Of a stretch of 42,244 bases of DNA, positions 1 through 42,244 are shown in pieces. Below the pieces are notes generated by a model. That model had not been told where the DNA came from, did not search any database, and worked only from the letters and a program-made list of their open reading frames with translations. A program made the translations under genes and the position numbers. Source of the DNA: an uncultured Bacteroidales bacterium (lineage in GTDB: Bacteria > Bacteroidota > Bacteroidia > Bacteroidales > Paludibacteraceae); assembly GCA_902799185.1 (NCBI GenBank), contig CADBZO010000016.1, positions 1 through 42,244 of the forward strand. Direction: 5' to 3'. Each line of letters starts with the position of its first letter. The first letter of the stretch is position 1.

Positions 1-849
1 CGGCAGTTGAATGTATGCCTTGTTAGCCGCCAAAGCGTTGGTTCCTACGTACTCCAAGAAAGCGTTGCCTTTGAGGACATAGACGTTCTTCATAGAGGTA
101 GTATATGTATCAGTAGCCTTGAGCGCATTGCCTGTGAAATCAGCTGCTCCATTACCAACTGCGAAGTAGTAAGTCGTGCTCGGCGCGCCATTAACGATGA
201 CGCCTTCGCCAGCCTTTACGTAATCCACCTCATTCAAGTTCAGCAATTCACCGCTGATCGTACCTTTGTAAACCTTCGAAGCTGGATTAACAGGTTTTAC
301 ATCAGTAGTGTAAGAGAATGTAGCCCAACCGAACTCGTTGGTAGTAACCGAAGTTACAGCAGAAAAGTTAATAAAGAAACGATTTGCTATCGTTCTGCGA
401 CCTGCTGAAGTTACAGTAAACTCATATTTGCTATGATCGCCTGTAGCCTCAATAACAAACGGAGTTTCAGAAGTATTGTCTAAGTCATAGAAATAGAGAG
501 TTCCCTCAACGTTAGAGAATGTCATTGTAAACTTAGTTCCCACTTCGTCTGTTTCTACTAAAATGGGCAGGTTAGTAACTTCGTTGGTACGAACTGTACT
601 AACATCTTCAGTACCTTGAATAGAATAGATATTCAAGCTATATGCATTGCCTGAATTCATATTCTTACGGGTATCCTCAGATCCAAATTGATTGGAATAT
701 TGATTGTCATATTCCATGATATTCAGCACATCGTTACTAACAACATCTGTTTGATTTGAGGTTAGAGTAATTGTGCATCTTGCCGTACGATCAGCAAAGA
801 TTGTTGTACTGCACATGAGTGCAAGTGCAATATTAAATAATTTTTTCAT
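1..849 (-). CDS. Secreted Bacteroidales surface protein, C-terminus beyond window edge
   Basis: An open frame runs from an ATG (complement of 847-849) to base 1 without a stop, giving 283 residues; the rest lies outside the window. The N-terminus is a clear signal peptide (MKKLFNIALALMCSTTIFA). The stretch NEFGWATFSYTTDVKPVNPA followed by a valine-, glycine- and tyrosine-rich part (EGVIVNGAP, VYVLKGNAF) is the kind of C-terminal beta-rich module I know from secreted T9SS-type Bacteroidales proteins, so a sorting tail just past the edge is likely (inference). No enzymatic motif is visible. It lies 38 bases downstream of the 49-residue ORF on the same strand. An opposite-strand ORF at 7-408 is a shadow of this gene. 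Confidence 0.8.
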   Translation of the reverse strand, partial: MKKLFNIALALMCSTTIFADRTARCTITLTSNQTDVVSNDVLNIMEYDNQYSNQFGSEDTRKNMNSGNAYSLNIYSIQGTEDVSTVRTNEVTNLPILVETDEVGTKFTMTFSNVEGTLYFYDLDNTSETPFVIEATGDHSKYEFTVTSAGRRTIANRFFINFSAVTSVTTNEFGWATFSYTTDVKPVNPASKVYKGTISGELLNLNEVDYVKAGEGVIVNGAPSTTYYFAVGNGAADFTGNALKATDTYTTSMKNVYVLKGNAFLEYVGTNALAANKAYIQLP

Positions 850-887
850 AAATTATTAAAATTTAATGTCAATTATCACAAATTTGG

Positions 888-1037
888 TTAGAAGACTTTT
901 CTTTTAGGAGCCGAACCTCCTCCAATACTTCCACCAGAAGGACCACCTCCACCCGGTAATTCCGGGGAACCCATTAAGACACCGCCAAAAAACAATTCAG
1001 AAGTCTCAATATAAGGATTGATATATTCTTTTTTCAT
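888..1037 (-). CDS. Small Gly-rich protein, 49 residues (MKKxYINP type)
   Basis: The ATG is the complement of 1035-1037 and the stop is at 888-890. The product begins MKKEYINPYIETSELFFGGV, has a Gly/Pro/Ser-rich middle (GGGGPSGGSIGGG) and ends in a basic APKRKVF. From memory, many short Bacteroidales proteins start MKKxYxNP and end in a charged tail after a Gly/Ser-rich stretch; their function is unknown to me. There is no signal peptide. It lies between two secreted-protein genes on the same strand, downstream of a 19-bp hairpin that separates it from the 1180-residue gene. The ORF is short, so coding status rests on its N-terminal resemblance and its start context. Confidence 0.6.
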   Translation of the reverse strand: MKKEYINPYIETSELFFGGVLMGSPELPGGGGPSGGSIGGGSAPKRKVF

Positions 1038-1051
1038 TGTAACTATATCTT

Positions 1052-1095
1052 GATATTCCTCTCCGGGTAGAAATTCCTACCCGAAGAGAAATATC
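1052..1095 (-). terminator. Long hairpin between the 1180-aa gene and the small ORF
   Basis: Bases 1052-1070 pair with 1077-1095 as a 19-bp stem with two G-U pairs on the transcribed strand and a 6-nt loop. It starts 12 nt after the stop of the 1180-residue gene and ends 15 nt before the start of the 49-residue ORF. There is no T-run after it, so it could be a 3' end protector or an attenuator rather than a simple intrinsic terminator. Confidence 0.6.
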
Positions 1096-1106
1096 TAATT
1101 ACTTAT

Positions 1107-4100
1107 TTATTTTACGATACGTTGACCATCTACTACATAGATACCAGTCGGCAGGGTGTTGAGCAGACTGCTCTCACCAATATATTGACCAAGAACAGTA
1201 TAAATGCCCTTAGCAGAACGCGCTGCCTCAATATTTTCTACTCCAGTCGGAGTATTGTATCTCTCGACAACCTCAAAGCGTCCTTCAGCAGTTGCGCCTT
1301 CATTCATGGTGAATTCGTAGGTCATACCTTCCTCGACAGGAATGATAGCACCGCTGAGGTTATCACGGATAGCATAATTGAAGTTCCGAACATTGCTGAA
1401 CGAGAGGGTATATGCAGTTTCATTTGCAGTCTTAACGGTAATAGCAGTACCTAAAAGATTGTCGGTTGCTATTTGGCTGAATGCTTCACCATGGTTCGTA
1501 CTATAGATATTAAATACGTTCTCGCTCATGTATTTGCGTGCGTCAGCTCCGTTTTCGAAAGCATTGCTGTAGTTGTCTGCTTCACGAAGAACAACCTTAT
1601 CAGAAGAAGTAGGCGAGCTTACAACAATCGTAGCGCGAACACGTCCGTCATTGACATTACGTGCAGGAGCCAGAATAGGCACACCTATCTTTTGGGCGCA
1701 ATTCCAGATGGTAGATTCATAATCAATAGAACCTGCTTGAGCTTGTGTAGGACCACAATAGAGGATATAACCCTGCATCGGAGCAATTGTGGAGAATCCA
1801 GCAGTATGTTCTTCGATATCCAATTTACTAACTACCTCATGGCGGTTGTAGGTAGAGTTATATACCCACAAGGTCAAATCTACATCATCTCCATATTGAC
1901 CAGTTAAGCCATTAAAGAGTGCCTCGATATCCATTGGAGAAGTATAACTGTTTGCCAAAAGGTTATAGTATGGTTTTACGAACTGAAGCGGAGCATCACC
2001 ATTACCTTGCAAATTACCTTTGAAAGTATAAACGCCAGCCTCATTTGCGCCCGAGAAGTTCAGACGATAACCAACGAACGGTTCCAAATTGCTAATCGAA
2101 GTAACAGCCTCCCAAGGATTAGCACCATCAGCCACAAACTTATCCATATAGGTAGCACCACCAGCCGGGAAAATAATGCTTTCCGGAGCTCCTACCGTAG
2201 GAATACCGCAATGCTGCGGGAACCAGTTTTCTCCTACTTTGTGCGCTTTCGCGTACATCTGAACAGTTGCAGCAGGACGCGTATTTTCCTTTACATCCGG
2301 GTGGATCAAGAATGCTCCTGTACCAGCTGCATCAGATTTGATAACAATAGCATTCTCATTAGCAGTTACAATACCTGCTTCACCAACAGTTACAATAGCC
2401 TTGTCCTCTACAATCAGTTGACCTCCATCGGCAATATTAATACCGCCTTCACCAATTGCCAAAGTTGTACCCTCTTGTACTGTCAAAGATGCTCCACTAC
2501 CAATATGAAGTTGCTCTGCAACTGCATTTTTATTAGTCTCGTCTTTGCTAACAACAACGGTCTTTCCTTCCGGAATAGTAACGGCAGTTGTAGCTGCAGG
2601 AACCACATCTCCTACTTCTGTATCAGTCCAAGTCGTATTTTGCTGCCAAGGAATGGTTGCTCCTGTAGCTTCTTGTTTCTCTGTAGCAGTACCAACTACT
2701 TTCCAACGGTAACCATCAGAATATCCTTCTTCATCATTATTGATGGCGACCCAATTGTAGCCCGCAGGAAGCGGACCTTCGCCTCCATTTACGGCAGCCT
2801 GATACCATGCAGAATTCTCATCTATAGAAACAGGGAAAAGGACTTGACTATCTTTAGAGGTTCGCTTTTGAACGTGTAATTTATGAGTTAAGCCGTTTGC
2901 TTTTACCATACAACCTTCATACAGATAAACTAAACCAAATGTGCTGAACGCGTCGTTATTTCCAATAGCGATAGCATACGCTTTGTCTGTAGTGCTAAAT
3001 TTAGTATTATAGGCAGAAACGATTGCAGTAGTTGCTGTATACAATCCATAATGCACACCACCAGATACAGGTGTTCCATTAGGAGTATTTGTTGCTTGTA
3101 AATCACAATTCTCTATGAGAGCAACTCCACCTTTATGTTGAGGATCAAGAGATTGGCAGGCTACTGCACCATGAACACCTTTAACCGTTACTCCCTTCAT
3201 CTTTAATTGAGATCCGCTATCTGTAGTAACGCAGTATTTATGAGAATTTGCGGTTGATGCCTCGCCAGTATAAAGTCCACCTATAATATCCATCATTCCA
3301 TAGTTATGAATGGCTGCCGACTTGGCTAACATATGGGCATTGTATAAAGTGGCTGTACCTTTATTTACCAGTATCTCATTCATTGCTGCATTATAGCTAG
3401 TTGTAAAAGTAAGTACGTCCTCATTCTCAGAACTTCCTACAATTATTTCACCTCCCTCTTCTACGAGAATAATACTTCTGTCGCTAGCAATGGTTCCCTT
3501 GCCTACTAATGTTAACTTAGCGCCATTGGGAACTACTATACTATATCCTGCTCCTTGGTATGCGCAATTTAACGTAATATTTTCTGGAATGGATACAGTC
3601 TTTACGCCGTTAACGATAACTTGTCCACCGGCAGAAGTAAGATCTTCTGTTGAAATCGTGTACACCTCCGAACTATTTCCTTGCAGATAGGCAACAAGTG
3701 CATTATTCGAGATTAATATTCTTTTAGAGTTTTCATATTTAGAATATCCACCTGAAGCAGTCACATTTGCCGTGTAGCCATTCTTTGATATCTCAATATT
3801 TTTGTCTATAGATAAATTTGAAGCATCATTAGCATATAAAATCAAATAGTCTCCGTTATTTGCTTGAGAAACCGCATCTAAGAGATTTGTTTCATAAGCC
3901 ATAGACTGGGTATGGTTAAGAACTTTGGTATTACCTTGAGCAATAACTTTGTAATAGGTATAACCTTCACAAGTCTCATCGTGACCATTAAGCTTATGAC
4001 CTACTAATATTGCATCGCCAGACAAATCAGGCTTAGATAGTAAGAAACCTTCACCGATGTTAAATTTTGAAGGGTCGTCACTATACGCTCCTCCTGTTAT

Positions 4101-4649
4101 TTCTCCACCTTTATAACCGCCGTTATAAATAACACGACCGGGGTGAGCTGCAACAATCAGGTTAGGAGCGTCTACATACACGTAGTGAACACTGAATACT
4201 TCATAACACATAATGTAGAGGTTTCCATTACCTGATATTCTTACGGTCTCCTCTCCACCTGCTTGCCCAAAGAAGGCATCCGCAAAAGCTGTTGATTTAA
4301 TTACGTTAGTCGTACCTTCGGTTGCAACTATATTCAGGTTATGGTTTTGCATCGTGATAATATCACCACTACCTCCCACCAATGTTACACCAGATAGGGT
4401 TAATGTAATATCGGCGCTAATAGTAATAGCACCGGTGTTTTTAAATCCACCCGCGAGTGTCACATCCTTTGAAAGGTTAAGATTTCCAGATGTGTTAGTT
4501 AAAAGGGTTACTGTTGCGCCAGGATCGGCAGCATTGATCGCAGCTTGTAGAGTAGAATAATTCACTCCTCCGGTTTCAGCAACATCTACACCCCATGCCA
4601 TGACGGTGCATAGCAGCGTCATAAGCGGAATTAGAAAAATTTTCTTCAT
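1107..4649 (-). CDS. Large secreted protein with beta-helix-like repeats and T9SS C-terminal tail
   Basis: 1180 residues. Signal peptide at about 1-20 (MKKIFLIPLMTLLCTVMAWG). Residues 30-450 are rich in short hydrophobic strands separated by Gly/Asn turns (for example STLQAAINAADPGATVTLL, then TLSGVTLVGGSGDII), the look of a right-handed parallel beta-helix as in pectate-lyase-like surface proteins. A second strand-rich region lies around 700-1100. The last 45 residues (PTGVENIE ... GIYTVLGQ ... LPTGIYVVDGQRIVK) match the C-terminal sorting domain of type IX secretion cargo, so it should be exported through the outer membrane and anchored or released there. No catalytic motif was recognised, so no enzyme activity is claimed. 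The start follows an AT-rich leader typical of the phylum. Confidence 0.8.
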   Translation of the reverse strand: MKKIFLIPLMTLLCTVMAWGVDVAETGGVNYSTLQAAINAADPGATVTLLTNTSGNLNLSKDVTLAGGFKNTGAITISADITLTLSGVTLVGGSGDIITMQNHNLNIVATEGTTNVIKSTAFADAFFGQAGGEETVRISGNGNLYIMCYEVFSVHYVYVDAPNLIVAAHPGRVIYNGGYKGGEITGGAYSDDPSKFNIGEGFLLSKPDLSGDAILVGHKLNGHDETCEGYTYYKVIAQGNTKVLNHTQSMAYETNLLDAVSQANNGDYLILYANDASNLSIDKNIEISKNGYTANVTASGGYSKYENSKRILISNNALVAYLQGNSSEVYTISTEDLTSAGGQVIVNGVKTVSIPENITLNCAYQGAGYSIVVPNGAKLTLVGKGTIASDRSIILVEEGGEIIVGSSENEDVLTFTTSYNAAMNEILVNKGTATLYNAHMLAKSAAIHNYGMMDIIGGLYTGEASTANSHKYCVTTDSGSQLKMKGVTVKGVHGAVACQSLDPQHKGGVALIENCDLQATNTPNGTPVSGGVHYGLYTATTAIVSAYNTKFSTTDKAYAIAIGNNDAFSTFGLVYLYEGCMVKANGLTHKLHVQKRTSKDSQVLFPVSIDENSAWYQAAVNGGEGPLPAGYNWVAINNDEEGYSDGYRWKVVGTATEKQEATGATIPWQQNTTWTDTEVGDVVPAATTAVTIPEGKTVVVSKDETNKNAVAEQLHIGSGASLTVQEGTTLAIGEGGINIADGGQLIVEDKAIVTVGEAGIVTANENAIVIKSDAAGTGAFLIHPDVKENTRPAATVQMYAKAHKVGENWFPQHCGIPTVGAPESIIFPAGGATYMDKFVADGANPWEAVTSISNLEPFVGYRLNFSGANEAGVYTFKGNLQGNGDAPLQFVKPYYNLLANSYTSPMDIEALFNGLTGQYGDDVDLTLWVYNSTYNRHEVVSKLDIEEHTAGFSTIAPMQGYILYCGPTQAQAGSIDYESTIWNCAQKIGVPILAPARNVNDGRVRATIVVSSPTSSDKVVLREADNYSNAFENGADARKYMSENVFNIYSTNHGEAFSQIATDNLLGTAITVKTANETAYTLSFSNVRNFNYAIRDNLSGAIIPVEEGMTYEFTMNEGATAEGRFEVVERYNTPTGVENIEAARSAKGIYTVLGQYIGESSLLNTLPTGIYVVDGQRIVK

Positions 4650-4694
4650 AACTTTAAAAATTAAAAAGTTTTAAACTTCTGGAGCTTCGGCGTC

Positions 4695-4741
4695 ATCGAG
4701 TCGGGTAAGCGAGCTTACACTCGATTAGCACGAACCTTCAT
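4695..4741 (-). promoter_or_regulatory. Possible leader peptide and hairpin upstream of the 1180-aa gene
   Basis: On the minus strand an 8-codon ORF (MKVRANRV, 4741-4715) ends inside a hairpin. Bases 4695-4701 pair with 4719-4725, and 4705-4709 pair with 4714-4718, with a 3-nt bulge. The hairpin starts about 46 nt upstream of the ATG at 4649. The arrangement looks attenuator-like, but chance is possible. Confidence 0.3.
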
Positions 4742-4833
4742 AATTGTAATTGTTTTTAGTTAATACTTGAGGGTTGTTGCCCTCGTTAATTAGTTTGTTA
4801 TAGTTGTTATTCTTACATTATACTAACGTCATC

Positions 4834-4866
4834 TTCGACCGTCGTTCGACCGTCGTTCGACTGTCG
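4834..4866. repeat. Three tandem 11-nt repeats
   Basis: TTCGACCGTCG is repeated exactly at 4834-4844 and 4845-4855, then with one change (C to T) at 4856-4866. It lies in the non-coding stretch upstream of the 1180-residue gene. Confidence 0.8.
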
Positions 4867-4890
4867 TATTTGACTGCTATTTTATGTTGC

Positions 4891-5019
4891 TTTCTGTTCA
4901 CAGATTACACAAATTAAACTGATTTTTTTAAGGTCAAAAATTACCAAAAATATTCCAAAAATTATTTCTTTCTGTTCACAGATTGCACAAATCAAACAGA
5001 TTTTTTTAGTGGTCAAAAT
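4891..5019. repeat. Two imperfect direct repeats of about 50 nt
   Basis: Copies at 4891-4940 and 4969-5019 share TTTCTGTTCACAGATT followed by CACAAAT, a T-run and GGTCAAAA, with a few substitutions. They fill most of the 431-base gap 4650-5080, which otherwise holds only the leader hairpin, the 11-nt repeats and the terminator. Confidence 0.7.
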
Positions 5020-5027
5020 ACAACAAC

Positions 5028-5064
5028 AAAAAAGCGGTAAACCACTTTGGATTACCGCTTTTTT
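5028..5064. terminator. Bidirectional intrinsic terminator
   Basis: Bases 5028-5040 (A6 then GCGGTAA) pair perfectly with 5052-5064 (TTACCGC then T6), an 11-nt loop between. It lies 17 nt past the stop of the PIN fragment and works on either strand. Confidence 0.85.
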
Positions 5065-5080
5065 ATGTATTAACTATGTA

Positions 5081-5206
5081 TTAACGTGAGATGATTCGAA
5101 TCTTGGAAGGCTTAATCGCTTCGATTCCCATTAAATAGGCACCTATAATCACATTGGTATCTACGAAGATATGGTTGGGGTTGTATGGTTTAATACGCGC
5201 TGTCAT
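5081..5206 (-). pseudogene. Truncated PIN-domain toxin, 41 residues
   Basis: The ORF starts at 5206, one base after the stop of the upstream 59-residue ORF, and stops at 5081-5083. It begins MTARIKPYNPNHIFVDTNVI. The FVDTNVIIGAYL segment is the first strand and first acidic residue (D16) of a PIN-domain nuclease. A normal PIN protein has about 130 residues and two or three further acidic residues. Here the frame goes straight to GIEAIKPSKIRIISR, which resembles a last strand plus tail. I infer an internal in-frame deletion that joined the N- and C-terminal ends. Nuclease activity is unlikely. Promoter, antitoxin-like ORF and terminator are all still in place. Confidence 0.6.
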
Positions 5207-5207
5207 T

Positions 5208-5387
5208 TTAGAAAGCCAAATTGGGGAACATTTGTCTCTCTTGCTCAGACAATAAATCAATATTGCCAGCCATCCACATACCTACTTGCGCATTTACCAG
5301 ATCTTTGTATTTTAATCCCGTCTTCTTGAGAAGAAGATTTAATACAGCCTTACGCTCATTCTCAATTTTTCTTTCCTTTTCAGACAT
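5208..5387 (-). CDS. Small antitoxin-like protein, 59 residues, partner of the PIN fragment
   Basis: The ATG is the complement of 5385-5387 and the stop is at 5208-5210. The product begins MSEKERKIENERKAVLNLLL and ends RQMFPNLAF, is highly charged in the N-terminal half and probably helical. It sits one base upstream of the PIN-domain remnant, the usual order for a type II antitoxin gene. A Bacteroidota promoter lies about 30 nt upstream. I do not recognise the family. The antitoxin role is inferred only from position and size. Confidence 0.6.
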   Translation of the reverse strand: MSEKERKIENERKAVLNLLLKKTGLKYKDLVNAQVGMWMAGNIDLLSEQERQMFPNLAF

Positions 5388-5417
5388 AACTCTATCCTTT
5401 CATTTGATTTTGCGCTG

Positions 5418-5449
5418 CAAAATTACAGCTTTTTTTTGAGATATGCAAG
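5418..5449 (-). promoter_or_regulatory. Promoter of the antitoxin-PIN pair
   Basis: On the minus strand TAATTTTG (5425-5418) matches the phylum -7 element TAnnTTTG. A CTTG (5449-5446), three of four bases of the -33 TTTG, stands 20 nt upstream. Confidence 0.6.
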
Positions 5450-5491
5450 TCTTTTTTCTTTCGACTTTCGACTTTTTTTTACGGTAATCCA

Positions 5492-5516
5492 ATATGTCAA
5501 AGACCGTTTGACATAT
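5492..5516. repeat. Perfect 10-bp inverted repeat
   Basis: ATATGTCAAA at 5492-5501 is followed by a 5-nt loop and TTTGACATAT at 5507-5516. It directly follows the terminator of the non-coding locus on the minus strand. Confidence 0.75.
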
Positions 5517-5517
5517 G

Positions 5518-5549
5518 AAAAAGCGGAGCTTCCTCGATTGAAGTTCCGC
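5518..5549 (-). terminator. Intrinsic terminator of the non-coding locus
   Basis: On the minus strand GCGGAACTTC (5549-5540) pairs with GAAGCTCCGC (5532-5523), one mismatch, 7-nt loop, followed by five T (5522-5518). Confidence 0.7.
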
Positions 5550-5889
5550 CATACAAAGCCCATATAAAAACGAAAGCGGGACTGCAATCTTGCCGTTCCA
5601 CTTACAGAGGCTCTGGTATTGCCTTTTGTTACAAACAGCAACACCGTAGCCCACGCCGTACATATATATAAAGGTACACGCACACGCGCATACACGTATA
5701 TACATACCATAGGCATCTTAGTGTCGCATTTGTTTTGTAACAACTTGTGAAATTTACCAGATTTCTGTAAGTCAAAACAAAGCGCGTAAGACGCTATTTC
5801 ATCATGTCCGTACCCCACCGCACTTAAAGGACACTCCCCTGACGTGGACTATAAAAAATATAATCTCACGAAGTGCAGATTATGGAATA
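5518..5889 (-). ncRNA. Candidate non-coding RNA bounded by promoter and terminator
   Basis: A consensus promoter (5895-5926) reads leftward. An intrinsic terminator (5518-5549) closes the unit about 370 nt later. The open frames inside (5400-5705 and 5423-5818) show no recognisable protein features and one runs through the terminator, so I read the locus as RNA. The middle (about 5655-5705) holds an alternating purine-pyrimidine stretch that can fold back on itself. I could not assign it to tmRNA, RNase P, 6S or SRP RNA by the conserved cores I know. The start is taken from the promoter. This also accounts for most of the 666-base gap 5388-6053. Confidence 0.45.
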
Positions 5890-5894
5890 CGGTG

Positions 5895-5926
5895 CAAAAG
5901 TACAACTTTTTTTTGATATGACCAAA
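5895..5926 (-). promoter_or_regulatory. Bacteroidota promoter of the non-coding locus
   Basis: Minus strand: TTTG at 5926-5923, 20-nt spacer, TACTTTTG at 5902-5895. Both boxes match the consensus exactly. Confidence 0.7.
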
Positions 5927-6011
5927 TAAAAAAGCAAAAAAATAGTTTTTTTTCTTAAAAGAGAAACTTTTGGTGCAACTCTCAAATCGTGCAAAAGTGC
6001 ATGAAAAACAT

Positions 6012-6049
6012 CAAAAAAACACCGCCACGCGGTTGAAACGTGACGGTGT
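6012..6049 (-). terminator. Intrinsic terminator of the AAA+ ATPase gene
   Basis: Bases 6019-6029 pair with 6039-6049 (11 bp, one G-T/U position) around a 9-nt loop. On the minus strand the stem is followed by seven T (6018-6012). It starts 4 nt after the stop codon at 6054. Confidence 0.85.
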
Positions 6050-6053
6050 AGGA

Positions 6054-7190
6054 TTAGTTTTCACTGATCTTATTTAAATAGATTCTTAAGAAAATATCAT
6101 CTACCGAATATTGCTTTTTATCGTCTAATGTTACTAAATCCAGTTCCAGCAAGTGCTTGATCGCATTTTGCACGGCACTGGAGGACAGCAAATGGTATTT
6201 ACGCAAGAACGGTCCACTCATAATCCTCTGCACGCGACCTTCTTTGGCAATGGCGAACAAGAGACTCTGTTGCCGTTCCGGCACGTGTGAAAGCAAACGG
6301 GCATATCGCGGTGTCTCTTCCTCTACGATATTATTAACGGCTTGTGTCAAGGTCTGTCTATCAGCCGTTTCATTCAGCCCTACCAAATCAAACAGCTCAT
6401 GACTGATACGCTGCATGGCATAGGTGTTGCTTTCGGCGATTTGATAAATCAAACGAACCAAACCGGCATCAATATGTTTGCGATACTGTTCAAACCAGTA
6501 GCACACAAATTCTACATACTTCTCTTCCGGAATAGCCTCTAATCCCATATAAGAGGCACTGTTGTAGAAAGGATGAGCTGACGCATTAAACATCTCCTCT
6601 AACATGTGGCGCTCGCTACCGGAGAAAATGAAATGTGCATTATTCATGTGCTGAATAAAACTGCGCAGCAGAGCTTCTACGTTCTTTTCCGGGTATTTAT
6701 TGATCTGCTGGAACTCGTCAAAACAAATGACGCAAGGCTTATCGGCCTGCTCCAGATACCGGAAAATGCTTTCAAACGTATATTCTATCTGGGCATTAGG
6801 ATTAAGCGAGAGACCAAACTGAGGCATCATACTCAGCGGATCAACTGACATGGTAACCGTCATCGACTGGACGGTAGCCAGAAATTGACGTGTAAACTTT
6901 TCACCTTTGCTTTGCAAGGCATCAAATACACAACGTCCGAAAGCGAAAGCGAAATCACGCAATGAGGAGGTGTGAAGCAAGTCAACATAGAAGAAATAGT
7001 AATTGTCCGCTATCTCCGGCAGTCGGCTGCAATGTTTTACCAAACGCGACTTACCCATGCGGCGTTCTGAGACCAGACATATGTTCTCCCCTCCGTGTAT
7101 CCCCTTGACCAATCTGGCAGTCTCTTGTATGCGGTCGCAAAAATAGGGAGCAGGGATGTCTCCTATCAGAATAAAAGGATTGTTAATCAT
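6054..7190 (-). CDS. AAA+ ATP-binding protein, archaeal-ATPase-like family
   Basis: 378 residues. Walker A is SERRMGKSRL (41-50), the RRxGKS form usual for this family. Walker B is CVICFDEFQQI (153-163, acidic D158 E159). A sensor-like FIFSGSE follows at 187-193. The C-terminal 90 residues look like a winged helix (SGPFLRKYHLLSSSAVQNAIKHL). Family members are common in Bacteroidales and their function is mostly unknown; DNA-linked or regulatory roles are suggested by the winged helix. It is monocistronic: a terminator follows at 6012-6049, and the plus-strand DUF2851 gene diverges from it. Length agrees with the family. Confidence 0.8.
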   Translation of the reverse strand: MINNPFILIGDIPAPYFCDRIQETARLVKGIHGGENICLVSERRMGKSRLVKHCSRLPEIADNYYFFYVDLLHTSSLRDFAFAFGRCVFDALQSKGEKFTRQFLATVQSMTVTMSVDPLSMMPQFGLSLNPNAQIEYTFESIFRYLEQADKPCVICFDEFQQINKYPEKNVEALLRSFIQHMNNAHFIFSGSERHMLEEMFNASAHPFYNSASYMGLEAIPEEKYVEFVCYWFEQYRKHIDAGLVRLIYQIAESNTYAMQRISHELFDLVGLNETADRQTLTQAVNNIVEEETPRYARLLSHVPERQQSLLFAIAKEGRVQRIMSGPFLRKYHLLSSSAVQNAIKHLLELDLVTLDDKKQYSVDDIFLRIYLNKISEN

Positions 7191-7227
7191 AAACAGTTGA
7201 CTATTAAAGAGTTCTACTCTACTGATG

Positions 7228-7235
7228 CAAAATTA
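7228..7235 (-). promoter_or_regulatory. Possible -7 element of the ATPase gene
   Basis: TAATTTTG on the minus strand matches TAnnTTTG and lies 38 nt upstream of the ATG. No good TTTG stands at the right distance, so support is partial. Confidence 0.4.
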
Positions 7236-7358
7236 CCGGAAATCAATTACCAAAAACCAATAATTTTTCAAATCTGCTGCAAAGATACAACAAATTTCTG
7301 ACATGCGCAAGAGTGCATGCCACTTTTTTATTTGAGATTTGATATTTTACATTTTTTA

Positions 7359-7390
7359 TTTGCATATATGAAAAAAAAACACTAATTTTG
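7359..7390 (+). promoter_or_regulatory. Promoter of DUF2851 gene
   Basis: TTTG at 7359-7362, 20-nt spacer, TAATTTTG at 7383-7390, an exact match. The TTG at 7388 lies in the -7 box and cannot be the start codon, which fixes the start at the ATG 7409. Confidence 0.8.
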
Positions 7391-7408
7391 TACCGAAAAC
7401 AAATCACG

Positions 7409-8653
7409 ATGCCGGAGATACTGTTGCATTATATCTGGGAGCGGTGTCTGTGGGCGGGGTACCCGCAGCAGACGACGGACGGGCGGAAGGTGGAGATCCT
7501 CTCGGTGGGCGAGCATAACCGGGACGCCGGGCCGGACTACAGCCATGCGCGGATCCGTATCGGCGAACGCGAGTGGGTGGGAAACATCGAGATACACGTC
7601 AACTCCGGTGACTGGTTCAGACACCGCCACCATCTGGATAAAGCTTACGACACCGTGGTGCTGCATGTGGTACGGACGGCGGACAAGCCGGTGTATAACT
7701 CCCGTGGCGAAGCGGTGCCGCAATGCGAGTTGCAGTACCCGGGGGAGAAGGACTACCTGAGCGGACTCTTCGAAGCGGCGCGGCAGATGGACAGCGCCGC
7801 TGGGCGTATCGGTTGCGCCCAGCAGCTGCTGAGCGAGCCGGCATTGCTGACAGACGGCTGGCGGAGAACCCTTCTGCACAAGCGGCTGGAATGCAAGCGG
7901 GCGTCCATCAACCGGCTTCTGGAAATCACCCAAGGCAGTTGGGAGCACGCGCTGTATATCTCGCTGGCACGCAACTTCGGTTTTCACACCAACAGCGTGC
8001 CTTTCGAGGAACTGGCTATCCACACCCCGCTGTCGTGCCTGCAGAAACACCGTAACAGCCTCTTCCAGCTGACGGCTATATTGATGGGTCAGGCAGGGCT
8101 GCTGGAAGAGCCTCAGCCGGCCTCCGCGGAGGAGAAAGAGTTGCTAAGGGAATACACGTTCTTGCGGACGAAATTCGGGCTGGAGCCGATAGACGGGAGC
8201 ATATGGAAACACGGCAGGCTCCGGCCGCAGAACAGCCCGGAGCTGCGTATCCGGCAGTTTGCCCAACTGCTCTACCGGTCCGAATCGCTGCTGAGCAAGA
8301 TCCTCGACCGGCAGGAGTTACGGGAACTGGTACCGCTCTTCGAGGTGGAGCAGATGGGAAAGGCGAGTATTGACATTCTGCTCATCAACACCGTCATTCC
8401 TTATAAATACGCATACGCGATAAGCCGTCACCAGCCCGCACAGGCGGAGGCGGCGATGGCGCTGATGGAGCAGATAGCGCCGGAGAACAACAGTATCATC
8501 CGCCAGTGGCGGGTGTTAGGCCAGGAGGTACGCTCCGCTGCGGACACCCAGGCACTGCTGCACCTCTACCAAAACTACTGCCAGCACCACGAGTGTATCA
8601 ACTGCGAGGTGGGCGATAGGATATTTACGAGTAAATTAATAATTAATAATTAA
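7409..8653 (+). CDS. DUF2851 family protein
   Basis: 414 residues from the ATG at 7409 (MPEILLHYIWERCLWAGYPQ). The N-terminal part carries the family pattern GEHNRDAGPDYSHARIRIG, EWVGNIEIHVNSGDWFRHRH and DTVVLHVV, and the C-terminus the Cys-rich CQHHECINCEVGDRIF. This is a conserved Bacteroidota family with no known biochemical role; the His/Asp/Cys pattern could bind metal (inference). The last residues KLIINN and the stop are encoded by an AT-rich repeat array that continues into the intergenic region, so the natural end may have been a few residues earlier. GC content is much higher than in the genes to the left. Confidence 0.85.
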   Translation: MPEILLHYIWERCLWAGYPQQTTDGRKVEILSVGEHNRDAGPDYSHARIRIGEREWVGNIEIHVNSGDWFRHRHHLDKAYDTVVLHVVRTADKPVYNSRGEAVPQCELQYPGEKDYLSGLFEAARQMDSAAGRIGCAQQLLSEPALLTDGWRRTLLHKRLECKRASINRLLEITQGSWEHALYISLARNFGFHTNSVPFEELAIHTPLSCLQKHRNSLFQLTAILMGQAGLLEEPQPASAEEKELLREYTFLRTKFGLEPIDGSIWKHGRLRPQNSPELRIRQFAQLLYRSESLLSKILDRQELRELVPLFEVEQMGKASIDILLINTVIPYKYAYAISRHQPAQAEAAMALMEQIAPENNSIIRQWRVLGQEVRSAADTQALLHLYQNYCQHHECINCEVGDRIFTSKLIINN

Positions 8654-8670
8654 CAATTCACAATTAACAA
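8636..8670. repeat. AT-rich short tandem array at the DUF2851 stop
   Basis: Repeated ATTAATA and AATTAAC heptamer-like units span the last codons and stop of the DUF2851 gene. Confidence 0.65.
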
Positions 8671-8740
8671 AGCTTCCTAGGGACTTTTGTACAAAATTAA
8701 TAGAAAGTACGTATCTAAAACGTTGTACCAAACTCCGTAA

Positions 8741-8780
8741 GCCCTTTGTAAATTGTACATTGTACATTGTAAATTGTAAA
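8741..8780. repeat. TTGTAMA/GTACATT heptamer array before murG
   Basis: CCCTTTGTAAA followed by (TTGTACA)n and TTGTAAA units. It is closely related to element A read in the reverse direction, here in intergenic DNA, and ends five bases before the murG ATG. Confidence 0.7.
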
Positions 8781-8784
8781 ATAT

Positions 8785-9861
8785 ATGCGTTACTTGATTT
8801 CCGGCGGCGGGACCGGAGGACATATCTTCCCCGCAGTGAGTATAGCGAACGCGCTGAAGGAACTGGATCCGGAGGCGGAGATACTGTTTGTAGGCGCACT
8901 GGGGCGCATGGAGATGGAGCGCGTGCCGCAGGCGGGCTACGAGATCGTCGGCCTGCCCGTACGGGGCTTCAACCGCGCACAGCCGTGGAAGAACATCTCC
9001 GTGCTGTGGGATCTTTTCAAGTCACTCAGGCAGGTGAAGAAGATCATCCGTGATTTCCGTCCGGACGTAGGTGTCGGCGTAGGCGGTTACGCCTCCGGCG
9101 CAGCCATGTGGCAGGCGGCACGGATGGGCATCCCTATCCTGCTCCAGGAGCAGAACGGCTTCGCCGGCGTGACCAACAAGCTCCTCCGTAACAAAGCGGC
9201 GAAGATATGCGTAGCCTACGAAGGCATGGAGCGTTTCTTCCCCGCGGAGAAGATTATCCTGACCGGCAATCCCGTCAGGCAAAACCTGACTAATGTACAA
9301 AGGGACAACGTACAACGTACAAAGGGCAAGCATCTGCTGATTATCGGCGGCAGTCTGGGCGCCCGCACGATTAACGAAGCCGTGGCGGCCGGACTGGAGC
9401 AGCTGAAAGCCTCCGGCATACACGTCGTCTGGCAGACCGGCAAGACTTATTACGACAAATGCCGTGCGGCATGGGAGGCAGCCGGAAAGCCGGAAGCTAT
9501 CGAGTGCCGCGACTTCCTGAGCGACATGCCCGAGCGGTACGCCCAGGCCGATCTCGTCATCTCCCGCGCAGGCGCCAGCTCCATCAGCGAGCTCTGTCTC
9601 CTGGGCAAACCCGCTATCCTGGTACCCTCCCCCAACGTGGCGGAGGACCACCAGACCCACAACGCCATGGCGCTGGTAAACAGAGATGCAGCGGTGCTCG
9701 TCAAAGACTCAGAGGCCTCCGGGAAACTCATTCCTACCGCATTGGAGCTCATCCGTGACGAGCAGCGGTTGGAGAGCCTGCACACCCATATACTGACACT
9801 CGCGCAGAAAGACTCCGCCCGACGCATCGCCGAAGAGGTCATGAAACTGGCTAAACGATGA
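8785..9861 (+). CDS. murG: UDP-GlcNAc:undecaprenyl-PP-MurNAc-pentapeptide GlcNAc transferase
   Basis: 358 residues. MurG makes lipid II from lipid I at the inner face of the membrane. The N-domain has GGGTGGHIFPAVSIA (7-21) and VGVGVGGYASG (95-105). The C-domain has GGSLGARTIN (188-197) and the donor-binding RAGASSISEL to AEDHQTHNA (261-295). Residues 170-180 (NVQRDNVQRTK) come from element A and lie in the linker between the two Rossmann domains, just before the first C-domain strand, where length variation is tolerated. The stop overlaps the next ATG by four bases (ATGA), so translation with the AsmA-like gene is coupled. Other mur/fts genes are absent here, so murG is outside a division cluster in this window. 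Confidence 0.93.
   Translation: MRYLISGGGTGGHIFPAVSIANALKELDPEAEILFVGALGRMEMERVPQAGYEIVGLPVRGFNRAQPWKNISVLWDLFKSLRQVKKIIRDFRPDVGVGVGGYASGAAMWQAARMGIPILLQEQNGFAGVTNKLLRNKAAKICVAYEGMERFFPAEKIILTGNPVRQNLTNVQRDNVQRTKGKHLLIIGGSLGARTINEAVAAGLEQLKASGIHVVWQTGKTYYDKCRAAWEAAGKPEAIECRDFLSDMPERYAQADLVISRAGASSISELCLLGKPAILVPSPNVAEDHQTHNAMALVNRDAAVLVKDSEASGKLIPTALELIRDEQRLESLHTHILTLAQKDSARRIAEEVMKLAKR
9295..9324 (+). repeat. Element A, 30 nt, inside murG
   Basis: Consensus GTACAAAGGGAC then RAYGTACAAYGTACAAAG. Translated here as VQRDNVQRTK. Four other copies in this window have exactly the same length. Confidence 0.85.
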
Positions 9862-11486
9862 CACGGGGCAAGAAAATAGCACTGGTTCTGCTCGCCGTCC
9901 TTCTCGGGGCAGGCGCAGCGGCTTTCATCTCGGCAGACGTACTCCTCTCGCGGTTCGCCCGGCGATGTGTGGACAGTGCGCTCGCAACACTGCCGGAAAC
10001 GTTCGGCTCCGCCTCCTGCGGGACGATACAGATACGTCTGTTCAGCGGCACGGCGGGCATCAGCGACCTGCACTACGAGTACCGCGGCGAACCGTTACAG
10101 CCGCAAGACACACTCCGCCCCGGTGCCTCTGTCACCATTGATCATATCGAGATAGGCAGGCTCTTCTATTCCATGCTGCTGCATAAAGAGCTCGTCGTCA
10201 GCGACCTGTATATCTCCGAGCCGAGGGTGGAACTGTGGTTGGACGAGGAGCACCCGGAGCGCTCATTCCCTGCCCTGCCCAAAGACAGCACGGCGCAGCC
10301 CAAGCCTTTCCCGCTCCGCCAGGCGGTGCTGTGGAACCTCCGTCTCAAAACCGCCTCGCTGGCGCTGCACAGCGTCCGGACGAACCTGGACGTAGCCGCG
10401 GACAGCCTCTCGCTGACGGTCCATGACCTCTCGTACGACACCGCCTTCCATTACTGCGACTCGGTCTATAGCCTCTCGCTGGCGCACGCGGCGGTGCTCA
10501 CGCCGGACAGCAGCATGCGCATCGAGGCAAGGGGACTGGAGCAAGAGAACCAGGGTTCGCTCACTCTGGCGGGCACGCGGATAGCGAACACCATGCCCCG
10601 CAACCGGCTGGCGGAGATGGTACACGAACCCGTCACATGGATAGACATGCGCGTTGGACAAGTCTCCGTCTCTCCGTTCAACCCTGTCCGCAAAGCCCTC
10701 GCCAAAGACCTGACTCTGGATACGGTTACTGCTACGGTGGAGCATATGGAGGTCTATCGCGACGCCCGTTACGCGCCAAAAGAGCCGTTCGCCATGCCGC
10801 AGCAGATACTCATGGCATTGCCGGTGTCCTTCGCGGTCAGCCGTGTGAACGCGCAGCTCAGCAAGATAGACATATCCCTCGCTACCACGGAAAAGAATAT
10901 CGGCCGTCTCTCCCTGCGAAAAATACGCGCTACTGTCACGGACATCTCCAACCGCAAGGGAGCCGTGATGCGCGTGAGCGGCAGCTGCCCCGTTGGGAAA
11001 GGCAAGGCGCAAGCCCGTTTTTCCATGACGATGAACAGCGCCTGCGATTTCTCCGCTTCCCTCCATGCTACGGATATACCCGTCTCGTTCCTCAACCCGC
11101 TCGTCCGGCCGCTGGTGGGCATCACGGCGGACTGCCGCCTTGACACGCTGGATACCGAATACCGGGGCGACAGGAAAGCCGCCAACGGCATCTTCTGCAT
11201 GCAATACAAAGGCCTCCATGTGCAGGTGCACAAAGAAGACGACATTCCCTACAAGGTCATTCAAAAACACGCCAAGACCTTCACCGCGCTGGGTAACTCT
11301 CTGCTTACCAAGAGCAATCCCTCTTCGGTGGATATCTGTCCCAGGGCGTATCACGTCGCCTGGACACGCAACGAGTGGCAACCCTTCCCGCTGTACCTCT
11401 TCGGGCCCTGTATCGACGGCGTGAAGAAGACCTTCCTGCCCGGCCTGTATGTGCATACCCAAGTCAAACATCCGAAAAAGAAATAG
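9858..11486 (+). CDS. AsmA-like membrane-anchored protein
   Basis: 542 residues. One N-terminal membrane segment (about 6-27, KIALVLLAVLLGAGAAAFIS) is followed by a long strand-rich periplasmic part with AsmA/DUF748-like phrases: a first domain with ISDLHYEYRG and IDHIEIGRLFYSML, then ELVVSDLYISEPRVEL. Proteins of this type sit in the inner membrane and are implicated in envelope lipid handling or outer-membrane assembly. The exact role here is unknown. It overlaps murG by ATGA and is followed after three bases by nrnA, so the three genes form one transcription unit. Very GC-rich, with long antisense shadow ORFs that I reject. Confidence 0.7.
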   Translation: MTRGKKIALVLLAVLLGAGAAAFISADVLLSRFARRCVDSALATLPETFGSASCGTIQIRLFSGTAGISDLHYEYRGEPLQPQDTLRPGASVTIDHIEIGRLFYSMLLHKELVVSDLYISEPRVELWLDEEHPERSFPALPKDSTAQPKPFPLRQAVLWNLRLKTASLALHSVRTNLDVAADSLSLTVHDLSYDTAFHYCDSVYSLSLAHAAVLTPDSSMRIEARGLEQENQGSLTLAGTRIANTMPRNRLAEMVHEPVTWIDMRVGQVSVSPFNPVRKALAKDLTLDTVTATVEHMEVYRDARYAPKEPFAMPQQILMALPVSFAVSRVNAQLSKIDISLATTEKNIGRLSLRKIRATVTDISNRKGAVMRVSGSCPVGKGKAQARFSMTMNSACDFSASLHATDIPVSFLNPLVRPLVGITADCRLDTLDTEYRGDRKAANGIFCMQYKGLHVQVHKEDDIPYKVIQKHAKTFTALGNSLLTKSNPSSVDICPRAYHVAWTRNEWQPFPLYLFGPCIDGVKKTFLPGLYVHTQVKHPKKK

Positions 11487-11489
11487 CTT

Positions 11490-12503
11490 ATGCAAAACCT
11501 TATACAATCAGCACAGCACATTGTGATTTTCACCCACATGGCGCCGGACGGCGACGCCATGGGTTCGGCGTTGGCCATGTACCATTACCTGGGCGGCAAC
11601 GCGCAGATTATCGTACCTAACGCTTTTCCGGCTTTCTTCGGTTGGATGCCCGGCGCAGACAAGATACTCGTCTATGAGAATAACACCGAGGTGTGCAACC
11701 CCGTCATTGCGGCAGCCGACCTGATCATCTGCACCGATTTCAACGACCCCAAGCGACTCGGTCCCATAGGCGAGAAACTGCTCGCCAACCCCTGCCCGAA
11801 GATTCTCATCGACCACCATCTCAACCCCATGGATTTCGCTACGGAGGTGTATTCCTATCCGGACGCCACCTCTACCTGCGAGATTATCTACCGGCTTCTC
11901 TACGGAGACCTGCGCGAGACGGACGAACCTCTCACAAAGCTGAATGAGACCATCGCCGCCTGCATCTATACCGGACTCATGACCGATACCGGTAATTTCT
12001 CGTTCAACTCCACGCGGTGCGAACTCTATGAAATCATCGCCGAACTGCTGCGGGCAGGCTTGAAGAAAGACGAGATATACAACGCCGTTTTCAACCAGCA
12101 CACCGCGGACCGCGTGCGCCTCACCGGCTATGCCCTCTACCGCAAAATGCGGCTCTACCCCGAGTACCACCTGGCGCTCATCACGCTCTCGGCGGAGGAA
12201 CTGGAGAGGTACCATTACCAGGTGGGCGACACCGAAGGACTGGTGAACATGCCGCTGCAAATCAGCGATATATACTACTCCGTCTTCATGCGCGAGGAGC
12301 GCCCCAAACCCGGCACACCCAGCTCGCGGATACGTATCTCCTTCCGCTCCCAAGGCGACCGGCCGGTGAACATATGGGCACACGAAATCTTCCACGGCGG
12401 CGGACATGCCAACGCGTCAGGAGGAGAGATATACGGTACGATGGGAAAAGCCGTACGTCTCTTCGAGCAATCGTTTCCTAAATACTTGAAAAAAGAGGAC
12501 TGA
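11490..12503 (+). CDS. nrnA: DHH/DHHA1 bifunctional oligoribonuclease and PAP phosphatase
   Basis: 337 residues. Motif I is HMAPDGDAMGS (16-26), motif II CTDFND (81-86), motif III the signature DHH at 108-110 (ILIDHHLNP), motif IV TGLMTDTGNF. The DHHA1 substrate-binding loop GGGHANASGG is near residue 305. The family degrades 2-5-nt RNA (nanoRNA) and often dephosphorylates 3'-phosphoadenosine 5'-phosphate, with Mn2+. All motifs are intact and no repeat insert is present. Last gene of the murG unit; its stop converges on argS, 14 bases away. Confidence 0.92.
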   Translation: MQNLIQSAQHIVIFTHMAPDGDAMGSALAMYHYLGGNAQIIVPNAFPAFFGWMPGADKILVYENNTEVCNPVIAAADLIICTDFNDPKRLGPIGEKLLANPCPKILIDHHLNPMDFATEVYSYPDATSTCEIIYRLLYGDLRETDEPLTKLNETIAACIYTGLMTDTGNFSFNSTRCELYEIIAELLRAGLKKDEIYNAVFNQHTADRVRLTGYALYRKMRLYPEYHLALITLSAEELERYHYQVGDTEGLVNMPLQISDIYYSVFMREERPKPGTPSSRIRISFRSQGDRPVNIWAHEIFHGGGHANASGGEIYGTMGKAVRLFEQSFPKYLKKED

Positions 12504-12505
12504 GC

Positions 12506-12532
12506 CCCGGGCGGATATCACATCCGCTCGGG
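12506..12532. terminator. Hairpin shared by the nrnA and argS 3' ends
   Basis: Bases 12506-12516 pair with 12522-12532 (11 bp, one G-U) around a 5-nt loop. It includes the last codons of argS, whose MPERM ending is conserved in the family, so part of the symmetry may be coincidence. No T-run. Confidence 0.4.
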
Positions 12533-14407
12533 CATCTCTATTCCTAAAAGCCCCATGGCGCTGCGGAGCACTTTGGCTACATTCTTGGCCAGGAGCAGAC
12601 GCAGTGCTTTTTTGTCGGCGTCGGGCTCGTTGAGGATACTCAGATCGTGGTAGAACGAGTTGAAATCGCACGCCAGGGCATATGCGTAGTTGCAGATCAC
12701 TGCCGGCGAGAACTCCTCGCCTGCCGTCCGTACGGCCTGCGGATATTCCGTCAGACGCTGAATAAGGGTGAGCTCCTTTGGATCCAACACCTCTCTCCCC
12801 ATTGTTCTATGACCGTCCTCTGGACGCTCAATCGGGCAAAGCCCTTCACCCCATTGGGAAACCCCCTCTCCTTGGGATGGGGTGAGGTCCGCTTTCCGCA
12901 GTACGGACCGGATACGGGCGTAGGTATATTGGATGAAAGGACCGGTGTTGCCGTTGAAATCAATGGATTCCGCCGGGTTGAAGAGCATGTTCTTGCGCGG
13001 GTCAACCTTCAGAATGAAATATTTCAGCGCGCCCAGACCTACCTTGCGGGCTATCTCGTTGGCCTCCGCCTCGGTAACGCCCTGCAGTGTGTTCACTTTG
13101 TCCTTGCTGATTTCCTTGGCGTCCTCTATCATCTTGTCCATCAGGTCGTCGGCATCGACTACCGTACCCTCGCGGCTCTTCATCTTGCCGTTAGGCAGCT
13201 CCACCATGCCGTAGCTGAAATGCACGAGCTCCTTGCCGAACGGGAAACCGAGACGGTCTAACAGGATACTCAGCACCTTGAAATGGTACTCCTGCTCGTT
13301 GCCTACCACATAGACCATCTTGTCTATCGGGTAGTCCTGGAAACGCAACTTGGCGGTACCTATATCCTGCGTCATATACACCGACGTACCGTCGGCGCGG
13401 AGCAGCAGTTTCTCGTCCAGTCCGTCTTTCGTCAGGTCAGCCCATACCGAACCGTCCTCACGGCGGTAGAAAGCACCGGAAGCGAGACCTTTCTCCACTT
13501 CGCTCTTGCCCTCCAGATAGGTGTTCGACTCATAGTAAATCTTGTCGAACGAGACGCCCATGCGTTGGTAGGTCTCGTCAAAACCGGCATACACCCAACT
13601 GTTCATCTTCGCCCAGAGAGCGCGTACCTCGGGGTCGTTCGCTTCCCATTTACGGAGCATCTCTTGAGCCTCCTGCATCAGCGGCGCCTCTTTCTTTGCC
13701 GTCTCTTCGTCCTTGCCGGCCGCCGTCAGTTCGGCGATTTGCTTCTTGTATTCCTTGTCGAAACGCACGTAGTAGTCGCCGATGAGGTGGTCGCCTTTCT
13801 TGCCGGACGACTCAGGTGTCTCGCCGTTGCCGAATTTCAGCCAGGCGAGCATGGATTTGCAGATATGGATGCCGCGGTCGTTGACGATGTTCGTCTTCAC
13901 CACCTTCCAGCCGTTCGCCTCCTGGATCTGCGCAATCGAATAGCCTAACAGGTTATTCCGCACGTGACCGAGGTGGAGCGGTTTATTGGTGTTCGGCGAA
14001 CTGTACTCTACCATCATCAGAGGCTGTTCGCCGTTATTTCCGTATCTTACGTAGTTTCCGTATTTTTCGTCAGCGTCGATGCTCTCCAGTTGCTCCACCC
14101 AGAACGAATCGGAGATACTGAGGTTAAGAAAACCCTGCACGGCGTTGTATTTGGAGATGATTCCTTTTGTACATTGTACATTGTCCCCTTGTACATTATT
14201 ACACATCCACTCGCCTATCTCGGCGGCTACCTGAGCCGGAGCCTTACGCGCCGCTTTCACAAAGGGGAACACCACGAGCGTGATGTTGCCCTCGAACTCC
14301 GGACGGGTCTTCTGTAACTGAACCTGTCCGTCCTCGGCGTCAATGCCGTACAACGCCTTCACAGCCGCTTTCGCAAGCGACGATATATGTTGTTCTAAGC
14401 TATTCAT
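12518..14407 (-). CDS. argS: Arginyl-tRNA synthetase with two repeat-derived inserts
   Basis: 629 residues from the ATG at 14407 (MNSLEQHISSLAK). An upstream in-frame extension to 14629 is a shadow of the neighbouring gene. Class I synthetase: HLGH (145-148, in SSPNTNKPLHLGHVRNN) and the KMSK-equivalent KMKSREGT (408-415), with the usual MPERM end. Two segments do not belong to the family. Residues 70-81 (NNVQGDNVQCTK) are element A in the N-terminal additional domain. Residues 507-541 (DLTPSQGEGV to GHRTMGREV) are element B at the start of the anticodon-binding helical domain. Both preserve the frame, and since this is an essential gene the inserts must be tolerated. Third gene of the WalJ-GT2-argS run. 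Confidence 0.93.
   Translation of the reverse strand: MNSLEQHISSLAKAAVKALYGIDAEDGQVQLQKTRPEFEGNITLVVFPFVKAARKAPAQVAAEIGEWMCNNVQGDNVQCTKGIISKYNAVQGFLNLSISDSFWVEQLESIDADEKYGNYVRYGNNGEQPLMMVEYSSPNTNKPLHLGHVRNNLLGYSIAQIQEANGWKVVKTNIVNDRGIHICKSMLAWLKFGNGETPESSGKKGDHLIGDYYVRFDKEYKKQIAELTAAGKDEETAKKEAPLMQEAQEMLRKWEANDPEVRALWAKMNSWVYAGFDETYQRMGVSFDKIYYESNTYLEGKSEVEKGLASGAFYRREDGSVWADLTKDGLDEKLLLRADGTSVYMTQDIGTAKLRFQDYPIDKMVYVVGNEQEYHFKVLSILLDRLGFPFGKELVHFSYGMVELPNGKMKSREGTVVDADDLMDKMIEDAKEISKDKVNTLQGVTEAEANEIARKVGLGALKYFILKVDPRKNMLFNPAESIDFNGNTGPFIQYTYARIRSVLRKADLTPSQGEGVSQWGEGLCPIERPEDGHRTMGREVLDPKELTLIQRLTEYPQAVRTAGEEFSPAVICNYAYALACDFNSFYHDLSILNEPDADKKALRLLLAKNVAKVLRSAMGLLGIEMPERM
12791..12888 (-). 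repeat. Element B inside argS
   Basis: Palindromic core 12811-12818/12822-12829 with a 3-nt loop, flanked on the minus strand by GGGTGAAGGGCT and by ATAGAAC...TGGGGAGAG. The outer part includes a CTCACCCC/GGGGTGAAG pair. Read as GLCPIERPEDGHRTM. Confidence 0.8.
14165..14194 (-). repeat. Element A, 30 nt, inside argS
   Basis: Same 30-nt unit as in murG, read in the same frame as VQGDNVQCTK. Confidence 0.85.
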
Positions 14408-14418
14408 TCTTCGTCTAC

Positions 14419-14476
14419 GTCTTTCTACTTTGAGCGGCTTTGCCGCGGTCTTTCTACTTTGAGCAGCATAGCTGCG
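14419..14476. repeat. Two tandem 29-nt units with covarying hairpins
   Basis: Units at 14419-14447 and 14448-14476 share GTCTTTCTACTTTGAGC and end in a 5-bp hairpin: GCGGC-TTT-GCCGC in the first, GCAGC-ATA-GCTGC in the second. The stem change is compensated on both arms. They fill the gap between the GT2 stop and the argS start. Confidence 0.8.
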
Positions 14477-14478
14477 GT

Positions 14479-15213
14479 CTATAACTTCGGATATTTTCTG
14501 AACCAGCTGCTGATTTTCAGGCGGATGACGCCTAACAGAGCCTCGGAGAAGATACCTCCGCTCATCTTGCTGGTTCCTAACACGCGGTTGACAAAGATAA
14601 TCGGCACCTCGATGATCTTCGCGCCGCATTTATGGGCGGTGAACTTCATCTCTATCTGGAATGCGTAACCCTTGAAACGGATTTTGTCCAGTTCGATGGT
14701 CTCTAACAGCCGGCGGCGGTAGCAGACGAAGCCTGCCGTGGTGTCGTGGATCTTCACGCCCAGCACGGTACGCACGTATTTGGAGGCGAAATAGCTCATC
14801 AGCACGCGTCCCATGGGCCAGTTGACAACATTCACGCCCGTCACGTAACGGCTGCCGATAGCTAAATCCGCACCCTCGTTGGCACAAGCGTCATAGAGTT
14901 TGAGCAGATCCTGAGGGTTATGGCTGAAGTCGGCATCCATCTCGAAGATATAATCCGCCTGGTGCTCGATCGCCCACCGGAAACCGGCGATGTATGCGGT
15001 GCCGAGACCCTGCTTGCCCTGACGCTCGATGAGGAAGATACGGCCTTGGTACTTGCCCTCCATCAGCCGTTTCACGATAGCCGCCGTGCCGTCCGGCGAA
15101 CCGTCGTCAATGACCAGCACATGAAACACAATCGGCAGCTCCATCACCGCCTTGATGATGGCTTCGATATTCTCTTTCTCGTTGTAAGTAGGGATAATTA
15201 CTAACCGTTCCAT
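14479..15213 (-). CDS. Polyprenol-phosphate mannosyltransferase-like GT2
   Basis: 244 residues. A soluble GT2 enzyme of the dolichol-phosphate mannose synthase type: VIIPTYNEKENIE (5-17), VIDDGSPDGTA (34-44), and the metal-binding DADFSH (about 92-97), then GSRYVTG and the conserved TTAGFVCYRRRLLE. It should move a hexose, typically mannose from GDP-mannose, to undecaprenyl phosphate at the cytoplasmic face to supply a lipid-linked sugar donor. No C-terminal membrane domain is present, as in the single-domain bacterial enzymes. Preceded on the same strand by the WalJ-like gene across a heptamer array. Confidence 0.88.
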   Translation of the reverse strand: MERLVIIPTYNEKENIEAIIKAVMELPIVFHVLVIDDGSPDGTAAIVKRLMEGKYQGRIFLIERQGKQGLGTAYIAGFRWAIEHQADYIFEMDADFSHNPQDLLKLYDACANEGADLAIGSRYVTGVNVVNWPMGRVLMSYFASKYVRTVLGVKIHDTTAGFVCYRRRLLETIELDKIRFKGYAFQIEMKFTAHKCGAKIIEVPIIFVNRVLGTSKMSGGIFSEALLGVIRLKISSWFRKYPKL

Positions 15214-15220
15214 ATATTAG

Positions 15221-15262
15221 GAATTTCAAATTTCAATTCTCAATTCTCAATTCTCAATTCTC
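15221..15262. repeat. ATTCTCA heptamer array at the WalJ stop
   Basis: Tandem AATTCTC units with two diverged copies. On the minus strand the TGA stop of the WalJ-like gene is part of an AATTGAG unit. Confidence 0.75.
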
Positions 15263-16084
15263 TATGACCTCGTCATTGAGGACATATACCGGGCTGGGAG
15301 TGGTCCGTTCCAGAGGCTTGAGGAAGACGTCTTTGCCGGGCTCCACGCCTATCTCTTCCAGGTATTCCTTCACCGTCTCGTAAGCCAGCTCCGGGTCGTT
15401 GTTCTCCAGCGAGAGGTGGCAGAGCCATATATTCCGAAGCCCCTTGTGGTAGTTCCTCTCCAGCAACTCGCCGCAGGTGTCGTTGCTCTGGTGCCCCCGC
15501 GGACTGAGAATACGCTCCTTGAGGTAGGTAGGGTACGGACCGTTGAGCAGCATATGCTCGTCGTGGTTCGCCTCGATGACGAGGTGGTTCGCCGTACGGA
15601 TATACGCCTCCATCTGCTCGTTGACCGAACCGCAGTCGGTCATCAGTACAAACCGCTGACCCATACAGTCGATGCAATACCCCAGACAGTCCGTGGAGTC
15701 ATGGTCGATGTGGAAGGTGTTGATCTTCATGTCGAACAGCTCCCACTCCTCGCCCCGCTCGAAATAGCGGCGGCTGGTACGCAGTTTCTCCCTTACGCCG
15801 TAGTTGCGGTCAATGCCCTCATGGATAGCCGCCGTGGTATAGACAGGCAACTTCACGCGCTCGCCCAACGTACCTACGGCACGGATATGGTCCGCGTGGT
15901 CGTGAGTCACCAGCACACCCATGATATTCGGAAAATCCAAACCCATCTCACGCAGACATTTCTGTATCTGGCGCGCAGAGATGCCCGCGTCAATCAGGAT
16001 CCCACGCTGACGCGTACCGAGGTAATAACAGTTACCGCTACTACCGCTCGCAAAGCACCGAAATATGAGTTCGTTTTCCTCCAT
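15254..16084 (-). CDS. MBL-fold hydrolase, WalJ/YycJ-like
   Basis: 276 residues. The metallo-beta-lactamase motif THDHADHI (about 60-67) and downstream metal ligands (LMTDCG, ANHDEHML, GHQSN) are all present, together with the N-terminal FASGSSGNCYYLG typical of the YycJ/WalJ group. These are metal-dependent hydrolases, in Firmicutes linked to cell-wall homeostasis and with reported exonuclease activity on DNA. In Bacteroidota the role is unassigned. The promoter at 16101-16132 leaves a leader of only about 10 nt, so the start at 16084 is well supported. It heads the run with the GT2 and argS genes. Confidence 0.85.
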   Translation of the reverse strand: MEENELIFRCFASGSSGNCYYLGTRQRGILIDAGISARQIQKCLREMGLDFPNIMGVLVTHDHADHIRAVGTLGERVKLPVYTTAAIHEGIDRNYGVREKLRTSRRYFERGEEWELFDMKINTFHIDHDSTDCLGYCIDCMGQRFVLMTDCGSVNEQMEAYIRTANHLVIEANHDEHMLLNGPYPTYLKERILSPRGHQSNDTCGELLERNYHKGLRNIWLCHLSLENNDPELAYETVKEYLEEIGVEPGKDVFLKPLERTTPSPVYVLNDEVIEN

Positions 16085-16100
16085 ACATCAAAAAATCGTG

Positions 16101-16132
16101 CAAAGTTACGAAAAAATTTTGATATATGCAAA
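16101..16132 (-). promoter_or_regulatory. Promoter of the WalJ-like gene
   Basis: Minus strand: TTTG (16132-16129), 20 nt, TAACTTTG (16108-16101). It overlaps the opposite promoter at 16118-16148. Confidence 0.75.
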
Positions 16133-16148
16133 AAAAATCGTACCTTTG
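16118..16148 (+). promoter_or_regulatory. Promoter of the BadF-type kinase gene
   Basis: TTTG (16118-16121), 19 nt, TACCTTTG (16141-16148). Its -33 box lies inside the spacer of the divergent promoter. Confidence 0.75.
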
Positions 16149-16180
16149 CACCGAAAAAAAAATACCACCAAACAAATCAA

Positions 16181-16225
16181 CAATTCGTAATTCGTAATTT
16201 TTAATTCGTAATTCTCAATTAACAA
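16181..16225. repeat. AATTCGT heptamer array before the kinase gene
   Basis: Units AATTCGT (three), AATTTTT, AATTCTC and AATTAAC follow one another with 7-nt spacing in the 5' leader of the BadF-type gene. Confidence 0.7.
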
Positions 16226-16229
16226 TCAT

Positions 16230-17177
16230 ATGATTCTATTAGCCGACAGCGGAAGTACCAAAGTGCATTGGTGTCTCGTCACTGCGAGCGGTCAATACTC
16301 GGATGTCTTCACCGACGGTATCAACCCGCTTTTCCAGACCACTATTGCGATGCAGAACAGCATCTGTAACCAACTCCTGCCGCAAATAGCGCCGCTCCTC
16401 TGGGCGGGTACGCTGACGCATGTCTTCTTCTACGGAGCGGGGTGTACGCCGGAGAAGAAAGTGTTTGTGCAAAAGGCGCTGGAGGCGGTCTTCAAGAAAG
16501 CCGAAGTGCATGTGGAATCCGACATGCTCGGTGCAGCGCGCGGGCTGCTGGGGCGCTCCGCAGGCGTCGCCTGTATCCTCGGCACGGGTTCCGGCAGCTG
16601 TTTCTACAACGGAGGAAGCATCGAATGGGCGGTACCCTCGCTCGGGTATATACTCGGCGACGAAGGCTCGGCTGCCGTGCTCGGTAAACGGCTCGTTGGC
16701 GACCTGCTCAAAAATCAGCTGGGCGATGACCTCAAGGAGGCGTTCTTCGCCGAATACGAGACCTCCATGGCGGATATCATCGAGAAAGTCTATCGCCAGC
16801 CCTTCCCCAACCGCTTCCTCGCGAAGCTCTCCAAGTTCTGCGCCGACCACCTCGACGACAAACGCATCCGCAACCTCGTCTATGACCATTTCGTCCAGTT
16901 CATCCGCCGCAACCTCGTGCAGTATTTCGAAAAAAATGACCAATCTCAAATGTCAAATGACAAATGTCAAATGTCAAATGACAAATCTCAATTCTCAATT
17001 CTCAATTCTCAATTCTCAAATGGCGTTGGTTTTGTGGGCTCGGTTGCCTACTACTACAAACCGATATTGGAGGAAGCCATGGCGGCGGAAGGTCTCCCGA
17101 TGGGGGCAGTACTCCGGGACCCGATCGAAGGACTCAAAGAGTACCACCAAGACGCGGTCGTTCCCACCACCGAATAA
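16230..17177 (+). CDS. BadF/BadG-family N-acetylglucosamine-kinase-like protein
   Basis: 315 residues. Sugar-kinase/ASKHA fold: phosphate-1 motif LLADSGSTKVHW (3-14), DMLGAARGLLG, the adenosine-side CILGTGSGS (about 113-121) and GDEGSAA. Family members in Bacteroidales phosphorylate amino sugars such as GlcNAc released from the wall. Residues 236-263 (NDQSQMSNDK to NSQFSNG) come from a 7-nt repeat array at 16935-17020 and precede the conserved VGFVGSVAYYYK, where homologues have a short loop. The array does not disturb the reading frame. It has its own promoter and a 7-mer-filled leader. Confidence 0.82.
   Translation: MILLADSGSTKVHWCLVTASGQYSDVFTDGINPLFQTTIAMQNSICNQLLPQIAPLLWAGTLTHVFFYGAGCTPEKKVFVQKALEAVFKKAEVHVESDMLGAARGLLGRSAGVACILGTGSGSCFYNGGSIEWAVPSLGYILGDEGSAAVLGKRLVGDLLKNQLGDDLKEAFFAEYETSMADIIEKVYRQPFPNRFLAKLSKFCADHLDDKRIRNLVYDHFVQFIRRNLVQYFEKNDQSQMSNDKCQMSNDKSQFSILNSQFSNGVGFVGSVAYYYKPILEEAMAAEGLPMGAVLRDPIEGLKEYHQDAVVPTTE
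16935..17020 (+). repeat. In-frame heptamer array inside the kinase gene
   Basis: AAATGTC/AAATGAC units pass into AATTCTC units, about 12 heptamers. Translated as a Ser/Asn/Gln-rich insert. Confidence 0.85.
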
Positions 17178-17217
17178 GGGACAAGTAAGACTAAAGTAAG
17201 GGGTAAGTAAGGGGTTT
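17176..17217. repeat. Short tandem array TAAGGGG/AAGTAAG
   Basis: Irregular 7-nt units begin at the stop of the kinase gene and continue into the gap before the GT2 gene. Confidence 0.6.
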
Positions 17218-17305
17218 ATCGGAGGTATATGCTATCCTACTGCACCCTATATATACTATGTATATATCCCGTGATTTTGAAATACGTTTATTTAGAAATA
17301 TCTGC

Positions 17306-18862
17306 ATGATGGATACTTTTTATCTTCCCGGGCGGGTATGCCCGACGAAAGCTATCCGCGAGATAGCGGCTCAGGCCTCAGCGCCCTATACTTTCATCAG
17401 TCTCAAACCCGGCATCGAGTGGGTCTATCTGGGGCAGGAACGCATGATCCAAGTGATGGAAATGACCGGAGCGACCATGGTCTATGCCGACAGGTTTCAT
17501 AAAGTACAAAGGGACGATGTACAACGTACAAAGGAGGAGGCCGAATGGGTGATTAGCGAAGCACCCGTCATTGACTATCAGGAAGGGGCGCTGCGGGACG
17601 ATTTCGACTTCGGTGCCGTCATGCTCTGGGATACCGACAAACTCAAAGCCCTCGTCGCGCAAATGGACACCGACTACGAGTTCGCCGGTCTCTATGACCT
17701 GAGGCTGAGAGCCACAGACCTCTCTCCCGTCTCCCCTAAGGGGAGAAGCTCCCTCTCCTTGGCGAGTGAAGGGCTCCGCCCGATTGGATGTCCGGTGGAC
17801 ATCCATAGAACCTCTTGGGGTGAGGTGTTAGTCCATATTCCCGAATATCTCTACTACGAGGTGGAGACCGACACCCGCAAGTCCGGCGAGAAACTGTTCG
17901 ACTATGTCGATCCGCGTAACCGGGCGGTGCAGGTGGAGATGGAGGAATGTGTCACGGCGCATCTCAAACGCATTGGTGCGTACCTCGCACCGGGTGAGTA
18001 CAAACCCCTGCCGGAAGCCGGTGACTCCTACCCCGTTACCGCCTCCGTCATTATTCCTTGTAAAAACCGCGCGCGCACAATAGCCGACGCTGTCCGCTCC
18101 GCCCTCTCGCAGCGGGTACGCGCCCCCTATACCTTCAACGTCATCGTCGTCGATGACAACTCCACCGACGGCACCGCAGAGATCCTTAAATACCTCTCCT
18201 TAACCCTCTCCTCAAGAGAGGGAACTCCGGAGTTGATAGTTATTCATCAAGACCCTACCTGGCATGCCATCGGCGGTAACTGGAACGTGGCAATCCACGA
18301 CCCCCGCTGCGGCAAATATGCTATCCAGCTTGACTCCGACGACACCTATTTTGACGAGACCACCGTCCAGAAGTTCATTGATGCTTTCGAAATAGGAAAA
18401 TGTGAAAATGAAAAAATAGGTAAATGTGAAAATGAAAAAATAGGTAAATGTGAAAATGAAAAAATAGGAAAATGCCTCTATGGTATGGTCATTGGCACCT
18501 ACCAACTGACGAACATGGCAGGCGAGATCCTGCCGCCGGGCGTGATTGACCACCGCGAGTGGACGGATAACAACGGACGTAACAACGCCCTCCGTATCAA
18601 CGGTCTGGGCGCTCCGAGAGGCTTCTATGTACCTTTGCTGCGGACTATCAACTACCCCACCACCAAGTACGGCGAAGACTACGCCGTAGGGCTGCGTATC
18701 AGCCGCGACTGGCGTATAGGACGCATCTACGACGTGGTATATAACTGCCGCCGGTGGGAGGACAACTCCGACGCCAACTGCGACATCGTTGCCATGAACC
18801 GCAACAACTGGTACAAAGACCGTCTGCGCACTTGGGAACTACAGGCGCGCCTCCATCAATAA
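17306..18862 (+). CDS. Family 2 glycosyltransferase with four repeat-derived inserts
   Basis: 518 residues from the ATG at 17306 ([17 protein letters not shown]); a start at 17258 is possible but adds an AT-rich tail without resemblance. The second half is a GT2 fold: [30 protein letters not shown] and the metal-binding [10 protein letters not shown]. The first half resembles a second, divergent GT-like domain ([10 protein letters not shown]). Inserts: element A (residues 67-76, [10 protein letters not shown]), element B (about 139-174), a short CTCTC/GAGAG palindrome (about 299-306), and an octamer array read as KIGKCENE repeats (about 362-389). The core motifs survive, so activity is plausible. 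Donor and acceptor are unknown. Confidence 0.8.
17504..17533 (+). repeat. Element A, 30 nt, inside the GT2 gene
   Basis: Read as [10 protein letters not shown], closest of the five copies to the consensus. Confidence 0.85.
17721..17826 (+). repeat. Element B inside the GT2 gene
   Basis: Perfect palindromic core GGATGTCC-GGT-GGACATCC at 17786-17804, preceded by GTGAAGGGCTCCGCCCGAT and followed by ATAGAAC and TTGGGGTGAGG. Read as [18 protein letters not shown]. Confidence 0.85.
18201..18223 (+). repeat. Short CCCTCTC/GAGAGGG palindrome in the GT2 gene
   Basis: CCCTCTC-CTCAA-GAGAGGG, read in frame as TLSSREG between two conserved GT2 strands. Confidence 0.6.
18391..18474 (+). repeat. In-frame octamer array with 24-nt period
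   Basis: Units of the form AAAATGNN, 8 nt each, build a 24-nt period repeated 3.5 times. Because 24 is a multiple of three, copy number changes keep the frame. Translated as repeated KIGKCENE. Confidence 0.85.
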
Positions 18863-18927
18863 TTCGTAATTCGTAATTCGTAATTTGTAATTCGTAATTT
18901 GTAATTCGTAATTCGTAATTCGTAATT
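18861..18927. repeat. AATTCGT heptamer array between GT2 and the SpoIID-like gene
   Basis: Nine contiguous heptamers (AATTCGT and AATTTGT). The array runs into the TTG used as the start of the next gene. Confidence 0.9.
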
Positions 18928-19975
18928 GAATATTCGTATCGGTATATTAACCGCTCCCCAAATTGAGTTCGAGCAGCGGGAACACACGTTCCTGTTAAAG
19001 AACGTGCGAATTGGTATCGGCTTTCACTGGGACAGGCACGAAGACCAGGAGTTTGCCGGTACGCTGGAGATACGCCGCAACCCGGACGGCACCCAAACGG
19101 CTATCAACACCATAGACCTCGAAGACTACCTCTGCTCCGTCATCTCATCGGAGATGAGTGCCAACAGCCCCATGGAGCTGCTCAAAGCGCACGCGGTAAT
19201 CAGCCGCTCCTGGGCGATTCGGGCGATGGAACACCCCAATCATGAAGGTTTTCATGTCTGTGCCGATGACCACTGCCAGCGCTACGAAGGACTGCGACGG
19301 CTCAACGAACGCGCCGTGCAAGCCGTGCGAGCCACTGCCGGACAGGTCTTGACTTATGACGGCAAGATTTGCGACTGCCGTTACCATAAGTGTTGCGGAG
19401 GAAGGACAGAGATCTGGCGCACTTGCTGGGAGGACATCGACGTGCCCTATATCCAATCTGTAGAATGCCCCTACTGCAACCCTGCGTATTTCAATCACCT
19501 CCCCTTGGGGGGAGGAAGGGAGGGGTTATTTTTCCTCAATGACTACGACCAAGAGACCACCGACTTCCACGATTGGCAGGTGACCTACACCGCAGAAGAG
19601 CTAAGCGACATCATCCGTACCAAGTCGGGCATCGACTTCGGTGAGATTACCGATCTTATCCCCTTGCACCGTGGTCCGTCAGGACGCATTGACCAATTGA
19701 AAATAGTCGGCACCAAACACACCGAGGTCATCGGCAAGGAGCTGAAGATCCGTCTCTGGCTCAGCCGCAGCTGCCTCTACAGCAGTTGGTTCGAAGTGGA
19801 GAAAACTCTCAACTCTCAACTCTCAATTTTCAATTTGCACGGTCACGGTTGGGGTCACGGCGCAGGGCTCTGCCAGATAGGTGCCGCCGTCATGGCGGCG
19901 GAAGGACACTCCTACGAAGAGATTCTAAACTACTACTATCCCGGCACCCGACTAAATGAGAAAATGAGAAAATGA
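18926..19975 (+). CDS. SpoIID/LytB-domain protein
   Basis: 349 residues. SpoIID-type lytic enzyme of the cell wall: IDLEDYLCSVISSEMSANSP and LLKAHAVISRSWAIRAM (about 61-98), then CCGGRTEIW, and the C-terminal HGHGWGHGAGLCQIGA (305-320). Family members cleave denuded glycan strands. The start is a TTG at the very end of a 7-mer array, and no ATG is available upstream, so the native start seems to have been overwritten. Two inserts: a CCTCCCC/GGGGAGG palindrome (about 191-202, LPLGGGREGLF) and a heptamer array (about 293-303, LNSQLSIFN) immediately before HGHGWGHG. The stop is in an octamer array shared with the next gene. No signal peptide is visible. Confidence 0.82.
   Translation: MNIRIGILTAPQIEFEQREHTFLLKNVRIGIGFHWDRHEDQEFAGTLEIRRNPDGTQTAINTIDLEDYLCSVISSEMSANSPMELLKAHAVISRSWAIRAMEHPNHEGFHVCADDHCQRYEGLRRLNERAVQAVRATAGQVLTYDGKICDCRYHKCCGGRTEIWRTCWEDIDVPYIQSVECPYCNPAYFNHLPLGGGREGLFFLNDYDQETTDFHDWQVTYTAEELSDIIRTKSGIDFGEITDLIPLHRGPSGRIDQLKIVGTKHTEVIGKELKIRLWLSRSCLYSSWFEVEKTLNSQLSIFNLHGHGWGHGAGLCQIGAAVMAAEGHSYEEILNYYYPGTRLNEKMRK
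19498..19530 (+). repeat. Short CCTCCCC/GGGGAGG element in the SpoIID-like gene
   Basis: CCTCCCCTTGGGGGGAGG followed by AAGGGAGGGG, in frame. Confidence 0.7.
19804..19836 (+). repeat. In-frame AACTCTC heptamers in the SpoIID-like gene
   Basis: Two or three AACTCTC units and diverged AATTTTC copies, directly before the conserved HGHGWGHG codons. Confidence 0.75.
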
Positions 19976-19982
19976 GAAAATG
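19957..19982 (+). repeat. AAAATGAG octamers spanning a stop and a start
   Basis: Three octamers cover the last codons and TGA of the SpoIID-like gene and the ATG of the methyltransferase gene. Confidence 0.8.
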
Positions 19983-21260
19983 GTAAATGACTTAGCATTG
20001 CAGCGCTCTAAATACAAACACCTCTCCGATGAGGAGTGGCGGTGGTTCTTGCAGCAGGTCGAAGGACGCGAACGGACGGCGGACAAACTGCCTACCTTCG
20101 CCGCCATCGACGACTGGTGGTATCCTGTCCGCCTCTCCTGCGAACAATGCTCCTCGGAACTCACCGCACGCTATAAGGCTTCCCTGCTTTCTCCCCTCGC
20201 CTTGGGAGAGGGGAAGGGGGAGAGGTTTCTTGACCTCACCGGCGGCTACGGCGTGGACACGTTCTTCCTGTCCGAGCATTTCGCCCATACGGACTACGTG
20301 GAGCAGAACGCCGAACTATGCCGCATTGCCGCGCATAACTTCGCGCTTAGTCAAAAGTCGAAAGTCGAAAGACAAAAGCTCTCCATTGCAGTTCATAACA
20401 CCACCGCCGAGGATTTCCTGCTCTCCTCCCCCTGTGCGGGTGAAGAGCTCTGCTCGATCGGACTGCCGGTGGCCGTCCGTAGAACTCCCCCCGGGTGGGG
20501 TTTAATCTTCCTCGACCCGGCACGCCGTGACAGCCATGGCGGCAAGGTCTTCAAGTTAGCCGACTGCACGCCCAATGTGGTGGAACTGTTGCCTGCCCTC
20601 TTGGAACGTCTCGCGCCCGACGGGCGGATTATGCTCAAGCTCTCGCCCATGCTTGACATAACCCAAGCCCTCAAGGAACTGTCCTTTGTACATCGTACAT
20701 CGTCCCTTTGTACTTTGTCTTGGTCTGTGCACATAGTAGCCGTCAAGAACGAAGTGAAGGAAGTGCTTTTGATTAGTCGGAATACCGATACATCGGAATC
20801 TCGGGAAACAGCCACGACTATTACCGCCATCGACCTCTCCCGCCCCGAGCAGGCGTTCACCTTCACCCGCGAGGAAGAGAAAGAGGCACTCTGCCCTCCC
20901 CTTGAGGGGGAGTTGGAGGGGGTTTGCTATCTCTTCGAGCCCAATGCTGCTATCCTCAAAGCCGGTGCCTACAAACTCATTGCGCAACGCTTCGGGCTCC
21001 ACAAACTGGACGCAAACACACATCTGTACGTTGCCGACACCCTTGTAGAAAACTTCCCCGGACGCGTCTGGCGCATAAATGACCAAATGGTCAATGCCAA
21101 AATGGTAAATGGACAAATGGCCAATGTTCTCACCCGCAACTACCCGCTGACAGCCGAGCAGTTAAAAAAGAAACTGCGCCTCCGCGACGGAGGCACAGCG
21201 TTTGTCATCGGCTGCCGCGTGGCCGGCAAACCCACTCTTTTCTTAGCCGAACGGCTATAA
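19980..21260 (+). CDS. Class I SAM methyltransferase with THUMP-like domain and six inserts
   Basis: 426 residues. SAM-binding motif I is FLDLTGGYGVDTFFLS (83-98) and the catalytic-side motif is IFLDPARRD (176-184). The C-terminal domain (RNYPLTAEQLKKKLRLRDGG, ending FVIGCRVAGKPTLFLAERL) fits the THUMP-like domain of Bacteroidota RNA methyltransferases. A nucleic-acid substrate is inferred. Inserts: palindrome (67-81), GTCGAAA heptamers (124-134), element B (149-174, ending two residues before IFLDPARR), element A in antisense (235-247), palindrome (300-315), octamers (366-383). Together they make up roughly a quarter of the protein. The start is an ATG at the end of an octamer array. Confidence 0.8.
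   Translation: MVNDLALQRSKYKHLSDEEWRWFLQQVEGRERTADKLPTFAAIDDWWYPVRLSCEQCSSELTARYKASLLSPLALGEGKGERFLDLTGGYGVDTFFLSEHFAHTDYVEQNAELCRIAAHNFALSQKSKVERQKLSIAVHNTTAEDFLLSSPCAGEELCSIGLPVAVRRTPPGWGLIFLDPARRDSHGGKVFKLADCTPNVVELLPALLERLAPDGRIMLKLSPMLDITQALKELSFVHRTSSLCTLSWSVHIVAVKNEVKEVLLISRNTDTSESRETATTITAIDLSRPEQAFTFTREEEKEALCPPLEGELEGVCYLFEPNAAILKAGAYKLIAQRFGLHKLDANTHLYVADTLVENFPGRVWRINDQMVNAKMVNGQMANVLTRNYPLTAEQLKKKLRLRDGGTAFVIGCRVAGKPTLFLAERL
20191..20228 (+). repeat. Short CTCCCCT/GGGAGAGGGG element in the methyltransferase gene
   Basis: Pyrimidine-rich arm then purine-rich arm. Read as SPLALGEGKGERF directly before the SAM motif. Confidence 0.7.
20345..20375 (+). repeat. In-frame GTCGAAA heptamers in the methyltransferase gene
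   Basis: About four units (GTCAAAA, GTCGAAA twice, GACAAAA). Read as SQKSKVERQK. Confidence 0.65.
20421..20502 (+). repeat. Element B inside the methyltransferase gene
   Basis: Core 20459-20467/20471-20479 with GGT loop and one mismatch. Flanks GGGTGAAGAGCTCTGCTCGAT and GTAGAAC match the other copies. Confidence 0.8.
20684..20713 (-). repeat. Element A, 30 nt, antisense in the methyltransferase gene
   Basis: Reverse complement of the consensus. The gene reads it as FVHRTSSLCT rather than [10 protein letters not shown]. Confidence 0.8.
20894..20925 (+). repeat. Short CCCTCCCC/GGGGGAG element in the methyltransferase gene
   Basis: Read as PPLEGELEGV, in frame. Confidence 0.65.
21077..21126 (+). 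repeat. In-frame octamer-like array in the methyltransferase gene
   Basis: Units of the form AAATGGNC/AATGGNAA with about 8-nt spacing. Read as NDQMVNAKMVNGQMAN. Confidence 0.7.
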
Positions 21261-21270
21261 GCCCCGGTCT

Positions 21271-22113
21271 TTATCCTAAGGGATTGAAGATATCCATGCC
21301 GAAGGCAGACGTGAACGCGTCTGCTTTTTTTAGTGCCTCGGCGGTGTCGAGCTGCACGCCTCCGTCATGAGGGGACATCAGCAGAATGCGGTCGGAAAGG
21401 GCAAGCGCGAGGTCCAGTTCGTGGGTAGAGATGAGAATAGTCTTTCCCTGCTCGTGCGCTAATCGGCGCAGGAGCCGCAGCACCAATATACGGTGCGGGA
21501 GGTCCAGATGCGCCGTAGGTTCGTCCAGTAATATGATAGGCGTCTGCTGCGCTAATGCCTTGGCAATCAGGATACGCTGTTTCTCTCCGTCCGAATGACT
21601 ATTAAAAAACCTCTCCCCAATTTGTTCTACGGGCTGCCACCGGCAGTCCGATCGAGCGGAGCTCTTCACCCGCTCAAGGGAGGAGGTTAGGAAGCCCACT
21701 TGCTGCAGCGACTCTTCGATGATCCGCTCGTCCTCTTCCGTCAGACCGCCGAGGAACGAGGTATAGGGGTACCGCCCCATCGCCACCACGTCGTGCACCG
21801 TCGTGTTCTCCAGCGAGAGCCGCTCCGTCAGGACCAAAGCGATGGATTTGTTCGCATTGGATGTGTAATCCGTAATCCGTAATTCGTAATTAATCTCTCC
21901 CCCTATCGGCGGTTGCAGCCCTGCGAGGGTACGGAGGAGTGTTGATTTGCCGCAACCGTTGGGACCTAACATACAGACCATCTCACCCTCATAGAGCGAG
22001 AAAGTCAAATCGGCCTGCACGATCTTTCGACAGGCTCTGTCCCGTTTTGACTTTCGACTTCCATCGGCATACCCGATCGTTAAGTTATTCGTAGAAATAG
22101 AGACGTTGGACAC
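21271..22113 (-). CDS. ABC transporter ATP-binding protein, FecE-like
   Basis: 280 residues from a GTG at 22113, overlapping the 3' end of the MurF-Alr gene by 29 bases. Walker A GPNGCGKST (50-58), signature SDGEKQR (174-180, in place of LSGGQ), Walker B IILLDEPTAHLD (193-204), H-loop STHELD (229-234). Order and size fit the iron-siderophore or cobalamin uptake class (FecE/BtuD/FepC). No permease or binding protein lies next to it. Three insertions: GTCGAAA-type (18-26), AATTCGT-type (74-86) and element B (about 144-167), which ends seven residues before the signature motif. The first signature residue is His where Leu is usual. Activity is possible but not certain. Confidence 0.8.
   Translation of the reverse strand: MSNVSISTNNLTIGYADGSRKSKRDRACRKIVQADLTFSLYEGEMVCMLGPNGCGKSTLLRTLAGLQPPIGGEINYELRITDYTSNANKSIALVLTERLSLENTTVHDVVAMGRYPYTSFLGGLTEEDERIIEESLQQVGFLTSSLERVKSSARSDCRWQPVEQIGERFFNSHSDGEKQRILIAKALAQQTPIILLDEPTAHLDLPHRILVLRLLRRLAHEQGKTILISTHELDLALALSDRILLMSPHDGGVQLDTAEALKKADAFTSAFGMDIFNPLG
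21610..21690 (-). repeat. Element B inside the ABC ATPase gene
   Basis: Core 21630-21638/21642-21650 with a 3-nt loop; flanks GGGTGAAGAGCTCCGCTCGAT and GTAGAAC on the minus strand. Read in a different frame from the other three copies (VKSSARSDCRWQPVEQIGER). Confidence 0.8.
21864..21893 (-). repeat. In-frame AATTCGT/AATCCGT heptamers in the ABC ATPase gene
   Basis: Four units, read as INYELRITDYTS between the Walker A region and the Q-loop. Confidence 0.7.
22042..22062 (-). repeat. In-frame GTCGAAA-type repeat in the ABC ATPase gene
   Basis: About three 7-nt units (GGAAGTC, GAAAGTC, AAAACGG), read as GSRKSKRDR near the N-terminus. Confidence 0.5.
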
Positions 22114-23986
22114 GGCGTGAAACGGAGGTTAGTATTTCATATGTGATAGTACCGAGTTTGTCGGCGAGTTCCTCTAACGGCATATGTTCGCCGAACACCT
22201 CCACGGGGTCTCCGGGCCGTGCGTCGGTGCCGGTGACATCGACCATTGCCTGGTCCATGCACACGTTGCCCACGACAGGACACCGTTTGCCGCGGATATA
22301 GACTTCGCCGCCGTAGTTGGAGAAACGCCTGTCGAAGCCGTCGGCGTAGCCGATAGGGATGACAGCTATCACGCGGTCCTCGTCCAGCTTCGTATGACGC
22401 CCATAACCGATGGTCTCACCGGCTTTGACGGTCTTGACGGAGAGGATAGTGGTCTCCAGCGTACAGACATTACGCAGTTTCGCTCCGTTGAACGAGAAGC
22501 CGTATAGTCCTATACCCAGCCGGCACATGTCAAACTGGTAGTCCGTGAACCGCTCTATACCGGCGGAGTTGAGGATGTGCTTGAGCACCTCTCCCCGACC
22601 CTCTCCCAAGGAGAGGGAGGCTTTCAGTTTCTCGGCGCAGCGGTCGAAATACTTTATTTGCTGAAGGGTGAACTCGTCAAACTGCGGTTCGTCGCTGCCT
22701 GCGAGGTGAGAGAAGACGGAGCGCACCGAGACGGCTTTCTGGTGGTTCAGACGGTCGATGAGCCACGGCAGGTCTTCCTCATAGAAGCCCAGCCGGTGCA
22801 TGCCGGAGTCAATCTTTATATGAATAGGATAGTACTCCAGCCCCTTCGCCTCCGCTGCCGCAATGACGGTCTTGAGCGATTGGCGGGAATAGACATTTGG
22901 CTCCAGGTTGTTCTCTAAGATCAGGTCCATTGCCGCCACCTCGGGGTCCATAATGATAATCGGCAGTGTGATGCCCGCCTTGCGCAGTTCCACCCCCTCG
23001 TCCGCTACCGCTACCGCGAGGTAATCAACCAAACCGCTCTTTTGCAAGGCTTTGCTCACCTCCACGCTTCCTGCGCCGTAGGCAAAGGCTTTAACCATAC
23101 AGGTCAGCTTGGTCTCCGGTTTGAGCAGCGAGCGGAAGTAACGCACATTGTCCACCAGAGCACTCAGGTTCACTTTGAGTACCGTCTCGTGGGTCTGATG
23201 CAGAATCCGTTCGGTGATGGTCTCCTCGTCATAGCCCAGCGCCCGCATCACCGCCGCACACGTCCGTACGTTCTGGTGGGTCGGGTCTTCGATGACCTGC
23301 TCGGAGTGTACGAAGAGTTTCATCTTCTCTTCACGTTTCTGCTCCAGCGAGGCGAAGTTCTCGTCGTGCTCGTGTCCGATATAGGTAATGACGCCTATCG
23401 TAGGTTGGATGATCCGCTCCAGTTTCTCCATCTCACCAGGCTGCGAGATACCCGCCTCGAAGATAGCCAATAAACCTCTCCCCGTCCCTCTCTCCGAGAG
23501 AGGGTGTTCCTCCTCTTTTGGGGAGGTTAGGTATGGTTCCAGCCCCCAAACGCTCAGCGGCACACCAATCTGGGAGTTATAGGACTTAGGAGAACGGACC
23601 ACCGTGTAATCGTCTTTCAGCAACTGATACAGCCATTCCTTGACCACGGTCTTGCCGTTGGAACCGGTGATGCCGATGACCGTGCCGTGGAACTGCGAGC
23701 GCACATATGCCGCCAATGCCTGCAGCGCCGCTACGGCATCGCCCGTGACAAAAGCCCGCACGCCTTTCTCACGCAACTCGGGGATATATTTTGCTCCGTC
23801 GTTCTTCTCTGTCCTAATGGCAAAGAAAAGTGTCTCAGCGGCCTTCGTACAACGTACGTCGTCCTTCTGTACTTGAAGTTCCCTGCTATCCGTCAGCAGA
23901 TGACGGATCTCCAGTTCGTCCTCGCCCTCGACCGTTGCGAGGGCCCCTATAGCTTGTCTTATTTCCGATAGTTTCATATGCTCCAA
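22085..23986 (-). CDS. alr: MurF-Alr fusion with the MurF C-terminal part missing
   Basis: 633 residues. In Bacteroidota the fused protein is about 820 residues: a MurF-like ligase (about 430) plus an alanine racemase (about 370). Here the Alr half is complete: PLP lysine K299 in MVKAFAYGAG, substrate side IDSGMHRLGF, and the catalytic-tyrosine region TIGYGRHTKL. The MurF half has its P-loop GITGSNGKT (105-113) and NSQIGVPLS, but after ALGYDEETITERIL (249-262) the frame passes straight to THETVLKVNLSALVDN, the first Alr strand. About 190 residues, the C-terminal ligation domain, are absent. Inserts: element A (39-48) and two palindromes (about 154-171 and 460-470). D-Ala synthesis should work; ligation is doubtful. 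An alternative start is the ATG at 23977. Confidence 0.88.
   Translation of the reverse strand: MEHMKLSEIRQAIGALATVEGEDELEIRHLLTDSRELQVQKDDVRCTKAAETLFFAIRTEKNDGAKYIPELREKGVRAFVTGDAVAALQALAAYVRSQFHGTVIGITGSNGKTVVKEWLYQLLKDDYTVVRSPKSYNSQIGVPLSVWGLEPYLTSPKEEEHPLSERGTGRGLLAIFEAGISQPGEMEKLERIIQPTIGVITYIGHEHDENFASLEQKREEKMKLFVHSEQVIEDPTHQNVRTCAAVMRALGYDEETITERILHQTHETVLKVNLSALVDNVRYFRSLLKPETKLTCMVKAFAYGAGSVEVSKALQKSGLVDYLAVAVADEGVELRKAGITLPIIIMDPEVAAMDLILENNLEPNVYSRQSLKTVIAAAEAKGLEYYPIHIKIDSGMHRLGFYEEDLPWLIDRLNHQKAVSVRSVFSHLAGSDEPQFDEFTLQQIKYFDRCAEKLKASLSLGEGRGEVLKHILNSAGIERFTDYQFDMCRLGIGLYGFSFNGAKLRNVCTLETTILSVKTVKAGETIGYGRHTKLDEDRVIAVIPIGYADGFDRRFSNYGGEVYIRGKRCPVVGNVCMDQAMVDVTGTDARPGDPVEVFGEHMPLEELADKLGTITYEILTSVSRRVQRLYFYE
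22588..22621 (-). repeat. Short CTCCC/GGGAG element in the Alr half
   Basis: Read as KASLSLGEGRGEV, in frame. Confidence 0.65.
23474..23530 (-). repeat. CTCTCC/GGAGAG element in the MurF half
   Basis: Two palindromic segments, read as SPKEEEHPLSERGTGRGL, in frame, in a surface position between PYLT and LAIFEAGIS. Confidence 0.65.
23843..23872 (-). repeat. Element A, 30 nt, inside murF-alr
   Basis: Read as VQKDDVRCTK in the same frame as the murG, argS and GT2 copies. The most diverged copy. Confidence 0.8.
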
Positions 23987-23999
23987 ACCTTTGCGAGTG

Positions 24000-24031
24000 C
24001 AAAGGTACTACTTTTTTCGCATATATGCAAA
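24000..24031 (-). promoter_or_regulatory. Promoter of the murF-alr gene
   Basis: Minus strand: TTTG (24031-24028), 20 nt, TACCTTTG (24007-24000). The expected transcription start is about 8 nt before the ATG at 23986 and 17 nt before the ATG at 23977. Confidence 0.8.
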
Positions 24032-24067
24032 AAAAATTGTCCTTATAGGACGATTTTGCCTCATAAA

Positions 24068-24099
24068 TTTGTGTATATCAAAAAAAAGCAGTAATTTTG
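24068..24099 (+). promoter_or_regulatory. Promoter of the lipoprotein gene
   Basis: TTTG (24068-24071), 20 nt, TAATTTTG (24092-24099), an exact match. Confidence 0.8.
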
Positions 24100-24121
24100 C
24101 ACGGTTTTTATATATGTTACT

Positions 24122-24601
24122 ATGAAGAAGAGAATGATTTGGTTCGCCTTCGCGGCGCTGATGTCGCTGATTATGACGGGATGCAAGAGCGATGAACCCG
24201 GCAAAAAGATGAGAACCGAGACGCTGGACCTGACGGTCATCCAAAAAGACTGGCAGTTCGACAGCGAGCTGATGCAGTTCTATTACCATTTCGACGTACC
24301 GGAGATTACCGGAAACGTCTATAACTACGGTACTTGGACCATCTGCCGCGAATATAATAAAGGCTATAAGGACGCCTATCAGGTAGCGCTGCCGATGAGC
24401 TATTTCGGTCATGACACGCTGTCGGACGGCACGATAGTCTATTACACCCAGCACATAGACTACCGGTTGGGCGTAGGTTATGTAGAGGTGCAAGTGACCA
24501 ACAGCGATTCCCCCTACCCCGTCGATCCCGCTACCGGCAAGCCCGTACCCGGCGACTTCACTCCCGAAGACATGGATTTCCGGTTGCAGCTTGTTTATTA
24601 A
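24122..24601 (+). CDS. Hypothetical lipoprotein
   Basis: 159 residues. A lipoprotein signal peptide (MKKRMIWFAFAALMSLIMTGC) ends in the lipobox MTGC, so C21 is lipidated, and the following KSDEPG favours export to the outer membrane. The mature part is strand-rich with several aromatic residues (QFYYHFDVPEI, YNYGTWTICREY, HIDYRLGVGYVEVQV). I do not recognise a family. It has its own promoter. The DAHP synthase frame opens at its stop, with a short G/C-palindrome in between, so the two are probably cotranscribed. Confidence 0.75.
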   Translation: MKKRMIWFAFAALMSLIMTGCKSDEPGKKMRTETLDLTVIQKDWQFDSELMQFYYHFDVPEITGNVYNYGTWTICREYNKGYKDAYQVALPMSYFGHDTLSDGTIVYYTQHIDYRLGVGYVEVQVTNSDSPYPVDPATGKPVPGDFTPEDMDFRLQLVY

Positions 24602-24634
24602 CCCCCCCGCCCCCCTCTTAGAGGGGGAGAGTTC
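24602..24634 (+). repeat. CCCCCCTC/GAGGGGG element at the DAHP synthase start
   Basis: ACCCCCCCGCCCCCCTCTTA followed by GAGGGGGAGAG. It occupies the place where a normal start codon and ribosome binding site would be expected. Confidence 0.7.
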
Positions 24635-24653
24635 TATTAGAAACGAACCTATA

Positions 24654-25703
24654 TTGAGAGTTAAACCGATATATGTGTTAGGTCCGTGTGCGGCGGAGAG
24701 CCGTACACAGGTGTTGGAGTGCGCGGAAGAGCTATCGCGCATCCATGCGCAACGGCCGTTTATTTTTCGCGCGGGCGTGTGGAAGCCGCGCACGAGTCCG
24801 CACACGTTCCAAGGTGTAGGAGAAGAGGCGCTGGAGTGGCTCAGAGAGGTGAAAGAGCGGTTCGGTATGGAGGTGGCTACCGAGGTAGCTACGCCGGAGC
24901 ACGTAGAGGCGGCACTGCGAGCCGGCATCGACTATCTGTGGATAGGCGCAAGGTCGTCTGCCACACCGATTGTTGTACAATCGTTGGCAGACTCCATTGG
25001 TGATTTGAGATTTGAGATTTCCAATCTAAAGGGTATCTTCATCAAGAACCCGGTGAATGAAGATGCGGCGTTATGGCTCGGCAACATCGAGCGTCTGGAG
25101 AAGACGGGCGTACCGGTGATGGCAGTGCACCGCGGTTGCGGTCACAAACCCTGCTGGGCAATGGCGCACAAGCTACGTTTGGCACGGCCGGACATACCCA
25201 TGCTGCTCGACCCCAGTCACATGAGCGGCGACGCAGCCTTAGTACCGGCACTGATGCAGAAGATTGACGAGTTAGGTCTCGATGGCGCAATGGTGGAAGT
25301 ACACTGCCACCCGGAGCAAGCACTCTCCGACGCCAAGCAGCAGATAAGTCCGACGATCCTCCTGTCAGAGTGTTGGCCGTTTACGTGTTTGAGTACTGAA
25401 AAGGCCGGAAAAGAGGAGCTGCAGGATGCAGTAGAGTTGCAGTGGCTTCGGGCGGAGATGGACGAGATAGACGAGCGGCTATGGGAGACGATTGCGCAGC
25501 GGATGGAGGTAAGCCGGCGCATCGGCGCGTGGAAGAAACTCCACGGCGTAGCCCCTCTCCAGCCGCAACGGTACAAAGAGATTGTGGAGAAGATTAAAAC
25601 ACCCCCCACCTCCCTCCCAGAGGGGGAGAAAGGGCTGCGGACGGAGTTCAAGCTGGCGCTGTGGGAACTGATACACGAAGAGAGTCTGAGACAGCAGAGT
25701 TAA
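24654..25703 (+). CDS. Fused DAHP synthase and chorismate mutase
   Basis: 349 residues from the TTG at 24654; the frame is open back to a TTG at 24591 but that part is repeat-derived. The first 245 residues are a DAHP synthase: VLGPCAAES, FRAGVWKPRTSP, EVATPEHVEAAL, FIKNPVNEDAALW, AVHRGC, LLDPSHMSGD and EVHCHPEQALSDAKQQ. The last about 90 residues are an AroQ-type chorismate mutase (EMDEIDERLWETIAQRMEV, LIHEESLRQQ). The protein couples the first step of the shikimate pathway to the branch towards Phe and Tyr. Inserts: GATTTGA heptamers (about 116-126, just before the KNPV active-site strand) and a palindrome (about 316-327). No ATG start is visible. Confidence 0.88.
   Translation: MRVKPIYVLGPCAAESRTQVLECAEELSRIHAQRPFIFRAGVWKPRTSPHTFQGVGEEALEWLREVKERFGMEVATEVATPEHVEAALRAGIDYLWIGARSSATPIVVQSLADSIGDLRFEISNLKGIFIKNPVNEDAALWLGNIERLEKTGVPVMAVHRGCGHKPCWAMAHKLRLARPDIPMLLDPSHMSGDAALVPALMQKIDELGLDGAMVEVHCHPEQALSDAKQQISPTILLSECWPFTCLSTEKAGKEELQDAVELQWLRAEMDEIDERLWETIAQRMEVSRRIGAWKKLHGVAPLQPQRYKEIVEKIKTPPTSLPEGEKGLRTEFKLALWELIHEESLRQQS
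25001..25030 (+). repeat. In-frame GATTTGA heptamers in the DAHP synthase gene
   Basis: About three units, read as DLRFEISNLKG before IFIKNPVNE. Confidence 0.7.
25600..25634 (+). repeat. Short CCTCCCTC/GAGGGGGAG element in the chorismate mutase domain
   Basis: Read as PPTSLPEGEKGL, in frame, in the loop between two helices of the mutase. Confidence 0.65.
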
Positions 25704-25722
25704 TAAGTTGACAGTTGACAGT
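25704..25722. repeat. GTTGACA heptamers before the DUF5686 gene
   Basis: Two contiguous units plus diverged ones. The TTG at 25715 that could open the next frame is part of the repeat. Confidence 0.55.
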
Positions 25723-25741
25723 AAATAGTTTAAGATTTGAA

Positions 25742-28510
25742 ATGAGACATATAAGGTACATATTTATTTTATTGCTGTGCATCGCCGGGATGGCGAGTGC
25801 GCAGGAGAACCCGCAACGGACGAGTATCTCGGGCGTGGTGGTGGACGGCGACACGGGTGAGACCCTGCCGTTCGTACAGATCTACTTCCTCAAATCAACG
25901 ACGAACAAAGGAATGGTACCGTCGGAGATAGGTACAACAACCAACCTGGACGGTTATTTCACGCTGAGCAACACCGAGGGGTACAACACGCTCAATTTCC
26001 AGATGTTAGGCTACAAGACGGAGATGCTGACGCTGCGCAAGGGGCAGAACCGCAAGGACGTGAAGATCAAGATGACGCCCGACGTATATGGATTGCAGGA
26101 TATCGTGGTGACGCCCAAGAACCGCAAGCGTGACTACAAGCGCAAAGGCAACCCGGCGGTAGAGCTGATCAAGAACGTGATTGCCAACAAGGAGAACCAC
26201 TCCGTCCGTACCGCCGACCAGTACACGGCGCAGACCTACTCGCGTATGTCGTTTGCGCTGGATAATATCAAGGTGAACTGGAACAAACCGTTCTGGAAGA
26301 ATTTCCTGTTCGTCCAGAAATACATTGACTCGACGGGTGTCTATCCGTCCGTGACGATCAGTCTGCGCGAGCATATCAGCGAGGAGTATTTCCAGCGCAA
26401 GCCGCACCGCGAGAAGAAGATCCTCCAGAAGAAACGTATCTTCGGTGTGGAGGACCTGGTGTCTTCCGGTTCGTTCCAGGAGAACGTGAACGCGATCTTC
26501 AAGGACGTGGACATCAACGACAACAGCATGAACCTGCTGTTCAACCGTTTCGTTTCTCCGCTGAGTTCGACGCTCGCCGTGACATTCTACCAGTACTATA
26601 TCATGGACACGATCATGGTGGACGGCTATCCGTGTATCGACCTGGCGTTCGTGCCGGTCAACTCGGAGAGCTACGGCTTCACGGGTCACCTCTATATCGT
26701 CAATGACAGCACGTACCGGCTCAAGAAATACGCCATCAACGTACCGCCGGATATCAACCTCAATTTCGTGAGCAACTACTCGGTGGAGCACAGCTACAAG
26801 CAGTTGGAGAACGGTCTGTGGGCACCGGACAGGACGAGCACGTACGCCAAGTTCTATGTCTTCAACAACAAACGCGGTATCTTAGCCCGTCAGACGAAGA
26901 TCTACACCGGCTGGGACTTGGAGACGCCTATCCCTAAGGAGACGTTTTCCAGCTTCACCGCCAACGAGGTGGAGAGCAACGACTCCACGGCGCAGCGCCT
27001 GGGTGCCGCGGCGTGGGACACACTTCGTCCCGAACCTCTGACGCGGTACGAGAACTCGGTATATGAGTTGGTACAGGAGGTGACGGCACAGCCTAAGTTA
27101 GCGAGCATGATTGCCGCAGTGAACGCCCTGACGACCGAGTTCGTTGCCACCACGCCCGCGAAGGATCTGGACCTGAGCAAGTTCGACATCGGTCCTATCT
27201 ACCAGTTTGTGAGCTGGAACATGTTAGAGGGTGTGCGTGTGCGTGTGGGCGGTGTGTCCACGGCCCGGTTGCATGACCAGTTCTTCTTCCGCGGGTACGT
27301 AGCCTTTGGCACGAAAGACCTCCGTCCGAAATACAACGGCACGCTGATCTATACGTTCGATAAGCACAAGAACCAACCCTACGACGGTTTGAGGCACCAT
27401 CTCCAGCTCTCCGCCCAGTACGACGTGGAGGAGCCGGGCCAGCTGACGGACGTCATCCGCAGAGACCACATCCTGATGTCCATCCCGACGAGCACGCCTA
27501 CCCTGGGATTCGACCAGTACGTCTTCCACGCGAACGTGGAATACATGAAGGAGTGGCGTAACAAGTTCTCCATCAAGACGAGTTTCGATTTCAGCAACAA
27601 CGAGGCAGCCGGCGCGCTGCGCTACGACCGTGTTGACTGGACACCGAATATCTCCGCGACGGACACCACATGGACGAAGACCACCACGCCCATCGGTTCG
27701 TACCGCGACTACGAAGGGAAGATCGAGTTCCGTTACTCTCCGGGCAGCCGTGTGTATATCGACCGCATGGGTATCGAGAGTCCTTTCGCGCTGGAGAAAG
27801 ATGCGCCGACCATCAAACTGATACACAGCATCGGCTTTCTGGACGACCGTCACAACGGCGGCAACGGTTTTTTCTATAACCGTACGGAAGCCATGTTCGA
27901 CAAACGGTTCTGGTTCTCCGCGTTCGGCCACCTGGATCTGCGCGTACAGACCGGTATGATCTGGCAGAAAGTGCCGTTCACCAAACTCTACCTGCCGCAG
28001 ACGAGTACGTCTATCTTCCTCGCCCAGCGGAGTTTCAACCTGATGAAGCCGATGGAGTTTCTGATGGACGAGTACGTATCGCTGTTCGCTACGTACTATT
28101 TCAAGGGCTGGATATTGAACCGCATCCCGGGCATCAACAAACTCAAACTCCGCGGCGTAGTCTCCGTAGCGGCCATCTACGGCGGTCTGACGAAGAAGAA
28201 CAACCCGTTCATCGAGACGGGCAACGGTCTGTACGAATTCCCGCAGAGCGCTACGTTTGACGACAAAGGCTACTGGGTAGCGGGCCGTACGTCCTCGCCT
28301 ATCGGCAAACTGCCGTACATAGAGATCACCGCGGGATTCGAGAACATCCTCAAGTTCATCCGTATCGACTACGTCCGCCGTATCACCTATAATGACTACG
28401 AGCTGCCGTTCATGGTACCGAACGCACAGGGCGAGATGATCCCTGCCCGCAGACGCATCCCCGCGTGGGGCCGCAACGGCGTGAAGATCACTTTCCGTCT
28501 GGCATTATAA
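25742..28510 (+). CDS. DUF5686 outer-membrane protein with carboxypeptidase-like domain
   Basis: 922 residues from the ATG at 25742 (MRHIRYIFILLLCIAGMASA), a clear signal peptide. Residues 28-115 form a carboxypeptidase-D regulatory-like beta-sandwich (ISGVVVDGDTGETLPFVQIYF ... NLDGYFTLSN). The rest has the DUF5686 look: long amphipathic strands and many aromatic residues, presumably a beta-barrel in the outer membrane. Function is unknown; the pairing with the next gene, also a barrel, suggests envelope assembly or transport (inference). No repeat inserts occur in this gene, in contrast to 16-25.7 kb. Confidence 0.85.
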   Translation: MRHIRYIFILLLCIAGMASAQENPQRTSISGVVVDGDTGETLPFVQIYFLKSTTNKGMVPSEIGTTTNLDGYFTLSNTEGYNTLNFQMLGYKTEMLTLRKGQNRKDVKIKMTPDVYGLQDIVVTPKNRKRDYKRKGNPAVELIKNVIANKENHSVRTADQYTAQTYSRMSFALDNIKVNWNKPFWKNFLFVQKYIDSTGVYPSVTISLREHISEEYFQRKPHREKKILQKKRIFGVEDLVSSGSFQENVNAIFKDVDINDNSMNLLFNRFVSPLSSTLAVTFYQYYIMDTIMVDGYPCIDLAFVPVNSESYGFTGHLYIVNDSTYRLKKYAINVPPDINLNFVSNYSVEHSYKQLENGLWAPDRTSTYAKFYVFNNKRGILARQTKIYTGWDLETPIPKETFSSFTANEVESNDSTAQRLGAAAWDTLRPEPLTRYENSVYELVQEVTAQPKLASMIAAVNALTTEFVATTPAKDLDLSKFDIGPIYQFVSWNMLEGVRVRVGGVSTARLHDQFFFRGYVAFGTKDLRPKYNGTLIYTFDKHKNQPYDGLRHHLQLSAQYDVEEPGQLTDVIRRDHILMSIPTSTPTLGFDQYVFHANVEYMKEWRNKFSIKTSFDFSNNEAAGALRYDRVDWTPNISATDTTWTKTTTPIGSYRDYEGKIEFRYSPGSRVYIDRMGIESPFALEKDAPTIKLIHSIGFLDDRHNGGNGFFYNRTEAMFDKRFWFSAFGHLDLRVQTGMIWQKVPFTKLYLPQTSTSIFLAQRSFNLMKPMEFLMDEYVSLFATYYFKGWILNRIPGINKLKLRGVVSVAAIYGGLTKKNNPFIETGNGLYEFPQSATFDDKGYWVAGRTSSPIGKLPYIEITAGFENILKFIRIDYVRRITYNDYELPFMVPNAQGEMIPARRRIPAWGRNGVKITFRLAL

Positions 28511-28518
28511 ACCCTTAA

Positions 28519-29361
28519 ATGAAAAACCTACCTCATATGAACACCAAACAGATTATTCTTTGCGCAGTGCTGGCACTCTCGACAGGGCTGCACGCGCAGA
28601 CGCAACAAGAGAAGATAAAAGCACAAATCCAGGAGGCGCAGGAGAAAGTGATCCAATGGGACACGGAGACGCTGCTGGATTCGCTGGACCAGGAGAAACT
28701 GCCCAAGATTGTCTCCGGCGGCGTGCTTGCCGGCGCGAACCTCAGTAACTTCATCATCACGCGCGACCACCACACCATGAGTTCGTACATGCACGTAGGC
28801 GGCGAGTTAGGCGGTTTTCTGGATTTCAGCCTCAGCAAGCATTTCGCTATCCAGCCGCAGGTGCTCTTCACCGCGCAGCAGAACAAGTTTGCTATGAAGG
28901 AAGGCGAGGACGTATTCAAACTCAACGGCCTCTGGTCGTTCGGCATGGATATACCTATCTATTTCCTCGGCCGGTTCGGCAACCTCAAGCAGGGCTACCT
29001 GCAGTTCGGCGGCGGTATCTTCACCCATTTCACGTTCGCCTCCAACACCGGCAAATACAAGAATGTGGACAATCCCTCCACGCCGGCACAGGCACCGGCC
29101 CGAATCACCGCAGCCGAGAGCACGGAGAGCACCGAATACACCTACGACTACAGCCGTCTCTACAGCCTGCATAACAACCATTTCGGCGTATGTGCCACCA
29201 TCGGCTACGAGTTCAAGTTCGGCATGCAGATCAACGTACAATACAAAGTCAGCCTGTCCGATATAGCAGGCTTCTACAGCGAGATGAAGGGTCAGAAAGT
29301 GGCTGACGCACTGATCTATCCGCAGTGCATCAGCCTGGTCTTAGGTTACCGCTGGAAATAA
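28519..29361 (+). CDS. PorT-like outer-membrane beta-barrel protein
   Basis: 280 residues. Signal peptide at the second ATG (28537, MNTKQIILCAVLALSTGLHA); the first ATG at 28519 only adds MKNLPH. After an acidic helical stretch (30-60) come alternating strands typical of a small barrel: GGVLAGANLSNFII, GGELGGFLDFSLSKHFAIQPQVLFTAQ, HFGVCATIGYEFKFGMQINVQYKV and a C-terminal LVLGYRWK ending close to an aromatic residue. PorT itself is part of T9SS; this paralogue may simply be an outer-membrane barrel. It lies 8 bases after the DUF5686 gene and its 3' end overlaps the opposite gene by 16 bases. Confidence 0.78.
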   Translation: MKNLPHMNTKQIILCAVLALSTGLHAQTQQEKIKAQIQEAQEKVIQWDTETLLDSLDQEKLPKIVSGGVLAGANLSNFIITRDHHTMSSYMHVGGELGGFLDFSLSKHFAIQPQVLFTAQQNKFAMKEGEDVFKLNGLWSFGMDIPIYFLGRFGNLKQGYLQFGGGIFTHFTFASNTGKYKNVDNPSTPAQAPARITAAESTESTEYTYDYSRLYSLHNNHFGVCATIGYEFKFGMQINVQYKVSLSDIAGFYSEMKGQKVADALIYPQCISLVLGYRWK

Positions 29362-31007
29362 TTGTTCCGTATCAACCGATCGGACAACCGGTACGCCTCA
29401 TCCTCACGGATGGGGCGTTTTTGCGTGCTGTCCATAAGGTTGATACCGAAGCTGCGCCAGCGGTAGTCCTGTGCTCCTACGAGGGCGCGGTAGGTAGGAT
29501 AGATATCCATCTGGTAGGCGTCCGCGGTATAATGCGGGTTGCCGGATATACGGGGGGAGTAGATCACAAGCGGCAGGCAGTCGTCCGACGGGTGCAAGTC
29601 CCAATTATGCTTGTCCGCGTACCGCTGCATGGCCTCGCGGCACTCGTAATGCAGGATACGGTGGTCACCGGTGATGACGATGGTGTATTGCTGCATGAGG
29701 GTGTCTGTCTCTATCTTGCGGATGAGATACCCTAATCCGTCGTCGAGGGCGTTGAAGCCCCGGATGAAGTTATACATTACCCACGGCATATTCTTGTCCA
29801 GCGGCAGAGAAGAGTATTTCTCGTTCACAAACGGCGCATGGGTCGATTGGGTGATACACTGGATATAGCGCCATCCGTCGTCCACGAGGGAGTCCAGTTT
29901 CTGGAAGAGGACGGTGTCTATGTCGGTGTAGCAGATGGTGGTGTCATAGCCGTAGGCGGGGGACATGTGGGTCTGGTTCCAGACACAGGTGTCGTGCGGC
30001 AGGAGGCAGACCGCCTTCTGAGGCGCGAGCTTCATGATGGCGGGATAGGTGTTACCGTCATAATGCAGACAAGTGGCGCCGGCGTTGATAGGCAGCAGTC
30101 CGGTATTGACGATCATCTGCCCGTCCGCCGAAGGCGCCCCCACTATCTGGGTGTGAATGCGGTTGGCATAGAAAGTATGGTCGTTCTGCGTGAGACGGTA
30201 GAGGTTGGGCATGATATCCGGCGTGACGACCCAGTTCTCCAGACTCTCCAGCAGAACGATGATGAGCTTGCCGTCGAGGGTGACGGAGTCCGGACCTGCG
30301 TAGAGTGTCTCCATCCGCGCGCGGTCCTCCTCCGTGAGAGGACGGACAGGCTGTATGCCGTTGATCATCAGCGGGTAGTCCAGCAGGATATACAGCGGCG
30401 AATAGAGGACGGAGGTGTAAGCCACTGTTGTCGGGAAATGGGTGCCATAGACGGGTTCGCGGCGCTCGCGGACGAAGGGGAAGGGGTCGAAAGGCACGTC
30501 ACGGGAAGCGGTGTAGAGCCCTTCTCCCGTAAGACGCAGGCCCACCGAGAGCGCTACCACTACCAGCCATGCTACGCCGCTGCGCTCGCTCCGTTTGATC
30601 CAATGGAAGACGATCGCGAAGAGGGCCGTCAGACCGTAGAAGAGCAGGTCGATACCCCACTCTATATAGATCAGCACCGACCAGAAATACCCGTGCAGGT
30701 TGCCCGACATGTTAAACGCCTCCGCGTCCAGCAGAATATGGTTGTTGCGCATGTAGATGAGGTTCGCTACAAACCATGTGTCGATGACCACGGACAGGAG
30801 GATGAGCCACCGTTTGTCGCGCAGCAGGAACGTGACGGAGGCAAAGAGCATTGCCGCCGCCAGTTTGGCCAGCCATTGCGAGAGGAGCTCCGTGAAAGGA
30901 GGTTGAAGCGCCAGTTCGCGGAAGGCGAAATGGTCAAAAAGCAAGGTCTCAACGAACACCAATGCGGTGAAGAGACCGAAGATAATCCAGTTCTCCTTGT
31001 TTTTCAT
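29346..31007 (-). CDS. LtaS/MdoB-like sulfatase-fold phospho-transferase
   Basis: 553 residues from the ATG at 31007, which shares ATGA with the stop of the DMT gene; an upstream in-frame start at 31031 is not needed. The N-terminal 175 residues contain about five membrane helices. The exposed domain is alkaline-phosphatase fold: metal-site LIIVLLESLENW, nucleophile region GAPSADGQMIVNTGLLPI (a Ser instead of the Thr of Staphylococcus LtaS), then CITQSTHAP and VITGDHRI. Such enzymes move phosphoglycerol or phosphoethanolamine groups from phospholipids to glycans or lipids at the outer face of the membrane. The neighbours suggest a glycolipid acceptor (inference). Confidence 0.8.
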   Translation of the reverse strand: MKNKENWIIFGLFTALVFVETLLFDHFAFRELALQPPFTELLSQWLAKLAAAMLFASVTFLLRDKRWLILLSVVIDTWFVANLIYMRNNHILLDAEAFNMSGNLHGYFWSVLIYIEWGIDLLFYGLTALFAIVFHWIKRSERSGVAWLVVVALSVGLRLTGEGLYTASRDVPFDPFPFVRERREPVYGTHFPTTVAYTSVLYSPLYILLDYPLMINGIQPVRPLTEEDRARMETLYAGPDSVTLDGKLIIVLLESLENWVVTPDIMPNLYRLTQNDHTFYANRIHTQIVGAPSADGQMIVNTGLLPINAGATCLHYDGNTYPAIMKLAPQKAVCLLPHDTCVWNQTHMSPAYGYDTTICYTDIDTVLFQKLDSLVDDGWRYIQCITQSTHAPFVNEKYSSLPLDKNMPWVMYNFIRGFNALDDGLGYLIRKIETDTLMQQYTIVITGDHRILHYECREAMQRYADKHNWDLHPSDDCLPLVIYSPRISGNPHYTADAYQMDIYPTYRALVGAQDYRWRSFGINLMDSTQKRPIREDEAYRLSDRLIRNNYFQR

Positions 31008-31369
31008 GCCACCCGCGCTATACAGAAACAACCCGCCATGATCAGCAGCACGCCTACCCAGTGGATCGGCGCCACGTGCTCATGGAACACAATCATACCG
31101 GACACTACGCTGAACACAAAGCCCAGCGAGGTGAGCGGATACACCAGCGAGAACGCGTATTTATTGAGCAGCCAGAGCCAGAAGACGTTCGCTCCGATGA
31201 GGAGCCAGAGGCCGGACTGGAGGTAGAGGTTGAGGAACAGACGGCCTACGTTCGCCCATTTCCAGGCGAACTCCGTCTCCGCCGCCATGCCCATCTTGAG
31301 CAACAGCTGGCCGGCTACCGACATTGCCTGCTGTACCAGCATGAAGAGAAATAAATAGAAAGTATTCAT
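31004..31369 (-). CDS. Small DMT/EamA-type membrane protein, four helices
   Basis: 121 residues with four hydrophobic helices (about 3-25, 37-59, 69-92, 98-119). The sequence YLQSGLWLLIGANVFWLWLL and the Gly-rich third helix fit the drug/metabolite transporter superfamily (SMR or half-EamA size). In such operons it may flip a lipid-linked sugar, as ArnE/ArnF do for a modified lipid carrier (inference from context only). It starts 6 bases after the GT4 stop and its TGA overlaps the next ATG (ATGA), so translation is coupled. Confidence 0.7.
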   Translation of the reverse strand: MNTFYLFLFMLVQQAMSVAGQLLLKMGMAAETEFAWKWANVGRLFLNLYLQSGLWLLIGANVFWLWLLNKYAFSLVYPLTSLGFVFSVVSGMIVFHEHVAPIHWVGVLLIMAGCFCIARVA

Positions 31370-31375
31370 AATCGG

Positions 31376-32548
31376 TTATTTACCATGTTTGAGTTTGTAG
31401 GATTGTTGTATATCGCGGTAGCGGAGCACCACCTCGTCCATGACGCTCTCCCAGGAGCGTGAGATGGTCTTGGAGGCTTTCGTCCCCACCTTCGCTATCA
31501 GCTCCGGCTGCTCCATGAGGGAGACGATACAGCGGGCGTATTCCTCTTTTCCCGCAGGCGAGAGGAAGCCGTCCACACCGTCCTGCACCGCCGAGGCTGC
31601 GGTAGAGCCAGCGAGCATGAGGGAGGGGGTGTGCATCGCCGCCGCCTCGCGCACCACGAGACCGCAGGTGTCGTAGAGCGAGGGGAAGATAAACAGATCC
31701 GCCGCGGCGTAGATACGCTTCAGACGGTCGCGGTCGAGAATATTTCCCAGGAGCGTCACGCGGGGGGAGAGCCCCAGTTCCTTGATCTTATGGCGTATCT
31801 CCCGCACGGCGTACCCGGTACCGACCATGAAGAGGTGGAAAGGCTTGTCCTTGATAAGCGCCAGCGCGTCGAGGATCAGACCGATATTCTTCTCCCAAAT
31901 ATGCTGGCCTACAAAGAGGAGCATCGTCTCATCGGGCAATAGTCCCAACTCCTCCCGCATCTCGGCACGCATCTTCTCTATCTTCGCCGTAGGGGTATAG
32001 AAGTCATTACCGTTCTCCACGACCTCCACGTGGCCTTTGTAGCCGTACTCGCGAAGCGTCTCCTCCACCGCCGGCAGGGGGATCCACACCTCGTCGGCTT
32101 TCTCGAAGAACCGTACTATGTGGCGCACCATCCAATCCACGACCGCCTTGCTCTTGACATTATGCTCGAAGTCCTGGCGGTACTTGGAGTGGAAAGTGGC
32201 AACCATGGGGATACCCTGCCGCTGCGCCGCAGCGTACGCCAGATCGCCCGTGGTGAAGGGACAGTGGGCGTGCACCAGTTCGAAAGGCATCTGCCGGAAC
32301 CGCCGCATGAAGGACGGCGAGAGGAACGGTACGCCGTAACGGTAGGGGTGGCGGAAAGGAATAGGCACGGAGGGGAAACGGTACACGGGGTACTGCACCT
32401 CCTTCAGCACCGCCTCCGCACCCGGCGCATAAGGTGTGATGACCGACACCTCGTGGCCTTTCTCGTGCAGCCAGTAGGCATAGTTCTGCGCGGTGAGCGC
32501 TACTCCGTCCAGAATAGGCGGGAAATTATCATTGAAGATTCCGTACAT
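31376..32548 (-). CDS. GT4 glycosyltransferase, diacylglycerol glycosyltransferase-like
   Basis: 390 residues, GT-B fold. N-domain: GIFNDNFPPILDGVALTAQNYAYWL with HAHCPFTTGDLA. C-domain: LFVGQHIWEKNIGLILDAL, the GNILDRDRLKRIYAAADLFIFPSLYDTCGLVVREAAAM stretch with the retaining-GT EX7E-like motif. It is like bacterial glucosyl- or mannosyl-lipid synthases that glycosylate diacylglycerol or phosphatidylinositol. It is the first of three tightly packed minus-strand genes and begins 9 bases after the stop of the giant repeat protein, so read-through from it is possible. Confidence 0.85.
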   Translation of the reverse strand: MYGIFNDNFPPILDGVALTAQNYAYWLHEKGHEVSVITPYAPGAEAVLKEVQYPVYRFPSVPIPFRHPYRYGVPFLSPSFMRRFRQMPFELVHAHCPFTTGDLAYAAAQRQGIPMVATFHSKYRQDFEHNVKSKAVVDWMVRHIVRFFEKADEVWIPLPAVEETLREYGYKGHVEVVENGNDFYTPTAKIEKMRAEMREELGLLPDETMLLFVGQHIWEKNIGLILDALALIKDKPFHLFMVGTGYAVREIRHKIKELGLSPRVTLLGNILDRDRLKRIYAAADLFIFPSLYDTCGLVVREAAAMHTPSLMLAGSTAASAVQDGVDGFLSPAGKEEYARCIVSLMEQPELIAKVGTKASKTISRSWESVMDEVVLRYRDIQQSYKLKHGK

Positions 32549-32557
32549 AAGCTTGTT

Positions 32558-35500
32558 TTATTGAATTGGAACGGCAATCAGTTTGCCTCTTGCTATCTGT
32601 TTTTTCAATGACACGAAGGAGTAGAAATACACCTGTCCGGGCATCAGATCGACGTAAACACCGGAGTTCGGGTCAGTCACATCCACCTTCATGAGCACAT
32701 CGTTGTTCCAGCTGTCGCGTCTCACCTCAAAGCTGTTGGGGTCAGCCACCGGCAGGTTCTCATAAGCATAGACGAGGTGTCCGTTGCGGTCATAGAGATA
32801 GAAGAACACGCCCGAGCGGATAGTCGCCACGAAGAGCTGGTTGGTTCCCGGCACACGGCGGACGAAGACCTCCTTGGAGGACGAAGCCGCTATACCGTCG
32901 TTGACATCCGTCTCAAGGAAGAGGATACGATACACCCTATCCGAGCCGTCCTGCGCCGTACAGTAGATATACGTCGTATCATTGACGGTGTTGCGGGTGT
33001 AGGTGGTGTCCGCGTTCTCCGAAGTGGGAACACCCGTTACCAGCGGAGTGGCGCCCGCGCCGTTCATGAGGTAATAGGTATAGAACGTCGTATCCGGATG
33101 GAAGCCCGGCATTTCCTCGCCGTCGAGGTAAATCATCAGGAGGGTGTTCACCGTGTCCTTGCCGAAGAGCTGCTGGATAGAATAGGTATTCTGGGTCTTC
33201 CTGTCCTGCGCCGTGACGGTAATGACGATGGTGCCGTTCTCCTCGCGGTAGATGGTGTCGGCAGCCAGCGGGTCGGACTTGACGATGGTTACATCCGCGG
33301 CGGTAAAGAAAGCCGTGCTGTCCGAGCCGTAGGGGTGGGCGTAGGGGTAATCCATCTTATCGCTCTTGAAGCCGCGCAAGGACACTCCGCGAAGCTGTAT
33401 ATCTACCAGCGTAGCGTCGTTATTGCGGCTGAAGAGGAAGACGAGTTTATACTCCGCCTCGTCCTCGTTGTTAGGCGCGAGCACGTGGATGAGCACCTCA
33501 ATCCTGTCTTCGTCCGGGACATAAACCGTGTCCACCGTCACGGTCTGGAAGGGGTCGGATTTGAGGATCCGCATCGCCGGTACGGTGAACTCCTTCACCT
33601 CGGGGTCGTACGGCATAGAGACCGTGTAGTCGTAGGTCTCCCGGTCGAAATAGAAGCGGTCGTAGGGGAACTGCTTCTCGTCCTTGTCCATGAGGATGAT
33701 ATTCTCCAGCGTGGTGATAGTCGATTGCACGCGCTCGAAGACAATCGTGTAGGCGTTATACGTCTTGTCCTCCGCCCACACCTCGATGGTGACGGTGTCG
33801 CCTACCTGGTACTGGGCGGTGATCTGGTCGTCATGGGTGATGGCGGTCACGTTCGGCACCGGCAGACCGAAGTCCAGATCCACGCGGTAGTTGGAGCGCT
33901 CGGGATCAAAGTCCTTGAGCGGTTTCCCGTCAATCATGACCATCCGGAGCGTGGCGTCCGACGAAGGCTCAATGGGGTAATGGATCGTATAGGTGCGGGT
34001 GGTATTGTCCTCCGCCTTGACGGTGATCACGTGCTTGAAGCCCAGCGACTTGCCTGTATAGGAATCCGGCAGGGAGTCTGTCTGCACGCGCTGGTGCGCC
34101 TCGCCTAAGAAGTACTTCACCGCCGGGGCACGGCCGTTGAGTTCGGCTACCTGGTTGGGTGTGAGCGTGTAGTAATACTCCGTCTCGGTGCCTTTGAAGC
34201 CCGGCAGCGGGATATTCTCCACCTCGATGGACTCCAGCGTATCGACGTCCCATTTGCGGATACGGAAAGTGAGGGTATAGACATTCGTCTCGCTGCTCTG
34301 GGCGGTGACGGTAGTCTGGTGTACCCAAATATGTTCCCGGCTATCGAGACTCACAGTAACGGAGTCGATATACGGCCACTGGGAGTGATCGCCGGCGGAG
34401 AGCTCGCCGTAGTCGATAAGCGGGAAAGCCTCGCCGGCCGCCAGCGTGGTGTCGTAGGCAAAAGTCGTCGGCTCAAAGCCCTCCCACGGCTTGCCGTTGG
34501 CGTAAATCATCTCTAAGGTATTCACGCGCGAGGGTTGGAAGTCACAAAGGACGGTGTAAGTCTTCTGATAAGATTTATCCTCCGCCGTGACGGTGACGGT
34601 AATGGGGTTGCGGGTAGCGTCGATACGGACGTCAGCCTGACCGTTCACCGCTTCGGCATCCACCACCGGCAACTCGTCGCCGACAAGCAGTTTGTCATAG
34701 ACATAGAACGTCGAGTCCGGCGCAACGATGGTGTCGCTGTTGACCGTCAGCCAGACCAGACGCGTGTCCTTGGACAGCTCGTACTCGAAATAGAGGCGGT
34801 AGGTGTTGACCGTACCGTCTTCGGCCTTCACGTGGAGGAAGATCGAATCTTTGTAGGTCTCCATCTCTATCGACTGGCCGTCCGTCTTGAGCTGCGCACT
34901 GACGGCAGGTACCGAGTCACGGAGGATATTAATATGATATTCGTTATTGCCCGGATCAAACGGACGCATGGACGGGTTCAGACCGCTCTCGGCGCCGTAG
35001 GTCAGGAAATCCTTGTTGTCCAGGAAGATATTCGCTAATTGGGCATCGTTGGAGAGCGCCTCGATGTATATCTCCACGTAGTACTCCGAGAAGGATCCGT
35101 CTTCCGCCGCCACGTGCACGGTGTAGTTATAGCCGTGGCTGCCGGGGATAGGCGTGGCGGTGGTGGTCACGGTCTGGAAGCGGTCGTCGGAGGTATAGAC
35201 GAGCTCTATCTCGTCCGAAGGCAGGGAGACGGAGTAGTAATGCCGTCCCGCCTCGAAATGGTCGAGCGACTCGCCGTTGACGATGATACCGGTGAGGTCG
35301 GAGCAGTGGCTCTTGCCGGCTTTGACGACAAGCGTATAGATCTCGGTAGCCTTACCGTCCTCGCTCTCCACGGTGAAGACAGTCCCTTCGCCGTTGAGGC
35401 GGCCGGTCTCGACCGTCACTTTCTGTCCCTTATGGCCTGCCTCGTAGGTGATATCCGGCATCTTGGGCTGCGCGCTCTTCGCGCCCGGAGCGACAGGCAG

Positions 35501-37996
35501 GGTGACGGTATAACTCTTCGTCCCCGGGTCAAAGCCCTCCACCGGTACGCCGTCCAGCAGGATAGCGTTGAGCGTAGCGGACGGCGAGAGCGGACGGCGG
35601 ACCCTCACGCGGTAGGTAGCCGAACTGCCGTCCTCGGCGGTGACAAGGGTCGTATAGAGGAGGCCGTCGGTCTCTGCCGTCTGCGTGGTCGTCAGGCGCT
35701 GGGCCATTTCGGCAGGCACGAAAGCAAGCAGTAACGTGCTGTCCGAGAGCAGTTCGTACTCTTTCTCGGAAGGCAGGAAATCCTCGTAATCCTCCCCGTC
35801 CCGCATGATAGACGCCAGCGCGGTGTTGGACGAGAGGGAGGTAGGATAAGTCCAGGTATAGGTGTTCTGCACTGTACCATAGACACCCCACTCCATTCCC
35901 TCGGGGCGCTGGGTGAAGACCACGGAGTCGGTCGGGAACTGGCGTTCGAAGGAGATATACTGCTGCGGTTTGGCGGCGGTCTTCTCCAGGGTCGTACCGC
36001 CGAGGTCGGTCATGACATCCGTCCCCTGAAGGAAGGTGGAGAGCACGCCGGTAGTAGTGAGAGCCGGCTGGTGGCAGGTGATAGTATAAGTGCCGGTAGC
36101 GCCGTTCTCGGCGGTGACGGTGATCACGCCGTTGACGAGCGAGACGCGCTGCAAGTCGCTCTTCTTCTCGAACGAGATCAACGGCAGCTGCGCCGCCTCA
36201 AGGTCGTAGGTACGGGTCTCCGCGTCGTAACTCAGTCCGTCGGCAACGATATCCGCCAGCGTAGTGTCGTCACTCAGGTCGGTGACGAAACGGACGGTAT
36301 AGACCTTCGCCTCGCCTTTCTCCGGCGTGACGGTAATGGTCATGGTGGAGTCGGTCTCGTTATAATCGGTAGTCACGTGTTGGAGTGACGAACCCGGGAT
36401 CGGCTGCAGGTCAGGGAGGTTACGTTGCGACGACGGGATTGTGATGGTGTAGCTCGTCGTTGCCGGATTGAAGGTATTCATCGTGTCACCGGCGACTACG
36501 AGACGAGCCAATTGGTTATTGATGTCCAGCGGACGTTTTACTTGCAGCGAATAGCCATCGGTGTACGTACCGTCCTCCGCAAAGTTACGGATAGTAGCCG
36601 TGCGAATACTATACTCATCATCGATCACAGGTTCACTCCAATTTAACAACTGAGCCTGATCAGAAACCTCACCGTTGAACTCATACGAACGGATGTTTAT
36701 ATCCTCCGGATCGGTCAATGTGACCGTAAAGACTTTGCTATTCAAGACAGCATTGATTCCGTTGACTTTAGCAGCTTTGGGTTTCGAGTTATAGGACAAT
36801 CTAAACCAATCTACATATAATTTGGCACCAGAGCTTGCTCCCTGGCTTTTATGGGTGGCATCCACAGCAATATTCATACCAACTATCGGTTTACCATCTA
36901 AGGTAAGGGTCTGCGTTTTAGTCTTGTAGCTTGAGCTGGTTGAGTTATCGGTAAAGTCAAAACTATACTCTGTGTTATTGGCATCTTTAAATCGGTAAGC
37001 AAAGAAAGCTCCATTATCCGCATGTGATTGATGTTTATAATTCACCGTAATCTCATCCGGTGTATTCATAAAATCAATATAGTCGTAGAATTCGTACTTT
37101 GTCTTGTTTGCAACCGCCATCGCACCGGATAATTTTCCTAATGTAATAATAGCAGGCAAAGCACCTCCGGCAGCAGACCAATAAGTAGTCTCCAAACCGA
37201 CTACGGTAGAAGAGGTCTTTACTACTTCCGAACCCGTTTTGGAACAAGAGGCTACACAAACCTCCTTGAAGAAATCAGCAGGAACTTGCCACCCGGTAGG
37301 TTTGGCACCATTATTATATACAGCCGTTTCCCACTGCGTGAAATCGCTATTCGGTATAACATCATTCACATAATGGAAGAAGATAATATATTTATTCACA
37401 AAGCCGCCTTTGGATACAGAACATTCCCATTTATACATGGATGCCTCCGGTTCCGTTTCCACACCGCTATTCTTGGTGGTAGCAATCTTCGGATAACTTT
37501 TAGTCGTTCTGTTAACAATGTACGTAAAGCGATTCGGATTAAAGCCCGGCACATCCACTCCGTCCACCTTGATACTATTGAGCACAGCCGGGTTCTGAGT
37601 GGAAAGTTGCGGAGTAATCGTATATACTACATCCTCAATCGAATCATTATTAGCCTTAACGGTAATGATCGTCGGCGCTTTGACGCCACCCGGTTGGATG
37701 AAGACGGTTTGCTCGGGGTACATCTTCTCGTACTCTACCGTGAGCGAACGGGAACCGAACGGCATCTCTACATTGAAATCACGTTGTTCTTTATTCTTCA
37801 GGCTCAATTCCTGATCCAGTTCTACGATACGGATCATAGAAAGGAGATTGCGGGTTTTGAGGACCGCGCGCTTGAATAATATATTGTACGTGCGCGCGTC
37901 GCCGTTCTCCGCGGTAACGATGATCTGGCTTGTCTGACCGATCGGACGGGAAACGACATCTATACGCTGCTCGGGTTCGGCTTTCTCATAGACCAT
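32558..37996 (-). CDS. Giant cadherin-like repeat protein, 3' part after a frameshift
   Basis: 1812 residues, without signal peptide, beginning in the middle of a repeat (MVYEKAEPEQRIDVV). About 16 cadherin-like beta-sandwich repeats of roughly 85 residues follow the pattern LxxIxxDGxxxxGFxPxxxxY ... ITVTAEDGxxxTYTIxF. Residues about 230-450 are a different domain (PNSDFTQWETAVYNNGAKPTG ... KLYVDWFRLSY), resembling the N-terminal PCMD domain of the upstream part, i.e. a second carbohydrate-type domain. The C-terminus (VFFYLYDRNGHLVYAYENL ... VYFYSFVSLKKQIARGKL) resembles a T9SS-type sorting end. This frame is the continuation of the ORF at 37960-42066. The coding segment 36.6-37.85 kb is clearly AT-richer than its flanks. 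Confidence 0.8.
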   Translation of the reverse strand: MVYEKAEPEQRIDVVSRPIGQTSQIIVTAENGDARTYNILFKRAVLKTRNLLSMIRIVELDQELSLKNKEQRDFNVEMPFGSRSLTVEYEKMYPEQTVFIQPGGVKAPTIITVKANNDSIEDVVYTITPQLSTQNPAVLNSIKVDGVDVPGFNPNRFTYIVNRTTKSYPKIATTKNSGVETEPEASMYKWECSVSKGGFVNKYIIFFHYVNDVIPNSDFTQWETAVYNNGAKPTGWQVPADFFKEVCVASCSKTGSEVVKTSSTVVGLETTYWSAAGGALPAIITLGKLSGAMAVANKTKYEFYDYIDFMNTPDEITVNYKHQSHADNGAFFAYRFKDANNTEYSFDFTDNSTSSSYKTKTQTLTLDGKPIVGMNIAVDATHKSQGASSGAKLYVDWFRLSYNSKPKAAKVNGINAVLNSKVFTVTLTDPEDINIRSYEFNGEVSDQAQLLNWSEPVIDDEYSIRTATIRNFAEDGTYTDGYSLQVKRPLDINNQLARLVVAGDTMNTFNPATTSYTITIPSSQRNLPDLQPIPGSSLQHVTTDYNETDSTMTITVTPEKGEAKVYTVRFVTDLSDDTTLADIVADGLSYDAETRTYDLEAAQLPLISFEKKSDLQRVSLVNGVITVTAENGATGTYTITCHQPALTTTGVLSTFLQGTDVMTDLGGTTLEKTAAKPQQYISFERQFPTDSVVFTQRPEGMEWGVYGTVQNTYTWTYPTSLSSNTALASIMRDGEDYEDFLPSEKEYELLSDSTLLLAFVPAEMAQRLTTTQTAETDGLLYTTLVTAEDGSSATYRVRVRRPLSPSATLNAILLDGVPVEGFDPGTKSYTVTLPVAPGAKSAQPKMPDITYEAGHKGQKVTVETGRLNGEGTVFTVESEDGKATEIYTLVVKAGKSHCSDLTGIIVNGESLDHFEAGRHYYSVSLPSDEIELVYTSDDRFQTVTTTATPIPGSHGYNYTVHVAAEDGSFSEYYVEIYIEALSNDAQLANIFLDNKDFLTYGAESGLNPSMRPFDPGNNEYHINILRDSVPAVSAQLKTDGQSIEMETYKDSIFLHVKAEDGTVNTYRLYFEYELSKDTRLVWLTVNSDTIVAPDSTFYVYDKLLVGDELPVVDAEAVNGQADVRIDATRNPITVTVTAEDKSYQKTYTVLCDFQPSRVNTLEMIYANGKPWEGFEPTTFAYDTTLAAGEAFPLIDYGELSAGDHSQWPYIDSVTVSLDSREHIWVHQTTVTAQSSETNVYTLTFRIRKWDVDTLESIEVENIPLPGFKGTETEYYYTLTPNQVAELNGRAPAVKYFLGEAHQRVQTDSLPDSYTGKSLGFKHVITVKAEDNTTRTYTIHYPIEPSSDATLRMVMIDGKPLKDFDPERSNYRVDLDFGLPVPNVTAITHDDQITAQYQVGDTVTIEVWAEDKTYNAYTIVFERVQSTITTLENIILMDKDEKQFPYDRFYFDRETYDYTVSMPYDPEVKEFTVPAMRILKSDPFQTVTVDTVYVPDEDRIEVLIHVLAPNNEDEAEYKLVFLFSRNNDATLVDIQLRGVSLRGFKSDKMDYPYAHPYGSDSTAFFTAADVTIVKSDPLAADTIYREENGTIVITVTAQDRKTQNTYSIQQLFGKDTVNTLLMIYLDGEEMPGFHPDTTFYTYYLMNGAGATPLVTGVPTSENADTTYTRNTVNDTTYIYCTAQDGSDRVYRILFLETDVNDGIAASSSKEVFVRRVPGTNQLFVATIRSGVFFYLYDRNGHLVYAYENLPVADPNSFEVRRDSWNNDVLMKVDVTDPNSGVYVDLMPGQVYFYSFVSLKKQIARGKLIAVPIQ

Positions 37997-40900
37997 CTTC
38001 GGGCACTCGGTAGCCTCGTACGGGAGTACAGATCCCCGAGCGCGGTATTAGCCGAACGCTTCACGGGGAAGGCTATCGTGTAGTCCTGTGTCGCGCCGCT
38101 CTGCGCCTCCACACGGATGAGCGCCGTGCCGTCGGGACGGCAGAAAGCGGTGGTGATCGTCTGGTTGGCGTTCTGACCCACGGGGAAGATATTCGGGATG
38201 ATCTTCGTGCCTTGCGGCAGCGAGTCGGTGTACGCCGTCACGGCGGGGTCGAAGCCCGGCAGGCTCACGCCGTCTATCAGAATGTCCGCCAGCAGGGCGT
38301 TGCTGCTCAGGGTGCGGGTGTAGATCACCGAATAGGTGTTCGTTGCGCCGTTCTCGGCAGTGACGAATACCTGCTGGAGCGTGTCGCACACATCCGTCTG
38401 CAAGACCGTCTGTCCCTCGCGGGGCGTGACTGTCAGCACAGGCAGCGGCGTACCCTCGTCTATCGTCAGGCGGTAGTCGAAGGTCTCCGGCACAAAAGCA
38501 AGGGTATAGCCCTCTACCTGCATATCCGCCAGCGTGGCGTCGCTGTACTGCTCGACGGTATAACGGACGGTATAACGCTCTTCGGTGCCGTTCTCGGCTA
38601 ACACGTGTACCGCCCACTCGCCTTTCGCCTGTTGGCCGGAGAAGAGCACCTGTGCCTCCTCCGCAGCTTCGTATCGAAGGGTCGGATAAGTGCTGCCGGG
38701 CACAAGGGTATAGGCGTAGTCATGGATGGCGGGGTCGAAGCCGGGGAGGAGCGTCTCGCCCTCGCCGCGGTTCTCATAGATGGCGCGCAGCGCGGCGTTG
38801 GACGAGAGCGGATGGGTGAAGACCACGGAGTAAGCCGTCTTGTGGCCCTCCGCGTCCTGCACGTGCAGCCACGCTATCGTGTCCTGCCACAGGACAATCA
38901 CCGTATCGACGGTAGCGGAAGGAACACCCTTCACCTCCGGCAGCTCGTCGCGGTACTCACGCGTATAGGTCATGGTCTCGGGATGGAACTCCGCTATCGG
39001 GCTGCCGTTGACGAGAATACCCTCCAGCTGCGCGGTTGTTGCCGGAGCGGAGAGGAAAGTGATCGTATAGGTCTGCGAGCCGTCCTCGGCGGAGACTTTG
39101 ACGGTAGCCACGCCGGCGGCGTAAGGCGCGGTGACGGTCACCTGCTGGCCCGCGGACGAACCCGCCACGATCAGCGGGCACAGCTGGCCGTAGGCGAGCT
39201 GGTAGGTATAGTCCAGCGAGTCCTTCCGGAAGCCCGGCAGGGGGATAGTGTCGCCGCCCGTGACGAGCCGCAGGCTCTCCAGCTGCGTGCCGGCGGCGGA
39301 AGGGATGACAAACTTGATCTTATACGTCCGGGTAGCACCGCTCTGCGCCTGTACTACGATACGCAGCGTACGGTTCTCCCAGGCGGTCGTCACCCGCTGC
39401 ACGCTCTCCGCGAGGTCCCAGCTCACGGCGGGCATCTCGGTGGTTCCGGTGTCCAGCACGTGGGTATAGGAGAGCTGCTCCGGCGCAAAGCCCTTGAGCG
39501 AGTCGCCGGCTACGTAAATCATCCGCAGCACCGTGTTGGCGGATTTCTTGCAGACGAAATGTATCACGTACGTACGGCTCGTACCGTTGCGGGGACGGAC
39601 GGTCACCTTGTAGTCGCCGTTGGTGGAGGTGGGGTAACGGACGATGGTGTCCTGATAGAGGTCGCTCTGACGCACCAGCGACACCTCCGGCACTTCCGTC
39701 GCGTCCGAAGAGAGCTTCACCCAGTACTCGTTCCGCTGCGGGTCGAAAGGCACGGGACTGTAGTCCGCGTCCTGTAACTCATAGCCCGCTACGGAGAGGC
39801 TCTTGAGGGTATTGTCCTTGTATTCGTTCTTGGTGAAATCGATATAGTAATTGGTGGTAGCGCCATTGCCGGCGGTGACGGAGATACGGTATTTGCCCGT
39901 CAGTCCCGCAGGGGCGTAGGTCTTGATCTCCTGGAACTCGTCGTGGGGTATCGGCCGGACTACCGGCAGAGAGGTCGCCTCGATAGGCAGGGCGTAGGGA
40001 TAAACGGTGCTGTCCGGACGGAAACCGGCTATAGGCGTGCCGTCTATCTCGATGCCCGCGAGCGTGGAGATCTCCGACTTGGCGGCGCTATAGACCAGCT
40101 TATAGACGGTCATGTCCGCGCCGTTGCCGGCTACCACCGTCACGCGCACCGTTCCGTCCACCACCCCTTCCGGCAGCGACTCCACGGTCACGGTCTGATA
40201 CTCGTCGCCGGGCGTGTAAACCACCTCCGGAAGGGTCTTCGTTCCCATCTTGAGGTTGACATAATACATCGTAGCGGCGGGGTCGAAGGCTATCGCCGTG
40301 GGGTCATCAGCCTTCGCGGGGTTGACAAACTCGATCTGCTCGCCCTTCACCTGCAGGTCGGCGAGGTAGGCGTAGGACGATTTCTCTAACTTGATATTCA
40401 GCTTGTAGGTCTTGGTCACGGGGCTGGTCTTGCCGGCGGAGACGGTGATCTGTACCGTCGAACCGTTGATATCCGCGCCCGAAGGCAGGGGGTTAGGCAT
40501 GACCGTGATCGTCTGCTCGCCCGCAGGGTACGCCGAGACGGGGTCTATCGCCAGCCGTTCCGTACCCTCCGGCAGCGACACTTTGTAGATGGCCTGGCCC
40601 GGAGTGAAGCCCGGCAGAGACTTGCCGTTGATCTTGATATCCGCCAGCGTGGCGTCCTTGAGTTCGCCTACCGAGAAACGGAAGGTGTACGTCTTCTTGG
40701 TCGTCTTGTCCGCCGCGGTGACGGTAATGGTGGCAGTGCCGGTAGGCGAAGCCGCCTGGCTCACCACCGCCGTCTGGGCGTCCTCCGCAAGAGTGTAGGT
40801 CACCACCGGTGCCTGCGTCGTGCCGTACGGCAGCTCTACGTTATAGTTCGTCTGACCCGGGCGGAAAGCGTCGTAGTTGGCGCCGTTGATCTGCACCTCC

Positions 40901-42066
40901 GCCAGCGTGGCGTTCGTACTCGGCGCGCGCTGGAACTGTATCTGATAGACCGTCGTCGTCTTGCCGTCCTCCGAGGTCACGGTGATCTTCGTCGGCTTCG
41001 ACTCCAGATCGCCGTACTCCACCTTCATCTCCGTCCCGTTGAGCTCACGGCCGTTGAAAGTGACCGTCTTGCCACGGGCGTTGGTGAGCGAACCGATGCC
41101 GCGGCGGCCGGTGATAGCAGGGATCGTAGTTGCCGTCTCGCCTAACGAATAGGTCTGCACCTCCGTGCTGTTCGGATCGAAAGCCTTCCACTCCTTGCCG
41201 CCTACGTACAGCTTCTGGATCTTCGACGAATAAATCAGCTCCACGTCGTCCACGTACAGCGAGTTGCCGGCGTACAGGCCGTTGTTGGCACGGAAATTGG
41301 GATAGTTGGAGGCGGAGAAGATAATATTCATCTTCGTCGGCACGTCGTTGTTGAAATAGTAGATCGGTACGACCATGCGAGTCCAGTTGTTGTAGGTCTT
41401 GCGCTCGCGTATCATTCCCTCGGCTATCTGGTTCGCCTTTGTGACGGTACCGCACTCGTTGCCGTTGAGCTCCAGACGGATATCGGACTCCTCGTCGGTC
41501 TTGCTCACGGACGTACAACCGCCGTTCTTCGCCTTGTATTTCTCGCCGCGGGCGGTTCCCGACCAGGCGTAGTAAAGGAGGTAGTAATCCTCGTCGGCGG
41601 TGTGGCTGCCGGTACGGCGTATCCATACCGCCATTGAGTCCGGACGGTATTTCCAACTGACACCGCCGTAGGTGCCGGCGGTAGCTTCGTTCACTTTCAG
41701 CACCGACTCCAGATACACCCACGGCTGCCCCAGGGAGAAATAACCCGGACTGGTCTCCGTGATACCGGCGGCGCCTACGTCCTGGTCCTGCACCATCATG
41801 GAATAACTGCCCGAATGACCGCTCTCGCGGTGGGCAAAATTGAACTTGAAGCCCACCTGCTCCACGTTCGACGCGTTCCACCCCGTCGGTTGGATCTCGC
41901 CGTTGAACTTGGCTCCGTTCCACTCCTCAAAACCGGCATTGGAAACCTGCTGGGCCGTCACCGGAAGAGATGAGGCCAGTACCACTGCCACGGCAGCCCG
42001 CACCATTGCCTGTACTTTGCTAAACATATGCATATGATTGATTATTTGACATTTGAGATTTGACAT
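37960..42066 (-). CDS. Giant cadherin-like repeat protein, 5' part with PCMD domain
   Basis: 1368 residues in the open frame. The probable start is the third Met (MFSKVQAMVRAAVAVVLA...), which gives a good signal peptide ending in PVTAQ. Residues about 40-280 are a PCMD (putative carbohydrate-metabolism, lectin-like) domain: VSNAGFEEWNGAKFNGEIQP, VLKVNEATAGTYGGVSWKYRPDS and SLYVDDVELIYSSK. Twelve complete cadherin-like repeats follow, each with an LADIxIDGxxLPGFDPxxxxYxxxLPxGT start. The frame ends with out-of-frame residues (SRTRLPSARRW...) after SANTALGDLY; in the +2 frame the repeat resumes with LPYEATECPKMVYEKA. About 55-58 bases of one repeat seem lost. Exported cell-surface adhesin or glycan binder is the likely role. 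Confidence 0.82.
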   Translation of the reverse strand: MSNLKCQIINHMHMFSKVQAMVRAAVAVVLASSLPVTAQQVSNAGFEEWNGAKFNGEIQPTGWNASNVEQVGFKFNFAHRESGHSGSYSMMVQDQDVGAAGITETSPGYFSLGQPWVYLESVLKVNEATAGTYGGVSWKYRPDSMAVWIRRTGSHTADEDYYLLYYAWSGTARGEKYKAKNGGCTSVSKTDEESDIRLELNGNECGTVTKANQIAEGMIRERKTYNNWTRMVVPIYYFNNDVPTKMNIIFSASNYPNFRANNGLYAGNSLYVDDVELIYSSKIQKLYVGGKEWKAFDPNSTEVQTYSLGETATTIPAITGRRGIGSLTNARGKTVTFNGRELNGTEMKVEYGDLESKPTKITVTSEDGKTTTVYQIQFQRAPSTNATLAEVQINGANYDAFRPGQTNYNVELPYGTTQAPVVTYTLAEDAQTAVVSQAASPTGTATITVTAADKTTKKTYTFRFSVGELKDATLADIKINGKSLPGFTPGQAIYKVSLPEGTERLAIDPVSAYPAGEQTITVMPNPLPSGADINGSTVQITVSAGKTSPVTKTYKLNIKLEKSSYAYLADLQVKGEQIEFVNPAKADDPTAIAFDPAATMYYVNLKMGTKTLPEVVYTPGDEYQTVTVESLPEGVVDGTVRVTVVAGNGADMTVYKLVYSAAKSEISTLAGIEIDGTPIAGFRPDSTVYPYALPIEATSLPVVRPIPHDEFQEIKTYAPAGLTGKYRISVTAGNGATTNYYIDFTKNEYKDNTLKSLSVAGYELQDADYSPVPFDPQRNEYWVKLSSDATEVPEVSLVRQSDLYQDTIVRYPTSTNGDYKVTVRPRNGTSRTYVIHFVCKKSANTVLRMIYVAGDSLKGFAPEQLSYTHVLDTGTTEMPAVSWDLAESVQRVTTAWENRTLRIVVQAQSGATRTYKIKFVIPSAAGTQLESLRLVTGGDTIPLPGFRKDSLDYTYQLAYGQLCPLIVAGSSAGQQVTVTAPYAAGVATVKVSAEDGSQTYTITFLSAPATTAQLEGILVNGSPIAEFHPETMTYTREYRDELPEVKGVPSATVDTVIVLWQDTIAWLHVQDAEGHKTAYSVVFTHPLSSNAALRAIYENRGEGETLLPGFDPAIHDYAYTLVPGSTYPTLRYEAAEEAQVLFSGQQAKGEWAVHVLAENGTEERYTVRYTVEQYSDATLADMQVEGYTLAFVPETFDYRLTIDEGTPLPVLTVTPREGQTVLQTDVCDTLQQVFVTAENGATNTYSVIYTRTLSSNALLADILIDGVSLPGFDPAVTAYTDSLPQGTKIIPNIFPVGQNANQTITTAFCRPDGTALIRVEAQSGATQDYTIAFPVKRSANTALGDLYSRTRLPSARRWSMRKPNPSSV

Positions 42067-42090
42067 TTTGCTTTTGACTTTTGACTAATT
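42042..42090. repeat. GTCAAAT/GTCAAAA heptamer array before the giant gene
   Basis: On the minus strand AAAAGTC, AAAAGTC, then AAATGTC/AAATCTC units. They include the proposed start region MSNLKCQ, which is why I prefer a later Met. Confidence 0.65.
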
Positions 42091-42122
42091 TTTTAAGAAA
42101 ATAAACATTAAAAACCCCTTGC

Positions 42123-42231
42123 CGTTTGTAGCCCTTGCGGGCTGATGTGCCTTAGTCCGCTATGCCGCCCGGTGAGCAAGCTCCCCGTTCTGCCTACCGC
42201 CCTAATCCACACTCCTTACGGAGTACAAACG
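42123..42231. other. Multi-branched palindromic element at the window edge
   Basis: Bases 42123-42130 (CGTTTGTA) pair with 42224-42231 (TACAAACG), closing a loop that holds hairpins AGCCC-TTGC-GGGCT (42130-42143) and ACTCC-TTAC-GGAGT (42211-42224), plus a short GAG/CTC hairpin near 42174-42183. It lies about 60 nt upstream of the giant gene. It could be an RNA leader or a palindromic mobile repeat. Confidence 0.5.
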
Positions 42232-42244
42232 CCTGCGGACATAA

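Follow-up and report, generated by a model that had tools for sequence, protein, structure and literature searches.

Several housekeeping proteins of this bacterium carry a decapeptide that is probably encoded by a short dispersed DNA repeat, itself non-autonomous, which has spread since the species of the genus split, perhaps by templated repair, and has been filtered by selection. Comparisons within and between genomes show an element copied as DNA, whose presence at orthologous sites differs between sister species and whose survivors are sorted by strand and frame. The host is an uncultured gut Bacteroidales bacterium whose nearest named records are metagenome-assembled Paludibacteraceae. 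The window is the whole stretch of DNA analysed (42,244 nt), and G000 denotes its own genome.

The 30-nt Element and Its Distribution

The original prediction placed copies in murG, argS, a GT2 gene, a methyltransferase gene and murF-alr, four of them sense in one frame and one antisense, and all five were recovered with these positions and orientations (Table 1). A degenerate consensus, with at most three mismatches allowed, matches the window at exactly these five places, and nowhere in each of 100 dinucleotide-preserving shuffles. The four sense copies share the reading V-Q-x-D-x-V-x-x-T-K. Residues 171–180 of the MurG model form its lowest-confidence block (pLDDT 62), mostly coil.

Table 1. 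Copies of the 30-nt element and other short repeats in the window (positions numbered within the window).
Feature	Position	Strand	Reading and context
Copy 1, murG	9295..9324	+	sense, VQRDNVQRTK; inter-domain linker after TGNPVRQNLTN
Copy 2, argS	14165..14194	-	sense, VQGDNVQCTK; ArgS domains found
Period-7 array AAATGTC / AATTCTC	16934..17022	+	in frame, gene 16230-17177, reads NDKCQMSNDKSQFSILNSQFS
Copy 3, GT2 glycosyltransferase gene	17504..17533	+	sense
24-nt array, GT2 gene	18390..18474	+	in frame, GKCENEKI; sister species G063 has the 30-nt element there instead
Period-7 array AACTCTC, SpoIID-like gene	19801..19836	+	in frame
Methyltransferase insert 1	20184..20228	+	reads LLSPLALGEGKGERF; CTCTCC/GGAGAG repeat-like, family assigned by eye
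Methyltransferase insert 2	20347..20378	+	period-7 AAAGTCG array, QKSKVERQK
Methyltransferase insert 3	20418..20501	+	dispersed element, reads CAGEELCSIGLPVAVRRTPPGW
Copy 4, THUMP-like methyltransferase gene	20684..20713	-	antisense, SFVHRTSSLCT
Period-7 array GTAATCC, ABC-transporter gene	21860..21892	-	in frame
Copy 5, murF-alr	23843..23872	-	sense, VQKDDVRCTK
Period-7 array GATTTGA	24995..25022	+	in frame, gene 24591-25703, reads IGDLRFEISN

The element has the anatomy GTACAAAG-GGACAAT-GTACAAT-GTACAAAG (8+7+7+8 nt) and is a short array of GTACAAT-like heptamers with extra bases. A search of the whole genome found many further copies: G000 holds 82, and a reversed control pattern none. For the counts below, 81 of the 82 were kept as distinct contexts. 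The length of exactly 30 nt holds for the five window copies, but over the 81 genomic copies the conserved block is slightly longer, at about 30–34 nt; in the flank profile, the second base before the core is A in 80 copies, the last base before it is T in 56 and the base just after it is G in 57. Outside this block, flank conservation is near background, with a weak residual signal of 0.18–0.33 bits at 11–14 bases upstream of the core, which we attribute to copies in tandem and to C-terminal modules common to several copies.

The element occurs in separate genomes of 49 of the 90 congener species, in none of 59 other genomes of the order and in none of 394 other genomes of the phylum. Within the genus, copy number ranges from 0 to 82 per species, with 69 copies in G063 and 28 in G087. 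No exact match to the degenerate pattern was found in viral contigs, where a phage vehicle was sought. An artefact of assembly or binning could be suspected from the metagenome-assembled nearest records, but there is next to no chance of one, given the separate genomes that carry the element, frames that stay open and sites that are in some cases common to species with diverged flanks.

Strands, Frames and Host Proteins

Genic status was assigned by open frame and codon score rather than by annotation. On this basis, 62 of the 81 copies are genic (51 sense and 11 antisense) and the remaining 19 are non-genic or unclear, 7 of these 19 lying in frames of middling score (12–24) that may be genic. 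The sense copies are distributed over the three frames as 46/0/5 (chi-square against uniform, 5e-17). Sense frame 0, on the purine-rich strand, reads as the polar linker VQRDNVQCTK and the antisense reading is a hydrophobic stretch, with mean hydropathies of -1.22 to -0.94 for sense and +1.66 to +1.77 for antisense. Seven of the 11 antisense copies, and none of the 51 sense copies, lie within 35 residues of the start (Fisher 7e-7), and these N-terminal copies look like parts of signal peptides.

Copies in the second sense frame are found at C-terminal ends. One KILRDGKLYI-like module at the C-terminus is common to four of these five, and a similar module directly follows about 7 of the 46 frame-0 copies; given such shared modules, the element copies cannot all be counted as independent. 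The sequence motif there is reminiscent of a type 9 secretion sorting tail. None of ten such proteins matched the sorting-tail models of NCBIfam, and one gave a partial hit to a model for a T9SS-dependent M6 protease, with a score far under its cut-off.

The proposal that copies are filtered by the reading frame is supported; the filter is wider than the single frame proposed, with antisense copies at N-termini and a second sense frame at C-termini. All six frames of the consensus are without stops. Frame 1 is nearly as polar as frame 0 (-1.11 versus -1.22), yet holds 0 of the 51 sense copies, and the preference for frame 0 exceeds what polarity predicts. A RAT|G-like site preference accounts for part of the frame bias; as its whole cause it was rejected, with 23–28 of the 51 copies expected in frame 0 and 46 observed.

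The Pfam search for host families covered 20 sense genic copies, 7 antisense ones and 3 close to the C-terminus, out of the 62. A match was missing for 1 of the 20 and for 3 of the other 10, and the host proteins in the families looked up have no function in common. A decapeptide that is itself useful, as a linker or binding tag spread by positive selection, would fit the strong preference for one sense frame, as well as the occurrence of the element in the same murF-alr loop of the distant congeners G000 and G046. This reading is extremely unlikely in view of the unrelated peptides that occupy the same loops in congeners, the many loops that are short and empty, the hosts' lack of a common function and the 19 copies that are non-genic or unclear.

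Over the 46 sense frame-0 copies, the information per codon position is 1.55/1.69/1.67 bits. Third positions are conserved like the others, which means that DNA was copied and not that a peptide was reinvented. Identity at all codon positions, together with the flank profile, leads us to reject independent low-complexity drift for the 30-nt element.

Occupied and Empty Sites among Congeners

Empty sites occur among congeners, as the original prediction expected of relatives, and two genes of the window itself lack an insert at places that are occupied in a congener. Among 80 named loci around murG homologues, none codes for a decapeptide of this form, and in the 55 more distant of them the linkers are ordinary and for the most part longer.

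Fourteen copies of G063 and G087 could be aligned to G000 on both flanks, the alignments being read by eye. Five are common to both genomes and seven are absent from G000, where the site is empty or short in four cases and holds another repeat in three; of the other two, one is perhaps a decayed shared copy and one is spurious. The firm differing pairs are these seven only, from the two-flank alignments. The wider comparison took in 28 of the 69 copies of G063, in stretches around its 26 listed places, and 15 of the 28 copies of G087. Seven and two of these, respectively, were scored as shared with G000, of which five and one are firm. The weak ones are two of the seven (L335), which are short matches to C-terminal ends of similar sequence, and, among the two, L358, a match to a repeat array. 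The flank was found without a copy for 9 G063 and 6 G087 copies, a count that includes short or partial similarity.

At G000's own sites, the best 30 loci from 91 genomes were aligned per search, in host genes chosen because G000 carries the element there. In the window, this comparison covered the copies in murG, the methyltransferase gene and murF-alr. Among the 30 aligned rows of the murF-alr loop, only G000 and G046 have the element. At the site of copy 4, G063 has a similar antisense reading (SLVQRTSVLRT), and in most of the remaining congener rows the loop is short (SQVNWD, for example). Different repeat families stand at one loop across species in MurG, RsgA, IleRS and the methyltransferase, and many congeners have short, empty loops at those sites. 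G026, a species not chosen for having them, carries GGACAAT arrays in both MurG and IleRS. The presence of other families in the same loops of other species suggests that tolerant loops are filled and refilled.

A Background of Short Repeats

The idea of a mobile or copied unit is supported, with the amendment that many short repeat families occur in similar loops and the 30-nt element is one of them. It belongs to a flood of short repeats, many of 7-nt period, that fills coding loops throughout the genus. The methyltransferase gene of the window alone has four different inserts, the third of which has an inverted copy at 21624-21680 (inverted pair, 57 nt, 91%). Across congeners, period-7 DNA was found in 10 of 30 MurG loops and in 7 of 30 at each of two RsgA loops, against 0.8–1.7% in controls; the IleRS and MurF-Alr loops, at 1 of 30 each, show no such enrichment.

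The sample of the own genome, with 15 further stretches picked by hand, is strongly enriched for lag 7, with 39 genic and 44 intergenic lag-7 arrays in 342 kb at a coding density of 0.85. By the strict count, lags 9, 11 and 12 reach 1.2, 3.8 and 1.2 per 100 kb, and the multiples 14 and 21 reach 11.4 and 4.4. The looser count gives genic/intergenic numbers of 5/2 for lag 6, 3/1 for lag 8, 10/7 for lag 9, 4/14 for lag 11 and 18/1 for lag 12. None of the 82 copies lies in the 15 further stretches, so their period-7 arrays belong to other families.

Such richness in period-7 arrays of many sequences would suit a local origin, with 7-nt slippage in low-complexity loop DNA producing every decapeptide where it stands and no copies passing from site to site. 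So would an earlier survey, in which 7-nt repeats formed the most abundant long class for the majority of genomes (Mrazek 2007 via PMC4679880). Slippage would not, however, make one 30-nt sequence 82 times; the irregular 8+7+7+8 structure recurs in unrelated contexts, conservation falls to near background in the flanks, and the third position of codons is conserved no less than the other two. Local slippage is therefore strongly disfavoured, and very unlikely, for the 30-nt element, though not for the other arrays.

How Copies May Arise

Templated copying by host repair is our best guess for the copying step. Repair or replication would briefly switch template to one of the many repeats and then back, as a short-homology templated insertion, and would not require a dedicated enzyme. 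The arrays themselves may have grown by 7-nt slippage, and purifying selection would remove most insertions other than in-frame ones in loops, signal sequences and tails. Proof of short homology at the junctions would take more than the seven differing pairs.

Movement of the 30-nt unit by an enzyme acting in trans (a REP-type Y1 transposase, a short-ended IS transposase or an integrase) would account for its discrete length and for the conserved flanking A, which is similar in non-genic copies; moreover, one source describes small bacterial mobile repeats as non-autonomous elements moved in this way (PMC2229807). Against such an enzyme, the 81 copies show no target duplication, with no consistent excess of 3–8 nt flank matches over mismatched pairs, and the DNA fold of two consensus forms gives a hairpin of only 5–6 bp (-3.5 and -2.3 kcal/mol, z -2.2 and -1.1). 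Copy number across the 91 draft genomes is uncorrelated with counts of Y1_Tnp (rho 0.09, p 0.39) or RVT_1, the reverse transcriptase (rho 0.05, p 0.67). Y1_Tnp matches occur in 26 of the 91, with one marginal match in G000 (24.1 bits) and none in the copy-rich G063 and G087; as these genomes are drafts, and G000 is 87% complete, a mobilising enzyme could be missing from them. The unrelated repeat families in the same loops also argue against one specific enzyme, and we regard this route as unlikely.

Less probable still is a standing loop exchange, in which a dedicated or domesticated mechanism repeatedly overwrites loop repeats from a species-specific repertoire of bidirectionally readable modules. 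If it did operate, housekeeping linkers, signal peptides and tails would be continually rewritten from a shared pool.

Comparison with Known Repeat Systems

The element had been likened to the Rickettsia palindromic elements (RPE), reportedly described by Ogata et al. in 2000. The likeness holds for the way of working and not for membership: this element is much smaller, lacks the palindromic form and stands among many families. RPE are dispersed repeats lying in frame in ordinary genes, some solvent-exposed, and for some genes the orthologues are reported to have different RPE groups at, or close to, a single site (PMC2229807, PMC3767692, PMC10969869). For such cases, hotspots and divergence from one insertion have been weighed, with divergence favoured and hotspots kept possible (PMC3767692). 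The families that share a loop here have no sequence relationship, and this speaks for repeated insertion or replacement. Both systems insert in frame in genes (62 of 81 copies in predicted open-frame genes here); RPE are about 100–150 bp long, with a palindromic stem-loop and terminal inverted repeats, whereas this element is of about 30–34 nt, heptamer-built and without a stable hairpin. It also uses several frames, with unrelated families at one loop across species, and its host belongs to Bacteroidales, nearest to Paludibacteraceae, rather than to Rickettsia (Rickettsiales).

The small dispersed repeats of cyanobacteria (Elhai et al., 2008) are said to be mobile-looking and a few tens of bases long, and the likeness, by description only, is in size and mobile look; we know of no in-frame coding phenomenon among them. 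The heptanucleotide tandem repeats of cyanobacteria are known as STRR. Heptanucleotide repeats share the 7-nt period, the many loci per genome and some occurrence in open frames; their mainly intergenic location is not shared by the largely genic 30-nt element. The TAACTGA repeats of Beggiatoaceae are mostly intergenic, with intragenic ones mostly at protein ends (PMC4679880), whereas the present arrays frequently lie within conserved proteins, and numerous heptamers occur together.

REP/REPIN sequences with RAYT transposases are short, palindromic and extragenic, with many copies (PMC3116915). Shortness and many copies per genome are common to both; the present copies are mostly genic and show no link to Y1_Tnp counts. 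The direct target duplication of MITEs is absent from the 81 copies. YPAL of Yersinia (168 bp) is another miniature element that can provide part of a predicted signal peptide; some copies form in-frame fusions with a signal-peptide motif, one locus being discussed (PMC2229807); here, seven N-terminal antisense copies of a 30-nt unit occur in one genome. In-frame repeats of this genus were not recognised in the literature at title and abstract level, mostly open-access, which is weak evidence of novelty.

Meaning for Protein Evolution in the Genus

To judge from the readings, a copy of the element seems to survive where its translation makes a harmless linker, a signal for secretion or the tail of a protein, so that one DNA word serves as linker, signal-like sequence or tail according to strand and frame. 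For annotation, the warning is that a variable loop in these genomes may have come from a copied repeat and not from sequence evolution. The genus offers a natural experiment on the tolerance of proteins to insertion, carried out in many ordinary proteins and in many species at once.

Structure and Spread of the Element

The original prediction placed a 30-nt unit in five genes of the window, sense in one frame in four of them and antisense in the fifth. All five copies were found exactly at the predicted positions, and their orientation relative to the host genes bore out the rest of the claim. They are the only matches in the window at up to three mismatches, and 100 shuffles of the window gave none at this threshold.

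Coordinates of the element copies and of other features
Feature	Position	Remark
Element copy, murG	9295-9324	sense
Element copy, argS	14165-14194	sense
Element copy, GT2	17504-17533	sense
Element copy, methyltransferase	20684-20713	antisense
Element copy, murF-alr	23843-23872	sense
AT-rich repeated stretches	5892-5935, 7277-7320, 16098-16141, 23997-24040	GCAAAGGTAC-like sequence
Methyltransferase gene	19980-21257	four different in-frame inserts
Second dispersed coding element	20429-20485, 21624-21680	inverted pair, 57 nt, 91%
murF-alr frame	22085-23986	only part of the Mur ligase middle domain, then both alanine racemase domains
CTCTCC/GGAGAG inverted repeats	22589-22617, 23468-23500	inside murF-alr
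Two very long adjoining genes	32558-42066	many diverged internal DNA repeats
Separate Mur ligase match	G000 C7:77956-78480	weaker

The element has the anatomy GTACAAAG-GGACAAT-GTACAAT-GTACAAAG, with four heptamer-like units of which the first and the last are each followed by an extra base. When 81 copies were aligned by their core, conservation faded almost to background within about 3 bases of each edge, apart from a weak signal that persists 11 to 14 bases upstream of the core. In the 46 sense copies in the main frame (frame 0), the first, second and third codon positions carry on average 1.55, 1.69 and 1.67 bits of information. Silent positions are therefore as fixed as the others, which is not the pattern expected of a shared peptide invented repeatedly; the element has spread by DNA copying. 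Its hairpin is weak, and a search for target duplication at the copies found none.

Copies would arise by template switching during repair, and slippage would make the tandem heptamer arrays described below. Movement by an integrase is a possible alternative. In incomplete draft genomes, copy number was related neither to reverse-transcriptase counts (rho 0.05) nor to Y1-transposase counts (rho 0.09).

Copy Number and Distribution

The search for further copies was successful: the source genome (G000; 2.43 Mb, 55 contigs, 87% complete) contains 82, of which 46 are forward and 36 reverse, and the pattern read backwards has 0. In a sample of 149 relatives, at least one copy was present in 49 of the 90 genomes of the same genus and in 0 of the 59 other genomes of the order. 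A further 394 genomes of the phylum, one of which also belongs to the former sample, lack the element, and viral contigs gave no exact match. Copy number is species-specific: the congeners G063, G087 and G046 carry 69, 28 and 26 copies, and 41 of the 90 congeners carry none. Metagenome-assembled genomes of Paludibacteraceae or Bacteroidales, largely from rumen and gut, are the nearest named records, and 0 of 80 named loci around murG encode the decapeptide form.

Strand and Frame of the Genic Copies

Codon scoring assigns 62 of the 81 copies to genes, and these are sorted by strand and frame (sense 46, 0 and 5; antisense 6, 0 and 5). Sense copies fall 15, 1 and 2 in G063 and 12, 0 and 0 in G087. 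The consensus has no stop codon in any frame; its sense readings yield polar peptides (mean hydropathy -1.22, -1.11 and -0.94) and its antisense readings hydrophobic ones (1.77, 1.77 and 1.66). Seven of 11 antisense copies are found no more than 35 residues from the protein start, versus 0 of 51 sense copies (Fisher 7e-7). Judged by eye, these seven look like the core of signal peptides or lipoprotein signals, as in MKRILFI[[11 protein letters not shown]]WADE and MRRYSFI[LCTLYIVTLSF]LTAC (element reading in brackets).

Within 30 residues of the protein end lie 4 of the 5 minor-frame sense copies, versus 0 of the 46 in the main frame; the four have a C-terminal module in common and may stem from a single, multiplied event. 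A RAT|G-like site preference alone predicts 23 to 28 of the 51 sense copies in frame 0. Since 46 are observed, selection or another factor contributes as well.

Host Proteins

Pfam domains of 20 sense genic copies include Mur ligase, RibD, SAM synthetase, class II (D/K/N) tRNA synthetase, phenylalanyl-tRNA synthetase beta chain, PriA and formyltransferase. MurG, ArgS and MurF-Alr are among the sense hosts in the window, and RsgA and IleRS, named by eye from conserved sequence, are further sense hosts. Antisense hosts include AroB, a SusD-like protein, GH66 and M15 peptidase. In the MurG model (mean pLDDT 89.5), inserted residues 171-180 form the lowest block (62), mostly coil, and the solved MurG 3s2u aligns across the insert place in one alignment. 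The MurF half of the window murF-alr looks shortened, and its two CTCTCC/GGAGAG repeats may be additional inserts of this family, also in frame.

Empty and Occupied Sites

Presence of the element differs between species. The expected empty sites were found, congeners being short at loops filled in G000, as in RsgA loop 2 (e.g., FSEMYFLPDGAIIDT versus FSEMYELDVQGDNVPCTKGWLIDT in G000) and the MurF-Alr loop (many like SRQLGAEPEKTLFFAI versus SRELQVQKDDVRCTKAAETLFFAI). Two window genes show the reverse: one has the element in G087 and NQLGDDLKEAFF in G000, and a SpoIID-like gene has it in G063 and GQVLTYDGKICDC in G000. The alignments of 14 G063 or G087 copies to G000 on both flanks are read here as 5 present in both, 4 empty or short in G000, 3 with another repeat there, 1 possibly decayed shared copy and 1 spurious. 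Over 28 G063 and 15 G087 copies, 7 and 2 were scored as shared with G000 (firmly 5 and 1). At locus L030 of G000, the sequence equal in length to the G087 element (L364) looks, by eye, like a decayed copy.

Occupied states are scattered on a five-gene tree of 36 species; among the 30 best rows, the murF-alr loop holds the element only in G000 and the distant G046. One signal-peptide gene encodes 30 residues with the element versus 28 to 30 in most rows without it, so that replacement is possible as well as insertion. Its antisense copies in G087 and G069 were either inherited or gained again.

Other Repeat Families in the Same Loops

These loops are filled by different repeat families. At three places G000 has another repeat and a congener the element: a 24-nt array in the GT2 gene and a period-7 array in another gene (element in G063), and a CTCTCC/GGAGAG repeat in a third gene (element in G087). 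In G063, which has 69 copies, the loops that were read contain other sequences. Among the 30 best congener rows for genes chosen for their G000 element, period-7 DNA occupies the MurG linker in 10 and each of two RsgA loops in 7, versus 0.8 to 1.7% for control stretches taken from those genes; no such enrichment was seen in the IleRS and MurF-Alr loops (1/30 each). At the IleRS loop, which contains the 30-nt element in G000, 11 of 30 rows carry arrays of period 11 (e.g., L246, L256 and L264; control 0.000), a second repeat class of different period. Some species reuse their own repeat word, such as G026, with GGACAAT arrays in MurG and IleRS, and G041, with VESQKSKVES-type arrays in both RsgA loops.

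The methyltransferase inserts comprise a CTCTCC-like repeat, an AAAGTCG array, a CSIGLPVAVRRTP element and an antisense GTACAA element, and at each place the loop is short or differently filled in congeners. For the second dispersed coding element, the stretch around residues 146-178 of the methyltransferase query matches 8 other G000 locations as well as many in several congeners; some of these matches contain stops.

In 342 kb of G000 (the window and 15 hand-picked stretches), period-7 arrays reach 17.5 per 100 kb at a strict threshold, versus 0 to 0.3 for periods 4, 5, 6 and 8, with period 11 at 3.8. A looser threshold gave 39 genic and 44 intergenic period-7 arrays; the genic ones encode linkers (KVKSQKSKA), N-termini of hydrophobic character (LVLSPFTFHLSPLF) and tails. 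In the murG surroundings, the 25 closest named loci contain 18.2 period-7 arrays per 100 kb and the other 55 contain 1.6. The same 342 kb hold 11 AGCAGTACCTTTG sites. The AT-rich stretches are probably Bacteroidetes promoter-like sequence, and the two very long genes probably encode repeated extracellular modules.

Relation to Known Systems

The suggested likeness to Rickettsia palindromic elements stood in principle: those too are repeats that sit in frame within ordinary proteins, in some cases at exposed positions (PMC3767692, PMC2229807). Size, palindromy and host all differ, and the element is therefore not classed with them. Heptamer repeats occur in bacteria, including some Bacteroidetes, and are described as mainly intergenic (PMC4679880). 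What is new is the co-occurrence of three features: the units are very small and built from heptamers, they are read in both directions, and in housekeeping proteins the same loops are filled by different families.
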